64,000 bases of DNA from IMG/VR virus record IMGVR_UViG_3300044712_001255, positions 186,001 to 250,000 of that record; one strand, given 5' to 3'. Both the position numbers and the translations under genes were made by a program. This stretch comes from a virus. The notes below the pieces were generated by a model. It was not told the DNA's origin. It saw only the letters and a program-made list of their open reading frames with translations, and ran no database searches. Of the stretch, positions 1-64,000 are shown piece by piece. How positions within the stretch are numbered: the stretch's first letter is position 1; each line of letters opens with the position of its first letter.

Positions 1-8
1 ATGAATCA

Positions 9-242
9 ATGTTTCTTGAACGTACAAGAATATGGGATCAATTTTTGTTTCCGTGGAATGGAAACGATCAATATGAACCCGGAGATCTTGTTTATCGACG
101 AGGCGATAGAAGATTGCTAGGACTTGTCATCTCGGTTGTCAATGAAGACATGACAATTTTGTGGAACAAACATAAACGCGGCGTAGGATTGCCTGTGCCT
201 GGCGTGTATGTAAATATCTTTTCCAACATAGTGCAATCGTGA
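9..242 (+). CDS. PGD-family small protein
   Basis: This 77-residue protein carries the family hallmark Y-E-P-G-D-L-V at about residues 22-28, then G-L-V-I-S-V, the same core as the minus-strand array at 10.6-26.2 kb. It is a plus-strand outlier. The promoter of the next gene overlaps its last codons. The window edge is only eight bases upstream, so the start is plausible but not proven. Function is unknown; a small SH3-like or KOW-like beta barrel is my guess from the alternating hydrophobic pattern. Confidence 0.7.
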   Translation: MFLERTRIWDQFLFPWNGNDQYEPGDLVYRRGDRRLLGLVISVVNEDMTILWNKHKRGVGLPVPGVYVNIFSNIVQS

Positions 243-259
243 TCACCAAATGATACGGT
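231..259 (+). promoter_or_regulatory. leaderless promoter of uvsE
   Basis: The -35 GTGCAA (231-236) is followed by a 17-nt spacer and -10 TACGGT (254-259), then five bases to the ATG at 265. The -35 lies inside the end of the upstream gene. Confidence 0.55.
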
Positions 260-264
260 GAATC

Positions 265-1215
265 ATGAGTTTAGGACTTTGTTGCCACTACCTGTCAGAG
301 GTTCCAAATAAACGTGGGACATATCAAAACATCCTCAAACAACGTGTGTTGCAATTGGGTCGGTGGCAGGCTGGCGCGTATAGCGAAAAGTACGTGCGAC
401 AGTTATACATCGACAATGTCAATACGTTGATTACGCAGTTGCCTGACATCTTCGAGCGTTACAAGGTATTTCGCTTTCCAAGTGGTATCTTTCCGCTTTA
501 CGATGTCGTGCCACGCGAGTGGTGGGACAATGGCGTTATTACCACGATGCTCAGCGTATTGGGTAACATTGTCAAAGCGCATGGTGTCCGCGCGACATTT
601 CATCCTGGACAATTTTGCTCTTTGACTTCTGACGATTCGCGTATCATTGCAAATTCTGTGCGCGAAATTAACCACCACGCGTGGATCTTTGATGAAATGA
701 AGTTGCCTGCCACGCCGTTTCACGCTATCAATGTGCATGGTGGAAAAAGTGATAGGCAGGAACGCCTTGCGTTCATGTTAGACACGCATTCTGTCGGTCT
801 TGATGAACATGAGTTATCATCCTCAGCGCGTGCTCGCATTACACTCGAAAATGATGAGTCATGTTACTCGGTTATTGATCTTCTTGAGATACACAAATTG
901 ACCGGCGTCCCAATTGTCTTTGACTCTCACCATCACACATTCAATGATGATGGAATTGACATGGATCTTGCTTCCAAAGCATGCAAGGCGACGTGGTTGC
1001 CAAGCGGTTGCAAGCCGCTTCAGCACATCAGTAACAGCGATCAATTGCTTTCTGAATCAGCGTCGTTTATCAAGCGTCGAGCCCACAGTGATTACATCTG
1101 GCACATTCCTGAATGCCAGAGAATTGACGTAGTTAATGATATGATTAGCCTCGACGTAGAATGCAAGATGAAGAATTTGGCTGTAGACGCCCTCCAGAGG
1201 CTGTTGACTGGATGA
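265..1215 (+). CDS. uvsE: UV damage endonuclease UvdE/UvsE
   Basis: A 316-residue TIM-barrel endonuclease of the UvdE family, which nicks DNA 5' of UV photoproducts and some abasic sites in an alternative excision-repair pathway. Visible family motifs are the LGLCC start, HPGQF at 113-117, NVHGGK at 156-161, LENDES at 194-199 and VFDSHHH at 218-224; these supply metal-binding Glu, Asp and His residues. The length is typical of the family, so the gene looks intact. There is no Shine-Dalgarno site, and a promoter lies directly in front of the ATG. A phage copy would protect or repair its own DNA, or boost host survival after UV. Confidence 0.93.
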   Translation: MSLGLCCHYLSEVPNKRGTYQNILKQRVLQLGRWQAGAYSEKYVRQLYIDNVNTLITQLPDIFERYKVFRFPSGIFPLYDVVPREWWDNGVITTMLSVLGNIVKAHGVRATFHPGQFCSLTSDDSRIIANSVREINHHAWIFDEMKLPATPFHAINVHGGKSDRQERLAFMLDTHSVGLDEHELSSSARARITLENDESCYSVIDLLEIHKLTGVPIVFDSHHHTFNDDGIDMDLASKACKATWLPSGCKPLQHISNSDQLLSESASFIKRRAHSDYIWHIPECQRIDVVNDMISLDVECKMKNLAVDALQRLLTG

Positions 1216-1256
1216 ACACAACGCTCTAAAGATAGGAAAGAAAAGGTACAATACTT

Positions 1257-1544
1257 ATGAATGCGATGTCAGCGACCCGCAACCCCGACGCAGCTTCTCT
1301 TGGTCCCAATCAGACGGAGTTTCAGATCTACGTTGGCAGTAGGTCGCTCTTGAAAGATGGGCTTCACAAGCTTCTAGACTTCACAGAACACAAGCTTCTT
1401 AGATATGCAGAGAATGTTTTTGGTACCGAGAAGTTGAACGTAATGGTCTTGATCACAGAATATCGCAAGGGAAATGTGGCAGTGTGTTGGAAGCACGGCA
1501 AGCCACACTACATCCAGGTGAAACGAGAGTCTACTGGTCGTTGA
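1257..1544 (+). CDS. hypothetical protein
   Basis: A 95-residue protein of no family I recognise. The N terminus is polar and the middle (about 25-75) has alternating hydrophobic strands ending in a basic tail. A TACAAT box ends four bases before the ATG, and a second in-frame ATG lies nine bases downstream, so the start could be either. Confidence 0.6.
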   Translation: MNAMSATRNPDAASLGPNQTEFQIYVGSRSLLKDGLHKLLDFTEHKLLRYAENVFGTEKLNVMVLITEYRKGNVAVCWKHGKPHYIQVKRESTGR

Positions 1545-1578
1545 GTACATTGATCTCAATGCGGTATAAGATTGCCGC

Positions 1579-3159
1579 ATGCTTGATGATTCAAAGTCAG
1601 ATAAGTCAACGCACGTCTTGTTTGGAGACGATGCAAAGAAAGCACTTTTAGCAGGCGCAGAGATTGTCGCCGAGGCTGTGGGTTGCACGATGGGTCCCCG
1701 CGGCAAGACAGTGTTGATTCAGCAACAGGGAAAGGCACCCGTCCTAACGAAGGACGGCGTCACCGTTGCACGATCCCTGCGTCTCAAAGATCCGGTGAAG
1801 CGCATGGGTGGCGACTTGCTTCGAGACGCAGCAACGCGCACCAATGAAGTCGCTGGTGATGGCACCACAACCGCCACAGTAATTTCGTATGCATTGATGC
1901 GCGAAAGTTACAAGCTGATCGCCGCTGGCGTTGATCCCATTGTGTTAGCAGATGACATCAAGAACGCATCAGAAGTTGCCCTGCGAACGTTGAAGGACGT
2001 TTCTCGCAAGGTTGAGACACGTGAAGACATTGAACACGTTGCGACAATCTCTGCGAATGGTGACTCTGAGATTGGCGCCATTATCGTTGATGCCCTAACG
2101 AAGGTGGGACGCGACGGCATAGTCACCGTCGAGGACGCTAAGGGCACACGCACGTCAATGGAACTCGTTGAGGGCCTGCAATTCGACAGAGGGTATCTTT
2201 CGCCATACTTTGTTACCAACAATGATCGTATGGTTGCGCAGTACTCAGATTGCCAAGTTCTTGTGACAGACAAGAAGCTGTCAACATTGAACGACCTCGT
2301 GCCCGTGTTGGAATACGTTCATCGGCAAGGGCAGTCGTTGCTCATCATAGCGGATGACATTGATGGTGATGCCTTACACGGGTTGGTGCTCAATAGAGTG
2401 AAGTCAAATCTGCGAGTCGTAGCTGTAAAGGCGCCAGGTATCGGTCCAGTGAAGGCACATATCCTAGAGGACATTGCGACTCTTGTGGGTGCACAGTTAA
2501 TCTCCGCCAAGAAGGGTACTGAGATGAAAGACGCTCCCACACTCTTGGGCACTGTGAAGAGGCTTACGGTGAGTGCAAAGGCAACCACACTTGTGGGCAC
2601 AGGAAAAACTCGAGAGGCTGTGGATGCCCGGATTGTTGACCTGCGAGCTCAGTTGGCAGACCCAACGCTCGATCCTGATGAGCGCAACTTGCTTGGTACT
2701 CGACTTGCCAGGCTCGCAGGTGGCGTCGCGGTAATCAAGGTCGGTGGAGCAACAGAACTTGAGATGGTTGAACGTCGCTATCGTATTGAAGATGCCCTGA
2801 ATGCTACGAGGGCAGCGATCGAAGAGGGATACGTTGCCGGTGGCGGAATCACGTTGATGCGAATTGCAGAGACGCTTGCCGTAGACGTGCCGTCGCTGTC
2901 TGCTGCTTGTATGGAACCACTGCGACGAATCTGTAACAATGGCGGTGTGAACTTTGACGTTGTTCGTCACAGGTGGAATGCGTTGAAGGACGCTTCACTT
3001 GGAATGGGATACAATGCAGCCACAGATGAAGTCGTGGACATGTACATGGCAGGCATCATCGACCCAGTGAAAGTGTCTAGAACAGCACTTGAAAATGCAG
3101 TGTCTGTTGCAATCGCATTTTTGACACTCGACGCAGCGATCTACGAAGACGAGGAATAA
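1579..3159 (+). CDS. groL: GroEL-like group I chaperonin
   Basis: A 526-residue chaperonin close to the usual 540-550. The ATP-binding equatorial motifs are present: G-P-R-G-K-T near 39-44, T-K-D-G-V-T-V-A near 57-64 and V-A-G-D-G-T-T-T-A-T at 91-100. The apical domain has GLQFDRGYLSPYF, and the second equatorial half has DALNATRAAIEEG plus VAGGG. The protein ends in acidic YEDEE and lacks the Gly-Met tail of bacterial GroEL. No groES-like gene is in the window, as with the single-subunit chaperonins described in some Pseudomonas jumbo phages (for example phage EL). A TATAAG box ends eight bases before the ATG and no Shine-Dalgarno is seen. The likely job is folding phage proteins. Confidence 0.95.
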   Translation: MLDDSKSDKSTHVLFGDDAKKALLAGAEIVAEAVGCTMGPRGKTVLIQQQGKAPVLTKDGVTVARSLRLKDPVKRMGGDLLRDAATRTNEVAGDGTTTATVISYALMRESYKLIAAGVDPIVLADDIKNASEVALRTLKDVSRKVETREDIEHVATISANGDSEIGAIIVDALTKVGRDGIVTVEDAKGTRTSMELVEGLQFDRGYLSPYFVTNNDRMVAQYSDCQVLVTDKKLSTLNDLVPVLEYVHRQGQSLLIIADDIDGDALHGLVLNRVKSNLRVVAVKAPGIGPVKAHILEDIATLVGAQLISAKKGTEMKDAPTLLGTVKRLTVSAKATTLVGTGKTREAVDARIVDLRAQLADPTLDPDERNLLGTRLARLAGGVAVIKVGGATELEMVERRYRIEDALNATRAAIEEGYVAGGGITLMRIAETLAVDVPSLSAACMEPLRRICNNGGVNFDVVRHRWNALKDASLGMGYNAATDEVVDMYMAGIIDPVKVSRTALENAVSVAIAFLTLDAAIYEDEE

Positions 3160-3160
3160 T

Positions 3161-3706
3161 ATGGCACAGAAACCAACACAGGCAGATTACGACGCTCTCA
3201 TCGCGGCCATGCAGGCTGAATTTCCGGGATGGCAGGTTGTCAAGAAGTCTGAATCGCCTCTCATGCAATGGATTAGACGCATTTTATTCTTCAATAAGAC
3301 GTTCATGACAAATTTCGTGACGTCATTTGGATTTTGGATGTGGACGCCTACTATGTGGGAATCGTGGAGCCTATCGACAAAGTGTGAAATTATCCGCCAT
3401 GAGCGCGAGCATTTTCGTCAACAAAAGCGTTTAGGTTTTCCTATGTTTGCGTTTCAATACCTGTTGTGGCCTCTCCCGCTGTTTTACGCAAAGAGTCGAG
3501 CTGAGTTTGAAAAGCAAGGATATGCAGAAAGCATGCGTGCTACTGCCGAATACTTTGGAGTGCAAGAGCTTGAGGACGTGGAATACCGTGAATTTGTGAT
3601 TGGTTGCTTCACAGGCCCAGACTACGGATGGATGTGGCCGTTTAGGGACGACCTCGATAAGTGGTACGACGGCATTGTCGCCGATATCAAGAAGAAGAAC
3701 AAATGA
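3161..3706 (+). CDS. putative HExxH metalloprotease-like membrane protein
   Basis: 181 residues. IIRHEREHFRQQK near 87-99 contains H-E-R-E-H, the zinc-binding HExxH signature of metallopeptidases. A hydrophobic aromatic segment (YLLWPLPLF) follows, then an Ala-Glu-Phe-Glu stretch that could give the third ligand. An aromatic stretch near 48-65 may contact the membrane. It starts one base after the groEL-like stop and overlaps the next gene by ATGA. Protease activity is inferred from the motif only. Confidence 0.6.
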   Translation: MAQKPTQADYDALIAAMQAEFPGWQVVKKSESPLMQWIRRILFFNKTFMTNFVTSFGFWMWTPTMWESWSLSTKCEIIRHEREHFRQQKRLGFPMFAFQYLLWPLPLFYAKSRAEFEKQGYAESMRATAEYFGVQELEDVEYREFVIGCFTGPDYGWMWPFRDDLDKWYDGIVADIKKKNK

Positions 3707-4158
3707 TTGAAGAGGACGCAGAGTATAAGTCTATTGATGGCGCTACGATCTATGTTTCTAGCATAGAGGTAGCTCTTACGCTGTTGCTTGCAAACATCGA
3801 TCATCTTGATCAAGTAATAAACAAGTACCAACGTGGAGAGATTGCACACCTTACGAATGAAGCGTTGGGAGCGTTTACTGGACGCAATACATGGGCAATC
3901 CTATACTCAGCGAAGCTCATTGAGCTTGTGTTGATGGCGGCCACAATTGGCGTGTGTTTCGTCATTGGATATAGCGCATTGACAACGTTGATGATTGGTG
4001 TTGCTGCAAATATTGCGTTTGCGTTGTTCGCTAGCCTTGCGTATCGAGGGTTTACGCTGTTGGCAAATCGTGCCAACGAAGCGCTTGTTAAGCGACTCGC
4101 AGAACTTAACAGGGGATACGTTATTCAGCTTAACGCATTGAAGTCAAAGGACAATTGA
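3703..4158 (+). CDS. two-helix membrane protein
   Basis: 151 residues starting at the ATG that overlaps the upstream TGA, with AAGAAG just upstream. A soluble N-terminal half is followed by a hydrophobic hairpin around residues 75-120 (two transmembrane segments) and a helical C terminus. Function unknown. It probably sits in the inner membrane, translationally coupled to the HExxH protein. Confidence 0.7.
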   Translation: MIEEDAEYKSIDGATIYVSSIEVALTLLLANIDHLDQVINKYQRGEIAHLTNEALGAFTGRNTWAILYSAKLIELVLMAATIGVCFVIGYSALTTLMIGVAANIAFALFASLAYRGFTLLANRANEALVKRLAELNRGYVIQLNALKSKDN

Positions 4159-4159
4159 T

Positions 4160-4492
4160 ATGGTGACACCTGGCGCGTTCAAACATCACGATGATGAATT
4201 GATCGAAGTTCTCACTCAACGCGTTGAAGCGCTTGAATTGATTATCGAAAACTTGTCTTCTTCAATAGAGAGACTGCAAGCACTATCAACTAAACATCAA
4301 CGTCAAGACATAGCTGATGCCGCTGCTGAATTGGGTACAGCTTTGCAGGACGTCAAGGGATTTCTGTACGTCGCGGTGACGAAGGATGTCATTATCATTT
4401 ATGCGACTCGCAAGACGTTGAAGGAAGCGCCCGCAGAGTGGCACGGGTATCCTGTTGAAGTGAAGAAGACGACGGCACCACGACCGGCGTAA
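4160..4492 (+). CDS. coiled-coil hypothetical protein
   Basis: 110 residues, with a heptad-like Leu/Ile pattern near 12-45 that suggests a coiled coil. The start follows the previous stop by one base, so it is the last gene of the groEL-like operon. No family is recognised. Confidence 0.65.
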   Translation: MVTPGAFKHHDDELIEVLTQRVEALELIIENLSSSIERLQALSTKHQRQDIADAAAELGTALQDVKGFLYVAVTKDVIIIYATRKTLKEAPAEWHGYPVEVKKTTAPRPA

Positions 4493-4640
4493 CGCTTCTA
4501 ACGGGTGGAATATCCCAACGACGTTCACATGTGACCATGTACGTGCAGTCTGCGTCTACACGTGGACCTTCGCACACTACTGCGGGACCACACACGATAT
4601 GTCCTACGCAACCCACCGTGATGGCACATGTGAACGCAAT

Positions 4641-4669
4641 GTGTAGAAAAGACAAACGCATATTAGGAT
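4641..4669 (+). promoter_or_regulatory. promoter GTGTAG-17-TAGGAT
   Basis: -35 GTGTAG (4641-4646), 17 nt, -10 TAGGAT (4664-4669), twelve bases before the ATG at 4682. The same two hexamers with the same spacing occur in front of the gene at 62803. Bases 4493-4640 hold no gene that I can see. Confidence 0.55.
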
Positions 4670-4681
4670 GAAAGTGTAAAT

Positions 4682-5722
4682 ATGAAGTACGCGTCAAAGA
4701 ATGATTCATACAATTCACGTTTGCTCAAGAAGATTGCATACGCATGTAAGTTGCCATTTGATGCAAAAGTTTTTGGTGAGTCCAAGATACCTGCGTTCAA
4801 CACGTTTCCATTCAACCCAGAATCTAAGACGGGGTTGAAAGGCGCCCAACGTTGGGCAGTGTGCGGATGGCGCGACATCTTTAAGCACGGCGATGCAATT
4901 CCATACGACGTTGTGGACAATACGCCAATCAAACTTCGGTTGATAGATCTTGAAGTTCGAAATCGAGGTGGAAGAGCTTATAAGGTATTAGATGAGCAGA
5001 ATCGTATGTTTGATCTGCGTGAAGATCAACTTATTGATACGATTAAGCTTTTTGGTATTGGGCCCGGTGGCCACTTGAACGGCGTTTTTGTGTGGGGGAT
5101 TCAAGGATCACAGATCAAGCTCGTTGTTGTTGGTGGCACACTTTATCGCGCAATGGTTGAAGGTGCCAAACTAACTGACGCTGTAAAGACGAACGCAATC
5201 ACAGCGTCGCAGCTAAAGCTTAATCATGTTTATCAACGTCGTAATGGTGATAACGTTTTCTTCGCTGGCAAAGTGATTATGCCTTTTGAGAAGACGGTAT
5301 CTTATGCGTTTTTGGAGGCGCCTTCACTCGAGCTCCCAGAATGGGAGCAAGATGAGTCCGATCGCGAAAAGTATCGTAATATGTCGTGGCGCCAAAAGTG
5401 TGCGAGATCTCACACATTTAATTACGGTTTGAACGTGCTTGTCATAAAAGATCCAAAGTTCGTTGCGCATCTCGGTGAGTCAGATATTGATTGCCAAGAG
5501 CGTATCAATTCATACGATAAAGAAAAGGTAAGTTTCAACAATCATCGTACATGTTCTCATATCCTCGCAGAGGCTGCGTATGAAAAGCAATATGGCAAAC
5601 GACCTGCGATTTCACATGGATATCGATATACTGATTACTGGGACAAGTACAGTCGTCGTGAACAAGATATACAAGATTGGGCTATGAAATTCAACGCTCT
5701 TGTCGAATGGAAAAAGGAATAA
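4682..5722 (+). CDS. hypothetical protein
   Basis: 346 residues, soluble, rich in aromatic and basic residues. No family is recognised. It is the first gene of a short run of closely spaced genes (4682-7464) that includes two membrane or lipid-anchored proteins. Confidence 0.75.
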   Translation: MKYASKNDSYNSRLLKKIAYACKLPFDAKVFGESKIPAFNTFPFNPESKTGLKGAQRWAVCGWRDIFKHGDAIPYDVVDNTPIKLRLIDLEVRNRGGRAYKVLDEQNRMFDLREDQLIDTIKLFGIGPGGHLNGVFVWGIQGSQIKLVVVGGTLYRAMVEGAKLTDAVKTNAITASQLKLNHVYQRRNGDNVFFAGKVIMPFEKTVSYAFLEAPSLELPEWEQDESDREKYRNMSWRQKCARSHTFNYGLNVLVIKDPKFVAHLGESDIDCQERINSYDKEKVSFNNHRTCSHILAEAAYEKQYGKRPAISHGYRYTDYWDKYSRREQDIQDWAMKFNALVEWKKE

Positions 5723-5726
5723 TTCT

Positions 5727-5987
5727 ATGATTGTAAAGGCTTGCGTTACGCTTGTGCTGTTGATAGTTTTCTCTGCCGTCAGCGCTGGGTTGACAACTTA
5801 TCTACAACCACTCGAAACCACGGCTGCGCTTTCGCAGGCCGCTGATGGTGCCTTGTATCAACAGACCAAGGATCTTGTTGGATGGGCACGCGTATGTCTG
5901 TATGTCATGTTTGCCGTTGCATTTTCTATGTTGTGGATCAGGGAAATAGACGCGCTCGTCAGTCGATTCTTCGGTATGTTCAAGTGA
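5727..5987 (+). CDS. small two-helix membrane protein
   Basis: 86 residues. Hydrophobic segments span about 5-25 (signal-anchor-like) and 55-75. The start is set by AAAAAGGA eight bases upstream. Function unknown; the SPFH-type lipoprotein follows 14 bases later, so the two may act together at the membrane. Confidence 0.7.
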   Translation: MIVKACVTLVLLIVFSAVSAGLTTYLQPLETTAALSQAADGALYQQTKDLVGWARVCLYVMFAVAFSMLWIREIDALVSRFFGMFK

Positions 5988-6001
5988 TCAAAGGAAACAA
6001 T

Positions 6002-6961
6002 ATGAATATGAACAAGTATGCTCTGGTTTTGCTCCCGTTTCTTCTCATCGCATGTGGGCCGGCGCCCATCAAGCCGCTAGAGAATGTGGGCCCCAACGAA
6101 ACTGCGTTTGTGATCCCGTTGGAAGGCGATGTGGCTGAACAGAAGAAGGTGAACAGCGTAGAGTATTTGAACTCCACGAAGGTGATGGCAAAGCGAATCG
6201 AAATCCCGATTCGTCAGCGTACGACGGGACGCGGTCCGGGCGCATATGAGTGGGTTCCCACTGTGCGGGTGATCAAGGTCGACAGGTCGCTTGTGACTCG
6301 TGAGTGGACGTCGATGGATCCAAAGTCTGTGACGGCCATCGCCGTAGAGTCATCTGAGTCAATCAACTTCCACGTTGGCGTCAACCTCACTGCCACAATC
6401 CTCGAGGAGGATGCTGCGACGTATCTGTATTACCACACCACTGCGACGCTCGCGGCCGTGATCGACACCAATGTGCGTGGCTTCCTACAGGGAGAGCTGT
6501 CGAAGGAGTTCGGCAGCCGGCCGCTTGAGAAGTGTAAGGAGGATAAGGGAACAATCTTCCTTGAGATTGAGAAGCGTGCGAAGGAACACTTCAAGAAGTA
6601 CGGCATCACGATTCAGTATGTTGGCAATGCAAATGGTCTGTCGTACGATGACCCGAAGATTCAGGATGCAATCAACGAGGTGGCATCTTCGCGTATGAAG
6701 GTGCAGGTTGCGATTCAGGAGAAGGCAGCTGCAGATGAGCGCAACAAGACGTTGCTTGCGTCTGCAGAGAATGAAACGAAGATCGCCCGAGAGTTTGAGA
6801 AGACTCTGACGGTTCGACAGGCGCAGTTCCAGATGCAGCTCGAAAAGATGAGGGCCGAAGCTATGATCGAGGCTGCAAAGCACCTCCCTGCGAACATCCT
6901 GCCCGCGGGTTCTGGATTGCTCATGGGTCTTGATGTTCCGAAGGTGCCGACGGCGAAGTGA
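6002..6961 (+). CDS. SPFH/band-7-like lipoprotein
   Basis: 319 residues. The N terminus is a lipoprotein signal with lipobox L-L-I-A-C (Cys 19). The central part (about 90-230) has the beta-rich then helical layout of SPFH/prohibitin domains, and a long charged coiled coil follows (about 235-300). Such proteins form membrane-attached oligomeric rings. GGAAACA lies upstream of the ATG. The SPFH call rests on overall pattern, not a decisive motif. Confidence 0.65.
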   Translation: MNMNKYALVLLPFLLIACGPAPIKPLENVGPNETAFVIPLEGDVAEQKKVNSVEYLNSTKVMAKRIEIPIRQRTTGRGPGAYEWVPTVRVIKVDRSLVTREWTSMDPKSVTAIAVESSESINFHVGVNLTATILEEDAATYLYYHTTATLAAVIDTNVRGFLQGELSKEFGSRPLEKCKEDKGTIFLEIEKRAKEHFKKYGITIQYVGNANGLSYDDPKIQDAINEVASSRMKVQVAIQEKAAADERNKTLLASAENETKIAREFEKTLTVRQAQFQMQLEKMRAEAMIEAAKHLPANILPAGSGLLMGLDVPKVPTAK

Positions 6962-6966
6962 GACTT

Positions 6967-7266
6967 ATGACTGACGAAGAACTTGCAGATGAGTTGATCG
7001 TTAGGTTGAATGGACTCATCGCCGCTCCTGTGGTGAATGATGCGCTTACTCGATTGATAGAGACACGTATCGACGTAGGCGATACGCTAGATGCTCATCC
7101 TACAATTCAAGTGAGCTCGTCTGGGTTGCTTGGCTTTCAAGGTATGTTAAATGGTATTGTGGGCGCAATGCCGGGTTGTTGCTATCGTCAGAGAGGATTT
7201 GGATTCATCACTGTAATCATGAACGATGAACGTACGCAAATAATCAGATTCGAAAGGACGAAGTGA
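6967..7266 (+). CDS. hypothetical protein
   Basis: 99 residues from the ATG at 6967; a GTG at 6958 overlapping the upstream stop is the alternative start. It has a helical N-terminal third and a beta-rich remainder. No family recognised. Confidence 0.6.
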   Translation: MTDEELADELIVRLNGLIAAPVVNDALTRLIETRIDVGDTLDAHPTIQVSSSGLLGFQGMLNGIVGAMPGCCYRQRGFGFITVIMNDERTQIIRFERTK

Positions 7267-7464
7267 ATGTGTACTGAGGACAAAGACGTCATTGACGAAG
7301 CGATCGGCATCCTGAAGGGCGCGGCAAACTGCGACGGCGCCCACCACAAGCAGTACGACATCGTTCGAGCATTGAAGGTGTTGATGGGGCCACGTGATTT
7401 TGATCTATGGACAAAGCAATTGGAAAATGAGTACGATTGCGTCCTAGATGAAGGCATTCCATGA
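7267..7464 (+). CDS. hypothetical protein
   Basis: A 65-residue acidic helical protein that starts immediately after the upstream stop (TGA-ATG). No family recognised. Confidence 0.6.
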   Translation: MCTEDKDVIDEAIGILKGAANCDGAHHKQYDIVRALKVLMGPRDFDLWTKQLENEYDCVLDEGIP

Positions 7465-7548
7465 ATTCTAGAATGCGTGGTTGAACCATTTGTTGGGTGG
7501 TGACAAAAATTGTTGATACACGAGACCCTGATTTGATAGATACTGGCC

Positions 7549-7749
7549 ATGCAAAATTTTTCAAATCTTGTATCTTATACGTGTCTGCTCGTCTTTGGAA
7601 CCATCATGCTCTACGCCTCTACGGTGGGATGTGAGTCTAACACTGCGTTTACCGCGGGAGGAGCCGCTGGTGCTTCTGGCATTGCAAGTGGTGCGGGAAT
7701 CGCTGGTGGATTGTCTGGCGGGGCTGGCGGCGGATTGAACGCTCGATAA
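7549..7749 (+). CDS. small Gly/Ala-rich putative lipoprotein
   Basis: 66 residues: a hydrophobic signal segment (about 8-24) ends in S-T-V-G-C, a possible lipobox, followed by a tail made almost only of Gly, Ala and Ser. A hairpin terminator lies 30 bases past the stop. Confidence 0.6.
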   Translation: MQNFSNLVSYTCLLVFGTIMLYASTVGCESNTAFTAGGAAGASGIASGAGIAGGLSGGAGGGLNAR

Positions 7750-7778
7750 GCAACAATCGATAGTAGTCGATAGATTGG

Positions 7779-7802
7779 ATGGGTCAAGGAAACTTGACCC
7801 AT
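7779..7802 (+). terminator. GAAA-tetraloop hairpin
   Basis: Perfect 10-bp stem ATGGGTCAAG/CTTGACCCAT closed by GAAA. There is no U-run behind it (TCGTCGTT follows), so termination is likely but not of the classic form. Confidence 0.6.
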
Positions 7803-7831
7803 TCGTCGTTAATGGTGTACGATAGTTAAAG

Positions 7832-8110
7832 GTGTTGGCCAGTCAGAACATTGTACCGGGTGACTTTGTGCTCTTCTTGGAAGACTACTTCCAAGCCAGT
7901 GGAGTTGTCATCGCTGCACTGCACGCCAATCACGGCACATACAACGCAAGCTTACACACCCAATCATTGAAGAATTTGGGACCATTGCAGTACTACGTTC
8001 TTCCAGATGGAAAAGGCGCCTATGATGGTATCATCGGTCCCTTTTGGGCGGAGGAGCTTACCAAGGTATGTGATTCAGAGGTTCCAGACCCACCCGTGCC
8101 CATCCAATAA
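7832..8110 (+). CDS. PGD-family variant
   Basis: 92 residues from a GTG start with I-V-P-G-D-F-V near 7-13, then G-V-V-I-A-A. It is longer and more divergent at the C terminus than array members. GATAGT ends five bases before the GTG, a possible leaderless promoter. Confidence 0.55.
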   Translation: MLASQNIVPGDFVLFLEDYFQASGVVIAALHANHGTYNASLHTQSLKNLGPLQYYVLPDGKGAYDGIIGPFWAEELTKVCDSEVPDPPVPIQ

Positions 8111-8137
8111 ATTGGCCAGCCCGGTATAAGGTTACCC

Positions 8138-8389
8138 TCACTGGTCCGTGTCAATTATCCTGCGCCAATTGATCCATACTGCATGTTTATCGCATCGAAA
8201 TAATACAAGGCAGTTTGCCAGCAAGACGCGCAGGTGTACTCGCCTTTCAAATTCACGAACTTCTACGACAAGGCAACGGGCGCCTGGCTCAGTCCACAGT
8301 GGTCCAACGCCACTACGATTTATCATCGCCTTGCAGAAGACAAGGTAATCACCGGGAACCGGCAGATCGTCAGACATATGAACCATCAT
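8138..8389 (-). CDS. PGD-family protein
   Basis: 83 residues with L-P-V-P-G-D-Y near 9-15 and C-L-V-V-E-V. An isolated minus-strand copy. Reading the minus strand, TTGATC, 16 nt, CACAAT and six bases lead to the ATG, a weak leaderless promoter that would fire divergently from the gene at 8413. Confidence 0.55.
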   Translation of the reverse strand: MMVHMSDDLPVPGDYLVFCKAMINRSGVGPLWTEPGARCLVVEVREFERRVHLRVLLANCLVLFRCDKHAVWINWRRIIDTDQ

Positions 8390-8412
8390 ATACCTATTGT
8401 GAGAGAATTACC

Positions 8413-8631
8413 ATGAAGATCAAGTTGGGCGCACTACGCAAGATCATTAGAGAAGAACTTGAGAGCGACATCCAACGAATGGCTAAGGGCGGCGTAGAGC
8501 TCAAGCGGCCGGTGACAACGCCAGAAGAAGAGCAACGTACTGTGCCTGACTGCGATGACGAAGACCTCAAGTTGGGTGATGACATTCTTCATGATGATCC
8601 TGACGTTGTACAACCTGTCAGAGGTGGGTAG
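8413..8631 (+). CDS. small acidic protein with N-terminal LR-helix
   Basis: 72 residues. It begins MKIKLGALRKIIREELES, one of seven or more proteins here with this helix. The rest is acidic and disordered-looking. GAGAGA lies seven bases before the ATG. I infer a possible capsid-targeted internal protein; the site I-I-R-E fits an [LI]-x-E protease signal. Confidence 0.7.
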   Translation: MKIKLGALRKIIREELESDIQRMAKGGVELKRPVTTPEEEQRTVPDCDDEDLKLGDDILHDDPDVVQPVRGG

Positions 8632-8659
8632 ATTATCCACAACAGGAAAAGGAAACTAA

Positions 8660-8884
8660 ATGGCAAGAGAAGAGAGAGACGATCGGATTGAGTTTGAAGG
8701 CATTGTTGACGAGGTTATGCCTGGAACGATGTTTCGAGTCAAAGTCTCAGACAATCACATGGTGCTTTGTACGTTGAGCGGAAAGATGCGCCAGCACAAG
8801 ATTCGCGTTTTGCTTGGTGACAGAGTTCGTATCGAAGTTAGCCCGTATGACCTTACGCGTGGGCGTTTGTCCCGGCGTCTATGA
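8660..8884 (+). CDS. infA: translation initiation factor IF-1
   Basis: 74 residues, full-length for IF-1 (usually about 72), an S1-like OB-fold protein that binds the ribosomal A site during initiation with IF-2 and IF-3. Conserved blocks are visible: P-G-T-M-F-R-V at 21-27, [11 protein letters not shown] at 40-50, L-G-D-R-V at 52-56 and S-P-Y-D-L-T-R-G-R at 61-69. A good Shine-Dalgarno (AAAAGGAAA) precedes it. IF-1 is very unusual in a virus. Its presence beside dozens of leaderless genes suggests the phage tunes initiation. Confidence 0.95.
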
Positions 8885-9037
8885 GCATGTGGTCGAAATC
8901 TCGGCAGCTTGAGAGGCGAATACGAAAGTGTTCGCCTTGTCGTTGTTGGAGTTGCTCACCCATGTTGCGAAAAGAGACGTTCAACAAGAAGCGTCTGGCT
9001 TTGATGACGCCTGATAGAGAACTCGATACCTATCAAG

Positions 9038-9739
9038 GTGATACTCCTGAGAGAGTTTGTGAAGATGACGCTCGCGGAAGCCGGTGTCTCACTGAAACAG
9101 GCGACAAACCCTGACAACCCGCTTGGACTTGTCGTCAAAAATGATGGCACACAGCTCACGCTGGTGCTCTATAACCCATTTGCATTAGCAATCAAAGCAC
9201 AAAAGTGGGCGCAGGATGACATCTTTGGTGATCAAAATGAGCTGATGAAGCACGTTGTTGATCAGATCTTCATGAGCGAAAGCTTCCTTGGAGTCATCAA
9301 AGGGTACCTCACCGCCGTACCAAGCAAACAATTCCCTAGCGTTTGGGAAGTATCAGAATCATATGCCGTTGGAAAGCATGGGCCGCTTCTGTATGACATT
9401 GCCATGTCACAGCTCGGGTGGCTTACAAGCGACCATGAAGGTGATTCAAGCACAGACGCACAAGGCGTGTGGCAGTTTTATTTGAACAACAGGACAGATG
9501 TTGTTTCAAAACCGCTGGTTGCGCAACCCATATCTGCTGCTGATTATGCCTTCAAGGCGAAGCGTAAGGCAAACATCACACCATTGGTAACAGCTCATAA
9601 CAACGCAGCACAAAGTATTGCCACTGACATACGAAGTTCAAACCCACGCATAGGTGGAAACTTCAATGCAGATTTAGGTGAACTGTTGACACGTGGAGCA
9701 ATGAAACACTTTAGCGGTTATCGTCGCTCTGACTTCTGA
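9038..9739 (+). CDS. conserved phage-type protein with N-terminal LR-helix
   Basis: 233 residues from a GTG start. It begins M-I-L-L-R-E-F-V-K-M-T-L-A-E-A, a variant of the LR-helix. The segment GPLLYDIAMSQ near 115-125 and the later V-W-Q-F-Y block resemble a conserved protein I recall from marine phages, of unknown function. The start could shift by a few codons. Confidence 0.6.
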   Translation: MILLREFVKMTLAEAGVSLKQATNPDNPLGLVVKNDGTQLTLVLYNPFALAIKAQKWAQDDIFGDQNELMKHVVDQIFMSESFLGVIKGYLTAVPSKQFPSVWEVSESYAVGKHGPLLYDIAMSQLGWLTSDHEGDSSTDAQGVWQFYLNNRTDVVSKPLVAQPISAADYAFKAKRKANITPLVTAHNNAAQSIATDIRSSNPRIGGNFNADLGELLTRGAMKHFSGYRRSDF

Positions 9740-9819
9740 CGCCTCTGCATCATCCAGAACCCGACGTCAGCAAGTCGCTCAAAGAACCACGATACGATGC
9801 CAGGCAGCATATCGTTGAC

Positions 9820-9930
9820 ATGCAGGTAGTGCGACGCCTGTACGCTGAACCTTACGATGCTTGTACCAATCTGATTCCACATGCCAATATTGTAACCAGT
9901 GTTGGGGCAGAATACATATCTGCATGCTGA
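9820..9930 (+). CDS. possible small ORF or displaced tail
   Basis: 36 residues from ATG 9820. The frame is actually open from 9733 and reads like normal protein, just after the previous stop and in the -1 frame relative to it. It could be a remnant, a frameshifted extension of the preceding gene, or chance. Confidence 0.2.
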   Translation: MQVVRRLYAEPYDACTNLIPHANIVTSVGAEYISAC

Positions 9931-9947
9931 CGATCCTTTTTAGAGCG

Positions 9948-10625
9948 ATGGTTCATGCCGTCGACTCAGCCCCACACGTCGGAACAGTGAGGGCAACAGA
10001 CTCTATGAAGGAACGAGTAAAGGCACAGAAGGAACGCATCCGTCGTCTGATAGCTCGAACAGCAGAGGCTCTTACCGCGGCAAAGAATCACTCTCACGGT
10101 GGAACACTATTGATGTCAACATCACAGCGTTCACGTGGCGGGCGCGCAGTCATAGACGTATACGTGGATTCAAAAGATCCGCTGAAAGACGAGCTCGTCA
10201 GCTACTTGCGTAAGAAGCTTCCCAAGGAGTTCAAGCGAGTTCACGAAGACAAGCAGGAAGAACTGCACCTTGAATCGCTATTGAGAGAGTACGTTGACAT
10301 CACGCTTCGTGGTGGAGGTGGGTGGAACTCACAAGCCCAACCAATACCGTCTGCAACGGCTCCCAAGGGCACACCGCTTGGTCTGGATATTCAACCGAAC
10401 AACTCTAAGTGGAATAAGGATGCTCTTGATGCAGATGAAGCAGGCGTAGCTGATCACTTGCAAGATCCAGACGCAGAGGATCCTGCTGGTGACACGTTTG
10501 GCCCGCTCTACTCAAAGGATCGCTACAAGACTGCACGCTGCAAAATGGACCCGGTGCCCAAGGGTGCCGTGGTGCAGGACGACCCGTTTGTTGGTGACGC
10601 TTATCCTTCGCGCCGCATTGGGTGA
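9948..10625 (+). CDS. hypothetical protein with internal LR-helix
   Basis: About 225 residues from ATG 9948; ATG 10005 is equally possible. A basic helical N-terminal part is followed by a beta segment (AVIDVYVDS) and then LHLESLLREYVDITL, an internal echo of the LR-helix, before an acidic Pro/Asp-rich tail. Convergent with the minus-strand array. Confidence 0.6.
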   Translation: MVHAVDSAPHVGTVRATDSMKERVKAQKERIRRLIARTAEALTAAKNHSHGGTLLMSTSQRSRGGRAVIDVYVDSKDPLKDELVSYLRKKLPKEFKRVHEDKQEELHLESLLREYVDITLRGGGGWNSQAQPIPSATAPKGTPLGLDIQPNNSKWNKDALDADEAGVADHLQDPDAEDPAGDTFGPLYSKDRYKTARCKMDPVPKGAVVQDDPFVGDAYPSRRIG

Positions 10626-10832
10626 TTAGTCGAACTCAATTACCTCAAAAACAAAATCATTTTTGATGTCATAGCGTTCAATACCCATCGATCGTCGAAG
10701 GACAACGACCTTGCGATAGTGCTCAGCATCGCTGTCGGTGTTTGCAATGACGATGCCTACCTCAAATTCATTCTTTGCAGGAATGAACACCAGCGTTCCT
10801 GGCTCGAGTTTTGAGGCAAGTTCATAGAACAT
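10626..10832 (-). CDS. PGD-family protein (P-G-T variant)
   Basis: 68 residues; L-E-P-G-T at 9-13 and V-G-I-V-I-A. The last gene of the array. Its ATG directly abuts the stop of the upstream gene (TAG-ATG). Confidence 0.75.
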   Translation of the reverse strand: MFYELASKLEPGTLVFIPAKNEFEVGIVIANTDSDAEHYRKVVVLRRSMGIERYDIKNDFVFEVIEFD

Positions 10833-11105
10833 CTACTCATAAGTAGACTCTCTGATGACTCCAAATCGTACAGCGTTGGAATCAGAATAAGAAAGATTCC
10901 AATAATCAAAGATCACATTGTTACGCAATATTGAGAGTTCAACTCGTGAGTCAAAAACTTTAACAGCAATTACAAGTGATTTGGGATATTTCGCCACAGT
11001 GCCGAGTGGCGTAGAAAATGCTACTATAACATCACCCGGGAGTGTCTTGCGATAGTCTACCCAGGTGACATTGCGATCAAAGTACAGCGATGTAATAGTC
11101 GACAT
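10833..11105 (-). CDS. PGD-family protein
   Basis: 90 residues from the internal ATG at 11105; L-P-G-D-V at 22-26 and S-L-V-I-A-V. The start overlaps the end of the HD gene by 29 bases. Confidence 0.7.
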   Translation of the reverse strand: MSTITSLYFDRNVTWVDYRKTLPGDVIVAFSTPLGTVAKYPKSLVIAVKVFDSRVELSILRNNVIFDYWNLSYSDSNAVRFGVIRESTYE

Positions 11106-11835
11106 CGCGATTACGCTCCAGCTCTCCTGACAAGACACGCTCCTTCAACGAAGAGATAGCCTTACCCAAAGCAGGACCAGGGGCAATGCCAAACTTCTCA
11201 GAAATGACAAGTCCAAGTCCCTTGGGAAGAACGTTGCGATCGGCGTCGGCCTTCTTGATCTTTTCAATATAGGATTCAAGGTCATCAATGCGACGTTGGT
11301 GCTGCAAGAACTTCTCACGACGACCGGTGGTGACGTCTGCGCGTACAAAGCGCAAGAGAGCAGGCAGCCGAGGCCCACACTCAGTGATCAAGCGACGAAC
11401 GCCCGAATCCGACCACTCATCAACGCATTCCACGCGACCAGAATTGCGAATGAGCCATTCGATTTCCTCTGCCTGATCCTGTTCGTCATCCCACAGGTGA
11501 GTGCGCTTGGCAATAACGCGGAACATGTCAGCGCCACACGCTTCGTGGCCGTGAAAGGTCACCTCACGATTGATGATGCGAAAACATATAGGCTTACCGA
11601 TGTCGTGTAGTAGAGCAGTCCAACGCTGCGAAAGCGTCAGAGTGGTCTGAGCGACCACCTGGCGGGTGTGAGCCCACAGATCCTTGTGATGAACGCCATC
11701 GCCGAACCCAATGATGTTCATGAGCTCGGGAAAGAACAGCTTCACATCTGCCTGTTGCACGAGGTGCGTGAGTCGATCATTCGAGATAGTATGAGCGAGC
11801 AATTGAGAATCGATATATTGCTTCGTCAATGACAT
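11077..11835 (-). CDS. HD-domain protein, CCA-adding-enzyme-like
   Basis: 252 residues. H-T-R-Q-V-V near 56-61, A-L-L-H-D-I-G-K-P near 74-82 and F-H-G-H-E near 94-98 form the metal-binding pattern of HD phosphohydrolases. The spacing and the later F-G-I-A-P-G-P-A-L-G-K match the C-terminal HD half of bacterial tRNA nucleotidyltransferases. The N-terminal polymerase-beta half is absent, so it cannot add CCA alone; a 2'-phosphatase or cyclic phosphodiesterase role is possible. ATG 11847 is an alternative start. It interrupts the PGD array. Confidence 0.75.
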   Translation of the reverse strand: MSLTKQYIDSQLLAHTISNDRLTHLVQQADVKLFFPELMNIIGFGDGVHHKDLWAHTRQVVAQTTLTLSQRWTALLHDIGKPICFRIINREVTFHGHEACGADMFRVIAKRTHLWDDEQDQAEEIEWLIRNSGRVECVDEWSDSGVRRLITECGPRLPALLRFVRADVTTGRREKFLQHQRRIDDLESYIEKIKKADADRNVLPKGLGLVISEKFGIAPGPALGKAISSLKERVLSGELERNRDVDYYIAVL

Positions 11836-11839
11836 TGTG

Positions 11840-12028
11840 CTAATCATCCCAACTAGGGTTATGTGTCACGGGCTCAATGTGAAGTTCAACTGTCAACTTT
11901 GTTTTTGCGCCTTGAAGGATTTCATTTACAATTGTCCAATTCTCGGCGAGATAACTGTCATCAGTAACGATGCTCTCAAGTGTGACAGCAAGCTTCGTAG
12001 CTAACGCGACAAGTTCTTCCTTACTCAT
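11840..12028 (-). CDS. hypothetical protein
   Basis: A 62-residue helical protein. It has the best Shine-Dalgarno of the region, AGGAGGT eight bases before the ATG, so it probably opens a transcript that continues into the HD gene. Confidence 0.65.
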   Translation of the reverse strand: MSKEELVALATKLAVTLESIVTDDSYLAENWTIVNEILQGAKTKLTVELHIEPVTHNPSWDD

Positions 12029-12085
12029 ATGACAATACCTCCTGTCGGCGCGATCTGCACCGACACAATGATAGATATCGAAAAA

Positions 12086-12430
12086 TCAACCAACGATTTG
12101 ATTGATCAGCGTATCTAACGCATGTCTCACGCGACAGAGGTCAACAACGTCAACTCGCCGCAAGTATGATTTTGAAATGGGCCATTGAATTCCTTCAACG
12201 TTGTCGTATGCTGGCATGAGGTCAGTTGCCTCAACGCACCATACCATTTCACCTTCAATTTTGTCAACTCTATAAAGAGTCTTAGAGATCATCCCAGACA
12301 TTTCAGCATAGGCTACAATATCACCAACGTTTATCCTTGGGATGAGTCCTGTGGTGACTAGCATACGTCCACCCGTAGATTGTAGAGGTCCTGTGGCCCC
12401 CATGGGTCCAAATGTAATTGTGTTTGACAT
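12086..12430 (-). CDS. second paralogue family, member 3
   Basis: 114 residues. The centre has L-Y-R-V-D-K and the C terminus reads Y-L-R-R-V-D-V-V-D-L-C-R-V-R, then L-D-T-L-I-N-Q-I-V. Two upstream genes share this ending. TGATG overlap with the upstream gene. Confidence 0.75.
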   Translation of the reverse strand: MSNTITFGPMGATGPLQSTGGRMLVTTGLIPRINVGDIVAYAEMSGMISKTLYRVDKIEGEMVWCVEATDLMPAYDNVEGIQWPISKSYLRRVDVVDLCRVRHALDTLINQIVG

Positions 12431-12714
12431 CACGTGCCTTGCACACCGTCTTCGTCATCTTTGGCGATCGAATCGACTTCGGCGTTAATGAATAGATCAA
12501 TCTTTAGGCGTGCCGCCGCGAGGTCAGTCAAGACAACTGGCCGCATGTAACACGCTTGGAAACGTTTCTTGCGCCCTCTTGGCCCATCAAGATTTCCCCA
12601 CAACGATATCACAGGTTCTACGAGAAAATAGCTTGGATCTTTGTACGTTTCCACCACACGATACACAAAATCATGATGATCTACGTGCGTACACAACGAT
12701 CCAATCTTATACAT
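12430..12714 (-). CDS. second paralogue family, member 2
   Basis: 94 residues. F-V-Y-R-V-V-E in the first third and Y-M-R-P-V-V-L-T-D-L near 56-65, then I-D-L-F-I. The most diverged of the three relatives. TGATG overlap with the zinc protein upstream. Confidence 0.7.
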   Translation of the reverse strand: MYKIGSLCTHVDHHDFVYRVVETYKDPSYFLVEPVISLWGNLDGPRGRKKRFQACYMRPVVLTDLAAARLKIDLFINAEVDSIAKDDEDGVQGT

Positions 12715-12959
12715 CAATTGCTCTTTTCGTTTTTGTTTGCTGAGAACACTCTCACATTTTCAATGTTCAATAGAATACGGCACCCAATGCACTCTTTCTG
12801 AGTTATGAACACTTCTTGCAGATCGTGATGATCTATGATGGGTAGTCCACATGCTGGACACCGCACCTCAATTGTGCCTGCCGCATGGCACTTTATGATG
12901 TCATTCACGGTGTCACGGACGGTGTCACTCAGTTCCTGTTGCTTCTTCTTGTGCTTCAT
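12714..12959 (-). CDS. zinc-knuckle small protein
   Basis: 81 residues. A lysine-rich N terminus is followed by C-P-A-C and, about 25 residues later, C-I-G-C, a treble-clef or ribbon-like zinc site. It overlaps the upstream gene by 35 bases. May bind nucleic acid; no closer family is seen. Confidence 0.65.
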   Translation of the reverse strand: MKHKKKQQELSDTVRDTVNDIIKCHAAGTIEVRCPACGLPIIDHHDLQEVFITQKECIGCRILLNIENVRVFSANKNEKSN

Positions 12960-13416
12960 TGCCATCTGCAGCTCCTGTGCACGATTCTACAACGTCTGAA
13001 ACGAGCTGATCAATGAGCGTGCGGAGTTTGCAAAGGTCTACGATGTCAATCCGCATCAACCTACAAGAGTCGTAAGTTGTGCGACCACGATCACGTGCTG
13101 CCCTGTTGGGAACAGGAGATAATAACACAAGTGGCTTCACTTGCGTACGCCATATTGGTGATCCAGCGACTGGCGTCTTCGTTGTTTTGTACCGCGTGCG
13201 TCCTGTTTTTGGGTCTTTGTATGATCTCGACCAATTCGTCTTGGTTCGAAAACGTATCTTGCCTGGCTCTTCGTGCTTTTCAACCCTGTAGATCGTATTA
13301 GCCGCTGATCCGGTGGCGCCAACAACATAGACATATGATCCCACCGGAAATGCATTTTCTGGCGTGTCTTCAATCGTCTTGAATCTTGTCCTTAATTCCT
13401 TGAGAGTGCGTGCCAT
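12925..13416 (-). CDS. second paralogue family, member 1
   Basis: 163 residues, the longest of three relatives: T-I-Y-R-V-E-K near 41-47, a basic insert (KTGRTRYKTTK), then L-M-R-I-D-I-V-D-L-C-K-L-R and L-I-D-Q-L-V. An acidic tail follows. It opens an operon from a clean leaderless promoter. Confidence 0.75.
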   Translation of the reverse strand: MARTLKELRTRFKTIEDTPENAFPVGSYVYVVGATGSAANTIYRVEKHEEPGKIRFRTKTNWSRSYKDPKTGRTRYKTTKTPVAGSPIWRTQVKPLVLLSPVPNRAARDRGRTTYDSCRLMRIDIVDLCKLRTLIDQLVSDVVESCTGAADGNEAQEEATGTE

Positions 13417-13422
13417 ACTAAC

Positions 13423-13451
13423 ATTTTACGCACCGGGAACGCAATTTTCAA
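13423..13451 (-). promoter_or_regulatory. leaderless promoter, near-consensus
   Basis: Minus strand: -35 TTGAAA (13451-13446), 17 nt, -10 TAAAAT (13428-13423), then six bases to the ATG at 13416. The closest match to a sigma-70 consensus in the window. Confidence 0.7.
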
Positions 13452-13690
13452 CTCGCAAGACGCTCTATGATTGCAAACCATTCATAGGCAAGGATTATCT
13501 CATCAGATGCTTCGCCCGTGGGCAGGAGCAATTTTATGCGTACAGCAGTATCGTATCTCCTGCTATTTTTCTTCACCTCGATAACGATACCAGTGCGTTG
13601 CGACAAGAACGTCAATGGAACGTTGGTCTCGGACCGCCACGCAAGCACGTAGTCACCGGGTACGATTTCGCATGTCTGTACTTGTTCCAT
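13448..13690 (-). CDS. PGD-family protein
   Basis: 80 residues; I-V-P-G-D at 9-13 and G-I-V-I-E-V. It has its own promoter: GTGTAG, 17 nt, TAGGAT, seven bases to the ATG. Confidence 0.8.
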   Translation of the reverse strand: MEQVQTCEIVPGDYVLAWRSETNVPLTFLSQRTGIVIEVKKNSRRYDTAVRIKLLLPTGEASDEIILAYEWFAIIERLAS

Positions 13691-13732
13691 TTAGAACATC
13701 CTAACTCGTGTGTCACGATGCTACACAAATAA

Positions 13733-13981
13733 TTACGTCTTCACAGATACAGAAGCCCCCACAGGCACCTCAAGATTTAACACGTAGTCGTCTTGCAGCA
13801 CCTGAAGCTTTATGACATGAGGATTGTCGCTTGAGCAGACGGGACCACTTACGATGACGCCCCAGTTCCAACGGAAGTAGGTGACGCGGAGGCCGTTTGT
13901 CGTCTTCCACTCCCAATCTCCAAGAACTTCGTCTCCTTCAAGCAGATCTTTGACGTTTCTACGAACGCTGTTGGCTGACAC
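13733..13981 (-). CDS. PGD-family protein (E-G-D variant)
   Basis: 82 residues from a GTG start with GGGAGGAGG upstream. L-L-E-G-D at 13-17 has lost the proline; W-G-V-I-V-S replaces the usual core. A degenerate member. Confidence 0.65.
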   Translation of the reverse strand: MSANSVRRNVKDLLEGDEVLGDWEWKTTNGLRVTYFRWNWGVIVSGPVCSSDNPHVIKLQVLQDDYVLNLEVPVGASVSVKT

Positions 13982-14028
13982 TTCACGGCCCTCCTCCCGT
14001 TGATAGGTAGGCTGTGAATCAATGTCGT

Positions 14029-14304
14029 TTATCTCTCGTAGATTCTAAATGGACATTTGTATGAGTAGAAACGTGTGTGTACGCTATTTGACGTATCAAG
14101 TGTGGTTATGTCGATCCATTTCATACCATCAACATTTTCTTCTGTCAAGATGCTGATGACCATTTGTGGTCCACTTTGCACGAGTAACGCGTCACCAGGA
14201 TGTTCAGAGTCGATGAAATATCCGACAACGACATCACCCGGTATCAAATCACATGCCGAGATGTCGATTGTATTTTCACTCGTTTGAGTACACTTCATAT
14301 TCAA
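14029..14304 (-). CDS. PGD-family protein
   Basis: 91 residues; L-I-P-G-D at 20-24 and M-V-I-S-I. The start overlaps the upstream gene by 29 bases (23 from the second Met). Confidence 0.78.
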   Translation of the reverse strand: MNMKCTQTSENTIDISACDLIPGDVVVGYFIDSEHPGDALLVQSGPQMVISILTEENVDGMKWIDITTLDTSNSVHTRFYSYKCPFRIYER

Positions 14305-14506
14305 GAATTACTGAGCAGGTGATGACAATCACATTTGACTTCAAAAGTAATTTGACACGATTAAATTTCCAGTTTTCTTCACGGCCTATCACGAGCGCGT
14401 TCTTGAACGCCTCTTGCTTGCCATCTTCGCCAGTTACAGCATAGCGTACATTACCCGTCAACAAATCGCCAGGACTAAAATCATAAGCATATTTCCACTC
14501 AATCAT
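14276..14506 (-). CDS. PGD-family protein
   Basis: 76 residues; F-S-P-G-D at 10-14 and A-L-V-I-G. ATGATTGA overlap of eight bases with the upstream stop. Confidence 0.8.
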   Translation of the reverse strand: MIEWKYAYDFSPGDLLTGNVRYAVTGEDGKQEAFKNALVIGREENWKFNRVKLLLKSNVIVITCSVILEYEVYSNE

Positions 14507-14765
14507 GAGCGTAGATTTCTATTTGTTCTTCTTTGTTGCGATGAATTGTGACTATGTGATGATTCTGTAAAAAGAGAGTGATGACGTATACGTCATAAGA
14601 GAAATTTCCTCTTAGCGTTGTGATAAATGAACATTTGCTAATCACCATTGCATTCACCCATGCCTTACTTTTAATAGACGGAGTTGGATTAAGAAGACCA
14701 TCTTTCCAAGTGCCTGTAAGCAAATCACCAGGCACAAGTTCGTCAACTGTGACATACTTCAACAT
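14499..14765 (-). CDS. PGD-family protein
   Basis: 88 residues from the internal ATG; L-V-P-G-D at 10-14 and A-M-V-I-S. The next gene upstream has the same L-x-P-G-D-x-L-T-G run, so the two look like a local duplication. Confidence 0.78.
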   Translation of the reverse strand: MLKYVTVDELVPGDLLTGTWKDGLLNPTPSIKSKAWVNAMVISKCSFITTLRGNFSYDVYVITLFLQNHHIVTIHRNKEEQIEIYAHD

Positions 14766-15018
14766 CGCGAAAGACCTCGTAGCGCTCATGTTGAGAGCCT
14801 GACGCGTTATACCATCTGTGACACACTTCACCATTTGGTAGCATCACTGTCAACCCGAATAAGTCACTGTGCTGTGAGCTGATGATCATGACGTTTGCAT
14901 AATCGCGCACGTAAGAAATATCAGCTTTACGCGGTGGTGGATTTAAGAACTTGATTTTACCAGTCAACACGTCACCAGGTATCAGTTCACTGCCATGTAC
15001 GTAGATACACTCATTCAT
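14743..15018 (-). CDS. PGD-family protein
   Basis: 91 residues; L-I-P-G-D-V-L-T-G at 12-20 and V-M-I-I-S. It shares L-T-G after the motif with the two genes downstream. Confidence 0.8.
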   Translation of the reverse strand: MNECIYVHGSELIPGDVLTGKIKFLNPPPRKADISYVRDYANVMIISSQHSDLFGLTVMLPNGEVCHRWYNASGSQHERYEVFRDVEVCHS

Positions 15019-15349
15019 CGTACTTTTCCCTTACACAACGCAAAGAACAACCACGTACGAACCCGGAAATAACCCCTGAGTCTGATGCTGATAATGGCAC
15101 GACCTCATTGTTTGTTGTGAGCACCGTAATCTTCCAAGGAAAAGTTATATGTTCACCTTCAACCAACGTAGTGCTACACAACGTAGGCGTCTTTGAAAGC
15201 AAGATGCAGCGTTTAGTCAGCGTGTATTTCAGTCCATCGTTCGCCCAAATTTGCGACGGCTCATATTCTGAATGATAGTTGTGCCATATCCACGTGACTG
15301 CATCACCCGGTTCAATGAGAGCTATGCCAACAGCGTCTATGGGCTTCAC
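15011..15349 (-). CDS. PGD-family protein, long
   Basis: 112 residues, the longest standard member; I-E-P-G-D at 12-16. A roughly 30-residue insert sits between the motif and the strand W-K-I-T-V-L. Confidence 0.75.
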   Translation of the reverse strand: MKPIDAVGIALIEPGDAVTWIWHNYHSEYEPSQIWANDGLKYTLTKRCILLSKTPTLCSTTLVEGEHITFPWKITVLTTNNEVVPLSASDSGVISGFVRGCSLRCVREKYDE

Positions 15350-15361
15350 ATTTCAATGATA

Positions 15362-15622
15362 TCACATTTTACACACGTCTGCATCGCGCTTGAGTCGAAG
15401 GGTGTACCAATCACCCAAGCAATACGTTTGCAGTACAGCATCATGGTAGATATAGCTTATGGAATATAGATCGTTTTTAGCGCCTTTTAGCTCAATGCTA
15501 ATCACAAGCTTTGGAAATGATTGCTCTTCTACATAACATGACATCGATGTAGGGTAAAATGCACAGAATATTGTGTCTCCCGGTTCAAGCTGATTGACTT
15601 CTATATGTTCTAAGTTGTTCAT
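15362..15622 (-). CDS. PGD-family protein
   Basis: 86 residues; L-E-P-G-D at 12-16 and K-L-V-I-S-I. It overlaps the upstream stop by four bases (ATGA). Confidence 0.8.
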   Translation of the reverse strand: MNNLEHIEVNQLEPGDTIFCAFYPTSMSCYVEEQSFPKLVISIELKGAKNDLYSISYIYHDAVLQTYCLGDWYTLRLKRDADVCKM

Positions 15623-15831
15623 TCATTATCTCGTGGTCTGTATATGTCAATTTCTTCTTCACCGCTCAACGGATAACACGATTCGCCGTGAAATGCAGGC
15701 ATAAACGTGATGTTCCAAAATCTGGACATGAGCTTGTGCGGTGGGATGACAGACACGATGAGGTAATGCTTGCCTTGAAAGAGATTGACGTCTCCTGGCA
15801 TAACGTCTTTGACTTTCATTTTTTCAAACAT
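15619..15831 (-). CDS. PGD-family protein
   Basis: 70 residues from the ATG in the ATGTTTGA overlap; V-M-P-G-D at 10-14 and L-I-V-S-V. Confidence 0.8.
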   Translation of the reverse strand: MFEKMKVKDVMPGDVNLFQGKHYLIVSVIPPHKLMSRFWNITFMPAFHGESCYPLSGEEEIDIYRPRDNE

Positions 15832-16078
15832 CGTCGTCCCTAAGCAACGTGACAAAGCCATCTGCGTCATCTTTTACGACAAGCGTCTCAGCTAGCAATT
15901 CATTGTGGTGTATTTCTCCGTCTTCTAACCAATAAACACATACCATCGATTTGGTGAATACGCTATCAGGGACGAGGCGCGTGACTGCGACTATTATTTG
16001 TGACGTTGGTGAATCATCTCGCTTGCGACCGACCAACCAATCGCCAGGAACGAGCTCGTCCATTCTGCAATTCATCAT
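15824..16078 (-). CDS. PGD-family protein
   Basis: 84 residues; L-V-P-G-D at 9-13 and I-I-V-A-V. The C terminus is acidic. ATGA overlap with the upstream gene. Confidence 0.8.
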   Translation of the reverse strand: MMNCRMDELVPGDWLVGRKRDDSPTSQIIVAVTRLVPDSVFTKSMVCVYWLEDGEIHHNELLAETLVVKDDADGFVTLLRDDDV

Positions 16079-16305
16079 TCACCTTCGCGTGAAAATCGGT
16101 ACACTTCTCGTGTCTTCCAATGCGTTACTCTAAATAGATGTCCCTGAGTATTGAGAAATGTCAAACTACATGACCCGCTATCGAAAAAAATTGCAATCAA
16201 TAACTTGTGAAAGTGAGCATTTCCTTTATGACCTTCCCACGCAAACACATCACCGGGCAGCAGTCGCGCTATGTAAGTCTTTGTGAAAAGTTTATCTGAT
16301 GACAT
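16075..16305 (-). CDS. PGD-family protein
   Basis: 76 residues from the second Met (ATG 16317 is possible); L-L-P-G-D at 15-19 and L-L-I-A-I. Confidence 0.78.
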   Translation of the reverse strand: MSSDKLFTKTYIARLLPGDVFAWEGHKGNAHFHKLLIAIFFDSGSCSLTFLNTQGHLFRVTHWKTREVYRFSREGE

Positions 16306-16519
16306 AGATGATATCACTTGGAGAAGTTACGTACTCGCTTACGTCTGTTCTACCACGTTCTAACATCGTAAACTTAATGCTACCATGACGCAATTCATTA
16401 ACAGCAACAATTAAACATGCGTGAAGCCACTCATACACAAGGTGTTCGATACCCAGCCCAACGATTGTATCGCCAGGATATGCATCTTTTGCGCGCAGCT
16501 TTATCGCATCACTCTGCAT
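16292..16519 (-). CDS. PGD-family protein
   Basis: 75 residues; A-Y-P-G-D at 13-17 and C-L-I-V-A-V. It overlaps both neighbours. Confidence 0.8.
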   Translation of the reverse strand: MQSDAIKLRAKDAYPGDTIVGLGIEHLVYEWLHACLIVAVNELRHGSIKFTMLERGRTDVSEYVTSPSDIIYVIR

Positions 16520-16718
16520 ATCGCCAACACGCTACGTGCAAGTTGCCGTAATTCGTTATCGAATGATACCCATATTTCCCAATATAAGTGATATTAACTT
16601 TATCACCATGATTTTCATGAATTACAGAGATTACCAATTTACGATCCCCTAGATACCAAAGCCTAGCGTATAGATCTCCTGGCAGAAGATCATTGTACGT
16701 GCACTCTGAAAATTGCAT
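16509..16718 (-). CDS. PGD-family protein, first of its sub-block
   Basis: 69 residues; L-L-P-G-D at 11-15 and K-L-V-I-S-V. TATTGT ends seven bases before the ATG and AGAGGA lies between, so this gene may start the 16.7 to 13.7 kb transcript. Confidence 0.78.
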   Translation of the reverse strand: MQFSECTYNDLLPGDLYARLWYLGDRKLVISVIHENHGDKVNITYIGKYGYHSITNYGNLHVACWRYAE

Positions 16719-16764
16719 ATCCTCTACAATAGAACAACACAATCATGTGATGTACCATCATTGC

Positions 16765-17472
16765 ATGCTAAAGTATCTCGTGTGCACAATGTATTGCGGT
16801 GAGCCTGACCTTCCGCATCATCTGAAGGCGATATCGCAACAAGGCGTTGAGATTGATCACAGGATCATCAGCTTCAAGAACGAGATGGAGGCACACAATG
16901 CCGTGTACTCTGCCTTCAACACAGCAGGTCCTGAGTGGATTCGTGCCAAGATTGATGCAGATGTGGTGCTGACGCCCAGTGTACTGGCTCGCATAGACGC
17001 GCCGTCAAACGCGTGGATTGACCCACAGACACACGACTTCTTCACGGATAAACTGCTACATGCCGGTGTGGCAATATATGGTAGCAGCGTCAGATTTCGA
17101 GTGCAGACTGACCCTCTGAAGTGTGATCGCAATGTGATAATCCCACCAGTAAATCAATGCGGTATTGGAGTGATTGGAACACACGCTGCACACGCAGATG
17201 AAATCACCGGATTTCACTTTGGATTTCACAGGGGCCTGAAGAGCCAGCTTCCCGTCTATGAGGACTTGCTGGCTGCATATAAGAAACACGGAGATCGAGT
17301 GCGGCTCATGGCAATTCGCGGGTTTGAACTCGGACAGTCAGATCGCTACAAGGAATGGCACCTTGGAGGAAAGCCTGTGACTGCAGACCACAACTACGGC
17401 GACGGCTTGCGACAGTTATTCGATGAGTTCAAGGGCGATGACGCACCCGTGCTTACTCGTACGTGGCGATAG
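16765..17472 (+). CDS. glycosyltransferase-like protein (GT-A type)
   Basis: 235 residues. The opening K-Y-L-V-C-T-M-Y-C resembles the nucleotide-sugar strand of GT-A folds. I-R-A-K-I-D-A-D-V-V-L near 59-69 holds a D-A-D, consistent with the metal-binding DxD. Family-2-like overall; donor and acceptor unknown. It sits alone on the plus strand inside the minus-strand array. TACCAT ends six bases before the ATG, another leaderless arrangement. It could modify host surface glycans or phage DNA. Confidence 0.65.
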   Translation: MLKYLVCTMYCGEPDLPHHLKAISQQGVEIDHRIISFKNEMEAHNAVYSAFNTAGPEWIRAKIDADVVLTPSVLARIDAPSNAWIDPQTHDFFTDKLLHAGVAIYGSSVRFRVQTDPLKCDRNVIIPPVNQCGIGVIGTHAAHADEITGFHFGFHRGLKSQLPVYEDLLAAYKKHGDRVRLMAIRGFELGQSDRYKEWHLGGKPVTADHNYGDGLRQLFDEFKGDDAPVLTRTWR

Positions 17473-17473
17473 A

Positions 17474-17704
17474 TCACTTTATTCGCAACACTGGATCATT
17501 CTTTGTGAATTGTAGCTCTTTGTAGCAGTTATTCCATCTTGGCCACAAGACACCAATAAGCCAGTGAAATGGCATCTCAGGGTCGCGACGTGACGTTATT
17601 GCTATGGCGAAAAATTTTGGATGGAATGCACATTCAACAAAGAACATGTCACCAGGCAAAATGTCTTTGGCAAGTACCGGTTCAGTGTATTGATCATCAT
17701 TCAT
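17474..17704 (-). CDS. PGD-family protein
   Basis: 76 residues; I-L-P-G-D at 15-19 and F-A-I-A-I. The last gene of the 26.2-17.5 kb sub-block, convergent with the glycosyltransferase-like gene two bases away. Confidence 0.78.
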   Translation of the reverse strand: MNDDQYTEPVLAKDILPGDMFFVECAFHPKFFAIAITSRRDPEMPFHWLIGVLWPRWNNCYKELQFTKNDPVLRIK

Positions 17705-17901
17705 GCTAGTCGACTCACAAGGTAGATTGAGTCATATTGTCCCAAGTACCATTCTTGTACATTTGTGTCTGATAAACAGATTAACTTACGACTACGTTCA
17801 CGATTATCAACGAGTATGGCAATCACGAGTAGCAATGATTCATCCCTTGCGACCAAGAGATCACCAGGATGGATTTTATCATATTGAATGTAGACGCCCA
17901 T
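17701..17901 (-). CDS. PGD-family protein
   Basis: 66 residues from the ATG in a TAATG overlap; I-H-P-G-D at 10-14 and L-L-V-I-A-I. Confidence 0.8.
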   Translation of the reverse strand: MGVYIQYDKIHPGDLLVARDESLLLVIAILVDNRERSRKLICLSDTNVQEWYLGQYDSIYLVSRLA

Positions 17902-18233
17902 TATCCCTCGATCCCGTAGTACCCATAACAATTCGCCCACCGCGGCATAATCCACGTGCTGAAGAGACCACGATTGTCGATCACAAAGAACCCGCGGTGT
18001 GAAGAAGATATACCCACTTCATTGCTTATCTCCGACACAATAAGACAACGACATATTGTTAACGATCCAGAGTCAAATGCTAATGCTTGCGTCCCAGGAG
18101 AAAAGTCCTGTATGATATATGGTCGCAAAATTTTGAGCATTTCTACCTTTGATAATCCAACGTAAGGTTCTGATGAGAACGATGCTTGTGGCAACGATAG
18201 AAAAAACTCTTCAAGTTCCGGATTGATTATCAT
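17901..18233 (-). CDS. PGD-family protein with N-terminal extension (P-G-T)
   Basis: 110 residues. About 35 extra helical residues precede F-S-P-G-T at 44-48; C-L-I-V-S follows. The extension may add a partner-binding helix. Confidence 0.7.
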   Translation of the reverse strand: MIINPELEEFFLSLPQASFSSEPYVGLSKVEMLKILRPYIIQDFSPGTQALAFDSGSLTICRCLIVSEISNEVGISSSHRGFFVIDNRGLFSTWIMPRWANCYGYYGIEG

Positions 18234-18534
18234 GTTCTTCGCTATTGTCTATGGCAAAGCTGGACTCGGTACGCGAAACATACCCTAAACTTGCATCAAT
18301 AACTGTTCGTCGCAACACACCACAAGCGTCTAACACATAGATTGATGAGTATGCATGTATGTCGTCTTCGCTTAGTTTGTCCTTATTCACCGCTATGACA
18401 AGTAGCGGATTGTGTATTAGCCTGTTATATCCTTCATCAAAATCAGGTAGCGTACTCTTGTGAGGAATGTTATTGAAATCACCTTCTCGTGTCCAGTACA
18501 CAAGGTCACCAGGCTTTGGAACGCAAAACCTCAT
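18211..18534 (-). CDS. PGD-family protein, long
   Basis: 107 residues; P-K-P-G-D at 6-10 almost at the N terminus, a long insert, then L-L-V-I-A-V. Overlaps the downstream start by 23 bases. Confidence 0.75.
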   Translation of the reverse strand: MRFCVPKPGDLVYWTREGDFNNIPHKSTLPDFDEGYNRLIHNPLLVIAVNKDKLSEDDIHAYSSIYVLDACGVLRRTVIDASLGYVSRTESSFAIDNSEEHDNQSGT

Positions 18535-18719
18535 AGGATTTCACCATCTCTCAGGACGACGAAGCGTTCATTGTTAACAATTCGACATGTTACAACGTGC
18601 GTCGTTCCAAATTGAATTATTGATAACATGACGTAGACATCAAATTGAATTGACACGACAAGATAGTTCGTATCTCTATACAAGATGATATCGCCCGGTT
18701 GTATGTCCTTGATCAACAC
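18531..18719 (-). CDS. PGD-family protein, minimal
   Basis: 62 residues; I-Q-P-G-D at 6-10 and Y-L-V-V-S-I. Close to the shortest form of the domain. Confidence 0.8.
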   Translation of the reverse strand: MLIKDIQPGDIILYRDTNYLVVSIQFDVYVMLSIIQFGTTHVVTCRIVNNERFVVLRDGEIL

Positions 18720-18922
18720 GATTCATCTCGTATGATGTTCCAAATTGGATGAATGGGATGACGATCTACGAAGCACAACTTACCTTGCGTTAGGTAGTGC
18801 AAATTCACATATCCATAATGATTGTCTACGCTAACAATAAGTATGTGGCGACGATTAGATGGCCATCCAGGCATTATTGCCAAATCACCGGGCAATAGCT
18901 GATTAGTTTTGACTTCAATCAT
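18713..18922 (-). CDS. PGD-family protein
   Basis: 69 residues from the ATG in an ATGATTGA overlap; L-L-P-G-D at 9-13 and I-L-I-V-S-V. Confidence 0.8.
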   Translation of the reverse strand: MIEVKTNQLLPGDLAIMPGWPSNRRHILIVSVDNHYGYVNLHYLTQGKLCFVDRHPIHPIWNIIRDESC

Positions 18923-19115
18923 TGATGCACTCAACAGAAAGCGTCTCTAGATAGCGCTTATATACGCGGCCAGTGAGTATGTCTGAATCATTCAAGACAG
19001 TAAATTCACATACATCATTCTCGAATACGAGAATTGATATCAGCATAGTCAACTTACTACCGCCGACGTAGTACACATCGCCTGGTGTAAGGTTGATTGC
19101 CGTTTTACGTGACAT
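18915..19115 (-). CDS. PGD-family protein
   Basis: 66 residues from the ATG in a TGATG overlap; L-T-P-G-D at 9-13 and M-L-I-S-I. Confidence 0.8.
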   Translation of the reverse strand: MSRKTAINLTPGDVYYVGGSKLTMLISILVFENDVCEFTVLNDSDILTGRVYKRYLETLSVECIND

Positions 19116-19366
19116 CACAATCCTACTTCATCTTCGCAATCTACGCGTATGATTTTATCAGTATACCGCAATGTACCACGTATTACTTGCATTGTAGGAG
19201 AAACAACCGCGACGTAATACATGTCGTCCCCATATCCAGAGTGTTGTATCGAAACAATCATGCCGAGTTTCGTAGCACCGACACCGCCCAGACCGCCGCC
19301 TCCCCCGCAGTACACTATGTTACCCGGGACCAGGCTACCAAATTCGACAGTTTTGTAACCGCTCAT
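19115..19366 (-). CDS. PGD-family protein with Gly-rich loop (P-G-N)
   Basis: 83 residues; L-V-P-G-N at 12-16. The loop after the motif is CGGGGGLGGVG, unlike any sibling. M-I-V-S-I follows. ATGA overlap. Confidence 0.76.
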   Translation of the reverse strand: MSGYKTVEFGSLVPGNIVYCGGGGGLGGVGATKLGMIVSIQHSGYGDDMYYVAVVSPTMQVIRGTLRYTDKIIRVDCEDEVGL

Positions 19367-19545
19367 TGTATTATGTCCAGTTCTTGATCTAGCGCCCAAG
19401 CGAAGCTGTGCAATTCACTTTTGCAAGTAAGGATTGTCACGTAAACGCCTGTGCCCGCATGCAGTACAGAAATGACAATAAATGTCATATGACTGTTAGA
19501 CATGTATCGTCCTAAACTTCCTGGTGTGATATCACGTACGTACAA
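19363..19545 (-). CDS. PGD-family protein (P-G-S variant)
   Basis: 60 residues; I-T-P-G-S at 6-10 and F-I-V-I-S-V. Minimal length. Confidence 0.75.
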   Translation of the reverse strand: MYVRDITPGSLGRYMSNSHMTFIVISVLHAGTGVYVTILTCKSELHSFAWALDQELDIIQ

Positions 19546-19548
19546 GCA

Positions 19549-19749
19549 TCACCCCTCTTCAAGGCGCATAATCACCGCCGTCCAAGCGCCAACCCACTCT
19601 CCCGGCAATGGAATACATCCCTTGGGCGATAGAAGCGTAAGCAAGTGAAGATCAGATTCCCTACGTTCTACGCTTATGACCAACCACAGGGCGTTTTTGT
19701 TATCGTCAGTGACGATGATATCACCTGGTATGATATCTCGAGTCATCAT
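19549..19749 (-). CDS. PGD-family protein
   Basis: 66 residues from ATG 19749 (19761 also possible); I-I-P-G-D at 6-10 and W-L-V-I-S-V. Confidence 0.78.
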   Translation of the reverse strand: MMTRDIIPGDIIVTDDNKNALWLVISVERRESDLHLLTLLSPKGCIPLPGEWVGAWTAVIMRLEEG

Positions 19750-19750
19750 C

Positions 19751-19984
19751 CTACGCAACATCGCGTATCACTCTCATCTTTTTCATGTGATGCATGATTT
19801 CTTTAATCAGTTTACCATCGTATGTCAGCAAACTACACTCGATGAGTCCAACGTGAATGTAATCGTCTCTACAACAACGAACGACAGCAATCACAAGCGC
19901 AAACCGTGAATTTACAATCATAACGTCGCCAGGAACTATTTCAATATCCAATGATCTTGCGTCATTCTTGTAGCCTCTCGACAT
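19751..19984 (-). CDS. PGD-family protein
   Basis: 77 residues; I-V-P-G-D at 16-20 and A-L-V-I-A-V. Confidence 0.8.
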   Translation of the reverse strand: MSRGYKNDARSLDIEIVPGDVMIVNSRFALVIAVVRCCRDDYIHVGLIECSLLTYDGKLIKEIMHHMKKMRVIRDVA

Positions 19985-20228
19985 ACAACGTCAACCTGCT
20001 AAAGCTAATGTTTGTCGGTAAATTGTACAGCTTACCATCACCATTTACGACGCATATGCAATTTATGCCTTCACCCGCCCGTATTTTTACGCTAATTACT
20101 AAAGCAGGCGGTCGTAAGATGCATAATTTTGGCGTTGCGTTGACCCACATAGTTCCTTGAGTCCACCAGATCAAATCACCTGGCAAAACATTGTCGAATA
20201 AATCCTGGCAACATGTTACAGTGATCAT
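19962..20228 (-). CDS. PGD-family protein
   Basis: 88 residues; V-L-P-G-D at 14-18, a 20-residue insert, then A-L-V-I-S-V. Confidence 0.8.
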   Translation of the reverse strand: MITVTCCQDLFDNVLPGDLIWWTQGTMWVNATPKLCILRPPALVISVKIRAGEGINCICVVNGDGKLYNLPTNISFSRLTLYVERLQE

Positions 20229-20464
20229 GTTTCCTCTTCGCGAGGAAACCGCTTGAATTTAAAATCTGTTCTGTACATCACGTGTGTCGGACCAACGCTG
20301 TCTACGGAATTGAGAATCATCATAGCGACATTATCAACTATGCGTCCATTATACGTGTATATGAGCTGCGTAGAAATTATCAACCACTGCGTTTTGAACC
20401 ACAACACCACATCACCTGGGAGCAGTTCATCTGCTCGGCAATCGATCATATCATTATGAGTCAT
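20225..20464 (-). CDS. PGD-family protein
   Basis: 79 residues (74 from the second Met, which follows the upstream stop); L-L-P-G-D at 14-18 and W-L-I-I-S. Confidence 0.78.
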   Translation of the reverse strand: MTHNDMIDCRADELLPGDVVLWFKTQWLIISTQLIYTYNGRIVDNVAMMILNSVDSVGPTHVMYRTDFKFKRFPREEET

Positions 20465-20687
20465 CTTGCTTTAATCGACGTATTGTTCCAAATTGATGCT
20501 CCCCGATTGTTTTCTTACTCACCCTACCATTGTCATAAATCATCGTAAGCATGCGATATTGATAATCATCTAGTGCTGTAGATTTGACATTCTGCGCCGC
20601 AATGACCAACCGCCACACATTTGCCCACATGATCATGTCACCGGGCACAATTTCAAAGGGGTTGACGTATTCGTATTCGTCAGTCAT
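20454..20687 (-). CDS. PGD-family protein
   Basis: 77 residues; I-V-P-G-D at 13-17 and R-L-V-I-A. ATGA overlap upstream. Confidence 0.8.
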   Translation of the reverse strand: MTDEYEYVNPFEIVPGDMIMWANVWRLVIAAQNVKSTALDDYQYRMLTMIYDNGRVSKKTIGEHQFGTIRRLKQDDS

Positions 20688-20896
20688 GATTCATCCACTG
20701 CGAAACGATGTATCATAGTGTCACCTATAGGAAATGTTCTTTCTATCAACTTTTGTGTTTGAAGCACTATGAGCGTATATCCAATGTGTTTATGGTATTT
20801 CATTGTGATGACAAGACATAGGCCATCACCAAATACAGACACATACGCATCACCCGGCTGAAGATCACGTACGCACGCGTTTTTAGCAAACTTCAT
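20684..20896 (-). CDS. PGD-family protein
   Basis: 70 residues; L-Q-P-G-D at 12-16 and C-L-V-I-T. Confidence 0.8.
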   Translation of the reverse strand: MKFAKNACVRDLQPGDAYVSVFGDGLCLVITMKYHKHIGYTLIVLQTQKLIERTFPIGDTMIHRFAVDES

Positions 20897-21125
20897 GATG
20901 CATCCTCTCCCTTGAACACACGGGTGACTGTTCCATCATAGACAAAATACCTACTTTGATAACGCCCTTGTGACATACAACCAACTCACAAAGGTTGTGG
21001 CATTGATATGAAGTAGGGAGATTTTTAACGCTGATGACAATAGAGGGACTGTTAAAGTAATAAATCACATCACCAGGGCATAGGTCGCCCACATACGTTT
21101 GTTCGTGATGTATCCACTTGCTCAT
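20883..21125 (-). CDS. PGD-family protein
   Basis: 80 residues; L-C-P-G-D at 15-19 and S-I-V-I-S-V. Several Cys and His residues in the second half could bind metal. Confidence 0.8.
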   Translation of the reverse strand: MSKWIHHEQTYVGDLCPGDVIYYFNSPSIVISVKNLPTSYQCHNLCELVVCHKGVIKVGILSMMEQSPVCSRERMHHEVC

Positions 21126-21319
21126 GTGTTGTATCTACGGATGTGGCATATTGAGTATACAAAGTAATGCCTATGTTTCACAACGTCATCCAATATAATG
21201 GCATGAATACGTTCTTTTTCAACACATACGCTGAGCACAAGACACCATCGTAAGCCAACTTCCATTACGTCTCCTGGAAAAAGTCCCATTGCCGCTATCA
21301 ACATTTCATCATCATTCAT
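21122..21319 (-). CDS. PGD-family protein
   Basis: 65 residues; L-F-P-G-D at 13-17 and C-L-V-L-S-V. ATGA overlap at its end with the next gene. Confidence 0.8.
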   Translation of the reverse strand: MNDDEMLIAAMGLFPGDVMEVGLRWCLVLSVCVEKERIHAIILDDVVKHRHYFVYSICHIRRYNT

Positions 21320-21539
21320 GAGCGTACTTCCATAGCGTCACAGTCCAATTTTCTGCGTAGTGAAATGAATCAACTTTACCATCGATCAACACTGATACGA
21401 TGATTCGCTCATATGATACACGCATGTTTATGGCTACGCCTACGACCATGCGCATGGCGCCAAGACAAAGTAACAGATCGCCCGGCTCGATTTCACAAGC
21501 GCGATGGCGATATTCGTCAGTAAGTTCGTCCTTAAACAT
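21312..21539 (-). CDS. PGD-family protein
   Basis: 75 residues from the ATG in an ATGTTTAA overlap; I-E-P-G-D at 17-21 and M-V-V-G-V. Confidence 0.8.
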   Translation of the reverse strand: MFKDELTDEYRHRACEIEPGDLLLCLGAMRMVVGVAINMRVSYERIIVSVLIDGKVDSFHYAENWTVTLWKYAHE

Positions 21540-21738
21540 GGATGTGACGCACGAACTTGACTGTTTCCAACTGCTCAAAGAGATAAGGGACATTCCGTCC
21601 GTTTATCAGAACGTCTGCTCGGATGTTATCGTACACTACTCTCCAAACTGCGATCACTAGCTTCTCACCCATACCAGACACGACAAGCATGTCTCCAGGT
21701 TGAAGCTCGTACGCAAAACCCATCTTTGCGTTTGTCAT
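21532..21738 (-). CDS. PGD-family protein
   Basis: 68 residues; L-Q-P-G-D at 12-16 and K-L-V-I-A-V. ATGA overlap. Confidence 0.8.
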   Translation of the reverse strand: MTNAKMGFAYELQPGDMLVVSGMGEKLVIAVWRVVYDNIRADVLINGRNVPYLFEQLETVKFVRHIHV

Positions 21739-21947
21739 GATCTCTGCTCTTCTCCCCACTGCCAGGTATACATGGTGAAATTGAAGTGGAATTCTCTTTT
21801 CACTATAGCGTTGTTGCTGGTGAGTAACACAGTCAAACACGTAGAATTCCAATCGTGATATACACTTACGATGAGGCAGTATCTCGAGCCTTCGAGTATC
21901 ATATTACCGGGCACGAGATGCCGCACTTCCATTCTTGAAAAAGTCAT
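21735..21947 (-). CDS. PGD-family protein (P-G-N variant)
   Basis: 70 residues; L-V-P-G-N at 11-15 and C-L-I-V-S-V. ATGA overlap. Confidence 0.8.
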   Translation of the reverse strand: MTFSRMEVRHLVPGNMILEGSRYCLIVSVYHDWNSTCLTVLLTSNNAIVKREFHFNFTMYTWQWGEEQRS

Positions 21948-22153
21948 GTTCGATACTTCACGCAATGCACAGTCCACCATCTCTGACATAGTTTGCGTTC
22001 TAATGTATTGTCACTGCGCAAGACAATAAAATTGATGTACGCCGAAGAACGACGTACGCTGACGACAAGTTTACCTTCAACTATGTCGCCTGGCTCAACG
22101 TCGTTCACAACCATTACGCCATCAAATACATCATCAACATAGTTTATTTTCAT
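21944..22153 (-). CDS. PGD-family protein, recent duplicate
   Basis: 69 residues; V-E-P-G-D-I-V-E-G at 19-27 and L-V-V-S-V-R-R-S. Clearly the closest relative of the next gene upstream: both share V-E-P-G-D-I-V-E-G, L-E-R and T-V-H-C-x-K-Y at the end. Confidence 0.82.
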   Translation of the reverse strand: MKINYVDDVFDGVMVVNDVEPGDIVEGKLVVSVRRSSAYINFIVLRSDNTLERKLCQRWWTVHCVKYRT

Positions 22154-22344
22154 ATTTGATATTTTGCACAATGCACCGTTGAACCTGTGATGCACACGAA
22201 TCGTTCCAATACGCTGTCGCGGTGCAGGACAGTAAAAACAACTCGAGTCACAGAACGATGAACACTGATGACGAGCATTCCCTCGACTATGTCGCCGGGT
22301 TCAACAACATCCACGGACATTATCCCAATGCTCTCGTCAGTCAT
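22150..22344 (-). CDS. PGD-family protein, recent duplicate
   Basis: 64 residues; V-E-P-G-D-I-V-E-G at 14-22 and L-V-I-S-V-H-R-S. Sister of the gene at 21944-22153. Confidence 0.82.
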   Translation of the reverse strand: MTDESIGIMSVDVVEPGDIVEGMLVISVHRSVTRVVFTVLHRDSVLERFVCITGSTVHCAKYQI

Positions 22345-22589
22345 ATAGCTTGTGCCAATTCAACACGCTCGAGCTGCACATGCTTGTGGAACTTATACTG
22401 TTGAACTTGTGTGCCAACGAGCACAGACAATGTTACACTTACGTTGGAATTGTCAATATCAACACTCACGATAATGCACCACCACTTCTTGGTATTGTGG
22501 TCAACCCATAATCCTACGATATCACCAGGGCAGATATCTGTTACAAATACCAATTTGCAATTTTCTCGAACAGGTCTCCAATTAGACAT
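22341..22589 (-). CDS. PGD-family protein
   Basis: 82 residues; I-C-P-G-D at 19-23 and C-I-I-V-S-V. Confidence 0.8.
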   Translation of the reverse strand: MSNWRPVRENCKLVFVTDICPGDIVGLWVDHNTKKWWCIIVSVDIDNSNVSVTLSVLVGTQVQQYKFHKHVQLERVELAQAI

Positions 22590-22791
22590 ACAGCTTCACT
22601 TGTGTGTCGCACAAATAGCGCAATTCACGCACCCCAGAACGCCAAAGAACGCGCAGGAGAATGAAATGTTTTTGTTCGTAGACAATGCTTAATATAAGCA
22701 CCCGTTCTGGAGGAAAACATAACATATCGCCCGGCTCAAGATCACAGGCCAATACAGATATGTACTGTGGCAATTCGATCGTGTCTTTCAT
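22582..22791 (-). CDS. PGD-family protein
   Basis: 69 residues from the ATG in a TGATG overlap; L-E-P-G-D at 18-22 and V-L-I-L-S-I. Confidence 0.8.
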   Translation of the reverse strand: MKDTIELPQYISVLACDLEPGDMLCFPPERVLILSIVYEQKHFILLRVLWRSGVRELRYLCDTQVKLYV

Positions 22792-23021
22792 CACAGCTTG
22801 AGCTTTTTCAAGACAGACATACTGGAATACCCAATCTCAAGAAGGCCAAATTCTGTGAGAAACTGTAACTTCATAAGACGCTGACTATTAGTTTCTCTAC
22901 ATGTACCGATCACAAGCGCCCATCCAATTTGATGTCCGTGAAACCGCCACTGCGCAATGTCTCCCGGAACAATGTTGCCAGCATATTCCCATTCCCAATC
23001 GATTGCTTTACGCTCGTTCAT
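22791..23021 (-). CDS. PGD-family protein, subtype B
   Basis: 76 residues; N-I-V-P-G-D at 16-21 and A-L-V-I-G. Its W-E-x-A-G-N lead-in matches the gene at 23244, so it belongs to the B half of the alternating A/B units. Confidence 0.8.
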   Translation of the reverse strand: MNERKAIDWEWEYAGNIVPGDIAQWRFHGHQIGWALVIGTCRETNSQRLMKLQFLTEFGLLEIGYSSMSVLKKLKL

Positions 23022-23254
23022 GACCACTTCGCCCTGCGAATGTGCACACATGACGTTAGCGCAAACACATGTTCGGTTATTGCGCCATAGCGCAAACACG
23101 AAACAAAGATACGTTTGTTGCCTTGATATTCTCCTGATCGTACGCTAATCACAAGGGAAAATTCCATGCCAAATTCACGCAGAAGATCACCAGGTTCAAT
23201 CGAACATGCTTGGACGTATTCAATACCGAAGCTTGTGTGGGAATCAATAATCAT
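23018..23254 (-). CDS. PGD-family protein, subtype A
   Basis: 78 residues; M-I-I-D-S-H-T start, I-E-P-G-D at 19-23, L-V-I-S-V-R-S-G-E-Y and the ending H-I-R-R. Same subtype as 23470 and 23896. Confidence 0.82.
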   Translation of the reverse strand: MIIDSHTSFGIEYVQACSIEPGDLLREFGMEFSLVISVRSGEYQGNKRIFVSCLRYGAITEHVFALTSCVHIRRAKWS

Positions 23255-23480
23255 CAGCTCTTATCATGACAAAATACAAATCGTTGTTATCTACCCAAGT
23301 AGACATTAGCGTTGAATCTCGTAAGGTTGTCACATAGCTACGTTGTACGTCAACATTCTTGTGATGCTTCACACTCACTACAAGCACAGCACGCTTATTA
23401 GAGTAATTGCTATAGAACACAACATCGCCGGGAACCAAGTTCCCTGCACGTTCCCAACCTTGCCCACATTTATTGCTCAT
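23244..23480 (-). CDS. PGD-family protein, subtype B
   Basis: 78 residues; A-G-N-L-V-P-G-D at 12-19 and V-L-V-V-S-V. It alternates with subtype A neighbours. Confidence 0.82.
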   Translation of the reverse strand: MSNKCGQGWERAGNLVPGDVVFYSNYSNKRAVLVVSVKHHKNVDVQRSYVTTLRDSTLMSTWVDNNDLYFVMIRADDY

Positions 23481-23709
23481 TGTTCATCCTACGAACGTGA
23501 ATATGCGTCGTTGGAATAAACAGAGTCTCTAGCACAACACCGTGCTCAATATATGAGACAAACACGCGTTTTGCACCTCGATATTCTCCTGATCGTATGC
23601 TGATAATGAGGTGAAATTTCCCGTCGTAGTCGTACATCATATCACCTGGTTCAACCTTGTGGATTGGAACGTAAGCGACATCTGGGTCTGTGTGGGAACC
23701 AAAAATCAT
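23470..23709 (-). CDS. PGD-family protein, subtype A
   Basis: 79 residues; M-I-F-G-S-H-T start, V-E-P-G-D at 19-23, L-I-I-S-I-R-S-G-E-Y, and ending H-V-R-R-M-N. Confidence 0.82.
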   Translation of the reverse strand: MIFGSHTDPDVAYVPIHKVEPGDMMYDYDGKFHLIISIRSGEYRGAKRVFVSYIEHGVVLETLFIPTTHIHVRRMNNEQ

Positions 23710-23906
23710 GTATCCCTCTCAAGAATCATAACGCCGTCACTTGGTAAGAATGTAACAGTTGCAAGTTGATTTCCTAACAATGTTGTAAGTTTGATGTAGT
23801 AATTTTCTGGCGTGGGAAGAAACACCGATATCACAAGTCCCCATCGAAACAACACATCACCCGGAATAACATTGCGAGCAGCTACGTGCATGATGTTATG
23901 GCTCAA
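23706..23906 (-). CDS. PGD-family protein, subtype B
   Basis: 66 residues; N-V-I-P-G-D at 12-17 and G-L-V-I-S-V with a very short loop between. Confidence 0.8.
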   Translation of the reverse strand: MSHNIMHVAARNVIPGDVLFRWGLVISVFLPTPENYYIKLTTLLGNQLATVTFLPSDGVMILERDT

Positions 23907-24141
23907 TGTTCATCCTGCGAATGTGCAGGTATACTACTGGTATAAGTTTAATTTCTACCACCACACCACATTTCAAATATGAAATAAAGATGCGTGTTGC
24001 GTTGTGATATTCTTCTTGCCTTGCAGCGACCACGAGGTGAAATTTTCCAAGGTGATCATACAACATATCGCCCGGTTTAACCTCGTCCGCGCGAATGCAA
24101 TCAATTGTCATATCTGTGACGTCTGCATGAGTATCAAACAT
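23896..24141 (-). CDS. PGD-family protein, subtype A
   Basis: 81 residues from the ATG in an ATGTTTGA overlap; V-K-P-G-D-M-L-Y-D at 21-29 and ending H-I-R-R-M-N, matching the subtype A gene at 23470. Confidence 0.82.
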   Translation of the reverse strand: MFDTHADVTDMTIDCIRADEVKPGDMLYDHLGKFHLVVAARQEEYHNATRIFISYLKCGVVVEIKLIPVVYLHIRRMNIEP

Positions 24142-24322
24142 TACAACACTCGCAAAGCACCAAGAATAATTCGTCGAGGCGTTCGCAACGCATGACAAGA
24201 AAATTCTCACGTAACATCATCACAGTGACATTGTGTGTATTTGGTCGAACACTCACCACAAGACAGACGTATCCACCATGAAAGACAAGATCGCCGGGTG
24301 TTAGGTTCTCAGCTTGTTTCAT
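24134..24322 (-). CDS. PGD-family protein, subtype B
   Basis: 62 residues from the ATG in an ATGA overlap; N-L-T-P-G-D at 6-11 and C-L-V-V-S-V. Confidence 0.8.
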   Translation of the reverse strand: MKQAENLTPGDLVFHGGYVCLVVSVRPNTHNVTVMMLRENFLVMRCERLDELFLVLCECCNV

Positions 24323-24522
24323 TGTTCTCTCGTCAAAATCACGTACGAGTTTTCGATCGGTTGCCAAGGCCATGTTATAACACACCCCCTATACAATGTG
24401 ATTATCTTTGCAGAATGCTCAAGAGCGTTAAATTGCACTTTGATCACAAGAGCGGGACCGCCGCCAAAAATGATGACGTCGCCCGGGACAAGGTCAGCTA
24501 CTGGACACGCCTCGTTGTTCAC
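24319..24522 (-). CDS. PGD-family protein
   Basis: 67 residues from a GTG that overlaps the upstream TGA; L-V-P-G-D at 11-15 and A-L-V-I-K-V. Confidence 0.8.
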   Translation of the reverse strand: MNNEACPVADLVPGDVIIFGGGPALVIKVQFNALEHSAKIITLYRGCVITWPWQPIENSYVILTREQ

Positions 24523-24773
24523 AGGTCCCTCACCAAGATTATGTGACCTGTACAATATTCTTTGTAGTAATTCCCTAAGACACCGTTAATCAATGTTGTC
24601 ACTTTGACGTGGTTACCATCATGCATCACACTTATCACAAGACCAGTATAACGCCCACGTCGATAGAAAACGATATCACCCGGAACCAGGTCTTCCGCTG
24701 CACACCATTGTTGGTCGCTCACTGAACTTGAGCTATCATCGATCGTCGAGCTCGTGGGGGAACCAAAAATCAC
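24519..24773 (-). CDS. PGD-family protein, subtype A-like
   Basis: 84 residues from a GTG overlapping the upstream stop. M-I-F-G-S-x-T supports this start, as in 23470. A Ser-rich linker precedes L-V-P-G-D at 29-33; G-L-V-I-S-V follows. Confidence 0.8.
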   Translation of the reverse strand: MIFGSPTSSTIDDSSSSVSDQQWCAAEDLVPGDIVFYRRGRYTGLVISVMHDGNHVKVTTLINGVLGNYYKEYCTGHIILVRDL

Positions 24774-25003
24774 GATTCCCTCACCATGCACGCATACCGA
24801 GACTCATTGACTGCGTGTAGAGTGATCACTTCACTGCCGAACAGATAGACAAGAACAGTACAATCCAAATGCGCTCGACACGACCTAACGCTTATGACAA
24901 GTGCCATGTCCTTTATGACATCGCCTGGCTCAAGAGATATCGCTCTACGCCATTCGTAGTTCTTGATCAACATGTCTTTGACGATAAAATCTGAATAGTT
25001 CAT
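24770..25003 (-). CDS. PGD-family protein
   Basis: 77 residues; L-E-P-G-D at 24-28 and A-L-V-I-S-V with a very short loop. Confidence 0.8.
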   Translation of the reverse strand: MNYSDFIVKDMLIKNYEWRRAISLEPGDVIKDMALVISVRSCRAHLDCTVLVYLFGSEVITLHAVNESRYACMVRES

Positions 25004-25317
25004 AGCTCAACCACGGGAATCAACGTGAATTCATTGCTGAATTCAAATGAACTAATCGTCCCTCGCGCGGCAGACAAAATCCAAATCTTCCTCGCGTCTT
25101 CATTGTGAATACTGGCAATCACCATGCCCTTGTGCATCCGAAGCTCAACAAATCTGTCACCCACTGTCCAAGTACCACCTATGCTGTTGTGCAACAAGTC
25201 TCCAGACTCGAGCTCATACGGATATTTCAAGACTACACCCTCAATAGGCTCCAAGTACGGAGGCAGACCTCGCTTGTAGGGGACATACACAGCCTCAGGA
25301 TACTCTATGCTAATCAT
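25000..25317 (-). CDS. PGD-family protein (S-G-D variant)
   Basis: 105 residues. A Pro/Tyr-rich N-terminal extension precedes L-E-S-G-D at 36-40; G-M-V-I-A-S follows after a long loop. Confidence 0.72.
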   Translation of the reverse strand: MISIEYPEAVYVPYKRGLPPYLEPIEGVVLKYPYELESGDLLHNSIGGTWTVGDRFVELRMHKGMVIASIHNEDARKIWILSAARGTISSFEFSNEFTLIPVVEL

Positions 25318-25568
25318 GGACTACACTCGAACATGTCCGTGCCGTCACGAAACCAACAATCACAATCCATCGTTGATTTTTCATGATAGTACATGGAATA
25401 CAATTCATAGTTGAGCGTGGCGGGATGATGTCCAAGCCAGTGCACAGAAATCCCGTTATGTTCAATGCGTTCCGTGGAGACAACAATGCGTGCACCACGA
25501 CGACCACGTACAATCATGTCTCCGGGCAGGAGTTCACCCACAATAACGTAATGATCCACTGACATCAT
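25314..25568 (-). CDS. PGD-family protein
   Basis: 84 residues; L-L-P-G-D at 13-17 and R-I-V-V-S. The C terminus is acidic and Cys-rich (D-C-D-C, F-E-C). Confidence 0.78.
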   Translation of the reverse strand: MMSVDHYVIVGELLPGDMIVRGRRGARIVVSTERIEHNGISVHWLGHHPATLNYELYSMYYHEKSTMDCDCWFRDGTDMFECSP

Positions 25569-25571
25569 AGT

Positions 25572-25612
25572 TCTCGTCGATCGTCGAATTCACATGCGTC
25601 ATCGATCGTCGA
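25572..25612 (+). repeat. CGATCGTCG dispersed repeat, two copies
   Basis: The gap 25569-25685 has no gene but two TCGATCGTCGAA copies. Related CGATCGTC runs occur near 24733, 33625, 34057, 36884, 42763 and 45032, always in or near gene boundaries. Confidence 0.5.
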
Positions 25613-25685
25613 ACCACGTCGACAACGCAATCAACCATGATGTCTCTCGATCTCCAACACATCTTCACGGCACCGCAACCAAAAA

Positions 25686-25916
25686 TCAAATCCATAAAAT
25701 ACGGACAGTGTCCCAGTATCTCAGCTTCTTATGGTAAACAGACTTACGCTTTAAGAAAGTCACATCATACCAGGCAGAATCACCACCATCACCCTTCTTC
25801 ACGCTGATCACTAGGCTCCACTGATCATTAGGCATGAAAGGTCTGTCTCCTAGAACATAGACAAGGTCTCCCGGCAGCAACTCACAAGCCGGCTTGTACT
25901 TCAAGTCGTCACTCAT
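25686..25916 (-). CDS. PGD-family protein
   Basis: 76 residues from the ATG in an ATGA overlap; L-L-P-G-D at 13-17 and S-L-V-I-S-V. Confidence 0.8.
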   Translation of the reverse strand: MSDDLKYKPACELLPGDLVYVLGDRPFMPNDQWSLVISVKKGDGGDSAWYDVTFLKRKSVYHKKLRYWDTVRILWI

Positions 25917-26200
25917 TGCTCTCTCAATACAAGCAACAGCTCGTTCATCCAGATCCAAGGACCAAATGTTCGCAAATAGAAAGTCCCGTCCGATGTCAGG
26001 AGCTGCATTGATTTGCAATAGGCTGATATGACAAGCGTAGGCCTTCGAACATATTGCATCTCTGCATGCACATCCCAGGGTTTAGAGTGCCCTTTGACTC
26101 GAGCATCTACTATCAAATCTCCAGGTAGGGCATCTCCCCATGCTATCTCGATAAGTCTCTGCACTGTACAACAGTACCACACGAACTCCCACAGCTGCAT
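25913..26200 (-). CDS. PGD-family protein, first gene of the array
   Basis: 95 residues from the internal ATG (the frame stays open to 26365, so the start is uncertain); A-L-P-G-D at 24-28 and T-L-V-I-S. No clear promoter hexamers were found upstream. Confidence 0.7.
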   Translation of the reverse strand: MQLWEFVWYCCTVQRLIEIAWGDALPGDLIVDARVKGHSKPWDVHAEMQYVRRPTLVISAYCKSMQLLTSDGTFYLRTFGPWIWMNELLLVLREQ

Positions 26201-26365
26201 CGAGTGAGTGCAGCGTCTCACCGCACTCACCTTCCATACAGGGGTGCGTGACAGGTGGATGCGTACCTGTTGACGCATAGGGGGCACAGGGTAAGGCGAT
26301 GTGTGCGAGGGGCTGCGGTGTGACGTGGTGGGTGGCATTATGCTGATATCTTTGATTTCAGGCAC

Positions 26366-26762
26366 TTACGCACATCGCGCATAGTGCAGTTCACCAGCGA
26401 TGCGCAGTGGGCCCTTCGACCACCTTGCGCCACCTGCCCCCATATTTATCGCAATCGACATCGACTTACGCACAGCTCACGCAACACGCGAGCTGCACCG
26501 GCCCCGGCTAACCCTAGGGCGTGGTGACTGGAATACCCTCTTGCACCCATCTCAGCTGCACCAGATACATCAACGTTGATTGTAAGCATTGCAGATCTTT
26601 GGGATGCATCGACGGGAGCTGCACCCCGGCCCTCCGACAATCTGAGCACGGGATTGGTAAGTGGCTTAGAATAAATGGGACAGTGAGAGTGGGTGCTATG
26701 GGAGGCTGGTGACCCGGCAGGCTGTAGTGTAGGTGACCTTAACCTTATGGTAGTATTGGCTC
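26366..26762 (+). repeat. non-coding gap with GAGCTGCACC-type repeats
   Basis: About 400 bases with no convincing gene. AGCTGCACC occurs three times (near 26490, 26557 and 26618), two of them followed by CCGGCCC or close, and CTTACGCACA twice. At the right end, TAGTAT ends six bases before the next ATG. It separates the array from the next block; an origin or regulatory role is possible but unsupported. Confidence 0.4.
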
Positions 26763-27005
26763 ATGAGTGCAATACTATTCGTTTTCAATGTGTTCCGGTG
26801 GGTGACGCTCATCGGTGAAGTTTACTTCTATACATCGGTGTTTCTCATTGTGCCGACGTTCGCTGCTACACTCGCGTTCTTAGAGTACATGCGTGAACAA
26901 CCGGTACGATTCTTTGAGCACTTCGCGTGGTACACCCTGTGTTGGTGCATCGGCAGAACGATTAGGATCGCTGTCGATATCTGGCGCGTGTACACTGCGA
27001 AGTGA
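26763..27005 (+). CDS. small membrane protein
   Basis: 80 residues with two hydrophobic segments (about 5-22 and 24-42) and an amphipathic aromatic C terminus. -10 TAGTAT then six bases to the ATG. Confidence 0.6.
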   Translation: MSAILFVFNVFRWVTLIGEVYFYTSVFLIVPTFAATLAFLEYMREQPVRFFEHFAWYTLCWCIGRTIRIAVDIWRVYTAK

Positions 27006-27092
27006 TGCACATATGCGCCTAACCCAGGGTGCAACGGTCTTAAATGCCGGCACGCGACAACGTCAATTGCACCGTGTAGATCATAGTTGAAA

Positions 27093-27326
27093 ATGTCTAA
27101 TGAGCTTATATTCTTGCCCGGTGACATCGTGCAGTGTGATATCATCAGTGGTAAGCCAATTTTGATTGTCGCAGTCGTAAAAACATATTCTGTGGGTTGG
27201 CCACCAGATGTTCCTGTCTGGCAAGTGTGGTTTATGCGGTCTGCGTGTGAACGACATGAAGCAACATTTACATCGTGGATTTGGTCCACGAAAGATTGGA
27301 ATCAAGCAGTGATCAAGTTGAATTGA
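27093..27326 (+). CDS. PGD-family protein, plus strand
   Basis: 77 residues; F-L-P-G-D-I-V near 8-14 and I-L-I-V-A-V. Only the 9-242 and 7832 genes share this orientation. GTAGATCATAGTTGA occurs just upstream of its start and again just past its stop (27329), a short direct repeat. Confidence 0.7.
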   Translation: MSNELIFLPGDIVQCDIISGKPILIVAVVKTYSVGWPPDVPVWQVWFMRSACERHEATFTSWIWSTKDWNQAVIKLN

Positions 27327-27364
27327 GCGTAGATCATAGTTGATCTCATTCGAGCAACGTGCAT

Positions 27365-27384
27365 GCCGTATACAACGCGCGACG
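27365..27384 (+). repeat. 20-bp inverted repeat, left copy
   Basis: GCCGTATACAACGCGCGACG. Its exact reverse complement lies at 34062-34081, so the pair flanks a 6.7-kb segment holding the tRNA-Met, GIY-YIG, RadA-like and MoxR-like genes. Confidence 0.6.
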
Positions 27385-27409
27385 GACAGCCCTCATGCGG
27401 GCGAGAGGA

Positions 27410-27485
27410 GTGCACCCCCTCGGGTTCGAACCGAGACTAGCCGGTTTATGAGACCGGGGCTCTGACCGATTGAGCTAGAGGTGCA
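27410..27485 (-). tRNA. tRNA-Met (CAT)
   Basis: A regular cloverleaf on the minus strand: acceptor TGCACCT/GGGTGCA, D arm AGCTC..GAGC, anticodon stem CCGGT/ACCGG with loop CTCATAA (anticodon CAT) and T arm CTCGG-TTCGAAC-CCGAG. CCA is not encoded. It lacks the initiator GGG/CCC anticodon stem, so it is elongator Met or, if modified, Ile. The only fully canonical tRNA in the window. Confidence 0.9.
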
Positions 27486-27487
27486 GG

Positions 27488-27721
27488 TCACAGTAGCTTA
27501 AAGACGATTCCCCTCGTATCAAGTTCGTGTGCAGCACTTACAAGGCCACCTTTGTACAAGAAAGTGATTTTGTACATATTATTGTCAATCATAGAGACAC
27601 CCAATACTAGCGCTGGCATGACATCTTTTAGGTCTGTCATCTCGGGCATTTGTGCAGCCTCAGGTGTCCATGTTACCATGTCTCCGGGTAAGAACGGCGG
27701 ATCATCAGAAGACTTTGTCAC
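27488..27721 (-). CDS. PGD-family protein, paired copy
   Basis: 77 residues; D-P-P-F-L-P-G-D-M-V-T-W at 7-18. Nearly the same block opens the upstream gene, so the two are a recent duplication. Confidence 0.8.
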   Translation of the reverse strand: MTKSSDDPPFLPGDMVTWTPEAAQMPEMTDLKDVMPALVLGVSMIDNNMYKITFLYKGGLVSAAHELDTRGIVFKLL

Positions 27722-27960
27722 AGTACTTTTACATAGTGGGCAGACATCGTTCGTGATGACTCTTTGCCACGCCCCAAGACGTTGTTCTTATACAAAACAA
27801 CTACGTCCCAAACATCGTCATCATCGACGCAACGATCATGTTCAACGCTCACGACCATCGCGGGCATTAGGTCTTTGGACGTAGGCATTAGGTCGGCCAA
27901 TTTTGAAATTTGAGGAGCCCATGTTACCATGTCTCCCGGTAAGAATGGCGGGTCAATCAT
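27718..27960 (-). CDS. PGD-family protein, paired copy
   Basis: 80 residues from the ATG in an ATGATTGA overlap; D-P-P-F-L-P-G-D-M-V-T-W at 3-14, then A-M-V-V-S-V. Acidic loop D-D-D-D. Confidence 0.8.
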   Translation of the reverse strand: MIDPPFLPGDMVTWAPQISKLADLMPTSKDLMPAMVVSVEHDRCVDDDDVWDVVVLYKNNVLGRGKESSRTMSAHYVKVL

Positions 27961-28156
27961 CTGGTCCCTTGAACTTGAGGTAGACAGGAGCCTCCACCTC
28001 TCCTTCACCCGGCACGTTGGCAACAACGATGATTGACATGAATCCTAGAGGAATTGTGAAGTGAATGACCTCAGTCCCGCGAGACGTGGGCTTGATTTTC
28101 CCAGTCACAACACGCTGGAAGAGGATGCCCTGCATGTTCTTGTTGTCCATGAACAT
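27953..28156 (-). CDS. hypothetical beta-rich protein
   Basis: 67 residues, strand-rich (T-I-P-L-G-F-M-S-I-I-V-V). No PGD motif. It overlaps the paired copy by eight bases and belongs to the operon running from 29.6 to 27.5 kb. Confidence 0.65.
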   Translation of the reverse strand: MFMDNKNMQGILFQRVVTGKIKPTSRGTEVIHFTIPLGFMSIIVVANVPGEGEVEAPVYLKFKGPDD

Positions 28157-28162
28157 ATCCTA

Positions 28163-28237
28163 TCAGGAGTTCGCGCCGATTGCACACAGTCCTACGATGA
28201 TAGCGATGATTATCACCAGTGCGAAGAGCTCTGTCAC
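28163..28237 (-). CDS. 24-residue membrane peptide
   Basis: A GTG start overlaps the upstream TGA (GTGA). The peptide is one hydrophobic segment, A-L-V-I-I-I-A-I-I-V-G-L. It fills the gap between two tightly packed genes, which supports it being real. Confidence 0.5.
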   Translation of the reverse strand: MTELFALVIIIAIIVGLCAIGANS

Positions 28238-28488
28238 TTGCCCACCGCCTCAAAGTCAGCAGCAGTGATGCAGATCTCTCTCCCGTCCGGTGAGCGAGCG
28301 AACAGCTCAGCATAGGAGCCTTCATCATTGAGAGTCTCCCGCTTGATGCGTAGGAGCCAGACGACAGTATTCTCTGGCAGAGTATAGCGAGCAGGTTCGT
28401 CTGTGAATGTGACAGTCTTGTCGACTCGCGTGTCACGAAGGGCGATAGCCTGGCACGGGAGCTGTGATGAATTGAAGATGTGAATCAT
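28234..28488 (-). CDS. hypothetical protein
   Basis: 84 residues, beta-rich with a central W-L-L-R-I-K strand. No family recognised. ATGA overlap with the upstream gene. Confidence 0.65.
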   Translation of the reverse strand: MIHIFNSSQLPCQAIALRDTRVDKTVTFTDEPARYTLPENTVVWLLRIKRETLNDEGSYAELFARSPDGREICITAADFEAVGK

Positions 28489-28925
28489 ACTTTTACCTCA
28501 ACGTAGGGAGCATCCTCTAGACGCGTCCTGCCAAGTGATGTGATTCCCCACGTGCCGTAGTGGATCTTTTCCGCAGCACCACTAGCATGCAAGTCGTAAA
28601 GTGTCCGCTGAACTTGCGACAAGGTGCCAATTAACCGTACAACGTTAGACGCCGTGAGAGTTGCCCAAATATGGTATGCACTGCACTCGCCGTCCACAAA
28701 CAAGATCTGAAGAATTGCGTCAGAACGATGTCGAAATGTGTGTAAAGGTCTCATCGGTTCTGGTGCATATGGGTTAGCCTTGTTAGGTTGCTTGTCTTGC
28801 ACCTTCTCAGCTGCCGCCACGCGATCTCGGACCTTTTGCGCCTCGAGACCAACCCACTTTGACAGTTCCTCGGGACTCCCCTCCAGTTCGACGGGAGTCC
28901 CATTAATGGTATACGTTATCTTCAC
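28485..28925 (-). CDS. winged-helix-like protein
   Basis: 146 residues. The C-terminal half (about 60-140) has the helix-helix-strand layout of winged helices: ILQILFVDGE, V-Q-R-T-L-Y-D-L as a recognition-like helix and Y-G-T-W-G-I-T as wing. A DNA-binding role is inferred. ATGA overlap with the AT-hook gene. Confidence 0.55.
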   Translation of the reverse strand: MKITYTINGTPVELEGSPEELSKWVGLEAQKVRDRVAAAEKVQDKQPNKANPYAPEPMRPLHTFRHRSDAILQILFVDGECSAYHIWATLTASNVVRLIGTLSQVQRTLYDLHASGAAEKIHYGTWGITSLGRTRLEDAPYVEVKV

Positions 28926-29581
28926 TTGCGTTTGCCTCTCCGGGCGCGCTTCGCAGCACGCTCCTCGCGACGAGCTGTCTTCTCAGCAGTGATCGTCGCC
29001 TTGTCACGGTTCTTGGAACCCTTGGGTCGACCGCGCCCGCGCTTCTCTCCCGTCGTCGGAGCTGCAGGCTTCTGCGCAAGTTCTGCGACGACCTTGCGCT
29101 TGCGGCGGACCTGACCCGTCGACTCAAACACGGTCTCCGGGTTGCGTCCCTTGGGCGGACGCTTGAAAGAGAATCCCTCGATGATTCCACGCTTCCAATT
29201 ATTCATGCATTGTTGCTGCCTAACGGGATCTGACAACCGAAGAGATCCATCAGGATATGCGTCTTCTTTCATTAGGTAGACTCGAGTGTCCAACCATGGT
29301 TTTCCAGGTAAACAGGTGATGTATCTTTCGATAATGACGTAATCACCCTTTTTAGGAAGAAAAGTCGGGAGCTCATCTGCAGTATCCCAATCAATTGCGT
29401 CTTCCATCCATGAAATATCGGGTCGTTGAGCTTGACGTCGTGCAACAAGTTCTTCATTAGACATGGACGCAATCGCCCATGAAGTATCTTCATCTTCAAT
29501 GATCTCAGAAGATGATTCATTTGACTCGACAGGAATTGTCGCGTCAACAATCTCAATATCTTCGTTTTCTTCCGAATTCAT
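28922..29581 (-). CDS. AT-hook protein with acidic N terminus
   Basis: 219 residues. The first 45 are acidic. A central folded block (K-K-G-D-Y-V-I-I near 76-83) follows, then K-R-G-R-G-R-P-K-G near 180-188, a classic AT-hook core, and a very basic tail. Likely binds AT-rich DNA, perhaps as an organiser or regulator. Its promoter sits in the end of the upstream GIY-YIG gene. Confidence 0.7.
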   Translation of the reverse strand: MNSEENEDIEIVDATIPVESNESSSEIIEDEDTSWAIASMSNEELVARRQAQRPDISWMEDAIDWDTADELPTFLPKKGDYVIIERYITCLPGKPWLDTRVYLMKEDAYPDGSLRLSDPVRQQQCMNNWKRGIIEGFSFKRPPKGRNPETVFESTGQVRRKRKVVAELAQKPAAPTTGEKRGRGRPKGSKNRDKATITAEKTARREERAAKRARRGKRK

Positions 29582-29584
29582 GAT

Positions 29585-30277
29585 TCATTCTACCTTATTA
29601 GGTGTGGAACTACACTTGACGTCTTTCCAAAGAAAACCACAAACGGGTCTCACATGACGAGCGCGATAAATTTGATGAGCATCATCATGACCCTGTGAAG
29701 TTAGTTCAAGCACCGCGTGTTTGATAGAGGGAAAGATTTTGATAACGTTTCCCTCTAGATCACATTGCGCAATTTGTTTTCGTTGTAGTTTTGATAACTT
29801 TTCGCAGGTTTCTTGACGTACTTTACGCCCGCTTAACGCAATGCTAAGTTTTTGTTTCGTCTTTTCAGAGGTGACTTTCCCTTGATGAGACGCTTTCATT
29901 TTCAAGATTGAATCAGCTGAATGCGGCCCAAGTTTTTTGCCTTTATGAGCAAGACTCATTTTACGTCGAGTTTCTTCACTATGTTTTCCTCGAAAGCCGT
30001 CACCACCATCTGTACAGTTATATCCCTTAGGGGCTTTTGCGCCATGAGAGATTATATGGTGACGCTCTAACTCGTCCAACTCAGATTGAGTTTCTACATT
30101 TTCAAGGATTACCCACAGAAATTTATCACCTGAGCAACGCAACGCTCGGTGAAATGGAAAACTTGATCCATGGGTGGCGAAATAGAAGTGCTGAGCACAG
30201 CGATGTTCAAGATCAAATTTTGTTTGACCTACATACGCTTTCTCAGAAGAAATATTGAAGGCGAGGTAAACTATCAA
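29585..30277 (-). CDS. GIY-YIG homing endonuclease with NUMOD3 repeats
   Basis: 230 residues. V-Y-L-A-F-N (3-8) and A-Y-V-G-Q-T (14-19) form the GIY-YIG strands, with the catalytic Arg in E-H-R-C near 24-27 and Glu in D-E-L-E-R. NUMOD3-type repeats follow (HSEETRRKMSLAHKGKK near 98-114 and two weaker copies). The end Q-C-D-L-E-G-N-V-I-K is a NUMOD-type DNA-binding module. It is a free-standing mobile endonuclease that overlaps the next upstream gene by ATGA. It cuts a cognate site, usually in a relative lacking the insertion. Confidence 0.9.
   Translation of the reverse strand: MIVYLAFNISSEKAYVGQTKFDLEHRCAQHFYFATHGSSFPFHRALRCSGDKFLWVILENVETQSELDELERHHIISHGAKAPKGYNCTDGGDGFRGKHSEETRRKMSLAHKGKKLGPHSADSILKMKASHQGKVTSEKTKQKLSIALSGRKVRQETCEKLSKLQRKQIAQCDLEGNVIKIFPSIKHAVLELTSQGHDDAHQIYRARHVRPVCGFLWKDVKCSSTPNKVE
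29587..29615 (-). promoter_or_regulatory. leaderless promoter inside the GIY-YIG gene end
   Basis: Minus strand: -35 GTGTAG (29615-29610), 17 nt, -10 TAGAAT (29592-29587), five bases to the ATG at 29581. The hexamers lie in the last codons of the homing endonuclease. Confidence 0.6.
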
Positions 30278-30495
30278 TCCTTGTCACCCACCCACACGTT
30301 ACCGTGAATATCAAGCGATGTCGAGAACCCTAGCACACGGGCACGGTACTCGAATGCATTCGCTCGATCTGGGTCGACGAACTTGAAGTGATATTTGCGG
30401 TCAGAATGGTCCCTGTCTGCTAGAGAGACCTCGTACTCATTATCTGCTTCGTCTCGGGCAATGCCTTCTAGACGACGATACTCTTCATTTGTCAT
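30274..30495 (-). CDS. hypothetical protein
   Basis: 73 acidic residues starting M-T-N-E-E-Y-R-R-L-E with GTGGAG eight bases upstream. No family recognised. The tRNA-like gene lies 15 bases upstream and probably shares its transcript. Confidence 0.6.
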   Translation of the reverse strand: MTNEEYRRLEGIARDEADNEYEVSLADRDHSDRKYHFKFVDPDRANAFEYRARVLGFSTSLDIHGNVWVGDKD

Positions 30496-30510
30496 GTGGT
30501 TCTCCACGTT

Positions 30511-30587
30511 GAGGTACAGTGGGAATCGAACCCACGAACGCTGTAGCCCTTGCAAACTACCGTCAATGGCGTCCACCACCAGGCACC
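30511..30587 (-). tRNA. tRNA-like gene, isotype unclear
   Basis: Normal length. T arm GTGGG-TTCGATT-CCCAC and D arm GGTG-GTGGA-CGCC are good, but acceptor GGTGCCT pairs with TGTACC only partly and the anticodon region has no standard 5-bp stem with 7-nt loop. Its loop includes TTTGCAA (TGC or GCA). Degenerate or unusually folded. Confidence 0.45.
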
Positions 30588-30913
30588 AAATAATTCGAAA
30601 CCAGTATCGAAGTTGGTCTACCCTTGGTTGTACAAAATAGCGACGAGTGACCCGCAGATTCTAACATGCAGAAACATCCGAAAACAAGCTGGATCGAAGT
30701 CGCTCGTCAGCAGGTTGGAAAGGTCATGAGCCTTTTGGGCGCCCCATTTGCGCACCCAACCCAAAAACGTTACTGACACCTAGTGCACAGCGTTGTTCAC
30801 GTTTGATTTACAAATGTCCACAAGCCTGTCGACCTGACACCTGGACCCTAAGCGTCGTCATCAATTTTTGTTTTTTCTGTTTCGTGACATCGACGAGTTC
30901 ATCGCTCGTCGAC
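30588..30913 (-). other. non-coding spacer
   Basis: No gene is seen in this 326-base stretch. It holds a T-rich run (ATTTTTGTTTTTTCTG near 30863-30878) and a GACGAGTTCATCGCTCGTC palindromic region at its right end. Confidence 0.35.
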
Positions 30914-31028
30914 TGGTGGAACATCCCGAGAATCGAACCGGTGCCCCGAAGGGGCGGGAGCTCCGACTAAGCTCGGTATCCCAAGCTCTGGTCTACGCCC
31001 CCGAGAGCATCCTGCTCACAAGACGTCC
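30914..31028 (-). tRNA. oversized tRNA-like gene with encoded CCA
   Basis: 115 nt on the minus strand. The 3' end GATGTTCC-ACCA pairs with 5' GGGACGTC over eight positions (three G-U or U-G). A GGTTCGATTC T-loop and a strong GCCCC-TTC-GGGGC hairpin are present, but no canonical anticodon arm. Much longer than a normal tRNA. A shorter fold from GGGATAC is the alternative. Confidence 0.4.
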
Positions 31029-31098
31029 CGTACGGCAGGTTACCCTGCAGCAGGTAAGTATAACCATACCACAGGGCCGTGCCGTGTACACATGTGGG

Positions 31099-31929
31099 TT
31101 ACTGGTAGGAGAACTCACCAACCTTGAAGAGACCCTCACCACCCATACCCAACAGCATTTGCTTGCCCGAAGATCCGAAACGATTCTTTGTGGTGCCGAG
31201 GATGCGTTGGCCGTAGAACTCTGACTTCTTATCGTCGTCGATGTAAAGATGCATATGGGCATCTACGGCATGCTTGACAGTGTTCTTACCTGCAAACTCT
31301 CCCGATTTGGTCACCTGGCCCACCAGGACGAGGATGGGATACACACCGTTGTATCCCTGCTTGCAGAAGTCGGTGAGCTGCTCGACCACGCGGACCTGAG
31401 ACGCCGGGATGATGTTGCCCGGACCGTACTTGCCGTCGTTGAAGGTCTGGAGAGAATCCGCCATGAGGAAGAAGTCCTTGCCCGGATTCATGTCCATGAG
31501 GTACTTGGCGTGGTCCACCATCGAAGACGAGTGGCCTGACCAGAGTTTGGGGTTCTCGACGCTGGCGAGGGGACCCACCAGCTCGTCCTGACCAACGTAG
31601 AAGTGAGAGTCGAGCTTCATGCGCTCTGACTGCATCTTGGTCTGGAAGAGTGACTCCTCCCGGGTGTTGAAGAGGACGATCGCGTCATTCCGCAGCGAGA
31701 TGGCGTTGGCCAGCTGCAGGGAGAGCGTGGTCTTGCCGGCACCGGGGGTGCCAGTGAAGAGGATTGCCGTGGAGGGGACCGCACCGTTGCCGGTTGCGGA
31801 GGCGAACAGTTCATCCACCCAGTCGATGCCGAATGAGATCCGCCGCCGCATGTGGGCCGGGACCTCGATGGAGTCGATGGTGGCTCCCTGAGGGAGATCG
31901 CGTAGCGAAACATTCAGTTTCATTGACAT
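31099..31929 (-). CDS. RadA/Sms-like recombination ATPase
   Basis: 276 residues. RecA-fold motifs: Walker A G-T-P-G-A-G-K-T at 60-67, the R-E-E-S block at 90-93, Walker B-like F-L-M-A-D-S at 154-159, V-G-Q-V-T-K-S-G at 203-210 and the RadA signature K-N-R-F-G at 248-252. The N-terminal zinc finger and C-terminal Lon-like domain of bacterial RadA are missing, leaving a bare motor. RadA promotes branch migration and hexameric DNA loading in recombination. Leaderless promoter upstream. Confidence 0.88.
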   Translation of the reverse strand: MSMKLNVSLRDLPQGATIDSIEVPAHMRRRISFGIDWVDELFASATGNGAVPSTAILFTGTPGAGKTTLSLQLANAISLRNDAIVLFNTREESLFQTKMQSERMKLDSHFYVGQDELVGPLASVENPKLWSGHSSSMVDHAKYLMDMNPGKDFFLMADSLQTFNDGKYGPGNIIPASQVRVVEQLTDFCKQGYNGVYPILVLVGQVTKSGEFAGKNTVKHAVDAHMHLYIDDDKKSEFYGQRILGTTKNRFGSSGKQMLLGMGGEGLFKVGEFSYQ

Positions 31930-31935
31930 GGTTTC

Positions 31936-31964
31936 AATTTATCTTCTGGTCTGTTTAGCAGCAC
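31936..31964 (-). promoter_or_regulatory. leaderless promoter of the RadA-like gene
   Basis: Minus strand: -35 GTGCTG (31964-31959), 17 nt, -10 TAAATT (31941-31936), six bases to ATG 31929. Confidence 0.6.
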
Positions 31965-32090
31965 CGTGTGGTTGTTGGTTCCTGCGCTGGCTGTCTTGTG
32001 AGCCAGAATTACCATAACCCCAGAATGGTATACTAGGCCCTCGTGCCCTACACCTGTGCCGCTCGCGACGTGATAGAGTAAAGGTAGACC

Positions 32091-32330
32091 ATGGGCAACG
32101 TAATTGAGCATCCCGCGCAACACGCAAATAACTGGATCGAGAGCGTCGCAGAGGACTTGGAGTCCATGTTCCGCATCGGGCTCCCGCGAGCTCGTCGTCT
32201 CGCTCAGCAGGCTGCGTTCGTCAATGACGACGAGATGCTGCGGGCGATCGCTCGCATTCACGGAATCTACCAGGAACACCTCCTGGATGAATTTGTTGAC
32301 TACTGGACATATTCCGAGTCAGACAGCTGA
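32091..32330 (+). CDS. hypothetical helical protein
   Basis: A 79-residue helical protein. Promoter -35 GTGCCG, 17 nt, -10 TAAAGG, six bases to the ATG. It is divergent from the RadA-like gene. Confidence 0.65.
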   Translation: MGNVIEHPAQHANNWIESVAEDLESMFRIGLPRARRLAQQAAFVNDDEMLRAIARIHGIYQEHLLDEFVDYWTYSESDS

Positions 32331-32395
32331 GTGCACTCCATGTCTTGACAGGGTAAAGTAGACTCACCAACTAGACAAGGCACCAATAGAGGACT

Positions 32396-33613
32396 ATGGC
32401 AAAGACTACGCTATCAATCACCAACTTCCTAAACTGCGCCAAGCTGCTGCCGGCGTTCGTATCAATATTGATTCGCGCAGACCATGGCGTTGGGAAAAGT
32501 GACCTGACGAGAGAACTTGGTGAGTTCTTCAGGAATCGCGACTTCGATGGTAAGGGTTTTCCCGTCATCGACCGGCGACTCTCTCAGCTCACTGAGGGTG
32601 ACATGGTGGGTCTTCCCAGCACCGACGGCGAGGTCACCCGCTTCAATCCTCCCGATTGGGTGAAGCGTGCGTGCCTTGAGCCGTGTATGTTGTTCCTTGA
32701 CGAGATCAACCGCGCTACCCCTGAGGTGATGCAGGCTGCATTCCAGTTGGTGCTCGACCGTGAGCTCAATGGGTGGAAGCTGCATCCGCAGACTCGGGTG
32801 TTTGCTGCCGTCAACACCGGTGCGAGCTACACGGTGAACGAAATGGACCCGGCGCTGTTGGACCGTTTCTGGGCAATCGACCTGAAGCCCACCGTTGAGG
32901 AGTGGCTTGCATGGGCTCGGAAGCGCGAAGACATCCCCGAGATGATCGTGGACTTCATCCAGGCGAATGAGCGTCACCTCGACCCTCCCGTTGACTATGA
33001 GCTCGGTAGCAATACGTCGTCTCGTCGTTCGTGGCACCGCCTCGGCCGTGCTCATATCGAGGCAAAGGTGGATGACAAGCCCGATGATCCGATCTTCTTC
33101 CACATGTCCCTTGGCTTCGTAGGTCTGGAGTCTGCAACTGCATACGTGGACTTTGCCAAGCACTATGATGCCCAGGTCTCTGGCACTGAGATCCTCAACA
33201 AGTTCGCCAAGAAGCTGCACAAGGATTTCAAGCCAGGTGACATCGGTACCCCCGATGACAAGACTGTGTACACTCCCAAGGTCCTGAAGCGCCTGGAGCG
33301 CATGGGCCAGGAGCGTTTGGTGGGCCTGATCGAAAAGGTTGCTGACGCTATCCGCACTGAGTGTGCCGGGAAGGGTCTCACCCCCGAACAGGGTGCATCG
33401 GTTGGCAAGTTTGCCACGCTGCTCCCAGCAGAACTGCGAGTTGCACTGTGGTCCAAGGTCACTGACAACGAGCTGAATGACATGAAGCTCAACAAGGACG
33501 TGCACAGGTACATCGCGCCGTTTATCATGAAATCGTTTGGAGTTCCCATGGGCCGCGCAGGTGTCGGCGTAGCGCCCAACATTCCAGATGCTTTCAAACC
33601 TGGTAACAAGTGA
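32396..33613 (+). CDS. MoxR-type AAA+ ATPase
   Basis: 405 residues. Walker A A-D-H-G-V-G-K-S at 28-35, Walker B M-L-F-L-D-E-I-N at 98-105, sensor 1 A-V-N-T-G at 138-142 and the Arg-finger block L-L-D-R-F at 154-158. This layout is that of MoxR/RavA/CbbQ ATPases, which act as chaperones that remodel partner complexes, often with a VWA-domain protein. No VWA gene is in the window. The Shine-Dalgarno AGAGGA is close to the ATG. It follows the RadA-like gene region and could act in DNA replication or particle assembly. Confidence 0.88.
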   Translation: MAKTTLSITNFLNCAKLLPAFVSILIRADHGVGKSDLTRELGEFFRNRDFDGKGFPVIDRRLSQLTEGDMVGLPSTDGEVTRFNPPDWVKRACLEPCMLFLDEINRATPEVMQAAFQLVLDRELNGWKLHPQTRVFAAVNTGASYTVNEMDPALLDRFWAIDLKPTVEEWLAWARKREDIPEMIVDFIQANERHLDPPVDYELGSNTSSRRSWHRLGRAHIEAKVDDKPDDPIFFHMSLGFVGLESATAYVDFAKHYDAQVSGTEILNKFAKKLHKDFKPGDIGTPDDKTVYTPKVLKRLERMGQERLVGLIEKVADAIRTECAGKGLTPEQGASVGKFATLLPAELRVALWSKVTDNELNDMKLNKDVHRYIAPFIMKSFGVPMGRAGVGVAPNIPDAFKPGNK

Positions 33614-33637
33614 TCGATCGCTCGTCGATCGTCGAAC
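33613..33637 (+). repeat. CGATCGTCG dispersed repeat
   Basis: GATCGATCGCTCGTCGATCG directly after the MoxR-type stop and before the next start. Confidence 0.45.
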
Positions 33638-33664
33638 ATGCGCTACGGCGAAAGGAGTCTAATA

Positions 33665-34003
33665 GTGAACTCAACTGATGAGATCGATCGCCTGCTCACC
33701 TACGAGGTGATGCATGAGCTCGGCATCCTGCCGCTCAATATGGCGCAGTGCAACGTAAAGAAGATGCTCGATTCTCTTGACGAGATCGATGCCACTTCTG
33801 CGCGTCGGAAGTTCCGCAAGTTGTGGCGATCACTCGTCGCAGCGGCAAATACTACTCCTGAGAATCGAAAGAGAATGTACGGGTTGGGCGCTCCACAGCC
33901 AACCGTAGGACAACGTACTGCTCGTAAACAGATCGTCCTGATTCATGTCAGGCGCATCGTAGCGCAACGACGAAAGGCAATTGCTGATTCTCTGAACGGG
34001 TAA
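33665..34003 (+). CDS. hypothetical basic protein
   Basis: 112 residues from a GTG preceded by AAAGGAG ten bases upstream (an in-frame ATG at 33638 lies before the ribosome site). Helical, with a strongly basic C terminus that may bind nucleic acid. Confidence 0.65.
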   Translation: MNSTDEIDRLLTYEVMHELGILPLNMAQCNVKKMLDSLDEIDATSARRKFRKLWRSLVAAANTTPENRKRMYGLGAPQPTVGQRTARKQIVLIHVRRIVAQRRKAIADSLNG

Positions 34004-34026
34004 AGTTGGTGTCTTGGTAGACGGAC

Positions 34027-34050
34027 ATGGGAAGTACACTTGCTTCCCAT
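34027..34050 (+). terminator. 8-bp hairpin after 34003
   Basis: ATGGGAAG/CTTCCCAT with an 8-base loop, followed by CGTTCGTCG rather than a U-run, as at 7779. It may stop transcription from either side, since converging genes flank it. Confidence 0.5.
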
Positions 34051-34061
34051 CGTTCGTCGAT

Positions 34062-34081
34062 CGTCGCGCGTTGTATACGGC
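34062..34081 (-). repeat. 20-bp inverted repeat, right copy
   Basis: Exact reverse complement of 27365-27384. It lies between the convergent genes 33665 and 34107, beside a CGATCGTCG repeat. Confidence 0.6.
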
Positions 34082-34106
34082 GCGCAGCCACTCGCGGGGT
34101 GCCCGC

Positions 34107-34568
34107 TCACTCGGACGGCTGCACCAGCGACAGCGTCCACGGGGCGACAATCCTGTCGCGCAGGAGGAACGTGTGAATGATGTCCTTCGTTGTCACAGTT
34201 CGTCCGCTCTTGCGGTCCTTTGCCATGCGCTCCACTTCACGTGGACCGATGTACAGCATCATGTGACCAGGACCACAGATTTTATTAGCGTCCCCCTCAT
34301 GAGTCAACATGACGTTGCACTCATCGCCTTCCTTAGCGTCCCAGTCTGCTTTCATTGACGCAGAACTGAGCCACATCGTTCCTGGCACCAACGCAGTGTG
34401 GTACGCAGCAACTTGGTCGGCAGTCATGTCAAGAAAGGGATTGACATGGTGCTTGAGGTTGTGTTTCTTGCCCGTGGTTTGCTTGGGCACTACACCAGTG
34501 TATTTCTGCTGTGGATTTGCCACCAACACAACTTTGGTGCGCTGAACACGACGTCCATGAAGTTTCAT
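34107..34568 (-). CDS. hypothetical protein with P-G-T motif
   Basis: 153 residues with AAAGAGG upstream of the ATG. A basic first third is followed by A-L-V-P-G-T-M-W near 60-67 and a later M-M-L-Y-I strand; it may be a distant PGD-type domain but this is weak. Operon partner of 34586. Confidence 0.55.
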   Translation of the reverse strand: MKLHGRRVQRTKVVLVANPQQKYTGVVPKQTTGKKHNLKHHVNPFLDMTADQVAAYHTALVPGTMWLSSASMKADWDAKEGDECNVMLTHEGDANKICGPGHMMLYIGPREVERMAKDRKSGRTVTTKDIIHTFLLRDRIVAPWTLSLVQPSE

Positions 34569-34585
34569 GAAGCCTCTTTCTGGTT

Positions 34586-34963
34586 CTAAGGTACCACACC
34601 AGACGGCTTGAGTGCATCAGGGTTGACTGGATATTCTGCCCAGTGGATTTCTCCCTCAGCTGTTTCAACAGCGCTCTTGTATTGGCTCTCGAGGGCCTCG
34701 ACGTTCTTTTCGAGGGCCAGAATGGTGGTTTCCACATCTTCTCCCTCTTCCAATTGTTTGGCACCAAACCGCGTATCGGCAAGCAGCCGTCGCCCGTCGA
34801 CGACCCGCTCGAGGGTGTCAATGACCGTAAAAGGAACGCCGATATCTGTGAGGGCTGTCTTGTATCCGTTATATTCTGCGCGAAGCGTGGGGTCGTCAAG
34901 GGTAAGTGTGTACCTGTCCTGGGCGCTGCGTAAGATGTCCGAGAGGTCTAAAACGTGTCTCAT
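34586..34963 (-). CDS. hypothetical helical protein
   Basis: 125 residues, with a coiled-coil-like C-terminal half (I-L-A-L-E-K-N-V-E-A-L-E). It has an exact TATAAT -10. Confidence 0.65.
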   Translation of the reverse strand: MRHVLDLSDILRSAQDRYTLTLDDPTLRAEYNGYKTALTDIGVPFTVIDTLERVVDGRRLLADTRFGAKQLEEGEDVETTILALEKNVEALESQYKSAVETAEGEIHWAEYPVNPDALKPSGVVP

Positions 34964-34969
34964 GAATCC

Positions 34970-34975
34970 ATTATA
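34970..34975 (-). promoter_or_regulatory. -10 TATAAT, leaderless
   Basis: Minus-strand TATAAT followed by six bases (GGATTC) and the ATG at 34963. No clear -35. Confidence 0.55.
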
Positions 34976-35080
34976 TAGCATATGCAGGAAGGTGGACCAT
35001 TGGATACGGTGGGACATGAGGCAATCATGGTACGCCATGAGGCCGGTGAACTCAACCCTAACATGAGGTATTCTACCACC

Positions 35081-35446
35081 ATGAAGATTGGTCGCATTTA
35101 CGCTAACATCGCCGGGGATTCTCGGTATTGCCAAATGCTCGAGGTACACCTTGAGGGCAACGAGGTAACCGTGCAGATCTGGGAGACTTCTCCTGTAGGT
35201 GGCATGGACGGTCCTGGTGGCTGCTATCCGACACGCTGCAGGGTGGAACGCAAGATCGAGAACTGCACCGGCAAGGCGCTCGCTGCTGTCATCAAGGACT
35301 TCATTGGGTACTACGGTGACACCATCCGACACTACGGCAAGCCCATGAAGAACTTCATCTGGTACGGCGACGGGTGCGACAAGCTGCGAGGCTACTCTGC
35401 CAAGACTTGTCAGGTTGCACTGGACGCCAACACCCGTCAGGGGTGA
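35081..35446 (+). CDS. hypothetical protein
   Basis: 121 residues, beta-rich, with several Cys. Promoter -35 GTGAAC, 17 nt, -10 TATTCT, six bases to the ATG, which chooses this start over an upstream in-frame ATG (34982). First gene of the long plus-strand block. Confidence 0.7.
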   Translation: MKIGRIYANIAGDSRYCQMLEVHLEGNEVTVQIWETSPVGGMDGPGGCYPTRCRVERKIENCTGKALAAVIKDFIGYYGDTIRHYGKPMKNFIWYGDGCDKLRGYSAKTCQVALDANTRQG

Positions 35447-35451
35447 ACCCA

Positions 35452-35703
35452 ATGCCTTCCTTAATCGCTTCATTCAACTTCTACAACGCCACCCCGGCCG
35501 CACTGCGTACCGAGGTGATCAACATGGTCCGTCGCATGAGCGATTTCATCGACTGGAACAACATCTCTGCTGCTCACCGTGAGCGTGACAACATCAACAC
35601 CCTCCTCACCCAGGTGCAGGCCTCACGTCCTGACCTCCTGGACGGGCGTACCTCGACCGAGTACTTGCGGCACCTGCTCCGGCCGGTGCAACAGAGGACC
35701 TAA
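35452..35703 (+). CDS. hypothetical protein
   Basis: 83 helical residues. It starts six bases after the previous stop with CAGGGG as a possible ribosome site, so it is coupled rather than leaderless. Confidence 0.65.
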   Translation: MPSLIASFNFYNATPAALRTEVINMVRRMSDFIDWNNISAAHRERDNINTLLTQVQASRPDLLDGRTSTEYLRHLLRPVQQRT

Positions 35704-35720
35704 CAGGGTAAAACCAAACC

Positions 35721-35954
35721 ATGGACAACGGAAGCAACAACGGCAACGACGGCAAGCAAATGCCGGTCACCATCACGGTGGCTGGTCCTGGCACCCTGAC
35801 CAACTGGTCGATTGCCAAGGAGATTGCTGCCCTCCTCGAGGGTCTCAACGCTAACGTCACCGTGAAGTTCAACAAGAGTCCTCGCATCGACATCGGGACC
35901 GCCCAGTGCATCCAGCGCTCCGCGGTCACGGTGCAAATCACCAACGAAAACTAA
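35721..35954 (+). CDS. hypothetical protein
   Basis: 77 residues: a polar Asn/Gly-rich start, then a beta-alpha-beta pattern (V-T-I-T-V-A ... I-A-A-L-L ... V-T-V-K-F). Promoter GTGCAA, 17 nt, TAAAAC, six bases. Confidence 0.7.
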   Translation: MDNGSNNGNDGKQMPVTITVAGPGTLTNWSIAKEIAALLEGLNANVTVKFNKSPRIDIGTAQCIQRSAVTVQITNEN

Positions 35955-35976
35955 GGTAACAGATTGCGGTGGGTGA

Positions 35977-36005
35977 GTGTAGAACGAACCCCACCATGGT
36001 AGAAC
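35977..36005 (+). promoter_or_regulatory. promoter with a real leader
   Basis: -35 GTGTAG (35977-35982), 17 nt, -10 TAGAAC (36000-36005). The ATG is 60 bases further on, so this mRNA would have an A/C-rich leader of about 54 nt ending in AGAAAGAAGAGAA. An exception to the leaderless rule. Confidence 0.5.
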
Positions 36006-36065
36006 AGAACAGTCAACGGCAACCAAGCCAACCAACATCAACCAAGTAGAAAGAAGAGAAATCAA

Positions 36066-36806
36066 ATGACCGACATCAACACCTCCACCGTTTCCGAGAC
36101 CGCTTCCCTCACCGACATCGACGCTGCTCTCGCCAAGGCCAAGTCGGCCAAGCCCGGCCGTGTCGCCAAGCCCGCCAAGGTGGCCACCGAGTCCACCGAG
36201 GCTCCTGCAACTCCCACCGAGCCCAAGACCAAGCGCCCGGTGAAGTCGGAGGAGGAGAAGGCGGCCGAGCTGCAGGCTCGGAAGGATGCCGCTGCGGCCC
36301 GGAAGGCCGAGAAGGCGGTGGTTCGGGAGGGCAAGCTGAAGGAGCTCGAGGCTGTGAAGGCCGAGAAGAAGGCCGCTCGGGCTGCCAAGAAGGAGGCTCG
36401 GCTGGCGGGTCTCGCCAACCGCACTCCCCACCTCGCCAAGGTCGAGAAGGCGGCTGCACGGCTCCCCTCCATCTCCGAGGCTGAGCAGGGTCTGATCGAC
36501 GCTGTCATCGCCCTCGGTGCGGAGAACGCTTCGAAGGTGATCGCCCGGATCGAGCACTCCCTCCGCGAGGTGCAGACCAAGGCGTCCCTCGGTCGCAAGC
36601 TGACGGTCGGCCAGGTGGTCACCATCACCTCGGGTCCCGCCGCTTACCTCGGCGCCACCGGCACGGTTGTCAAGGTGCAGCGGATCCGCTGCCTGGTCGA
36701 GGTCCCCGGTCACACCAAGCCGGCCTACGTCTTCACCGCGGATTGCACCCCGGTCACCGGTGAGGCCTCCATCGAGGCCACCGAGTCGACTGCGGTCGCG
36801 GTCTGA
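36066..36806 (+). CDS. Ala/Lys-rich protein with KOW-like domain
   Basis: 246 residues. The first 150 are Ala/Lys/Glu-rich and helical, like histone H1-type bacterial proteins. The end (about 178-230) reads L-T-V-G-Q-V-V-T-I-T-S-G-P-A, then G-A-T-G-T-V-V-K-V, a KOW-type small barrel as in NusG and ribosomal proteins. Codons are much GC-richer than in neighbours and the leadered promoter suggests high expression. An RNA- or DNA-binding abundant protein is likely. Confidence 0.7.
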   Translation: MTDINTSTVSETASLTDIDAALAKAKSAKPGRVAKPAKVATESTEAPATPTEPKTKRPVKSEEEKAAELQARKDAAAARKAEKAVVREGKLKELEAVKAEKKAARAAKKEARLAGLANRTPHLAKVEKAAARLPSISEAEQGLIDAVIALGAENASKVIARIEHSLREVQTKASLGRKLTVGQVVTITSGPAAYLGATGTVVKVQRIRCLVEVPGHTKPAYVFTADCTPVTGEASIEATESTAVAV

Positions 36807-36833
36807 GAAACAGCAACACCAACAAGGAGGTAA

Positions 36834-36853
36834 GGCCCTGGGAAACCGGGGCC
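36834..36853 (+). terminator. GAAA-tetraloop hairpin
   Basis: GGCCCTGG-GAAA-CCGGGGCC, 8 bp with one G-U, 28 bases after the KOW-like gene. Same loop as the 7779 hairpin and again no U-run. Confidence 0.6.
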
Positions 36854-36882
36854 ACACCCGTTTAAACAGAGACGAGTTGCAC

Positions 36883-36910
36883 GATCGATCGTCCGTGACG
36901 CTCGCGAGGG
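36883..36910 (+). repeat. CGATCGTCCGT..CGCGAGGG element
   Basis: CGATCGATCGTCCGTGACG and then CTCGCGAGGG just before the ribosome site of the next gene. Related elements lie at 42762-42800 and 45031-45053. Confidence 0.5.
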
Positions 36911-36914
36911 AAAA

Positions 36915-37070
36915 ATGTATACTGACGAAACGGCAGATTTCTTTTTCGAGTATTCAGAAGCTGAACACATCGTAGTTGGAATGCCACTTTGGTTTCGTGG
37001 TACGTCGTGGCGTGTCGTTAGGAAACGTTGCAGTCACGATGGTATTTGGTTAACACTGACTGCTTGGTGA
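36915..37070 (+). CDS. short hypothetical protein
   Basis: 51 residues with GCGAGGG five bases before the ATG. Aromatic-rich (F-F-F-E-Y ... L-W-F-R). V-V-G-M-P-L-W near 20-26 is followed by W-R-V-V, faintly PGD-like. Its TGA forms part of the next promoter. Confidence 0.6.
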   Translation: MYTDETADFFFEYSEAEHIVVGMPLWFRGTSWRVVRKRCSHDGIWLTLTAW

Positions 37071-37101
37071 AGCTCGTCCTCAACAGGAATATATTGAGAC
37101 C

Positions 37102-37500
37102 ATGGAAAATATTCAAGTCACCATCCTCCCCCACCACGAGAACGGCTTCAAGGCCTCGCACATCTGGCTCGATCGCGATCACCCCGCTCGCGCAAAGCTC
37201 ACCAACGACAACGGTCCGAGCTGGGTGCATTGCCCGCTGCGTGGGTTGAAGAAGGAGCACTGGGACAAGGAAGTGTTCGTCGACGGCAAATGGAAGCCCG
37301 CCACACTCACCCGGTGGACCGTGAAGACTGTTGTCGTCACCCTCACCCTCGAGGTGAATTCTGGTGCCGTGGCAGACGACATCGTGAACTCAGTCGCGGC
37401 TCCCGACAGCGATTTCATCGCTAACATCCACGCTTTCTTCAACGAAGGTTACAGTGAGAACGTTGTCAACATCACTGCCGTCGATTCTGAGATGCTGTGA
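37102..37500 (+). CDS. hypothetical protein, paralogue of 37533
   Basis: 132 residues. F-V-D-G-K-W-K-P-A-T followed by V-V-V-T-L-T-L-E-V resembles V-W-N-G-E-D-W-V-P-A and F-A-V-E-V-E-F-D-V of the next gene, so the two are related. Promoter GTGAAG (its TGA is the previous stop), 17 nt, TATATT, six bases. Confidence 0.7.
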   Translation: MENIQVTILPHHENGFKASHIWLDRDHPARAKLTNDNGPSWVHCPLRGLKKEHWDKEVFVDGKWKPATLTRWTVKTVVVTLTLEVNSGAVADDIVNSVAAPDSDFIANIHAFFNEGYSENVVNITAVDSEML

Positions 37501-37532
37501 CAATCCACTCATAGAAGGGTATACTAAAGACC

Positions 37533-37916
37533 ATGGCAAGTCAACTGATCAAGGTCATCTTTTCAGACTCCACCACGTTCTTCCTCTCACCCAATGCGCC
37601 GGCACGGCGGTTCACCTCCGAGGCCGGGTGGGAGTACGGTACCATTCAGGAACGCATCTTCATCAAGGATGACTTCCAGGTGTGGAACGGCGAGGACTGG
37701 GTTCCTGCCCGCCGTACACCCGCGAAGACTAAGGTGCGGCGCAAGTTTGCGGTTGAGGTGGAGTTCGATGTGGACGGTGATCCCACTGACGAGGACGATG
37801 AGGATGTTCGCCTCAAGATTCAAGGAATTGAGATGTCAATGGTTGACGCCATTTCTGGCTGCGCTGATGACAACAAACTGACAGTGCTCACCATGGACCA
37901 CGGTCCCGCTCTGTGA
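37533..37916 (+). CDS. hypothetical protein, paralogue of 37102
   Basis: 127 residues ending in an acidic region. Promoter GTGACA over the previous stop, 17 nt, TATACT, seven bases. Confidence 0.7.
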   Translation: MASQLIKVIFSDSTTFFLSPNAPARRFTSEAGWEYGTIQERIFIKDDFQVWNGEDWVPARRTPAKTKVRRKFAVEVEFDVDGDPTDEDDEDVRLKIQGIEMSMVDAISGCADDNKLTVLTMDHGPAL

Positions 37917-37947
37917 CGATCGTCAGCGGGCGAGATAGAGTGGGACC

Positions 37948-38247
37948 ATGGCAAAGAAGCTCCCTGGCATCCCGCTCTACAAGGCGGCTGACATCGACTG
38001 GCATCTCGACACAAAGCCCGTCCAGGGCGTGGTTGAGATCTCCACACTCACTCGCAACAACGCACCCAGCCAGAATTGGAAGACGCGCATCTACCCGGAC
38101 GCGGCTGACATCGGGTTTCACGTCATCGGGCGTACCCGCACCCTCCTGTTCACGCTCATCGACACTGACCAGACCCATGAGGAGACTCTTGCCTGGCACT
38201 TCCGCAATGACGAGACCGGCATCGTGCTCACTGTGTTGAACGACTGA
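37948..38247 (+). CDS. hypothetical protein
   Basis: 99 residues, beta-rich second half (T-L-L-F-T-L-I-D). Promoter GTGACG over the previous stop, 17 nt, TAGAGT, six bases. Confidence 0.7.
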   Translation: MAKKLPGIPLYKAADIDWHLDTKPVQGVVEISTLTRNNAPSQNWKTRIYPDAADIGFHVIGRTRTLLFTLIDTDQTHEETLAWHFRNDETGIVLTVLND

Positions 38248-38267
38248 AGAAAGGGTATACTGAGACC

Positions 38268-38768
38268 ATGGAAACCAACTCAATCGAAACCATCGCTTCC
38301 CCTGCCCTCTCCACGCTTGCGAAGGCAAACCCCACTCGCGCGGAGCTGATTGACGTCATCATCGACGAGATCGATGCAAAGCTCCAAGCGGCAAATAACG
38401 CTATCAACGCCCGTCTTGAGGAACTCGAGAAGGTGGAGTTCACCGCCGAGGAATGCGCAAACTCTCTCAAGGACGTGAAATACACGTTGGGATCTTACTC
38501 AGGCGCATTGCGTATGAACCTGGGCCGTGGCATGGATCTTGTCGTGGATACGCAGGATGCAAAGGTGTTTGCCGTAGCTCAGGAAATGAAGGAACTCCGA
38601 AAGCAGCAAAACAACATTCGTCACCACAAGTGTCTTGTCGAGCAGCCTCGCAAGATCAAGGCTTACATCACGAAGCGCCTTCTGGAGCAGTCCAAGGATG
38701 GGTGTACTCTTCTCGAGGCACTCAAGAACATCGCTAACACGTTCACGGCATCAACTCCCATCGAGTGA
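38268..38768 (+). CDS. helical coiled-coil protein
   Basis: 166 residues, mostly helical, with long Glu/Lys/Leu stretches (about 35-60 and 105-140). Promoter GTGTTG, 17 nt, TATACT, six bases. No family recognised. Confidence 0.7.
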   Translation: METNSIETIASPALSTLAKANPTRAELIDVIIDEIDAKLQAANNAINARLEELEKVEFTAEECANSLKDVKYTLGSYSGALRMNLGRGMDLVVDTQDAKVFAVAQEMKELRKQQNNIRHHKCLVEQPRKIKAYITKRLLEQSKDGCTLLEALKNIANTFTASTPIE

Positions 38769-38799
38769 AGGGCAGCTATGGGGGGGATAGAGTGGAATC

Positions 38800-39051
38800 A
38801 TGGTAAAACTCCACATCAATGAAGACGGTTTCTTCGCGATCCTGTACAAGGACGCGGGGGTAGACGACCCTAACAATTCGCTTGATTGCTCGAGTACACT
38901 AACGGAAACACGTGAAGAAGCGTTGAAGTCGCTTGTCGAAAACCGCTCTAAGGTTGCCCAGTTTCTGGAGAAGCGCATTGCACGTGACCAGGCAGAGCTC
39001 GCTGCTGTCAAGGCAGCGTCAATCGATGTGGTCGTGGACATAGTAAGGTAG
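38800..39051 (+). CDS. hypothetical protein
   Basis: 83 residues: two short strands (H-I-N-E-D-G-F-F-A-I-L-Y-K), then a helix. Promoter GTGAAG over the previous stop, 17 nt, TAGAGT, six bases. Confidence 0.7.
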   Translation: MVKLHINEDGFFAILYKDAGVDDPNNSLDCSSTLTETREEALKSLVENRSKVAQFLEKRIARDQAELAAVKAASIDVVVDIVR

Positions 39052-39060
39052 ATTGCTATC

Positions 39061-39606
39061 ATGAAACCAATCAAGACTCCACACGTTCTCACCCTCACCT
39101 CTCCTTCCGCGGTGTCCCTCTGGAAGGGCGAGTTCCTCGGCCAGCTCAGCGACGGCATGTGGGAGAACACCCGTCCGCTCGATCACTGGCGCTTCTGGCA
39201 CCACTGCGACGTCGTCCTGGGTGCGGTGAACAACCTCGACTTCGCCCTGGACAACTGGGAGCGCCCTCGCAAGGTGGGTTACAACTTCGCTGCACTCATC
39301 CCGATCGTCGGCGACCGGATGCTCAAGTGTGGTCGCTTCGGCAAGGCTCTGCCTGAGCTCTTGCGCCACGAGCTTGGGGGTTGCATCCTCGACGGGATGC
39401 CTGACACCCTCGAGGAGTTCACCACCAATCATGCCAAGCGTGGTGACATGCCGCGATATGCTGCTGCGGTCTACGAGATGGTCACCCTCGAGCAAGCTGC
39501 ACGGTACTACGCTACCGCCTACACGATGAAGGAGATGCGCGAGGACATCGAGCGCATCAAGACTGCGCTCCGGTCCGCCAATCCGAAGTCTTCCTTCAGG
39601 GGCTAA
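39061..39606 (+). CDS. hypothetical protein
   Basis: 181 residues, helical, rich in His and Trp in the first half. Promoter ATGTGG, 17 nt, TAGATT, six bases; the hexamers lie in the previous gene. No family recognised. Confidence 0.7.
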   Translation: MKPIKTPHVLTLTSPSAVSLWKGEFLGQLSDGMWENTRPLDHWRFWHHCDVVLGAVNNLDFALDNWERPRKVGYNFAALIPIVGDRMLKCGRFGKALPELLRHELGGCILDGMPDTLEEFTTNHAKRGDMPRYAAAVYEMVTLEQAARYYATAYTMKEMREDIERIKTALRSANPKSSFRG

Positions 39607-39737
39607 CATCCCACCCACGTTCCCTCACGAGGGTCCCTCACGTTGAGGATGGGGTAACCCCTATCCCGCTTGGGGGATTCTCACGTGGGCCGTGAGAGCC
39701 CGATGCGGCGCGGGCGGGAAAGGAATATACAGAGATC
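39607..39737 (+). repeat. intergenic CCCTCACG palindrome region
   Basis: Contains GAGGGTCCCTCACGTTGAGG and GGGGTAACCCCTATCCC. The reverse complement of GGTAACCCCTATCCC appears at 54771-54785. Several overlapping short stems are possible. Confidence 0.55.
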
Positions 39738-40022
39738 ATGAACGCAAAGAAGACGAAAGTCAAGTTGTTGAAAGCCAAGTCGCTCTACGCCGTCGTGGGG
39801 TATGCCACTACGGGATCAGGAACACTTACCTATCCCGAGGACTTTGATTTTGTGGGTGTCTTCCAGAGTTCTGGTGCTGCGCAAAAGTGTGCTGACCAGA
39901 AGAACAAGGAAGTCATTGAAGAGAATGAAATCGAGTATGATGATGACGATTGTCTCGAAGAAGCGTTGATGAGCTGTGGCGCGATGTGCTACGACGTCGT
40001 CGCGCTCCCGTTCATGGGGTGA
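39738..40022 (+). CDS. hypothetical acidic protein
   Basis: 94 residues: a basic start, strand-rich middle (Y-A-V-V-G-Y-A), acidic Asp/Glu run near 68-75 and paired Cys near the end. Promoter ATGCGG, 17 nt, TATACA, six bases. Confidence 0.7.
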   Translation: MNAKKTKVKLLKAKSLYAVVGYATTGSGTLTYPEDFDFVGVFQSSGAAQKCADQKNKEVIEENEIEYDDDDCLEEALMSCGAMCYDVVALPFMG

Positions 40023-40024
40023 CC

Positions 40025-40231
40025 ATGAAAATCGTGGGCGCAGGTAATCTACGAGTAGGGATGAGAATCCGAAACGGGTTTGGCATCACCGCGACTGTCA
40101 CGGAGATCGAAGCTCCAAGTGATGAAAGTGATGGTCGTAGCCACATCGTGGTCGATTCTGGTCGCGATGGAGTGAACTCTGGCACCGGGTGGTGGATGAC
40201 ATACGTCCTTGAGCGGTGGGAACTGCTGTGA
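40025..40231 (+). CDS. small beta-rich protein, possibly PGD-like
   Basis: 68 residues starting two bases after the previous stop. N-L-R-V-G-M-R-I near 7-14 followed by T-A-T-V-T-E-I mirrors the PGD layout with V-G-M in place of P-G-D. Weak. Confidence 0.6.
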   Translation: MKIVGAGNLRVGMRIRNGFGITATVTEIEAPSDESDGRSHIVVDSGRDGVNSGTGWWMTYVLERWELL

Positions 40232-40262
40232 AAGTCTTGACCTACTGAGATATACTCGAATC

Positions 40263-40505
40263 ATGGCAAAGACCACTGAAGACATCGCCCAACTCGAGTT
40301 CAACACGCGAGGAATCGACTTCCTGGCACCGTGTTGCGAGATTTGTGGCTGCACGATGAGCAAGTCAGTGCAGAAGTGGTGGGTGGAATGGGAGGGAGCA
40401 CCAGAAGGTGATTGGCCTCGCTTTCACCCAGACTGCCTTGACGCGCAGATCGGCAAAGAGAAGTGCGACGGCGTTCCTTACACTGATGTATTCGCGTTCT
40501 CGTGA
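40263..40505 (+). CDS. small Cys-rich (zinc-type) protein
   Basis: 80 residues. C-C-E-I-C-G-C near 21-27 with later H-P-D-C supports a zinc site. Promoter GTGAAA (its TGA is the previous stop), 17 nt, TATACT, six bases. Confidence 0.7.
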   Translation: MAKTTEDIAQLEFNTRGIDFLAPCCEICGCTMSKSVQKWWVEWEGAPEGDWPRFHPDCLDAQIGKEKCDGVPYTDVFAFS

Positions 40506-40520
40506 GGGTAGAAAAGAATC

Positions 40521-40748
40521 ATGGCAAACAAAATGATCGTTCCCCCGTACATCGCTCAGATCTGCTACCGCGAGGGTGAGCCCATCCTCTCGACGGTGAC
40601 GTTCCTCGAGAGGTCAGACGGCATGTTCTTTGCCGAGGCAGCTCACGACTTCATGCCTACCGAGCAGACCGTCTGCACACTCGAGCAGGCTCAGACCATC
40701 TACACCCGCCTAATGGCGAACGGCTTCATCCTCCCGGGTGTGGCTTGA
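40521..40748 (+). CDS. hypothetical protein
   Basis: 75 residues, mixed alpha-beta. -10 TAGAAA, six bases to the ATG, with ATGTAT 17 nt upstream. Confidence 0.65.
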   Translation: MANKMIVPPYIAQICYREGEPILSTVTFLERSDGMFFAEAAHDFMPTEQTVCTLEQAQTIYTRLMANGFILPGVA

Positions 40749-40772
40749 TAGTTGAAGGGGTATACTAAGACC

Positions 40773-41732
40773 ATGTCAAGAGAACGAATCAATCCTGCGC
40801 CCGAGCGCGACAAGGTGCTCGACATCCTCAAGAGCCACAAACTCACTCTTCAGATGAAGGTTCACCCTGATTACGCCCGTGGGTCTCGGAAGCGGAATCT
40901 GCCGGTCGTCACCAAGAAGAAAGATAAGTTGTGGAACAGTGCATTTGATGAGATCGTCAGTGATCTGCGGGCGTATCTGGAGCTGTGTCGCCAGACAAGC
41001 TGCTCCACCCAGAACCGCCACATCATCTGCAACGTCTTCGCTAATGACGTTGGTCGCATCGGTACTGTGGAACTCACCTCCGATGAGAACGCCGTGCTGC
41101 GGTGCTGCGAGGGTTACACGGTGTGTGACACCGGTTCGCTGCTCGCTGCCGAGAAGGCCAAGGCTGCCCGCGATGCACTGATCAACAGCGAACGAGCTGT
41201 CATCGCCAATGCTTCTTGCGCTCTCCTGGAGAAGTTCGCAAGCACTGTGATGTTTGCATTCGAGAACACTGGGATTCGGGCAATGCCGAATGTCGAGGTC
41301 TCCTTCGATGCCAAGCGCTGTGCTGAAGTCATCAGGATGATGCGCGACAACCAGACTCGAGTGCTTCCTCCCGGCCAGGCGCCTACACCGGGGTGGTCGT
41401 ATGACATTCCCAAGCTGCGCATCAACTTCATCGCGCTGGGTATGAACGGTAGGCGGATGGATTCGGTGGAGATCTATGTCGATCCCCGCATCAGCATGTC
41501 CGAGTACGACTACTCGGAGAACCAGGTACCAGTGCGGTTCCACACGGGATTCAACTCGTCAGTTACGTGTGATCGTCCTGAGTACCTCAACGAGATCATG
41601 ATGATCCTGGCGCAGGTGAAGAGCATGATCGACTCCATCAATGAGCTGCACCCAACCATCAACGAGGAACTGCACGAGCTCCGCAGCAAGTGGAACGAGG
41701 TTCCCAAGCTGCACCCTGCTCCCGCTGTGTAA
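40773..41732 (+). CDS. hypothetical protein
   Basis: 319 residues, the largest product of this block besides the ATPases. A helical basic N terminus, Cys-containing middle and helical acidic end (I-M-M-I-L-A-Q-V-K-S-M-I-D). No family recognised. Promoter GTGTGG, 17 nt, TATACT, six bases. Confidence 0.72.
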   Translation: MSRERINPAPERDKVLDILKSHKLTLQMKVHPDYARGSRKRNLPVVTKKKDKLWNSAFDEIVSDLRAYLELCRQTSCSTQNRHIICNVFANDVGRIGTVELTSDENAVLRCCEGYTVCDTGSLLAAEKAKAARDALINSERAVIANASCALLEKFASTVMFAFENTGIRAMPNVEVSFDAKRCAEVIRMMRDNQTRVLPPGQAPTPGWSYDIPKLRINFIALGMNGRRMDSVEIYVDPRISMSEYDYSENQVPVRFHTGFNSSVTCDRPEYLNEIMMILAQVKSMIDSINELHPTINEELHELRSKWNEVPKLHPAPAV

Positions 41733-41761
41733 CGGAATCATCCTGGAGGTATAACAAGACC

Positions 41762-42127
41762 ATGGCAACTACCAAGGAAATCATCGAGAAGGCGTACAAC
41801 ACCGAGTTCCAGAGCGATGCCGCGCTGGCGGATGCAATCGCATACGAGTATGCCTATAGCAACATGGGCAAGTCGCTGGATGAGGTCTTCTATCGCGCCA
41901 ATCCCAAGTGGCTCGAGAATGAGCCCACTCGCATCTTCGTGACTGCATGGCGCGGCCTGTGTGAGGATTGCGGGTGCGAGGGGATCGACATCGAGGATGA
42001 ACTCCTCTATTGGAAGAAGGTGGCTCCCCTCTATGTGAAGGCGATTCGCAAGGCGGGTCTGCCGCTGACGGTGAAGTCGGCGCAGGACGTCAAGGTCAAG
42101 CTTCCCAAGATGGGCAAGCGCCGGTGA
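41762..42127 (+). CDS. hypothetical protein
   Basis: 121 residues with C-E-D-C-G-C near 66-71, a possible metal site, and a Lys-rich end. Promoter GTGTAA (its TAA is the previous stop), 17 nt, TATAAC, six bases. Confidence 0.7.
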   Translation: MATTKEIIEKAYNTEFQSDAALADAIAYEYAYSNMGKSLDEVFYRANPKWLENEPTRIFVTAWRGLCEDCGCEGIDIEDELLYWKKVAPLYVKAIRKAGLPLTVKSAQDVKVKLPKMGKRR

Positions 42128-42158
42128 AGGCAACGGCGGGACGTGATAGACTGAGACC

Positions 42159-42383
42159 ATGAGCTACCTATCACGTCCCCTCGGCAACGGCCGATTCGAG
42201 GTCACCAAGTGGGGCGACGAGACGCGACCCCTGGAGGTCTACACCTTGCAAGACAAGGGAAAACGTGGGTGGGTCTGTGACTCACCCGGGTGTCGTGGCA
42301 AGCGCACCTGCAAGCACGTTGTCATCGTCCAGAAGCGCCTGGCAATGCCGCTGCATGAGGTACCTGATACTCTGATCACATGA
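42159..42383 (+). CDS. SWIM-type zinc-finger protein
   Basis: 74 residues. W-V-C-D-S-P-G-C followed by C-K-H-V resembles the C-x(n)-C-x-H SWIM zinc finger found in DNA- and protein-binding proteins. Promoter GTGAAG over the previous stop, 17 nt, TAGACT, six bases. Confidence 0.65.
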   Translation: MSYLSRPLGNGRFEVTKWGDETRPLEVYTLQDKGKRGWVCDSPGCRGKRTCKHVVIVQKRLAMPLHEVPDTLIT

Positions 42384-42391
42384 GGACGGAA

Positions 42392-42760
42392 ATGAAAGCT
42401 AAGAAGGACATGAACATTGACGCAAAGCACGATATCCTCATGGCGGAGTTCCTTAACCGCTATCAAGAGGTGAAGATGGAATACATGTGCTTGAAGCTTG
42501 ACATTGATCACAAGGCTTTCTTCACGCTTGTGCCGATTCTGACCCAACGGTTTGACATGGTCATCTTCTCGCTCCATGCGGAGAACTGCAAGTACACCGT
42601 TACCGTGACGCCCTCATGCGATGTGCGGCCATTCCACAATACCAATGCGTCGCGGGTAACTCGGTTGGAACACATGTTCGCGAACGGACCAATCTGGCCC
42701 AGCGTTGAGGTGCTAACTGCATTCATCGATGGGTATAATGCCAAGCTCTACGAGTGCTGA
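42392..42760 (+). CDS. hypothetical protein
   Basis: 122 residues from the ATG with GAGGA five bases upstream; an ATG at 42380 overlapping the previous stop is the alternative. Mixed alpha-beta. Translationally coupled to the SWIM-type gene. Confidence 0.65.
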   Translation: MKAKKDMNIDAKHDILMAEFLNRYQEVKMEYMCLKLDIDHKAFFTLVPILTQRFDMVIFSLHAENCKYTVTVTPSCDVRPFHNTNASRVTRLEHMFANGPIWPSVEVLTAFIDGYNAKLYEC

Positions 42761-42761
42761 C

Positions 42762-42803
42762 GTCGATCGTCGTGCGTCGATCGTCCGTTACACGCGAGAG
42801 GTA
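42762..42803 (+). repeat. CGATCGTC elements before 42806
   Basis: GTCGATCGTCGTGCGTCGAT then CGTCCGTTACACGCGAGAGG. The GAGAGG end doubles as the ribosome site of the next gene. Confidence 0.5.
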
Positions 42804-42805
42804 AC

Positions 42806-43054
42806 ATGAAGAACATTCTCCAATCAGAAGTCGTTGTATACGCGATGCTTGCATTTGGATTCGTGGCGATGATGACCATCGCATTGATTTGCGGGTTTGC
42901 TGCACCTGCAAAGGCAGCCTCATCGCGCGACGGGGAGTGCCGCAACAAGTCGTGCCCAGCGAACCACGTGAAGGTGTGGGTGGAGGGAACGAGCACGATC
43001 ACAGTCTTCAACATGCGTGACTGTGCGTGCCTGTGTATTCCCGAGGCGCAGTAG
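42806..43054 (+). CDS. secreted or membrane-anchored Cys-rich protein
   Basis: 82 residues. A hydrophobic segment (about 9-32) ending A-P-A-K-A-A looks like a cleavable signal; the exported part has C-R-N-K-S-C and C-A-C-L-C, likely disulphides. Ribosome site GAGAGG. Confidence 0.65.
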   Translation: MKNILQSEVVVYAMLAFGFVAMMTIALICGFAAPAKAASSRDGECRNKSCPANHVKVWVEGTSTITVFNMRDCACLCIPEAQ

Positions 43055-43067
43055 GTATACTGAACCC

Positions 43068-43274
43068 ATGATAACGGAAGACCAAATCAAGCGACTCGCC
43101 TCTCGCAAAGGTGTGAAGGCAATTGCTGTGGAAAACTTTTTAGGCAGTATCGATTGTAATGCCGATGCGTCAACCGCATTCGGTAACGCTGCCATCGACG
43201 CCAAGCTGTACAAGTGGAACGCTGCCACGGTGCGAGCTATCAACGACGGCATCGCGTTGCACTTCAAGAGGTAA
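43068..43274 (+). CDS. hypothetical protein
   Basis: 68 helical residues. Promoter GTGTAT, 17 nt, TATACT, six bases to the ATG. Confidence 0.68.
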   Translation: MITEDQIKRLASRKGVKAIAVENFLGSIDCNADASTAFGNAAIDAKLYKWNAATVRAINDGIALHFKR

Positions 43275-43275
43275 C

Positions 43276-43428
43276 ATGTTCAACTTCGACTTCAACAACT
43301 TCATGTCTTCCTGGTGGGAGAACGACATCAAGCCAGAGCTCAAGTGGCTCGGCTGTGTGATTCCCATCATCATGGCGTGGGCGGTGATCTCTCTCATCCT
43401 CATTGTGTTGCTAATGATCTATTGGTGA
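43276..43428 (+). CDS. 50-residue membrane protein
   Basis: An Asn/Phe-rich start and one long hydrophobic segment (about 25-48). AGAGG before the ATG and one-base spacing show coupling to the previous gene. Confidence 0.6.
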   Translation: MFNFDFNNFMSSWWENDIKPELKWLGCVIPIIMAWAVISLILIVLLMIYW

Positions 43429-43442
43429 TATAGGTACCAGAC

Positions 43443-43640
43443 ATGAGAGACCACGACGACGAGGACGAAGACGTTGCGCAGGAAGACAGACACATTCGCT
43501 ATGAGCTGACGATCACTGCAACGAAGTCGCTCTATAACTCGTTTAGCGCAACTGAGTTGCAAGAAACGATCGAAAACTTCCTATCTCGAGAGCTTGACGA
43601 CGACACAGTGACGGCAGAGCTCGAGTACATAGACGACTAG
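43443..43640 (+). CDS. small acidic protein
   Basis: 65 residues: an Asp/Glu-rich start, then a ferredoxin-like strand-helix-strand pattern (R-Y-E-L-T-I-T-A ... L-Q-E-T-I ... T-A-E-L-E-Y). Similar patterns occur at 45096 and 48096. No clear promoter. Confidence 0.6.
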   Translation: MRDHDDEDEDVAQEDRHIRYELTITATKSLYNSFSATELQETIENFLSRELDDDTVTAELEYIDD

Positions 43641-43719
43641 GGTCTTCCTTACAGGATAAGTCGCTGCACTGCTCACCTGCACCGGTGATAATGGTTTGCG
43701 CCTAGGGTATACTGAGACC

Positions 43720-43962
43720 ATGGACAACGCCAAGGCCTACTACGAAAACCGAATCGCTCGGCTCCGCTCCCTCAGGGACTACATCGCAGCCGCGATGGAC
43801 GAGGCTGACGTCTTCATTGACACCGAGGAGACCATGCCGGTGGCTGTCACCGACATTGACGTTGCTGCACACGTCAAGGGTGAACTCGCGAAGCTGCACA
43901 GTGCGGTGATCGGTGACATCGAGGCAACCCGTGTCATGGTGGAGATGAGTGGAGGCAAGTGA
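43720..43962 (+). CDS. hypothetical helical protein
   Basis: 80 helical residues. Promoter GTGATA, 17 nt, TATACT, six bases. Confidence 0.7.
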   Translation: MDNAKAYYENRIARLRSLRDYIAAAMDEADVFIDTEETMPVAVTDIDVAAHVKGELAKLHSAVIGDIEATRVMVEMSGGK

Positions 43963-44174
43963 AGAACATCGATCAGCTGGAGGCTGAGAACAACGGGTGT
44001 AGTGGGCTCCTCAATCGAGTGTCCCACATCTCGTGCTACAAGGATGATGCTGTTCGCGACATCGCTGGCATCTTCGAGGTGGACACTGCGACTGCATTCC
44101 TGCTCGATGCCGCTGCGACCATGCGGGAACAGTGGGACGCCGAGTCGGGCCGAGTTACTCGGCCCATTCTCTGA
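43959..44174 (+). CDS. hypothetical helical protein
   Basis: 71 residues from a GTG overlapping the previous TGA. Coupled. Confidence 0.62.
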   Translation: MKNIDQLEAENNGCSGLLNRVSHISCYKDDAVRDIAGIFEVDTATAFLLDAAATMREQWDAESGRVTRPIL

Positions 44175-44221
44175 CACCACCGGCAGGTGCTCCCTGCCGG
44201 CGCGGGTTGTATCTTGAGACC

Positions 44222-44761
44222 ATGGACAACGGACTCACCCGTCAGCCCACGATGGAAGCGATCCTCCACGCCCTGGAGACCATTCCCGGCCTCGAGCGTG
44301 GCATCACCCTTATCGCTGCTCGGCAGACTGCGGACGAGCGGCAGGAGTTCACCACCAAGTACGACAACGACAAGGGCTTCGAGGCCTGGGCAGCTCGCAA
44401 GGGCACCCGCATCGCCAACGAGATCAGTGAGGGAATGAAGCTCTCCACCAACGCCGAGTGGCTCGCCTTCACCAAGAAGGTGCTGAAGCGCAATCGCTGG
44501 CAGCTGCTCGAGGAGGCGTGGAAGAAGTGGTGGAAGGCCAACGCTGACCGCATCCACGAAGGCGCTGGGCTCGTTATCAAGTACGGCTTCACCCTCAGCG
44601 ATGGCACCAAGGTTCGCCACGGGGCGATGTTCCTCCTGCTCGAGACCACGGAGCCTCGACCAGGATTCCCCGAGGGTAGCATCCGGTTCCTGTACAAGGA
44701 CATTGTGCATGAAGAGACTCCCTCTTACGTCTTCCGGCGTATGCAGGAAGTGGTGGTTTGA
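44222..44761 (+). CDS. hypothetical protein
   Basis: 179 residues, helical, with a Trp/Lys-rich centre (E-E-A-W-K-K-W-W-K-A). Promoter GTGCTC, 17 nt, TATCTT, six bases. Confidence 0.7.
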   Translation: MDNGLTRQPTMEAILHALETIPGLERGITLIAARQTADERQEFTTKYDNDKGFEAWAARKGTRIANEISEGMKLSTNAEWLAFTKKVLKRNRWQLLEEAWKKWWKANADRIHEGAGLVIKYGFTLSDGTKVRHGAMFLLLETTEPRPGFPEGSIRFLYKDIVHEETPSYVFRRMQEVVV

Positions 44762-44776
44762 GGGTATAACAAGAAT

Positions 44777-45031
44777 ATGACCAACTCCAAGTCCGAGATC
44801 AAGTACCGCCGCAACAACGCATTCCTCGCCGGTGTGGACTATGCTGGCGACGTCGTCAGTGACGTAGCTCGCGACCGTGTGCTGACGGCAGCCGAGGCCG
44901 CTGACCTCGACAATGAATTCCAGAGTAATGCCCCAGATCTCGCGGGTGATAACATGGACGCTGACATGGTGTACGAGGGAATGCTGTGGGTGCTCCAGGA
45001 GCGCCAGAAGAAGGCAACTCTCAGCCGGTAA
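44777..45031 (+). CDS. hypothetical helical protein
   Basis: 84 residues. -35 GTATGC, 17 nt, -10 TATAAC, six bases to the ATG. Confidence 0.68.
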   Translation: MTNSKSEIKYRRNNAFLAGVDYAGDVVSDVARDRVLTAAEAADLDNEFQSNAPDLAGDNMDADMVYEGMLWVLQERQKKATLSR

Positions 45032-45055
45032 TCGATCGTCCGTCGACACGCGAGG
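45031..45055 (+). repeat. CGATCGTCCGTCGACACGCG element
   Basis: Third copy of the element at 36883 and 42762, here without an adjacent start codon. Confidence 0.45.
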
Positions 45056-45095
45056 GCCCTGTGTGGCCATCAGTCACTTGAGATACAGTACGATC

Positions 45096-45323
45096 ATGCC
45101 TAAGCCAAAACATACCAAGAGGGTTTCTGTCCTCGTCACCGTCCAGTTCGAGGTGGATGCGCTCGAAGACCACGATGAAATCGCCAACGCATGTGCGGAA
45201 GACATCAAGGAGGTGTTCAAGGTTGATGACATCTTTGACACTGCATTTGGAACCGCAGCTGCCGCCAAGGGACGAGCTACTTATCTTGGATACACTGTGA
45301 AACCAACTCCTCGCTGGTGGTAA
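45096..45323 (+). CDS. small alpha-beta protein
   Basis: 75 residues: a basic start, V-S-V-L-V-T-V-Q-F-E-V strand, then an acidic helix, like 43443 and 48096. Promoter GTGTGG, 17 nt, TACAGT, six bases. Confidence 0.68.
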   Translation: MPKPKHTKRVSVLVTVQFEVDALEDHDEIANACAEDIKEVFKVDDIFDTAFGTAAAAKGRATYLGYTVKPTPRWW

Positions 45324-45335
45324 AGTAAAAACACA

Positions 45336-45545
45336 ATGGCAAACTGCAACAATATGCTCCCGATGATCTCCGAGAAGAACCTTTCCGAGGCTCGCAACCA
45401 TGTCGGCGGGGGGTACCGAGCTGCACGCTGGGAAAAGAAGCACTCTCACCGCAAGGACCGCCGGGTGAACAAGACTCTCCTGGAGCGTGACCTCGAGGAC
45501 TACGAGCCCGATGTGGTGCGGGGGAGTGGATGGAACGTCTCCTGA
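45336..45545 (+). CDS. small basic protein
   Basis: 69 residues with a Lys/Arg/His-rich centre (W-E-K-K-H-S-H-R-K-D-R-R). TAAAGT ends nine bases before the ATG, giving a leader of two or three bases at most. Confidence 0.6.
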   Translation: MANCNNMLPMISEKNLSEARNHVGGGYRAARWEKKHSHRKDRRVNKTLLERDLEDYEPDVVRGSGWNVS

Positions 45546-45796
45546 TCCTCATCGTCCTGCTGGTGATCGGCTGTGGCGGTGCTGAGCACTACCCGAACAC
45601 CGACACCACTGGACCGATGCCGAGTTCGTCTTCGGTCGGCGTCCCGTGTCTCAAGGGTTCGCAAGCAGAGTGCACGCTCTACCTCCAGACGCACGGAGAC
45701 GTCACCTTTTGCTTCAAGGGATTGGTGACATGCGATGTAAATGGTCACTGGGGTCCCTGTGTTGGACCCGGTACGGTTGTTCCCAATAGTCAGTGA
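45530..45796 (+). CDS. Cys-rich lipoprotein
   Basis: 88 residues with a lipobox L-V-I-G-C (Cys 15). The mature part has C-L-K-G, C-F-K-G, T-C-D-V-N-G and W-G-P-C, a Cys/Gly/Trp style I associate with Myxococcota surface lipoproteins. It overlaps the previous gene by 16 bases. Confidence 0.68.
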   Translation: MERLLILIVLLVIGCGGAEHYPNTDTTGPMPSSSSVGVPCLKGSQAECTLYLQTHGDVTFCFKGLVTCDVNGHWGPCVGPGTVVPNSQ

Positions 45797-45827
45797 TCTT
45801 TCCACCTGAACGAGATATATTCAGACC

Positions 45828-46028
45828 ATGGACAGCCCAAGTACGAGTGATCCCGTCGCAATCGATGTGGATCAGCAACGTTCGCTCCTTCAGGCCTTGC
45901 ACAACAGGCCGCTCACCCCCGTCCAGTTCGCCGCATGGACACACGTGTATGACGCAGTCCACCGCGGCTATCCTACTGACTCAGCGTCTGTCGCTGCACT
46001 GCGCAAGCTGGTGATGAACGCAGCGTGA
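45828..46028 (+). CDS. hypothetical helical protein
   Basis: 66 residues. Promoter GTGATC over the previous stop, 17 nt, TATATT, six bases. Confidence 0.68.
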   Translation: MDSPSTSDPVAIDVDQQRSLLQALHNRPLTPVQFAAWTHVYDAVHRGYPTDSASVAALRKLVMNAA

Positions 46029-46134
46029 CAATCAAATAAATCTGCTGGAAAGACCCGGTGCAGGAGAGACAGTAAGGTGGTATCCTGCAACAGTAAGGAC
46101 GGTAACCAAGAAACAAAGGCGGATATGACATGAG

Positions 46135-46308
46135 TTGAAAGCGTGCAGTTGGTGGCTGCTCACTGATGTATGGCGAAAGCAATTGGAAAAAATAAAAAGC
46201 TTGTTCGACGTCCACGAAAATGACAGAAAAGACATTCCTTCTAATCGTGCGGCTTGCGGCCGCACACTCAATTCGCTCGCCAAAGAGCACCAAAAACTAA
46301 ACGGGTAA
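46135..46308 (+). CDS. possible short gene (TTG start)
   Basis: Within the 46029-46383 gap, this frame reads as a normal-looking basic protein (about 57 residues: V-W-R-K-Q-L-E-K-I-K-S-L-F). No ATG fits; a TTG or a frameshift after the ATG at 46130 would be needed. Possibly a remnant. Confidence 0.3.
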   Translation: MKACSWWLLTDVWRKQLEKIKSLFDVHENDRKDIPSNRAACGRTLNSLAKEHQKLNG

Positions 46309-46317
46309 CAATCCCAT

Positions 46318-46366
46318 GACAGCCGAGACCATGTACAGCACAATGTCGCTGGAAATCTCGGCTGTC
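46318..46366 (+). terminator. 11-bp hairpin with 27-base loop
   Basis: GACAGCCGAGA pairs perfectly with TCTCGGCTGTC, just 18 bases before the next ATG. Its loop holds an ATG. It could be an attenuator, a protein-binding hairpin or a terminator; there is no U-run. Confidence 0.5.
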
Positions 46367-46383
46367 ACCTATTTAAGCTTACT

Positions 46384-46731
46384 ATGAAGGTACGTCTTGG
46401 TGAGCTTCGACAGGTGATTCGCAATGTTGTTTCTGAGGGTGCTGAGGTAAACTTGCCTCCTGGCACTGTTTCAGGTCCAGGTGAACGTGGCGGGTGGACC
46501 GTTGAGCTGCGAGGTTTTGCAGTGACAAAGCCGACTCAGGAAGAAGCAGAAGCTGCATTCGCACAGCACTGGCCAATGATGGCAGAGTACTTCCCAGAGC
46601 CTGCACCTCGCAAACCGGTTGCGCCCGCAGGTAGTGCAAAGCCTTACAATCCAACAGCAGGATGGTCCGAAGAGGATTTCGTCCGCGGTGGTCCAGAGAA
46701 TACCAGAGCAGGCCGTGGGTTAGGGTCCTGA
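46384..46731 (+). CDS. protein with N-terminal LR-helix
   Basis: 115 residues beginning M-K-V-R-L-G-E-L-R-Q-V-I-R-N-V-V, the shared N-terminal helix, followed by a Pro/Gly-rich, probably disordered body. No promoter hexamers fit at six bases. Candidate capsid-targeted protein. Confidence 0.7.
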   Translation: MKVRLGELRQVIRNVVSEGAEVNLPPGTVSGPGERGGWTVELRGFAVTKPTQEEAEAAFAQHWPMMAEYFPEPAPRKPVAPAGSAKPYNPTAGWSEEDFVRGGPENTRAGRGLGS

Positions 46732-46830
46732 GCCCTCACGTTCGTTTCAGGTTCCCCTTCCTTTCATAGGTAGGTAGAACCACCATCAAGGCTCCAAGAC
46801 TCCCACGTGGCGATCTGGAGCCTGGTGTCG
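46732..46830 (+). other. intergenic with CCCTCACG copy
   Basis: It holds GCCCTCACGTTCG right after the stop and no gene. Confidence 0.35.
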
Positions 46831-46859
46831 TTAAAGCAACTACGTTGTATACTACGACC

Positions 46860-47555
46860 ATGGCACGATGGTTCATTGCAATACTGTTCGCAATAGTAAG
46901 TTGCGCATGTGGTCCTGCCGAACCGCCCACAGAATGCAGGCTTCCAGATTCACTTGCAACGACTTCACAGTATCCATACACTGTGAGGATCTCAGCGCGA
47001 CACGCAAACGGTAAGTCTGATCGTTGCGTTGGCGTCATCATCAGCCAGAAAACGGTGCTTACTACTGGGCATTGCGTGAATACGGCTGTGAAATGGACGA
47101 TTAGATCTATGACTGGCGAAGCTTTGACGACTTCCACGGACGCCATTGCTATGTCACCATTGACTATACCCAACAGCGATATTATACCCGATGTCGCTGA
47201 CGTCGGATTGATTTTTGTTGAGACTTTTGCGAAACTGATAGCGTATCCAGAACTTGATGCCAATTCAGCTGAAAATGCAAGCGCTGAGATTGTTGACACG
47301 AACAATATGTCGCATCCAGTGACGCTATACTCTGGCACTGAGTATTCTTATCATGATGGCGCGAGTTTTGTGATCTTTGAGTGGGATTACTTTGCCGATA
47401 AGGTCACTGTTCCTGGCGATTCAGGAGGTCCCGTATTTGCACGAGATTCTCATCGCCTACTTGGTATCACTCATGGTCTTGGTCGAGATAGGTGCATGTC
47501 GTACATCACTCGTCTTGACAAGGTGTTGCCCTGGATCAAGGCGAACATGCGCTAA
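46860..47555 (+). CDS. trypsin-like serine protease, exported
   Basis: 231 residues. A signal segment (about 1-14) ends at V-S-C-A-C-G, possibly a lipobox. The chymotrypsin-fold triad is visible: His 71 in L-T-T-G-H-C, Asp 114 in V-A-D-V-G-L and Ser 188 in P-G-D-S-G-G-P. A protease exported by a phage is unusual; it may act on the host envelope or rival phages. Promoter GTGTCG, 17 nt, TATACT, six bases. Confidence 0.88.
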   Translation: MARWFIAILFAIVSCACGPAEPPTECRLPDSLATTSQYPYTVRISARHANGKSDRCVGVIISQKTVLTTGHCVNTAVKWTIRSMTGEALTTSTDAIAMSPLTIPNSDIIPDVADVGLIFVETFAKLIAYPELDANSAENASAEIVDTNNMSHPVTLYSGTEYSYHDGASFVIFEWDYFADKVTVPGDSGGPVFARDSHRLLGITHGLGRDRCMSYITRLDKVLPWIKANMR

Positions 47556-47590
47556 GTGTATAACGAATTCCAGCGTGATAGAACGTTTCC

Positions 47591-47854
47591 ATGGCAAATA
47601 AGAAGCTCACTGCGACTCAGGTGAAGGCGATCTACAACGCAGGATTGCGGGCGTTCATGAATTCCAACGCAATGTTGGTGGATGACATCCTGACCGGTGT
47701 GAAGCCACGTGCAAGCGCATACGGTAAGTTGGCTTGCAATGATTCGCTCTGGTTCCAAGCAATGGCATTGCACATTTGGAAGTGCATCAAGTGGGAGAGC
47801 CTTAGCGACACCCGTCGCGGCAATATCATTGCGCTGGTGAATCTTGGCAAGTGA
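47591..47854 (+). CDS. hypothetical protein
   Basis: 87 helical residues with two Trp-Cys pairs. Promoter GTGTAT, 17 nt, TAGAAC, six bases. Confidence 0.68.
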   Translation: MANKKLTATQVKAIYNAGLRAFMNSNAMLVDDILTGVKPRASAYGKLACNDSLWFQAMALHIWKCIKWESLSDTRRGNIIALVNLGK

Positions 47855-47886
47855 CGCTGCGATTGGCAAGGGGGTATCTTAGGACC

Positions 47887-48075
47887 ATGACAAGCGAACA
47901 AACCATGCTCGATAAGATGATGGTTCTCGGCGAGGGGCTTGTGAAGAACAGAGCATCAGTGGAACAATGCAGACTGCTGGCTAAGGATGTCGCCAAACTC
48001 ACTAGTCGGCCGTATGCAACGGTGCGTAAGGTGCTCAACGCGGTACTGCTCATGCACGGGATGCCGCTCATCTGA
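47887..48075 (+). CDS. small helical protein, paralogue of 56232
   Basis: 62 residues. L-D-K-M near the start, L-A-K-D-V-A-K-(L/I)-T in the middle and L-M-H-G-M-P-L-I at the end are shared with 56232-56414. Both are followed by a TAAGGT promoter whose -35 (ATGCCG) lies in the M-P codons. -10 TATCTT, six bases. Confidence 0.75.
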   Translation: MTSEQTMLDKMMVLGEGLVKNRASVEQCRLLAKDVAKLTSRPYATVRKVLNAVLLMHGMPLI

Positions 48076-48095
48076 ACGTGGGGTAAGGTGAGATC

Positions 48096-48317
48096 ATGGC
48101 AAAAGTAACGGTGAACGTCCAACTAACCTTCGAGGTTGATGAGAATGCAAACATCACTATCCCGCTTGAGGCCATCGAGGATGAACTCAAGGCTGAGCTG
48201 AACGAAGTCCTACACCCCGGTGGCTGCATGTTAGTCGATCTCGCAGGCGTTACTGTCTTTCGTAAGAATAGCACCTTCATCCCGGTGGAGCTTGTTTCTG
48301 CTTGTGTGGTTGACTAG
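48096..48317 (+). CDS. small alpha-beta protein
   Basis: 73 residues. V-T-V-N-V-Q-L-T-F-E-V strand, acidic helix, then V-D-L-A-G-V-T-V-F. Resembles 45096. Promoter ATGCCG, 17 nt, TAAGGT, six bases. Confidence 0.68.
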   Translation: MAKVTVNVQLTFEVDENANITIPLEAIEDELKAELNEVLHPGGCMLVDLAGVTVFRKNSTFIPVELVSACVVD

Positions 48318-48338
48318 CTCTTGAGGTATACTAAGACC

Positions 48339-48692
48339 ATGAAAAACCCCTCCCTGTTCGGCATGATCATCGTTTTCGTGGTTCTCGCAGGAGTAGCTGT
48401 CCTGCTCAGCGCTGCTTGGCAGGGAGCCACGGCTGACACCGAGACGATCAAGGTGACTGAGAAGTACATCAAGCCCGGCAGCAAAGATGTATCCAGCTCG
48501 TACCGCATCGTGGGTGAGAGTGAAACGTTCGAGCTCGAGGACAGCATCGTGCAAGGCGCTTTCGATTCTGCTGATCGCTTCGCCCGGATGAAGGTGGGTC
48601 ACTGCTACAAGGTGAAGACTGTCGGCGTCCGAGTGCAGGTGGTGTCGTCGTTCCGGTCGATTTTCGACCCCGTTGAGGTTCCCTGCGGGTGA
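48339..48692 (+). CDS. membrane-anchored protein
   Basis: 117 residues with one N-terminal transmembrane segment (about 6-28) and a beta-rich exported part with two Cys. Promoter GTGTGG, 17 nt, TATACT, six bases. Confidence 0.68.
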   Translation: MKNPSLFGMIIVFVVLAGVAVLLSAAWQGATADTETIKVTEKYIKPGSKDVSSSYRIVGESETFELEDSIVQGAFDSADRFARMKVGHCYKVKTVGVRVQVVSSFRSIFDPVEVPCG

Positions 48693-48723
48693 ATTCGCAA
48701 TGCGCCGGGGGTATACTGAGACC

Positions 48724-48912
48724 ATGGAAAACATCGAAAAGTTCCTCTACAACGTAAACACTGGCATGATCAAGAAGGCTGATCAGGACCTTGTCACTTC
48801 GCACTACGCCTTCGAGCTCGGTCTCATCGACATCGATGATAATGGCAAGATCAAGATCACCTCTGCCGGTTGGAGCAAGCTGCTCCGGCAGCCTGCACGC
48901 CGCGTCCGGTGA
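48724..48912 (+). CDS. hypothetical protein
   Basis: 62 residues. Promoter GTGAAT over the previous stop, 17 nt, TATACT, six bases. Confidence 0.68.
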   Translation: MENIEKFLYNVNTGMIKKADQDLVTSHYAFELGLIDIDDNGKIKITSAGWSKLLRQPARRVR

Positions 48913-48943
48913 CAGCTAGCGTGAGCTAAGGTATACTAAGACC

Positions 48944-49168
48944 ATGGCAAATACTCCGCCCGACGCACTCACCCTCGCCCAGGACTTCATTGACAACGCG
49001 GGCCTTGTCACCGTTGACAGTGTAGATTCCAAAGCGACCGGTGATGCGCAGATGGCAACCTTCCTCGCGTACTGGTACGCTTCCACGGGGTTCACTCGTC
49101 GCACGTTTCGTATCACTGTGACAGAGATCCCGGACGAGTCCAACGAAGACGGGTGTCAGCTGGCGTAA
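48944..49168 (+). CDS. hypothetical protein
   Basis: 74 residues. Promoter GTGACA over the previous stop, 17 nt, TATACT, six bases. Confidence 0.68.
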   Translation: MANTPPDALTLAQDFIDNAGLVTVDSVDSKATGDAQMATFLAYWYASTGFTRRTFRITVTEIPDESNEDGCQLA

Positions 49169-49187
49169 CCTGAGGTATAACAAGACC

Positions 49188-49490
49188 ATGGAAATTAAGA
49201 CCAATCTCAACTGGTTCAACAGCGGTATCACACCTGACACTGTGGTACACGCTCGTGCACTCCGGGAGCCTGAGACTCTTACGGCGATCCTGGTGAACGT
49301 GTTCGTCACGAACGCCATCCAAAACCTTCAGGATAACAACGCCCTGATGCGTATCACCCCTGCACGTCTTCAGGCGATTGTGGATGATGTTGCGACCAAG
49401 GTGACATCGAACATCGAGAATGACCTGCATAACGCGTTCGAGGAGATTACCGAGCGGGTGGTCCGTGCTGGGGATGAGAAAACCAAGTGA
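49188..49490 (+). CDS. hypothetical helical protein
   Basis: 100 residues. Promoter GTGTCA, 17 nt, TATAAC, six bases. Confidence 0.7.
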   Translation: MEIKTNLNWFNSGITPDTVVHARALREPETLTAILVNVFVTNAIQNLQDNNALMRITPARLQAIVDDVATKVTSNIENDLHNAFEEITERVVRAGDEKTK

Positions 49491-49551
49491 TCCCATAATG
49501 GGTGGCTCAAGTCACTCTTGTACCACTCTAATCGCTTTCTACGAGTGGGAT

Positions 49552-49596
49552 GGGGTCCAATACCATCCCGTGGTGGGACCCTCGTGAGGGCTTCGG
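49552..49596 (+). repeat. intergenic hairpin and CCCTCGTGAGGG copy
   Basis: GGGATGG/CCATCCC is a 7-bp hairpin, followed by GGGACCCTCGTGAGGG, the same motif as at 39.6, 54.8 and 56.1 kb. Confidence 0.55.
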
Positions 49597-49638
49597 TGGG
49601 CGGTGATAATTGCGTCTGCGGGTTGTATATCTAAGACC

Positions 49639-49785
49639 ATGGACAAGCAACGAAAGTCACGCTCGATCTCAGCCCTGGTGGCGATCACCAAGTGCAAGGG
49701 TGGTGCCATGGCTGATCGCCGCACCCATCGTCGTCGCTCACGCGGTGACAATCGCCGTGCTGCGATCCGTGATGCGTCCTTCTGA
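49639..49785 (+). CDS. short basic protein
   Basis: 48 residues, Arg/Lys-rich (R-R-T-H-R-R-R-S-R-G-D), likely nucleic-acid-binding. Promoter GTGATA, 17 nt, TATATC, seven bases. Confidence 0.6.
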   Translation: MDKQRKSRSISALVAITKCKGGAMADRRTHRRRSRGDNRRAAIRDASF

Positions 49786-49806
49786 CGAGAAGGGTAGGAT
49801 CGAACT

Positions 49807-50097
49807 ATGGAACTGTCTGAGAGTTTCTATCCCCTGTTCGATAATGACTGCATACGAGAGGTATTCCCGTGGGTCAGGCAGCTGTTTGTCATTCGAGACG
49901 AGAAGGGCAATATCTGTCATGTCACTGGTGAGCTTGAGCACAATCGTATTGGGCAACCTCCTGTTCATGTGATTTTCACCTTTCCCGGAAGCAAGCCAGC
50001 AAGAGTGAAGCAACTTGTGGATACGCTCGAAAAGTGGCTCCCAAATGAACTGGTTGTTCGCGTCACAGACCACGACATTATGGTGTTGAATTCATGA
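49807..50097 (+). CDS. hypothetical protein
   Basis: 96 residues, alpha-beta. -35 ATGCGT, 17 nt, -10 TAGGAT, six bases. Confidence 0.68.
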   Translation: MELSESFYPLFDNDCIREVFPWVRQLFVIRDEKGNICHVTGELEHNRIGQPPVHVIFTFPGSKPARVKQLVDTLEKWLPNELVVRVTDHDIMVLNS

Positions 50098-50312
50098 AGC
50101 CCTACGGACTCCGAGTGATCGAATTCCCTGACGTTGGCGATATCAAGGAGATGGGTGCCAAGAGTTCCTGCGGTAGATTCCGCAAGAAGGGCGGTGATTA
50201 TAACGGCTATGCCTCTGGCACCGTCAAGGATCGCACCCGGCGCAGATGGAAGCGTAAGGCTCGCCGACAGGGACTCAACGACATCTGCGCCCAAGGGAGT
50301 GAGTGCGACTGA
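50094..50312 (+). CDS. small basic protein
   Basis: 72 residues with R-T-R-R-R-W-K-R-K-A-R-R near 47-58. ATGA overlap with the previous gene, so coupled. Confidence 0.62.
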   Translation: MKPYGLRVIEFPDVGDIKEMGAKSSCGRFRKKGGDYNGYASGTVKDRTRRRWKRKARRQGLNDICAQGSECD

Positions 50313-50351
50313 ACGCGTGTCGCTTGTAGCCAACTGAGATATCTAGAGATC

Positions 50352-50792
50352 ATGCTCACCAAGGACGATTTCGAAGAGATTCAGGCGTATGAGAGCGAGG
50401 TTGCTGCTGGCATGAACCCGCCAGACAATGCTCGCCCACGCATCTACGCCAAGTATGCTGGCGCTCCCAACACCTACATGGAACTGCGCCTTGACACTGA
50501 CAACATCGGTGGAGGCATTTACAGCGATGAGGTGAGCGTCTTCCTGGCACCAAACAGCAAGCCACTCCAGTGGCCAGTGTCCCAGATCATCACTGACCTC
50601 AACATCCCGCCTGACGTAAAGGTGATTCCCTTCGGCGACTTTGGTAAGATCGCCCTCGAGTCGTTGGTGCGCGAGGTTGTTGAAAGCGAGAAGAAGCCCA
50701 AGAAGGTGAAGAAGTGGAGCAAGGCCTTCGGCAAGGACAGCAAGTGGGCCAAGCGACTTGAGAAGCGCCGTGCAGAAAAGAACAAGGCGTGA
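50352..50792 (+). CDS. hypothetical protein with basic tail
   Basis: 146 residues; an alpha-beta body and a Lys-rich tail from about 112. Promoter GTGTCG, 17 nt, TATCTA, six bases. Confidence 0.7.
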   Translation: MLTKDDFEEIQAYESEVAAGMNPPDNARPRIYAKYAGAPNTYMELRLDTDNIGGGIYSDEVSVFLAPNSKPLQWPVSQIITDLNIPPDVKVIPFGDFGKIALESLVREVVESEKKPKKVKKWSKAFGKDSKWAKRLEKRRAEKNKA

Positions 50793-50804
50793 TACCATGA
50801 CTTC

Positions 50805-51125
50805 ATGGTACCCATTCATGTAGAAGGCGGCAAGGAAACATACTTCCCGTGGTCGGGCACTGCGACTCGCTATCAGGTGGGAGACACAACCTGGTGGCTG
50901 TGGAAGTCGTATGTACCTGAGCTGAAGACCTATATGTGGGCAATCTACGGTCACTCGAGATCGTCTGGATATGTGGGTAGGGGAACCATAAGGCTGGTCG
51001 GTTCAGAGGGCACGCGCCCCATCCGCGAAGCACCGGCAGCCAACGTGACCAACTGCGGACCGGATGTCTGGTACGCTCCCGAGGTGAGCATGTTGGTTAC
51101 CATTGTGAAGCCACAGAAACGTTAG
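50805..51125 (+). CDS. hypothetical beta-rich protein
   Basis: 106 residues, rich in Trp and Tyr. TACCAT ends six bases before the ATG, as for the glycosyltransferase-like gene. Confidence 0.65.
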   Translation: MVPIHVEGGKETYFPWSGTATRYQVGDTTWWLWKSYVPELKTYMWAIYGHSRSSGYVGRGTIRLVGSEGTRPIREAPAANVTNCGPDVWYAPEVSMLVTIVKPQKR

Positions 51126-51139
51126 GGTATAAAGAGACC

Positions 51140-51382
51140 ATGGCAAGCAAGACTGCTGTTCGCATCGACATCAGCGTGTACAAGAACACCTACACCGGCG
51201 AGTTCGCAGAGGATGACTCTTTGGAAGTCATTGAGGATGGGTTCGATCACCTCGGCAATGAACGCCCACGGCGGATGGTGGAGCTGACTCTCGTGCAGGC
51301 TCTGAATGAACTGCGTGAAGAAAATCTGCGCTTGGCAGAACGTATTGCTGAGCTCGAGCGAGTGCCATATACTCAACCGTGA
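51140..51382 (+). CDS. hypothetical protein
   Basis: 80 residues ending in a leucine-heptad helix (L-N-E-L-R-E-E-N-L-R-L). Promoter GTGAAG, 17 nt, TATAAA, six bases. Confidence 0.7.
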   Translation: MASKTAVRIDISVYKNTYTGEFAEDDSLEVIEDGFDHLGNERPRRMVELTLVQALNELREENLRLAERIAELERVPYTQP

Positions 51383-51396
51383 GATATTCTACGACC

Positions 51397-51651
51397 ATGG
51401 AAACCACCCGTCCCACCTCCCTCTCGATCCTCCTCGCTCCCCGCTCGAACGAGGTCTCCTACCTCACCCTCGGCTACGCCCTCACCGGTGCCTCTGACGA
51501 CACGGTGCGCTGCATGCTCGGTGAGCTCATCGGAGATGTGGATGACGGTGACTACGAGGAGGAAGAGTACCGCGTGGGTCAGCTTCTCCCCGAGCTCGCC
51601 CGTGACCTCGACATCCTCGCTGTCTACGCCCAGGAAACGAGCGCGGTGTGA
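51397..51651 (+). CDS. hypothetical acidic protein
   Basis: 84 residues. Promoter GTGCCA (inside the previous gene), 17 nt, TATTCT, six bases. Confidence 0.68.
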   Translation: METTRPTSLSILLAPRSNEVSYLTLGYALTGASDDTVRCMLGELIGDVDDGDYEEEEYRVGQLLPELARDLDILAVYAQETSAV

Positions 51652-51682
51652 AAGACTCATCCCACCGAGGTATAACAAGACC

Positions 51683-51925
51683 ATGATAAAGATCACGGTT
51701 GCCCCGGCAGGAATCATCGCGGGTCTCTATTCGACACCCTCAGAACTACACTACCTCGGTGTCATGGGGGACTGGTGTACGAATCAGGAAGACGCGATCG
51801 CATCGTGCATCAAGGATCGTGATCACAAGGTGAAACTTCTTAAGAAGAGGGTTCAGAAACTCCAGGATGAAATCAATCTCCTTGAGTCTGCGTCACTCGA
51901 CGTGGGATCGAGTGAAAGACTCTGA
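51683..51925 (+). CDS. hypothetical protein with coiled coil
   Basis: 80 residues ending in a coiled-coil-like helix (about 50-70). Promoter GTGAAA over the previous stop, 17 nt, TATAAC, six bases. Confidence 0.7.
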   Translation: MIKITVAPAGIIAGLYSTPSELHYLGVMGDWCTNQEDAIASCIKDRDHKVKLLKKRVQKLQDEINLLESASLDVGSSERL

Positions 51926-51946
51926 TCGTTGAAGTATAACAAGACC

Positions 51947-52270
51947 ATGAAGAAGATCAGTCGTTTCTATCCCAAGTGGAGCTTGGGTGTTCGTGCCCAG
52001 GTCGAGGTACTTTACTGGACACTTGGCGTGGTGGGCTTTTTGTTTCTCGTTGTCTACGTACCTGCATACGTGTTGGCGCTGCCACACAAGCTTCTCGAGT
52101 GGGTGGACGAACGCATTGGTGCGTTTTACGCACGTTGTTACAGGACTCGTGAACTCGTCAATGGGCGAGTGCGGCGGAGCGACATCTCCTGTTCGCCAGG
52201 AATGGAGGGTGAACCCAGCAAATACTTCCTGGCGCAGACTGGTGAGCAGGTCGAGTTCCTCGAGGAGTGA
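51947..52270 (+). CDS. membrane protein
   Basis: 107 residues with one strong transmembrane segment (about 26-48) and a basic then acidic C terminus. Promoter GTGAAA, 17 nt, TATAAC, six bases. Confidence 0.7.
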   Translation: MKKISRFYPKWSLGVRAQVEVLYWTLGVVGFLFLVVYVPAYVLALPHKLLEWVDERIGAFYARCYRTRELVNGRVRRSDISCSPGMEGEPSKYFLAQTGEQVEFLEE

Positions 52271-52272
52271 AT

Positions 52273-52596
52273 ATGATAGATGAACGAGTGGCTGCGATCT
52301 TCGCGCTCATGATGTATGCGCATGGGTTGTTCACTGGATGGTACTTGAAGCGTTATAAAAACGCTGTGAAGGACTCGTCAAAGGTATATACTGTTTGCGT
52401 CAAAGAAGGCGACGCGGCTGCGTTCTTCGCGTTCCTCACCCGTGAGGATGCCCTGGCGCAGCATAACAAACTTGTCGCACAAGGATATGATTCAACGGTG
52501 TATGCATGTGATGAAGGCCTGATCATTTCTACCGGTCCAGCTGACCTTGCTACGCGATTGACAATTGCCCTTCGGCACGGTGACCCTCATCCGTGA
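52273..52596 (+). CDS. membrane-anchored protein
   Basis: 107 residues; N-terminal hydrophobic segment (about 6-22), then a soluble domain. GAGGAG before the ATG; coupled to the previous gene. Confidence 0.65.
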   Translation: MIDERVAAIFALMMYAHGLFTGWYLKRYKNAVKDSSKVYTVCVKEGDAAAFFAFLTREDALAQHNKLVAQGYDSTVYACDEGLIISTGPADLATRLTIALRHGDPHP

Positions 52597-52614
52597 GCGA
52601 GGTAGAACTAGACC

Positions 52615-52818
52615 ATGGCAAAGAAGAACTATCTCATAGGTCGGTCGGCATTCATCAATGACATCCATCTTAGTTCAGGTGAAACTGGGCTTGTGAGGAT
52701 CGTTGCCTTTTCTGTGAAGGGACCCGAATGGGTGATCGTCGAGTACCAACGTGAGGACCATCGACATTTTGTCGGTGACGTCATGGTCATCCCTCTGAAT
52801 TATCTCTCAGTCAGGTGA
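52615..52818 (+). CDS. small beta-rich protein
   Basis: 67 residues with short strands ending V-M-V-I-P-L. Promoter GTGACC, 17 nt, TAGAAC, six bases. Confidence 0.66.
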   Translation: MAKKNYLIGRSAFINDIHLSSGETGLVRIVAFSVKGPEWVIVEYQREDHRHFVGDVMVIPLNYLSVR

Positions 52819-52852
52819 ATGTCTCCCAACGATGAGGTAATCTAAAACTAAC

Positions 52853-53032
52853 ATGGCAAAGGACATCAACGACAACCTGGGCTTTCTCGGTAAAATGCTC
52901 AACGGGGTGGGCAAGCTCGCCGATGATGTGATCGGATTCTTCATCATGCTCATCCTGGGCATGGCTGTCATTCCGGTGATCTCGCTCATCGCGTGGGGAG
53001 CGTACCTCCTCGTGAAGCTGCTGACGTACTGA
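52853..53032 (+). CDS. 59-residue membrane protein
   Basis: An amphipathic N terminus and a long hydrophobic segment (about 27-56). Promoter GTGAAT over the previous stop, 17 nt, TAATCT, nine bases. Confidence 0.6.
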   Translation: MAKDINDNLGFLGKMLNGVGKLADDVIGFFIMLILGMAVIPVISLIAWGAYLLVKLLTY

Positions 53033-53044
53033 GGTAAGACCATA

Positions 53045-53272
53045 ATGTACTCTGTTTACCTGTGGCACGAAGACGATCATTTGCTCTGGCTCACGATTCA
53101 CACGTCTCTTGGGTCTGCGCAAGCGTGTTTCGCAGATGCCAAGGGAGACACGTCGTATCCAGAGTCATTGACGCTAGCTGGCCCGTGGGAAGACGGCGAT
53201 AACATCCTGAGTGAGTGCAACAACTGCGATAGCGTGATTGACAACTTCACGCCCGACTACCCCAGCACCTAG
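53045..53272 (+). CDS. hypothetical protein
   Basis: 75 acidic residues with paired Cys near the end (C-N-N-C). GTGAAG, 17 nt, TAAGAC lies only four bases before the ATG, so either the hexamer is shifted or the gene is coupled. Confidence 0.6.
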   Translation: MYSVYLWHEDDHLLWLTIHTSLGSAQACFADAKGDTSYPESLTLAGPWEDGDNILSECNNCDSVIDNFTPDYPST

Positions 53273-53306
53273 TGAAAGACTTGCTTCGTTGTGGTAAGGT
53301 GAGACC

Positions 53307-53534
53307 ATGATCGTAGATGAATTGATGGTTGACGCCAAGGGAGTCATCTGGCACGCGGAGAGCTTTGAGAATTACGTCTGCATCTCACGTCGTGAACCCC
53401 CGCCAAGTCAGTGGCCCAATGATCCTTCCACGTTTATCGCGGTTGAGATTCAGGACGGTGAGGTACACCTGTACCAACGTGTGCCAACGGACGTTGTCCA
53501 GAAGGCGCTGGAACTCTGGACTTGGCGACCGTGA
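53307..53534 (+). CDS. hypothetical protein
   Basis: 75 residues, alpha-beta. Promoter GTGAAA directly at the previous stop, 17 nt, TAAGGT, six bases. Confidence 0.68.
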   Translation: MIVDELMVDAKGVIWHAESFENYVCISRREPPPSQWPNDPSTFIAVEIQDGEVHLYQRVPTDVVQKALELWTWRP

Positions 53535-53568
53535 GTGAAAGACTCTGAGCTCTGAGGTAGTATAAACC

Positions 53569-53802
53569 ATGGAAAACGAGCAACTCGTAATTGTTATCAA
53601 GGGTGACTGCGCCTCGGGCAAAACCACGCTGGCACTCGCCTTGCACGACTTCCTTTTGTCACGGGGTTTCACCAACGTTGATGTGAATGACTACGACATC
53701 GACAATGATATCTGTTATCCCGCTCTTCAAGAGTCTCGGATGAATGCGATCAAGGATCGTAAGGTCACCATCAACACAATACAGGGACGTCTTTCTTGGT
53801 GA
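53569..53802 (+). CDS. mini P-loop protein
   Basis: 77 residues with a perfect Walker A, G-D-C-A-S-G-K-T-T-L near 12-21, as in small-molecule kinases, and D-V-N-D-Y-D-I-D later. Far too short for a complete kinase; a truncated or minimal nucleotide-binding protein. Promoter GTGAAA, 17 nt, TAGTAT, five bases. Confidence 0.72.
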   Translation: MENEQLVIVIKGDCASGKTTLALALHDFLLSRGFTNVDVNDYDIDNDICYPALQESRMNAIKDRKVTINTIQGRLSW

Positions 53803-53833
53803 AAGACCCGCCTCACTGAGGTAAAGTGAGACC

Positions 53834-53998
53834 ATGACGAAGACAGAGGCTGTTCAACAACTCGCCCAGGTGAAGCGGATCCTAGCTCGACTCGCAGAGT
53901 GTGCTGAGTTGATACCCGCTGAACATTTTGACATCATCGAGCTGCAACGTCACGCGGACCAGGTCGAGATCGATCCTGAAGAGTGTGAAGAGGGGTGA
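53834..53998 (+). CDS. short helical protein
   Basis: 54 acidic helical residues. Promoter GTGAAA over the previous stop, 17 nt, TAAAGT, six bases. Confidence 0.6.
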   Translation: MTKTEAVQQLAQVKRILARLAECAELIPAEHFDIIELQRHADQVEIDPEECEEG

Positions 53999-54001
53999 CA
54001 C

Positions 54002-54217
54002 ATGACGCAGAAGACAGTATCGAAGACCACGGTGACCTGCGACAGGTGTAACGCGGAGGGTGAGCCCTTCAGGGGTCCCTTCGCGAATGGTCACACTACC
54101 ATCACTGCAGACCACAGCGTTCGAAGCTGTCAGGGTGATTCTGGTGGGTGGAAGACGACGTACGACCTTTGTGCGACTTGTCAGGAGTTGTTCCTCCAGT
54201 TCATGGACGGCAAGTGA
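54002..54217 (+). CDS. zinc-ribbon-like protein
   Basis: 71 residues with C-D-R-C near 13-16 and C-A-T-C near 57-60, a two-knuckle zinc ribbon. It starts three bases after the previous stop. Confidence 0.68.
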   Translation: MTQKTVSKTTVTCDRCNAEGEPFRGPFANGHTTITADHSVRSCQGDSGGWKTTYDLCATCQELFLQFMDGK

Positions 54218-54248
54218 AAGTCGCGTGGGGACAGGGTAGAACTAGATC

Positions 54249-54476
54249 ATGGAAACCAACATCGAACTCTACACGAAGTACCTCGCTCAGATCGGTCGCC
54301 GGATAACACCTCCTACTGGTAAGCTTACCGTCTGGGTGGTGCAGTCTGTCATTGCATTCAAGGGACTCGGCGGTGGCATTGAGTTCAGGCTCGAGCTAAC
54401 CGCCAGTGATTGGACCGAGGCACGCTTGACACTTGAGGAGCTAGGCGATCTGGAACGTGGTGTAATCTCCTTTTGA
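54249..54476 (+). CDS. hypothetical protein
   Basis: 75 residues, alpha-beta. Promoter GTGAAA over the previous stop, 17 nt, TAGAAC, six bases. Confidence 0.68.
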   Translation: METNIELYTKYLAQIGRRITPPTGKLTVWVVQSVIAFKGLGGGIEFRLELTASDWTEARLTLEELGDLERGVISF

Positions 54477-54493
54477 GAAGGGTAAGGTGAATC

Positions 54494-54736
54494 ATGTCGG
54501 ACAGAACATGTTTGGGCGATCCCGAGTTCAGCGTCTCCGTTGGACGAGATGACATCGACGTCACCTGCTACGTGGACGCCGGTCGTGTCAACGTCCAAGT
54601 GGACAACTACCGTGGTTCTTTCTACGGCAATGAATCATGCGACATCAACCTGAGTGAAGATCAGGCTCGTGAGCTGCGTGACGCCCTGAACGATTTCCTG
54701 GAGCTGAGGGCTGCCAGGGCAAGCATCCCGGCGTGA
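54494..54736 (+). CDS. hypothetical protein
   Basis: 80 residues; beta strands, then a helix (A-R-E-L-R-D-A-L). Promoter GTGTAA, 17 nt, TAAGGT, five bases. Confidence 0.68.
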   Translation: MSDRTCLGDPEFSVSVGRDDIDVTCYVDAGRVNVQVDNYRGSFYGNESCDINLSEDQARELRDALNDFLELRAARASIPA

Positions 54737-54830
54737 CCCACGGGTCCCTCACGTGAGACTCCCACAGGTGGGATAGGGGTTACCACCTTGGGCGAGAGGG
54801 ATTCTCGTGAGGGACCCTCTCGCCAGTGCA
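54737..54830 (+). repeat. intergenic palindrome region
   Basis: GGGTCCCTCACGTGAG, then AGGTGG..CCACCT around GATAGGGGTTA, then CTCGTGAGGGACCCTCTCG. GGGATAGGGGTTACC is the inverse of a segment at 39657-39671. Confidence 0.55.
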
Positions 54831-54860
54831 GGAACGGCGAGAGAAAGGTATAAACAGACC

Positions 54861-55187
54861 ATGGCGAGCAAGAAGATCAAGTTCCCGCATGACTTTGCGA
54901 ATCGTCCCGATAGCGAGCGACACCGAGGGATGGCCCGGTACGTCTTGGTGAAAGAGCCACTCGAGGCTCACATCACAGTTCAGCGCGCGGACGGCAATAC
55001 GGATGCCGTGTTCGTCTCCGTGTGGATCGGCAAGGGTGCCGTGGGCGAAGGGTGGGGTGGGTACGGTGCCATCACCCACCAGGAAGACCTGCTGCCCATC
55101 ATGAACAAGGCTCGTGAAGACATTCTCGAGTACATGCGTAAGGAAGTGGTGAAGTGGAAGGCAACGCTCAACGCTGCGAAGGTGTGA
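54861..55187 (+). CDS. hypothetical protein
   Basis: 108 residues; V-F-V-S-V-W-I-G-K strand and a helical end. Promoter GTGCAG, 17 nt, TATAAA, six bases. Confidence 0.7.
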   Translation: MASKKIKFPHDFANRPDSERHRGMARYVLVKEPLEAHITVQRADGNTDAVFVSVWIGKGAVGEGWGGYGAITHQEDLLPIMNKAREDILEYMRKEVVKWKATLNAAKV

Positions 55188-55218
55188 CGTACTCAATACG
55201 TTGGGGTATACTCTGACC

Positions 55219-55466
55219 ATGGCAGGTATCTCAACGGTGAGCGCCTCTGCATGCCGGGCAACGAGGCTGAGGCTGCGTTCCGCCTTGTCACCTCCCGCCT
55301 AGTGGCCGAGATGGTGGAGAATGAAGAGGAGATCGACATCGATTGCTGTGATGAGTGTTCTTCTTGGACTGTGACTGACCGCCGCTGCTCGTGCGGCAAT
55401 CGTCGGATGGAACTCACCTGGACTGGTACCTTCGAGGACCCTACCTACTACGCCGAGGCTTACTGA
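55219..55466 (+). pseudogene. gene with displaced start frame
   Basis: The leaderless promoter (GTGACG, 17 nt, TATACT, six bases) points to ATG 55219, but that frame ends after 27 codons. The natural-looking protein (71 residues from ATG 55251, with C-C-D-E-C and C-S-C-G) is in a different frame, which is open back to 55219 and reads G-R-Y-L-N-G-E-R-L-C. A one-base indel just after the start, or a sequencing error, explains this; translation from 55251 is the alternative. Confidence 0.55.
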
Positions 55467-55505
55467 CACTGTGATCTTCCGGCTTCCTTAGCTTATACTG
55501 AGACC

Positions 55506-55670
55506 ATGGAAAACCTGATCACCGAGAGCGGACGCTCTGATCTCTCACTCATCAACCGCGTCCGCACCTTGCTGGGATACGGGCTGAATGATGCCGAGAT
55601 TGCGGGCATCCTCAACGTCTCTCGCGGCGATGCGTTCCTCATCATCACTGCCACCAAGATTCTCGAGTGA
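55506..55670 (+). CDS. small HTH-like protein
   Basis: 54 residues; L-N-D-A-E-I-A-G-I-L-N-V-S-R near 27-40 fits a helix-turn-helix core, so a small DNA-binding regulator is possible. Promoter GTGATC, 17 nt, TATACT, six bases. Confidence 0.6.
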   Translation: MENLITESGRSDLSLINRVRTLLGYGLNDAEIAGILNVSRGDAFLIITATKILE

Positions 55671-55701
55671 TTCAAACGAGCGCGAAGGGTATAAAGAGAC
55701 C

Positions 55702-56115
55702 ATGGTAAACACCAAAGAGTTCCCCAACGTCGGCGATACCATCACGATCCACAACTGCAACATCGGTAAGGAGTACGACAAAAAGAACTGGGCTTGCACG
55801 CAGCGTGCCCGGAAGGGCAACGCCCTCACCATGAAGGTGACCAAGACGGCGTGGAATGGTGGAGGTCAGGCTCCCGACACCAACTTCCCCAACGGGTGGC
55901 ACGTGACGGCGACTGTCATTGCCACGGGCGAGGTGGTCCACTTCTATCGCAAGGACACGGGTTTCTTCAATGACCACATCACTGTCGCTCCCGGTGAGAT
56001 CCGCCTCGTTGAGGCGGGTGAGGTCACCAAGGCGAATCGGCGGGCCCGCATCGCTGAGATTGATGCCGAAGTCGCTGCCCTCCAGGCCGAGAAGGCTTGC
56101 CTCATTGATCTGTGA
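55702..56115 (+). CDS. hypothetical protein
   Basis: 137 residues; a beta-rich body with F-P-N-V-G-D-T-I near 7-14 (a faint PGD-like lead) and a helical tail. Promoter GTGATT over the previous stop, 17 nt, TATAAA, six bases. Confidence 0.7.
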   Translation: MVNTKEFPNVGDTITIHNCNIGKEYDKKNWACTQRARKGNALTMKVTKTAWNGGGQAPDTNFPNGWHVTATVIATGEVVHFYRKDTGFFNDHITVAPGEIRLVEAGEVTKANRRARIAEIDAEVAALQAEKACLIDL

Positions 56116-56190
56116 GCCCTCACGAGGGCCTCGCGTCAGCGGGATAGGGGAACCTACCTTTGGCGCTTGAGGCCCTCACGTAGCGAACGG
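56114..56190 (+). repeat. intergenic palindrome region
   Basis: GCCCTCACGAGGGCC and, after GGGATAGGGGAACC, TGAGGCCCTCACG. Fourth site with the CCCTCACG motif. Confidence 0.5.
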
Positions 56191-56231
56191 TGACCGGTGT
56201 TTCTCCAGCGGGGGAAGGATATACTCTGATC

Positions 56232-56414
56232 ATGGAACAAACCACGCTCGACAAGATGAAGGTTCTCGGTGAGATGTTGGTGAAGGACAAGGCGACCCCT
56301 GCGCAGTGCCAGGCACTGGCCAAGGATGTTGCCAAGATCACGAACTACAGTTATGCAGACGTGAAGCGCCTGCTCAACTCAGTCTTCCTCATGCACGGAA
56401 TGCCGCTGATCTGA
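56232..56414 (+). CDS. small helical protein, paralogue of 47887
   Basis: 60 residues sharing most of its length with 47887-48075, including the L-M-H-G-M-P-L-I end. Promoter GTGTTT, 17 nt, TATACT, six bases. Confidence 0.75.
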   Translation: MEQTTLDKMKVLGEMLVKDKATPAQCQALAKDVAKITNYSYADVKRLLNSVFLMHGMPLI

Positions 56415-56434
56415 CAACGGGATAAGGTGAGACC

Positions 56435-56563
56435 GTGGCAAGTTTCTTCAAGCGACTCGATGACAACAACTGGCTCATGTGCGGGGTGCTACTCACCGGC
56501 ATCGTTGTCATCGTGTGTGTCTTCGCGTACTTCGGCGTTGAAATGCCCCTCGTCATTCGGTGA
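56435..56563 (+). CDS. 42-residue membrane protein
   Basis: GTG start at exactly the leaderless position (ATGCCG, 17 nt, TAAGGT, six bases). One hydrophobic segment (about 14-36). Confidence 0.58.
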   Translation: MASFFKRLDDNNWLMCGVLLTGIVVIVCVFAYFGVEMPLVIR

Positions 56564-56594
56564 CGTGGCGCGGCAAGAAGGGTAAAACAAGACC

Positions 56595-56906
56595 ATGGCA
56601 AAGACCAAGGCTGAGATTGCAGAGACCCGGAAACTGAAGCGCATGGCGAAGCAGGTTGCTGCGCAGCTTGCACGTGAAGAGGCAGCTGTTGCAGAGCAGG
56701 CGGCACGAGAAGCGCGCCTCGCAAACATCTGCACGCTTGCGCAGCTGCGTACCTTCAATGAGATCCCCTACGACGGTATCTGGCCTGCGGATGAGGGCAC
56801 CCTCGGTGAGTACGTCCTGCGCGAGGAGGTGGAAGCGCTGGTGAAGAACCTCGAGAAGCGCATCGCAGAGGCGCAGCGGCTGCCGTTCCCCGACGAGATC
56901 CGGTGA
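56595..56906 (+). CDS. hypothetical helical protein
   Basis: 103 residues, Ala/Glu/Arg-rich helices at both ends. Promoter GTGACG over the previous stop, 17 nt, TAAAAC, six bases. Confidence 0.7.
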   Translation: MAKTKAEIAETRKLKRMAKQVAAQLAREEAAVAEQAAREARLANICTLAQLRTFNEIPYDGIWPADEGTLGEYVLREEVEALVKNLEKRIAEAQRLPFPDEIR

Positions 56907-56936
56907 CGCCAACGAACCACTGGGTATAACAAGACC

Positions 56937-57179
56937 ATGGCAAGGAACCTCAATCACCAGGTCGCAAACGTAGTCCTCTCCCTCCCATGCTGCGTCATGT
57001 CCACCATGGTGGCGTTCGTGGCAATCTTCATCACAGTGGCGGGGGTCACGGGACTCGCCTTCAGCATCCTCCTCGGTGTGGACTGGAACATGGGGTGTGC
57101 CCTTGGCATGGTTGCCTGGTTCGGCGTCTACGTCATCGTGGGCCTCATCATTGAGGTGGTGAAGGCCCGCTCTCACTGA
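56937..57179 (+). CDS. two-helix membrane protein
   Basis: 80 residues with hydrophobic segments at about 20-45 and 52-74. Promoter GTGACG, 16 nt, TATAAC, six bases. Confidence 0.68.
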   Translation: MARNLNHQVANVVLSLPCCVMSTMVAFVAIFITVAGVTGLAFSILLGVDWNMGCALGMVAWFGVYVIVGLIIEVVKARSH

Positions 57180-57193
57180 GGTATAACAAGACC

Positions 57194-57367
57194 ATGCACG
57201 GCAAACACTACTACCACTTCACTGTCGAAGGCACCTACATGGGCAAGAAGACGACGCTCTTCATCAACGCCACGTCTCCTCTCCACGCCATGAAAGCATG
57301 GTGCCGCAAGATGAAAGCAAACATCGAACTCGTCGCGTTCAGCTACGTCAACGTGGACGGCGAGTGA
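57194..57367 (+). CDS. short hypothetical protein
   Basis: 57 residues, beta-alpha-beta (Y-Y-H-F-T-V ... H-A-M-K-A-W). Similar in style to 58114. Promoter GTGAAG (inside the previous gene), 17 nt, TATAAC, six bases. Confidence 0.62.
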   Translation: MHGKHYYHFTVEGTYMGKKTTLFINATSPLHAMKAWCRKMKANIELVAFSYVNVDGE

Positions 57368-57392
57368 CAGAGACTCTTCCTTAGCTTATACT
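57364..57392 (+). promoter_or_regulatory. promoter of tRNA-like gene 1
   Basis: -35 GTGACA (over the previous stop), 17 nt, -10 TATACT (57387-57392). Start of transcription would fall near 57399, about 22 bases before the RNA. Confidence 0.6.
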
Positions 57393-57420
57393 GATCTCAG
57401 GTAACGGAAACAAAAACAAC

Positions 57421-57523
57421 GGCCTGCGGGTGTTGGTGGAATCTCTGCTGCAGAGGAGATGAAACCACGGAAGCATATGGCGTCTATGACGACAAGGTTT
57501 AGGTTCAAATCCTGAGCGGGTCA
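57421..57523 (+). tRNA. oversized tRNA-like gene 1 (103 nt)
   Basis: Acceptor GGCCTGC/GCGGGTC (7 bp) and T arm TTAGG-TTCAAAT-CCTGA are sound. The D region starts TTGGTGGAAT like Leu tRNAs, but the D loop appears to hold an extra CTCTGC..GCAGAG hairpin, and no standard anticodon arm follows. A GTC-TAT-GAC mini-stem sits where a variable arm would be. CCA is not encoded. Confidence 0.5.
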
Positions 57524-57525
57524 CT

Positions 57526-57554
57526 GTGAAGATATGATCTTCCAAGGTTATACT
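57526..57554 (+). promoter_or_regulatory. promoter of tRNA-like genes 2 and 3
   Basis: -35 GTGAAG, 17 nt, -10 TATACT (57549-57554). Confidence 0.6.
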
Positions 57555-57578
57555 CTTCTTAGATACGGAAACAAACAT

Positions 57579-57717
57579 AGTCTGTTGGTGTGGATGTTCT
57601 CCGACGCTGGAGCTTGCTCCAGCATAGGGAATACACGGTCAACACACAGCGTTGAAGGCGCAAGCGCTTTCATTGAAGGCGCTGAGTCGCTAGGTTCAAA
57701 CCCTGCACAGACTACCA
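57579..57717 (+). tRNA. oversized tRNA-like gene 2 (139 nt)
   Basis: Perfect acceptor AGTCTGT/ACAGACT, then A and an encoded CCA; T arm CTAGG-TTCAAAC-CCTGC. Between them lie 104 bases with a GCTGGAG-CTTG-CTCCAGC hairpin, outer GTGT/ACAC pairing and a second CAGCG..CGCTG hairpin. It shares TTGGTG-GGAT with gene 1. Not a normal tRNA; perhaps an inserted or split form, or a tRNA mimic. Confidence 0.5.
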
Positions 57718-57718
57718 T

Positions 57719-57793
57719 GCCCTGGAACGCCTCTGGAGGTGGACGGGAAGTGATATCACCCGAACGAATGAAGTTCGAATCTTCACTGGGGCA
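57719..57793 (+). tRNA. tRNA-like gene 3 (75 nt)
   Basis: It starts one base after the CCA of gene 2. Acceptor GCCCTGG/CTGGGGC, D arm CGCC-TCTGGA-GGTG and T arm TGAAG-TTCGAAT-CTTCA are good. The anticodon arm is CGGG..CCCG around an 11-base AAGTGATATCA, so the anticodon is unclear (GAT possible with a distorted stem). Confidence 0.55.
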
Positions 57794-57832
57794 CTGAGTG
57801 ACAACAGACCTCCACTGAGGTACAACTGGACC

Positions 57833-58075
57833 ATGGCAAACACCTCCTACCGAGTCGAGCTCTTCAAGATCAATCCCAACGCCCAGGAGAATGACGTCTG
57901 CGGCAACGTGACCACCTCCACGTTCTCCACCCTCGAGGCTGCTCATGACTGGTTCGAGTTCTTCAAGGCTCAGTGTGTCCACGCTGACGACACTGTGGAG
58001 CTCCTCCGGGCCGAGCACGCCTCGGACGGCAGTGACGACTTGGTTGACCTCCAGGCGATTTCCTACTACCCCTGA
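57833..58075 (+). CDS. hypothetical protein
   Basis: 80 residues; Y-R-V-E-L-F, then S-T-L-E-A-A-H-D-W-F, resembling 58114. Promoter GTGACA, 17 nt, TACAAC, six bases. Confidence 0.68.
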   Translation: MANTSYRVELFKINPNAQENDVCGNVTTSTFSTLEAAHDWFEFFKAQCVHADDTVELLRAEHASDGSDDLVDLQAISYYP

Positions 58076-58113
58076 TCGGTGATCCCAACAACTCACAAGG
58101 GTATAACAAGACC

Positions 58114-58323
58114 ATGGAAAACATCTACGCGGTAACTCATATTGATTACGAGGGTACCTACTCCGTCAAGGTCTACCGCTCCGTGGTTGACGCCTTTACC
58201 AGCTTCGCTGCCATCAAACTCTACGGCAATTGATCTTTCAAGCAGCTGGTCGGTCCCTGCACCTTCGGCGAGGATGTTACTTCCTCCACCAACGTCATCC
58301 GTCAGGAGTTCAACGAGGGGTGA
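58114..58323 (+). pseudogene. ORF split by an in-frame TGA
   Basis: 39 residues run from ATG 58114 to TGA 58231-58233. The same frame then continues with 29 normal-looking residues (S-F-K-Q-L-V-G-P ... R-Q-E-F-N-E-G) to a second TGA at 58323. Promoter GTGATC, 17 nt, TATAAC, six bases is intact. Either a nonsense mutation or UGA readthrough. Confidence 0.5.
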
Positions 58324-58505
58324 TACCTACACAGGGAGGGCCCCCTATCCACGTCGAAGAGTGGCACGGTGAAGGGGCCCCATGGCCCCCTGGCTACGTC
58401 GAAGAATGTGGCTAAAAGGGCCCCGTGGCAGCCCCCTTCGATAGCCCCCTAAGAGCCCCCATGTAGCCCCCTTCGTGAAGGGGGCCCCCGGCCCCCTGCT
58501 TAAAC
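58324..58505 (+). repeat. GGCCCCCT-rich repeat region
   Basis: About 180 bases with a dozen GCCCCCT/GGGGCCCC runs and two ACGTCGAAGA-type copies. GCCCCCTTC/GAAGGGGGC (58466-58485) is a perfect 9-bp inverted repeat. No gene here, and none in 58506-58671, which holds two GGGAA(A)ATTTCTCA copies. Confidence 0.6.
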
Positions 58506-58671
58506 CTTTGTGGGGCCTCCCCGTGCAGCTGCCCCGCGCTTAGCCCATACGCAAATCCCGGGAAAATTTCTCAAATCCCACTCAGCCATTCTTGACGCTG
58601 CGTCTGCTATTCCACAACACCCCCCGCACAAAATTTCCCACGGGAATTTCTCACACCTATTTACTCATACC

Positions 58672-58977
58672 ATGAAGATCACTGTAAAGCAATTTAGACA
58701 ATTGATTCGAGAAGCAACGGATTCAGGTGACGATTGGTCGGGTGGGCCGTGGATCGTTGCTATGCATAATCAATATGAGGGCCTCAGTGAAATCACCTAT
58801 TTTGCAACAGGCGACGTGGCACAAAAAGAATTCAATTCACGAAAAAAGCCACAATACACTGTTGTAGCATATAGACTCACTAACGGCATGGTTTTAGATG
58901 ATTCCTCTAAATCTAAACCGACGCATGTTGCCGACGGAAGCAACGAGTTCGAAGAAGTTAACGTCGGGTGGGAATGA
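58672..58977 (+). CDS. protein with N-terminal LR-helix
   Basis: 101 residues beginning MKITVKQFRQLIREA, then a soluble alpha-beta body (I-T-Y-F-A-T-G-D). L-I-R-E-A fits cleavage after the Glu. TTTACT then six bases to the ATG. Confidence 0.72.
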   Translation: MKITVKQFRQLIREATDSGDDWSGGPWIVAMHNQYEGLSEITYFATGDVAQKEFNSRKKPQYTVVAYRLTNGMVLDDSSKSKPTHVADGSNEFEEVNVGWE

Positions 58978-59018
58978 CGCTTGTGTAACCCGTATGGGTC
59001 TGGTGTATACTAAGACCC

Positions 59019-59606
59019 ATGAGCAACGCCCCTACATTCATGCCGCCAATCAAGTTCTGTGGTGCTGATCGACTTGAAACACTCCCAACACATGGTTTAC
59101 ATAGCTATGTCTATAGTTTCAATGGTGATCTGCCGTATCTTACGTTCAAAGATGTTCATACCTGTATAAGGGTGACACATTGTCCCGACGTGGAGTGCTC
59201 CACTTGGGACGTGAGTTATGGTGGAACTCACATCACTGTCAACAGCGAAGATGAACTTCGATTTGCGATGTTCACTTTGCGAGACGCGATGGTTGACACA
59301 TTCTGGTCTATTGCAAAAACACTTTCAAAGAATCTTGCTCGAACTGAGAGCGTTACAAGAAAATTGCAAGATGCTGATGACTCTGCGTACGTTGCAGACA
59401 AGCCTGTTCACACTCTAACGCTGCAGCTGAAATGGACGGGAGACATTTCTCCTGAAACCGCAGAAGACTGCATCATCAGTTATGTAGAGGGCGAGCATCC
59501 GGGCGCTCCCACTCATGGCCCGTTCACTGTTACCGAAGTGAACGTTGTGGAACAACATCATCACATTGATGACGATGAGACCATTGATTACATGCACAAC
59601 CGCTGA
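59019..59606 (+). CDS. hypothetical protein
   Basis: 195 residues, Thr/His-rich, beta then helix. Promoter GTGTAA, 17 nt, TATACT, seven bases. A terminator follows. Confidence 0.7.
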   Translation: MSNAPTFMPPIKFCGADRLETLPTHGLHSYVYSFNGDLPYLTFKDVHTCIRVTHCPDVECSTWDVSYGGTHITVNSEDELRFAMFTLRDAMVDTFWSIAKTLSKNLARTESVTRKLQDADDSAYVADKPVHTLTLQLKWTGDISPETAEDCIISYVEGEHPGAPTHGPFTVTEVNVVEQHHHIDDDETIDYMHNR

Positions 59607-59618
59607 CAGGTGTCACTC

Positions 59619-59670
59619 GACCCACTTGCAATTATTCGAGGTGTCCCGATGTGGGTTCCATTTTTCTTTT
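59619..59670 (+). terminator. stem plus T-run
   Basis: GACCCAC (59619-59625) pairs with GTGGGTT (59651-59657), followed by TTTTTCTTTT. The loop is long. The only U-run terminator seen. Confidence 0.5.
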
Positions 59671-59687
59671 GCAAGAATATTTCGTGA

Positions 59688-60662
59688 TCAATAATTCTCG
59701 TTTGGGAGATCGAATAGACCCGGGTCTGAGATGACGACTGTGCCGTCGTGACGTGCCATTACGTTGCAACGTCGCACGTCCGAGAATTTCACATTGTTTT
59801 TCTTGAACCAGATAAGTGCTTTTTGTAGCTCTTGTACTGTTGGATCTAGGCCCGCTGGATCTACATTTGCCGGATCATCATATGATTCTTCTGGCAGTTT
59901 CTTGGAGCGGGAATTAAATTGGCGTCTTTTGATCCAATCATCTGCGAAATTGGCTCGTTCTGTGTCCGTTGCTCGGAACTGCAACATGTCAATGATTTCT
60001 TGTGGCATTGAACGCGTGTCATGTACGTCCATGAATTGCACAATGTTGCCCGGGCCGCGATTGAGGCGATTTCGCTTGAGGCCGTCTAACATCCAATTGT
60101 AAAGCAAGTCAACGTCTTTTGGCGTTAGGTCTGGCATGTTTGTGGTGATGAGTTCTTCGCCCTCGTGGTACCACAATGCCGCATCGCGATGCGATGTTTC
60201 TTGCTGATCAAAGCCACCTATGCCTGCTGCTTGGCCCCTGTGAAGTGGGACGAGTCGCTCTGTCACCACGGCAACCCACCTATTCTCTGCCCGATCAAGC
60301 GGCCCACGGCCCTCGACTTCCATGTCTAATGAAATGATGTCGAGCACTCTGATCATGTGAGTTGCGACTTCTGGCGGCGCCGATTTGCGTATTTCTTCCC
60401 ACTTGGTGTATTGTCGCGCCTCTGAGGGCGAGGTCACCTTGGCCACGCACGGCTTCCCTTTGTAGTTCACTTTGAACACTGCCGAGAATGAACCGTTACC
60501 CAAGAATGCCGATCCGAGCGATCCCCTGTCGACTGGTGGGATTCCTGCTCTGCGGAGCGCGTCCATAGCACCTGTGATCCATTCATCTTGGTCTTCACTT
60601 GATTCTGTTAGCACATTTCGTATGAACGTTCGTAGCTCGCTGATTGTGGGCTTCAATAGCAT
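59688..60662 (-). CDS. protein-kinase-like protein with N-terminal LR-helix
   Basis: 324 residues. Residues 8-20 (S-E-L-R-T-F-I-R-N-V-L-T-E) are the LR-helix ending in L-T-E. L-G-N-G-S-F-S-A-V at 54-62 is a Gly-rich loop and V-A-K-V-T at 73-77 gives the ATP lysine (K75). Near the end, D295-x4-N300 in a catalytic-loop-like stretch and D313-P-G replace HRD..N and DFG. A diverged Ser/Thr kinase, perhaps packaged in the virion and injected. An upstream in-frame ATG (60764) exists. Confidence 0.75.
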   Translation of the reverse strand: MLLKPTISELRTFIRNVLTESSEDQDEWITGAMDALRRAGIPPVDRGSLGSAFLGNGSFSAVFKVNYKGKPCVAKVTSPSEARQYTKWEEIRKSAPPEVATHMIRVLDIISLDMEVEGRGPLDRAENRWVAVVTERLVPLHRGQAAGIGGFDQQETSHRDAALWYHEGEELITTNMPDLTPKDVDLLYNWMLDGLKRNRLNRGPGNIVQFMDVHDTRSMPQEIIDMLQFRATDTERANFADDWIKRRQFNSRSKKLPEESYDDPANVDPAGLDPTVQELQKALIWFKKNNVKFSDVRRCNVMARHDGTVVISDPGLFDLPNENY

Positions 60663-60823
60663 TCGACTAAATAGCGAGCTGGCGATATATTGTTTTGGTG
60701 CCTTCTGTTGAGGAATCGATGTTGTTTTGTCGCGCCGCGGCGCAAAAAGCCCATCTGTGTGCAACCGTGCGTGTGACTCCGGTGTGAGTGTAGAACTTGG
60801 CGTGGGGGGGTTACGATGGGCCT

Positions 60824-61171
60824 ATGATGAAAGGTTATTGTGTTGCAATGCCGTATCAAGCGATCCCGTGGCGACAGTGGAGAATGTTATCGAATCGAAT
60901 AAGGGCATATGTCGGTGTCGAGTGCGTATTTTTCGATAGCCTAACGAAGTCTGAGATCATTGACAAGATTGTCGAAGAGGTGCCACGTTTCCACTTCGAG
61001 TTCTTTCACAAGAAACCGAAGAAGTGGTACAAGATTCCACGCAAGCTCGCTCGTGATACGTTCGATCGCCTGATAAAGACTGGACACGTGTGGAAAGATG
61101 AGTGCGGATTTTTTCTGACGAGGCGTGGTGAGGAACACTTGCACCGCGTATTGAAGGCGTGTTGCCCGTGA
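60824..61171 (+). CDS. winged-helix-like protein
   Basis: 115 residues. The second half (D-T-F-D-R-L-I-K-T-G-H-V-W ... F-L-T-R-R-G-E-E-H-L) has winged-helix character. TACGAT ends six bases before the ATG. Confidence 0.6.
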   Translation: MMKGYCVAMPYQAIPWRQWRMLSNRIRAYVGVECVFFDSLTKSEIIDKIVEEVPRFHFEFFHKKPKKWYKIPRKLARDTFDRLIKTGHVWKDECGFFLTRRGEEHLHRVLKACCP

Positions 61172-61491
61172 GTTCAGAGATGCGTGGTTGGGCGTGCGTT
61201 TCCAGCGATTCAGTGCTTGGTTCTTCGCTCTATAGAAAGCGTATTGGTGAGCACATCGACCTCTACGCCCTAGATGCTGGCACAACTGTGCCAGAGGAAC
61301 AGCGCTTTTCTTTTTGGGCTTTTGTGATGAGTCATAGGGGAGAATATCCAAATCCTATGATGATCGTTGAACCTACGTATGCGCCAACGTTGATCACTGC
61401 ACGAGACAGTGTGATTGCATGCGCCATTGAGTGGTTCTCTGCACGTAACAACGAGATCATTGAATCACTTCATGCGCCTAATATGAATTGA
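61168..61491 (+). CDS. hypothetical protein
   Basis: 107 residues from a GTG overlapping the previous TGA. Alpha-beta; no family recognised. Confidence 0.6.
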   Translation: MSSEMRGWACVSSDSVLGSSLYRKRIGEHIDLYALDAGTTVPEEQRFSFWAFVMSHRGEYPNPMMIVEPTYAPTLITARDSVIACAIEWFSARNNEIIESLHAPNMN

Positions 61492-61502
61492 TAAGTAGTT
61501 CT

Positions 61503-61850
61503 ATGAAAATTTCAATTGGTCAACTGCGTGGGTTCATTAATGAGACTTTGACGTCACAAGATGATGCGCTTCAGCAACGCATGCGTCAGCGATATTCTGC
61601 GTCTATTGCTGCTCGACTGTTTGATGAAATTAATGATTTTGGTGCTGATTCTGATAGACAAGAAGTCTTTCGGGATAGGGCTGGTGACATGTTCGGTAGG
61701 CATCTAGACCCACGTGATGTTGATCAGATCGTAGCTCACATGGAACGCATTTCTGATGGAGATATGTCAACACGACGTGAATCTTGCAATATGTTGGCAG
61801 ACGACATCGTGTCTCGCATGTATGCGCCCGACGTTCCAATTTACTTCTGA
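61503..61850 (+). CDS. protein with N-terminal LR-helix
   Basis: 115 residues beginning M-K-I-S-I-G-Q-L-R-G-F-I-N-E-T; helical, acidic body. F-I-N-E fits the shared pattern. Confidence 0.7.
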   Translation: MKISIGQLRGFINETLTSQDDALQQRMRQRYSASIAARLFDEINDFGADSDRQEVFRDRAGDMFGRHLDPRDVDQIVAHMERISDGDMSTRRESCNMLADDIVSRMYAPDVPIYF

Positions 61851-61917
61851 CGTGTGCAAAACGTAGCCCTCAGTGGTATGATGTTCTCTGTAATGTCAGA
61901 CCCTGAGGGTTGTTTGC

Positions 61918-62766
61918 ATGTCTAATGAAGCAAAGCTTATTGAAAAAATTCACAAAGTAATTGCAAATCGTGGTAGAGATCGAGTAAGCACATCATCGAT
62001 TGACGATATGTTGCTGCTTGGAAACACGACAATTAACACCGTATATCACGAGTCGTTGAGCAATTATCGCTATCATTACATGTCTGACGAAGATCAACCT
62101 GATGCTTTGGGACACGTGCCTGTTTATTCGGCGAGATACAAGCGATCATTTGATACTTCTCCTGATTCACGATCGTTGCGTTGGCCTCGATTCAACCCAA
62201 ATCGCCTTGATACAAAGGACGGGTGGCGAAAGATTGAGAGGTCGTACGTTCGAGCAACGCAAATTTCCCACCGTACGTGGAATAAATTGGGCGAAACGCT
62301 CCTACAAACAATAGAAGAATGTTCACTCGCGGTTGTCAATAACGTGTATGTGTTGTTCAGAGAAGATGACGAGATATCAGCCATTGTTTTTGAGTTTACC
62401 AAAGATGGTAAACTTCGATCGTTTGCGAATGTCACGAATAAGTCAGAGCTAGATTACACAAATCCTGGTATTGCGATCATTCATGAACAATTCTCGGCGA
62501 CGATAATCTCTGCGTTCCGCCAAAACAGAAACGCGCAAAGACGTTACGAACTCATGCGGTTTGTTCTGATGCGTTGGGCGTTCCCCAAATACCACGCAAA
62601 AGAAGAATTTGAGGTCATTGACGCGCCTGGATCTGTCGTTACGACCATTATCGCACGAGCTACACCTGATTGTCCATTTGACAGGGCATATGTGATGCAA
62701 GGCAGCTCGCAAGAGGTGCATTTTCCTGCGTTTTGGCCATACGGAAGTTTGAACACGATTGAGTGA
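61918..62766 (+). CDS. hypothetical protein
   Basis: 282 residues, alpha-beta with basic and aromatic stretches. No family recognised. CTGAGGG precedes the ATG, and GTGGTATGAT lies upstream as a possible -10 region. Confidence 0.7.
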   Translation: MSNEAKLIEKIHKVIANRGRDRVSTSSIDDMLLLGNTTINTVYHESLSNYRYHYMSDEDQPDALGHVPVYSARYKRSFDTSPDSRSLRWPRFNPNRLDTKDGWRKIERSYVRATQISHRTWNKLGETLLQTIEECSLAVVNNVYVLFREDDEISAIVFEFTKDGKLRSFANVTNKSELDYTNPGIAIIHEQFSATIISAFRQNRNAQRRYELMRFVLMRWAFPKYHAKEEFEVIDAPGSVVTTIIARATPDCPFDRAYVMQGSSQEVHFPAFWPYGSLNTIE

Positions 62767-62767
62767 T

Positions 62768-62796
62768 GTGTAGAAAAATCTTCTACATATTAGGAT
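62768..62796 (+). promoter_or_regulatory. leaderless promoter GTGTAG-17-TAGGAT
   Basis: -35 62768-62773, -10 62791-62796, six bases to ATG 62803. Same hexamers and spacing as at 4641-4669. Confidence 0.65.
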
Positions 62797-62802
62797 GATT
62801 GT

Positions 62803-62949
62803 ATGTTGAATCCAAATCTTGTGTTGTTGATGCTTACGTTCGCGCTTGCCGGGTTTCTTATCGGCGGTACGACGGGCGCTGTGAGTGGTGCTCTTGTTGT
62901 TTGCATATTGGGACTTATTGCAAACTTTATTGACGTCTTTCGTCGATGA
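62803..62949 (+). CDS. 48-residue membrane protein
   Basis: One or two hydrophobic segments with a G-G-T-T-G-A turn. ATG overlaps the next start region (ATGATGA). Confidence 0.62.
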   Translation: MLNPNLVLLMLTFALAGFLIGGTTGAVSGALVVCILGLIANFIDVFRR

Positions 62950-63284
62950 TGCGTATGAGAACATTTTCAACTCTAACGTTCAAGCGAATCGTAACGCGAT
63001 CAAAGACGCATGAAGAAACGTGGTGCGCTCACGTTGGTACGAATCGTCTGTACTTGAAACGTACTCGTAGCAAATTGTTTCCAGGTGATACGTGGTCTCT
63101 TGAGGCTTGGGGTCGAGGCCACAATAGATTCGGCCTTGGTGATACGTGGATCGTTTACGATGATGGTGATTTTGACATCATTGATCATCACAGACAGTGC
63201 AGTGATGCGCAAGATCCTGATGTTTGGTTGGCACGTGATCCTGACGTGCTAATTGCTTTCTGGTTGAAGATACACGGAAGATGA
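62946..63284 (+). CDS. hypothetical basic protein
   Basis: 112 residues; basic start, F-P-G-D-T-W near 45-50 and a Trp/Asp-rich second half. The P-G-D may be chance. Overlaps both neighbours by four bases. Confidence 0.62.
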   Translation: MMRMRTFSTLTFKRIVTRSKTHEETWCAHVGTNRLYLKRTRSKLFPGDTWSLEAWGRGHNRFGLGDTWIVYDDGDFDIIDHHRQCSDAQDPDVWLARDPDVLIAFWLKIHGR

Positions 63285-63808
63285 TCGATCAATCAAATTG
63301 GGCAAATACGCTTGAAAAGCTTGTGGGCGAAGAAGCGTCATTGTCAAATTGGGCGGCGTTTTTGTGGCGTAAACGGAAGCATACCCAAGTCAAAAAGATG
63401 CACGTAATTCATCTAAAGCATGAAGAACATAAAAATGCTTTTCGCCCTGGCGATGTTCTTCAGAACGTATACCGCCGCAGTGAGAAGGTGCGTGTTCAAT
63501 CATACGACGCAAAACGCGAACGTTATGATGTGGTGTATTGCGACTCAGGAACTTGTGGCTTTTACTCTGCGAGAAAACTTGAAGATGAATACACAAAAGT
63601 TTCATCTACGTTACAGACACGTCAGGAAAATTTGAATCTATTGCCAGGTATGATGTACAAGAACGTAAAAACTGGCGCATACATTTTCGTAGAAACAAAA
63701 CCAGATGCGAACATGAGAGTACTTGTGAACACTGATAATGGACATCGTACAATGAGCGTTGATGAATTTTGTGATGGTGACTGGCGTCGTGTTGATTTGC
63801 CTTATTAG
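63281..63808 (+). CDS. two-domain PGD-like protein
   Basis: 175 residues. F-R-P-G-D-V-L near 54-60 with D-V-V-Y-C-D strands, then L-L-P-G-M-M-Y near 120-126 with I-F-V-E and M-R-V-L-V-N. Two tandem PGD-like units in one protein, which helps define the domain. ATGA overlap with the previous gene. Confidence 0.7.
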   Translation: MIDQSNWANTLEKLVGEEASLSNWAAFLWRKRKHTQVKKMHVIHLKHEEHKNAFRPGDVLQNVYRRSEKVRVQSYDAKRERYDVVYCDSGTCGFYSARKLEDEYTKVSSTLQTRQENLNLLPGMMYKNVKTGAYIFVETKPDANMRVLVNTDNGHRTMSVDEFCDGDWRRVDLPY

Positions 63809-63815
63809 TTAAACA

Positions 63816-63992
63816 ATGAGAATTACGCTCGGTGAGTTGAAGGCGCTTATTCATGAGGCGGCATCGAATGATCGTGGTAAGTGTCAAAAGTGTGGCAAAA
63901 TTGTGATGTTGACCGACGACGGGTTAATTGATCAACACGACGATTGTCGTGGGGCTGGCGTAAAACCTGTTTCGACGGCACCACTTACGTAG
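63816..63992 (+). CDS. LR-helix plus zinc-finger mini protein
   Basis: 58 residues. M-R-I-T-L-G-E-L-K-A-L-I-H-E-A is the shared helix ending in L-I-H-E; then C-Q-K-C and H-D-D-C form a small zinc finger. Confidence 0.7.
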   Translation: MRITLGELKALIHEAASNDRGKCQKCGKIVMLTDDGLIDQHDDCRGAGVKPVSTAPLT

Positions 63993-64000
63993 TTGCTTGC

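Follow-up and report, generated by a model that had tools for sequence, protein, structure and literature searches.

Phage proteins are already known to undergo large lineage-specific expansions (PMC7824862). Small proteins with an SH3-like fold are common in phages. The nearest precedent for the locus described here is the zinc-ribbon expansion of Bacillus phage G with ~35 copies (PMC7824862), likewise a lineage-specific expansion of one small jumbo-phage protein; within the first 50 kb of phage G we found six copies, clustered at 25.3–33.1 kb. The phage G expansion differs from the array reported here in that its protein is a zinc ribbon with Cys pairs, in its lower copy number, and in having no demonstrated run of stop-start-overlapping genes. 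In the array family, a search for paired CxxC zinc ligands revealed no conserved Cys column. An earlier note on this DNA had held that no described phage family is expanded to such an extent: the array indeed has more copies, but the zinc ribbons of phage G precede it. Also known are Racr units that adjoin acr genes (PMC10651486).

The window analysed here is a stretch of 64,000 nucleotides, corresponding to positions 186001–250000 of a source record of 324,468 bases, and the genome is therefore at least 324 kb long. A T4-like large terminase (TerL) is encoded at 34.3 kb of the record, ~160 kb from the array, and TerL together with the size of the record identifies a jumbo tailed phage.

Results

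A tandem array of 53 small PGD genes

Between positions 10626 and 26200 of the window, the minus strand holds 53 PGD open reading frames (ORFs) of 60–112 aa each. We aligned 44 members of the family (alignment A1) and tested every member against a profile built without it. In this out-of-sample comparison, 48 of the 53 ORFs reached E<0.01 (Z=1000), while the best E among 2765 shuffled control ORFs was 0.1. The profile search thus kept together, rather than dispersing over unrelated families, the same ORFs that the earlier note had counted as one family of 53 minus-strand genes. Five weak-scoring members (10626, 13733, 15011, 17901, and 25000) were retained for their position and length and for a turn of the PG[DTS]/EGD type. 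Within 17474–26200, 36 of 40 minus-strand ORFs of at least 58 aa carry the motif; shuffles yield 11.5 such ORFs and 0.2 with the motif.

While the span of the array had been given correctly, it is not an unbroken run as previously described. Genes 1 and 2 are parted from the rest by 11077–13416, which contains an HD-domain gene together with other small genes, and a plus-strand gene of about 251 aa (about 16717–17472), whose product has no Pfam or PHROG match, splits the remainder into two solid runs, 13448–16718 (13 genes) and 17474–26200 (38 genes). Genes 1 and 2 (10626–10832 and 10833–11105; profile E 0.043 and 1.8e-7) abut. The first solid run comprises genes 3 and 4 (13448–13690 and 13733–13981; leave-one-out E 5.7e-6 and 0.13), genes 5–8 with stop-start overlaps (14029–14298, 14276–14506, 14499–14765, and 14743–15018; E 8.9e-12, 5.7e-4, 8e-7, and 1e-4), and genes 9–15, again with overlaps (15011–15349, 15362–15622, 15619–15831, 15824–16078, 16075–16305, 16292–16519, and 16509–16718; E 0.051, 9.4e-11, 2e-6, 4.1e-5, 1.2e-6, 3.2e-6, and 5.4e-10). 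The second run begins with the overlapping genes 16–19 (17474–17704, 17701–17901, 17901–18233, and 18211–18534; E 4.9e-4, 1.6e-6, >5, and 2.7e-4), the third of which is assigned by position and motif only. It continues with overlaps through genes 20–27 (18531–18716, 18713–18922, 18915–19115, 19115–19366, 19363–19545, 19549–19749, 19751–19984, and 19962–20228; E 1e-3 to 7e-9) and genes 28–36 (20225–20464, 20454–20687, 20684–20896, 20883–21125, 21122–21319, 21312–21539, 21532–21738, 21735–21947, and 21944–22153; E 6e-7 to 1e-11), followed by genes 37–40 (22150–22344, 22341–22589, 22582–22791, and 22791–23021; E 2e-8 to 5e-9). Genes 41–46 form a two-gene unit present three times (23018–23254 with 23244–23480, 23470–23709 with 23706–23891, and 23896–24141 with 24134–24322; E 2.9e-14 to 1.4e-8), and the overlapping genes 47–53 complete the run (24319–24522, 24519–24773, 24770–25003, 25000–25317, 25314–25568, 25686–25916, and 25913–26200; E 1.9e-11, 5.8e-14, 1.5e-8, 0.62, 6.4e-9, 4.2e-13, and 0.0023). 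The stop-start overlaps noted previously hold for 42 of 51 junctions, most often by 4 nt (21 by exactly 4 nt, 8 by 8 nt), and spacing lies between −23 and +12 nt at 47 of the 51. Internal promoter- or terminator-like sites showed no excess in the array.

Further copies occur in the window, namely two minus-strand genes beyond the array (27488–27721 and 27718–28026; leave-one-out E 2.4e-6 and 2.3e-9), an isolated minus-strand gene (8138–8389; profile E 9.7e-6), and an isolated plus-strand PGD-like gene of the GLVISV/ILW type (9–242; profile E 2.3e-4), the third in a row after genome positions 185502–185774 and 185765–186001. Profile searches added two weaker plus-strand copies (27087–27326 and 7832–8110). 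About seven additional copies had been claimed; these four plus two were recovered, but a further match, the plus-strand gene at 8660–8884 that had entered an iterative profile and first looked like a family member, was identified as IF-1 and discarded. More dispersed PGD genes lie upstream of the window.

Divergence and duplication of the array genes

Pairwise identity within the array averages 21% and reaches at most 53%. Outside the PGD turn, the LVIS strand, one Leu after that strand, and a near-C-terminal Arg, column entropy is near random, in line with the earlier description of a conserved turn and core strand in otherwise free sequence. Apart from the D of PGD and a single Arg, no polar site is conserved, and net charge is acidic to neutral (mean −1.9); this speaks against a ligand common to all members and against nucleic-acid binding as their common role.

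The array bears signs of growth by duplication, one or two genes at a time: DNA repeats at spacings of 455 and 426 nt mark the threefold two-gene unit at 23018–24322, a direct DNA repeat with 206-nt spacing marks a one-gene duplication, and the neighbours at 22150 and 21944 are 53% identical. Overall, neighbours were not significantly more similar than random pairs (p=0.11). For the closest pairs with finite dS, dN/dS ranged from 0.15 to 0.65; being below 1, these ratios indicate that genes were kept functional after duplication by purifying selection, and they demonstrate no positive selection on the protein surfaces.

A predicted SH3-like barrel outside known families

Two AlphaFold2 runs were performed, one with 23244–23480 as query and alignment A1 (pLDDT 86.7), the other with 20454–20687 and alignment A3 (pLDDT 90.8). 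A3 contains 23 members from 13448–20896 only, so that the first query and all members above 20896 are absent from it; since it shares most of its rows with A1, the second run represents a different query with a subset rather than a fully independent alignment. Both models have the same six-strand order, in which the PGD turn precedes strand 2 and LVIS lies within strand 3. The array proteins are predicted to share one SH3-like barrel, and the common fold that had been suggested from the sequence pattern is present in both models.

Foldseek searches of the PDB placed domain I of EF-P and eIF5A, which is SH3-like and KOW-like, at the top for both models (probability 1.00, TM up to 0.73, E 0.007); all Foldseek E-values exceeded 0.001, as expected with a tiny common barrel. 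EF-P and eIF5A have domains II–III and a KPGKG modification loop, whereas neither this loop nor further OB domain(s) occur in A1 or in any member. An hhalign comparison of the array profile with EF-P was in register yet weak (20.8%), and EF-P/eIF5A gave no significant profile-level sequence match to the family. The array proteins therefore have an SH3-like fold, but are not members of the EF-P family. Scans of 44 members returned no PHROG at E≤0.01 and only single-member sub-cut-off matches in Pfam, and in sequence comparison the anti-Thoeris sponge Tad2 (DUF2829) had no Pfam match to the family. An assignment as NlpC/P60 peptidase was rejected, as catalytic Cys/His columns are not conserved; matches of the profile to NlpC/P60, including weak ones in the PDB, and to intein and RseP-PDZ reflect the common PGD turn. 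In the viral BFVD library, many uncharacterised SH3-like phage proteins of 65–85 aa match the fold, among them A0A6H0X4E4 of Klebsiella phage KpS8, which resembles the array proteins in size and fold (TM 0.73/0.80). These BFVD proteins are only 10–20% identical to the array proteins and are not known as arrays.

Distribution of the array in other phages

None of 28 IMG/VR records with a related TerL (identity of the matches mostly 50–58%; one record of 298 kb) has the array, and two marginal matches sit inside large unrelated frames. The 298-kb relative retains the flanking genes 28922 and 32396 with no array adjoining. Four other phages had no comparable PGD match, phage G had two marginal single-copy matches, and IMG/VR scans with single members and small alignments found nothing; conservation in A1 was too low throughout for any part of it to serve as a scan query. 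A subfamily-seeded search led to IMG/VR 3300031344_000004 and 3300028654_000384, which represent one related phage; its array has nine genes that overlap or lie close together. When a profile of these nine genes, containing no window sequence, was run against the 553 window ORFs, the best 24 were all array members. Arrays of the family therefore exist in at least two phages and differ in size and orientation. The expansion is absent from the TerL relatives, a pattern like that of fast-turnover accessory genes.

PGD-x-IEW genes end in CRISPR-like units

Genes with a PGD-x-IEW motif were matched seven times elsewhere in this genome, 15 times in the 216-kb relative, and 24 times, some partially, in a third phage (3300037099_000186, _000250; two contigs). 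Their hhalign comparison with the array family gave a probability of 65% over 36 columns in the order PGD, LLIS, L..G, compared to at most 0.5% for twelve column-shuffled control profiles. Judged by sequence, they are probably a distant subfamily of the array family.

The 3′ ends of these genes hold a 29-nt partly palindromic repeat (GGTTGTTCCACGCGCGYGTGGATGAYRCG), a unique segment, and a second repeat. There are one to three units per gene, with a spacer of usually 32 nt and a period of 61–62 nt in most arrays; this genome has five repeats at three PGD-x-IEW genes with 64-nt spacing. Because a 61-nt period cannot be divided by three, the reading frame changes from one repeat to the next, indicating that DNA or RNA is conserved. 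As in a CRISPR mini-array, the repeats are nearly identical and partly palindromic and the spacers constant in length, and the unit geometry is that of type I-E CRISPR arrays. The repeat also resembles the E. coli I-E repeat (0 of 1000 shuffles). Its predicted hairpin was not stronger than those of shuffles, no Rfam CRISPR repeat family matched it, six genome matches considered as host CRISPR included no array, and 13 spacers had no match in 50,697 phage records. With no host array, spacer target, Rfam match, or stronger hairpin, the CRISPR reading rests on geometry and repeat similarity. A hypervariable 11-codon loop in the PGD-x-IEW proteins (nucleotide identity 30% versus 77% in the flanks) was considered as diversifying selection and rejected; it is better read as a CRISPR-like spacer, because its flanks are one DNA repeat in shifted frames.

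Like RNA anti-CRISPRs and phage CRISPR mini-arrays (PMC10651486, PMC11656645), the PGD-x-IEW loci have repeat or repeat-spacer-repeat units beside a small gene, but their repeat lies inside the gene 3′ end and gene plus unit are tandemly duplicated. The repeat units point to CRISPR conflict. CRISPR-like repeats are absent from the 53-gene array.

Possible roles of the array

We tentatively favour, at somewhat less than an even chance, a lineage-specific accessory operon that supplies a co-translated repertoire of small binders for host takeover and counter-defence. The array genes would be transcribed together and their translation coupled at the stop-start overlaps, such that many different small binders would be delivered at once. 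The PGD turn, LVIS strand, and near-C-terminal Arg would hold the barrel, and the free surfaces would each be fitted to a partner of their own. The likeliest partners are targets of host takeover and defence proteins, as a counter-defence set. CRISPR-Cas is a plausible opponent, because the probable PGD-x-IEW subfamily in the genome ends inside CRISPR-like units.

Action of the barrels on ribosomes or RNA polymerase, in the manner of EF-P domain I/KOW and in aid of the phage IF-1, would fit the best structural match of both models (TM up to 0.73), the in-register though weak hhalign (20.8%), and the phage-encoded IF-1; we consider it quite improbable in view of the missing KPGKG loop, the single domain, the absent Pfam match, and the lack of a conserved surface, which would be expected if 53 proteins all bound ribosomes. 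It is unlikely that the amplification was largely selfish or neutral, with tandem duplication costing a jumbo genome little and most copies lacking a distinct role. Against this stand 53 frames that are all open and undecayed at 21% identity, a dN/dS under 1 in close pairs, and invariant core residues; for it stand the evident recent tandem duplication, neighbours not significantly more similar than random pairs (p=0.11), and the absence of the family in TerL relatives. Ejected head proteins of giant phages show paralogy. Virion, internal-head, or decoration proteins with variable surfaces are nevertheless a very unlikely role for the array, as its products are very small single barrels with no N-terminal cleavage motif seen, encoded ~160 kb from TerL, even if giant phages such as SPN3US can hold many ejected head proteins (PMC5694885).

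An anti-CRISPR set, in which type I-E-like CRISPR-Cas would be inhibited by every array protein and, together with RNA decoys, by every PGD-x-IEW protein, draws on the repeat-spacer-repeat units of 61-nt period and on known acr-racr pairs (PMC10651486), but the array has no such repeats and its homology to PGD-x-IEW is weak, leaving this at low probability. Similarly doubtful is a wider scheme in which PGD barrels would be a new superfamily of CRISPR antagonists, with PGD-x-IEW genes as mobile modules whose 3′ end is the first repeat of an I-E-like mini-array, the newest spacer writing the C-terminus, and the 53-gene array as a repeat-free, same-fold library against many Cas variants or other defences.

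The novelty lies in the scale, in an operon layout with overlapping genes, in a family that has no name, and in the possible tie to CRISPR-like gene modules; the CRISPR-linked PGD-x-IEW genes may be newer in kind than the array. The array would rank among the largest single-family tandem expansions described in phage, of a family absent from Pfam and PHROG yet with a predicted fold. With a natural set of more than 50 diverged barrels on one scaffold, one could screen directly for new activities in anti-defence or host takeover, and test how phages keep and renew a repertoire of this kind. Should the CRISPR-like modules in relatives hold up, they would represent a new gene architecture in phage-CRISPR conflict. 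The GC skew of the plus strand is negative over the array, which fits its minus-strand genes.

CRISPR-like units at PGD-x-IEW genes

CRISPR-like units with a 29-nt repeat and, usually, a 32-nt spacer overlap the 3′ ends of genes of the PGD-x-IEW type, a probable distant PGD subfamily, both in this phage and in two relatives. Such units lie in this phage at L132:1667-1760 (genome 124569-124659) and L134:1667-1760 (genome 141031-141121), and in other stretches of this genome or its relatives at L124:8170-8382, L125:4274-4424 and 5171-5321, L104:2300-2450, and L110:8179-8331. Tandem duplication takes in the gene together with its unit.

Other genes of the window and its relatives

Small minus-strand proteins are encoded in the array gap (12086-12433, 12430-12717, and 12925-13416), and a YRV plus DLCxxR pattern is common to at least those at 12086 and 12925, possibly representing a second barrel family. 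A GIY-YIG homing endonuclease with NUMOD3 (29585-30277, minus) lies immediately right of the array. In one relative, the TerL reading frame (L083:310-1767, minus) appears to contain an insertion that resembles an intein and has a PGD turn.

On the plus strand, the phage encodes a UvdE-type UV endonuclease (265-1215), a GroEL-type chaperonin (1579-3159), translation initiation factor IF-1 (8660-8884; PF01176, 72.9 bits), and a trypsin-like protease with a lipoprotein-like signal (46845-47555), which a secreted protease ORF of the 298-kb relative (L092:11127-11822, minus) resembles in look. In several unrelated proteins (window ORFs starting at 46384 and 61488, plus, and ending at 59688, minus), the N-terminal parts are alike in a stretch around 'LR..I(R)..' that may be a signal for sorting or cleavage.

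Follow-up and report, generated by a model that had tools for sequence, protein, structure and literature searches.

RNA C of bacteriophage T4 (rnaC, also called species 1 RNA) is a 139 nt RNA encoded on the complementary strand of NC_000866 at 70908-71046. Its role has been described as unknown (PMC3014915) and Northern blots have shown it to be expressed late (PMC9697503). We found that its 3′ end contains a T-arm (CCGGG-UUCGAAU-CCCGG) adjoining an acceptor-like stem, with a variable-type hairpin (10 bp) and a giant non-tRNA middle arm upstream of the T-arm. RNA C is present in approximately 700 phage records. Among eleven homologues the T-stem is paired in 98% of cells and the variable-type hairpin in 94%; of 22 pairs tested, 10 show a change in both partners (0 of 500 shuffles reach that number), and within the variable-type hairpin 7 of 10 pairs do so. 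In Yersinia phage TG1 the acceptor of RNA C pairs along all 7 bp, and most homologues keep two U-U mismatches (a U-U/U-U internal loop) in the acceptor-like stem. The 3′ tRNA-like domain is conserved and the middle evolves freely. T-even phages reportedly possess 'transfer RNA-like molecules' (Moen et al. 1978, as cited in a review) and the tRNA likeness of RNA C may therefore have been noted previously. In two Enterobacter phages the 3′ tRNA-like domain occupies a slot between tRNA-Trp and tRNA-Gly.

Another related system is that of tmRNA and other RNAs with a tRNA-like domain, in which the acceptor and T-arm are kept, the D and anticodon arms are reduced or replaced, and tRNA enzymes carry out maturation. 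Phage tRNAs themselves have been proposed to mutate their anticodon loops against nucleases (PMC10264068, van den Berg 2023); more generally, tRNA genes of phages have been proposed or shown to counter tRNA-directed defences, and in some of them the anticodon loop is altered (PMC10264068; retron evasion, PMC11555353).

The stretch of DNA analysed here (64,000 nucleotides, the window) runs from base 186001 to base 250000 of a virus record that is 324,468 bp long. Judged by its gene content, which includes GroEL, a MoxR-like ATPase, a UV-damage endonuclease, tmRNA and 48 tRNAs, the source is a huge bacteriophage; we found no near relatives of it in the phage collection or in IMG/VR, as searched with very near records possibly withheld. 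Three tRNA-like RNAs are arranged head to tail at window positions 57421-57792 on the plus strand. Their sequences show that each carries the 3′ half of a tRNA, that is, a T-arm stacked on a 7-bp acceptor. Element 1 (57421-57523, 103 nt) pairs GGCCUGC with GCGGGUC in the acceptor and has the T-arm UUAGG-UUCAAAU-CCUGA. Its middle consists of an enlarged D region and a hairpin, GGCGU-CUAUG-ACGAC, whose loop is too short to be an anticodon loop; AAGGU, a canonical variable loop of 5 nt, comes next. The 3′ half of element 1 shares a 24-nt match with the 3′ half of a tRNA-Arg at another fetched locus (L031; local blastn/nhmmer), and this match suggests a register for the middle.

Element 2 (57579-57714) is a class-II-type cloverleaf of 136 nt, or 139 nt with the CCA encoded at 57715-57717. 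Its acceptor, AGUCUGU/ACAGACU, is Watson-Crick throughout, and its T-arm, CUAGG-UUCAAAC-CCUGC, has one C-C mismatch. In tRNA numbering the order is U8-G9, a 4-bp D-stem, an arm in the anticodon position, a 9-bp variable arm, the T-arm, the acceptor, A73 and CCA; the D-stem closes a 37-nt loop with hairpins of its own. The arm in the anticodon position (UCAAC-ACACAGC-GUUGA) has 5 bp and a 7-nt loop with C33, and this loop holds no sensible anticodon and has odd bases at 37 and 38. Element 3 (57719-57792) is of normal tRNA length at 74 nt, with acceptor GCCCUGG/CUGGGGC, T-arm UGAAG-UUCGAAU-CUUCA, a D-arm of 5 bp with a 4-nt loop (CGCCU-CUGG-AGGUG) and an odd anticodon arm in which a 4-bp stem closes an 11-nt loop.

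The preliminary description had claimed well-paired acceptor and T arms in all three RNAs, lengths of 103 and 139 nt for two of them, one encoded CCA and abnormal middles, and each of these claims agrees with the anatomy above. Acceptors are paired at 7 of 7 positions in all three, with G-U pairs rather than mismatches at the weak spots, and T-arms at 5 of 5 in two and 4 of 5 in element 2; the TTCRA T-arm loop is common to all three. No element has a canonical anticodon arm (5 bp, 7-nt loop, U33), element 2 coming nearest in stem and loop size only. The encoded CCA is confined to element 2 among the three, and it is absent from all 35 tRNA modules that were scored in this phage's tRNA cluster.

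We scanned the window for modules with a TTCRA T-arm of at least 4 pairs and a fully paired acceptor (7/7, of which 5 or more Watson-Crick), within a total of about 60-150 nt, and found four: the three elements and an ordinary tRNA-Met. First-order Markov sequence leads one to expect about 0.17 modules per 64 kb on both strands, and three were observed within 375 nt; the observation is therefore real. Unconstrained folding gives a four-armed cloverleaf for each of elements 1, 2 and 3. Standard tools do not see these RNAs: ARAGORN called no tRNA at any of them, and a covariance search with Rfam RF00005 gave nothing above the 29-bit cut-off, the best partial match scoring 12.5 bits. The standard cloverleaf that would have spoken against the preliminary description was thus not obtained. 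An Rfam snoRNA match at the elements (14.8 bits, E 3.6) fell short of the cut-off of 35, and we dismissed it as chance.

We favor the possibility, at a probability of roughly one in two, that elements 1-3 are stable, tRNA-like RNAs with no part in decoding, matured by tRNA enzymes and acting as protein-binding mimics or decoys. The preliminary description had already suggested tRNA mimicry; the acceptor and T arms, which are intact, the missing canonical anticodon arm and the parallel with RNA C all lend it support. In this scenario host RNase P, RNase Z or exonucleases, together with the CCA-adding enzyme, would trim the elements into stable RNAs. These would keep the acceptor, T-arm and elbow, which are the grip points of tRNA-handling proteins, and would have given up a usable anticodon, so that they would serve as mimics or decoys and not as translation adaptors. 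The proteins soaked up may include tRNA-directed defence nucleases or other tRNA-binding factors. A decoy role is possible; if the elements are defence decoys, the target enzyme should read the acceptor, T-arm and elbow and not the anticodon.

The elements lie within an array (37090-59606, plus strand) whose short leaderless genes number at least 24, and almost all products of these genes are orphans without a family match. Each array gene has its own promoter, with the start arranged as GTG(A)xx, a 16-17-nt spacer, TATAMY, 6-7 nt and ATG, and the -35 often overlaps the stop codon of the gene upstream. This architecture leads us to infer an early region devoted to host takeover. The preliminary description had assigned all three RNAs to the same type of promoter, and this holds for elements 1 (57364-57392, GTGACA-N17-TATACT) and 2 (57526-57554, GTGAAG-N17-TATACT), whose promoters share the architecture of the array genes with a spacer of exactly 17 nt; at element 1, the TGA within GTGACA is the stop codon of the gene upstream. 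It does not hold for element 3: a single base separates its start from the CCA of element 2, and it must therefore be co-transcribed with element 2. Tandem spacing of 1 nt is typical of processed tRNA operons. The presumed 5′ leader of element 1 (57399-57420, plus strand; start of transcription inferred from the -10 spacing of the leaderless genes) ends in ACGGAAACAAAAACAAC, and ACGGAAACAAA is common to the leaders of elements 1 and 2. The elements are not leaders of the flanking genes, since these own separate promoters; the neighbouring protein (57833-58072) has no relatives that we could find. Array-like start motifs also occur in other IMG/VR contigs, and the array includes a predicted secreted or lipoprotein trypsin-like protease at 46860-47552, plus strand (Pfam Trypsin, E 6.8e-13).

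The main rival to the mimic reading, and one that we consider rather unlikely, is that the elements are decaying tRNA genes whose D and anticodon arms have drifted and whose T-arm and acceptor are not yet lost. Consistent with decay, the whole-RNA folds of elements 1 and 3 are little better than shuffled sequence (z of -1.6 and -1.0), and the exact middles of these two elements are uncertain for that reason. The extra hairpins of element 2, on the other hand, are far better than shuffles, which argues against decay: its whole-RNA fold has a z of -3.1 (0 of 200 shuffles as good), and only 0 of 300 and 3 of 300 shuffles fold as well as its D-arm and variable hairpins, respectively. Element 2 is the only one in which extra hairpins beat shuffles. 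Decay would also be in keeping with the failure of all searches for homologues. No homologue of elements 1-3 was found in the phage, viral-contig and fetched-locus searches: (i) blastn of the whole three-element region against phages gave no match; (ii) an exact search of viral contigs with the 3′ end of element 1 gave none; (iii) local blastn/nhmmer against all fetched loci returned T-arm matches only, apart from the tRNA-Arg match of element 1; and (iv) of 113 stretches in viral contigs with the leader pattern TATACT-N8,13-ACGGAAACAA, only the element locus itself had a credible acceptor/T-arm and an array promoter. Because no homologue was found to show purifying selection, decay remains the main rival. 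Other degenerate-looking tRNA-like stretches in the same genome also favor decay, for example at record positions ~258398-258582 and at window positions 30511-30592 on the minus strand, the latter combining a perfect T-arm (GTGGG-TTCGATT-CCCAC) with a damaged acceptor and an anticodon region like that of Ala(UGC) (no ARAGORN match; a T-arm-only partial of 13.8 bits with the Rfam tRNA model). Against decay, the three neighbours have two intact, correctly spaced promoters, fully paired acceptors with G-U pairs in place of mismatches, and T-arms paired at 5/5, 5/5 and 4/5, beside middles that are wholly remodelled; random loss should not spare the same half in all three.

It is improbable, in our estimation, that the elements are decoding tRNAs with strongly non-canonical arms that the models miss and with anticodon loops altered to evade anticodon nucleases. 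Such evasion has been proposed for phage tRNAs (PMC10264068), and element 2 does have an arm of exactly 5 bp and 7 nt in the anticodon position. This arm, however, lacks U33 and a sensible anticodon and is odd at 37/38, the loop of element 1 is shortened and that of element 3 is 11 nt. C33 is found in several of the phage's canonical tRNAs, which is a point in favor of odd decoding tRNAs, and loss of U33 alone is for that reason no proof of lost decoding. Against it, the phage tRNAs already serve all amino acids. The record holds 48 tRNAs above the Rfam threshold, nearly all of them clustered beyond the window, between 257.9 and 283.3 kb of the record, and they cover the full amino-acid set; with some 48 tRNAs elsewhere, the elements are not needed for decoding.

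U33 is nearly universal in tRNAs. The C33 tRNAs of this phage are Lys UUU, Pro GGG, Thr UGU and Val GAC (record 259165, 271723, 274669 and 280444; loci L024 and L025), similar ones occur in two tRNA-rich contigs (G008 and G012), and C33 may be linked to escape from anticodon nucleases. Within the same cluster, a tRNA-Leu(CAA)-like gene (record 259857-259962; L024 9857-9962) has an anticodon arm, ATAGG-TTCAAAT-CCTAT, that resembles a T-arm.

Related records offer the odd-decoding reading further support, in that they hold tRNAs with remodelled D-arms and normal anticodon arms. A search with the array motif found records that included G008 and G012, and a scan of G008, G012, G005, G009 and G000 yielded about 25 modules missed by the tRNA model, of which the credible ones nearly all combine a remodelled D-arm with an intact anticodon arm. 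Examples are a tRNA-Lys(UUU) of 96 nt and a tRNA-Lys(CUU) of 85 nt in G012, each with a hairpin within the D-loop; G004, G005 and G009 have a tRNA-Ile(UAU) whose D-loop is of the mini type. The tRNAs of this kind (G004, G005, G008, G009 and G012) are like the elements in their D-loop hairpins or mini D-loops and in being invisible or nearly so to the standard model; unlike the elements, which have lost it, almost all keep the 5-bp/7-nt anticodon arm. The nearest parallel among the scanned records is an isolated pair in G008 (C1:20802-20895 and 21172-21272, minus strand), far from that phage's tRNA cluster. One member is Ser(GCU)-like and has G33; the other, an RNA of 101 nt, carries a long insert within its anticodon arm. 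Separately, a tRNA-like gene at L039 7334-7409 (minus-strand scan numbering) has an anticodon-arm-like hairpin, CGGGT-CTTCTAA-GCCTG, seemingly ahead of a D-arm-like stretch, and is possibly permuted. We also came across bacterial class A RNase P RNA genes, above threshold, in G012 (C1:37474-37761, minus strand; L174 17474-17761; 166.9 bits) and G008 (C1:82201-82407, plus strand; L210; 118.5 bits), both in or beside the tRNA clusters of these tRNA-rich viral contigs; the window's own record gave no match to this model. A literature search found no paper on phage-encoded RNase P RNA, which would be notable.

That the elements are intron-containing or permuted tRNA genes, spliced to normal tRNAs, is very improbable. 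Two of the three do exceed tRNA length, and the earlier suggestion of tRNAs with inserts is borne out to the extent that the class-II cloverleaf of element 2 has a D-loop of 37 nt together with a large variable arm. It fails in that removing the hairpins by hand yields no normal anticodon loop and that element 3 is equally odd and insert-free. Self-splicing introns are far larger than inserts of 30-62 nt, and the inserts are thus far too small to be such introns. That the pairing arose by chance in intergenic or coding sequence is hardly credible. In its favor, an 87-codon ORF (57534-57797) overlaps elements 2 and 3; against it, this ORF lacks the array start signal and starts within the element 2 promoter, and the module count in these 375 nt far exceeds the 0.17 expected per 64 kb.

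Returning to the mimic reading, how do the elements compare with the systems outlined at the outset? Like tmRNA and other RNAs with a tRNA-like domain, they keep the acceptor and T-arm, with D and anticodon arms reduced or replaced. A tmRNA identity was rejected, however, as the tmRNA model gave no match at the three elements and the phage encodes its tmRNA elsewhere. The defence-resistant phage tRNAs (PMC10264068, PMC11555353) are decoding cloverleafs, unlike the elements, which lack a usable anticodon arm. RNA C of T4 is the closest match in anatomy, and on the mimic reading the elements would work as it does. It is not a sequence homologue: a covariance model made with 8 homologues of RNA C, which scores T4 itself at 159.7, aligned with the T-arm alone of elements 1-3 (at most 5.1 bits, filters off). 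Both are phage small RNAs with a T-arm whose loop has 7 nt (TTCGAAT in RNA C), an acceptor-like end stem, a variable-type hairpin and a giant middle arm; the full anatomy is matched by element 2, which is also similar in size to the 139 nt of RNA C, and elements 1 and 3 match in part only. RNA C differs in sitting within a tRNA cluster, in its late expression and, in most phages, in the conserved U-U/U-U internal loop of its acceptor-like stem.

Phage tRNA research centres on decoding tRNAs, and RNAs of the kind proposed here escape standard tRNA finders. If RNAs that keep only the features read by nucleases, RNase P, the CCA enzyme or EF-Tu do exist, they would constitute a new tool for counter-defence or host takeover. 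A more tentative proposal, possible and well short of probable, is that T4 and the unrelated 324-kb phage have converged on one class of RNA, tRNA-like but non-decoding, with the 3′ half of a tRNA retained and its anticodon half exchanged, and that these RNAs serve as decoys or ligands of tRNA-binding host defence or translation factors. The comparison places RNA C in a testable frame and, if such a convergent class is real, RNA C would gain a function.
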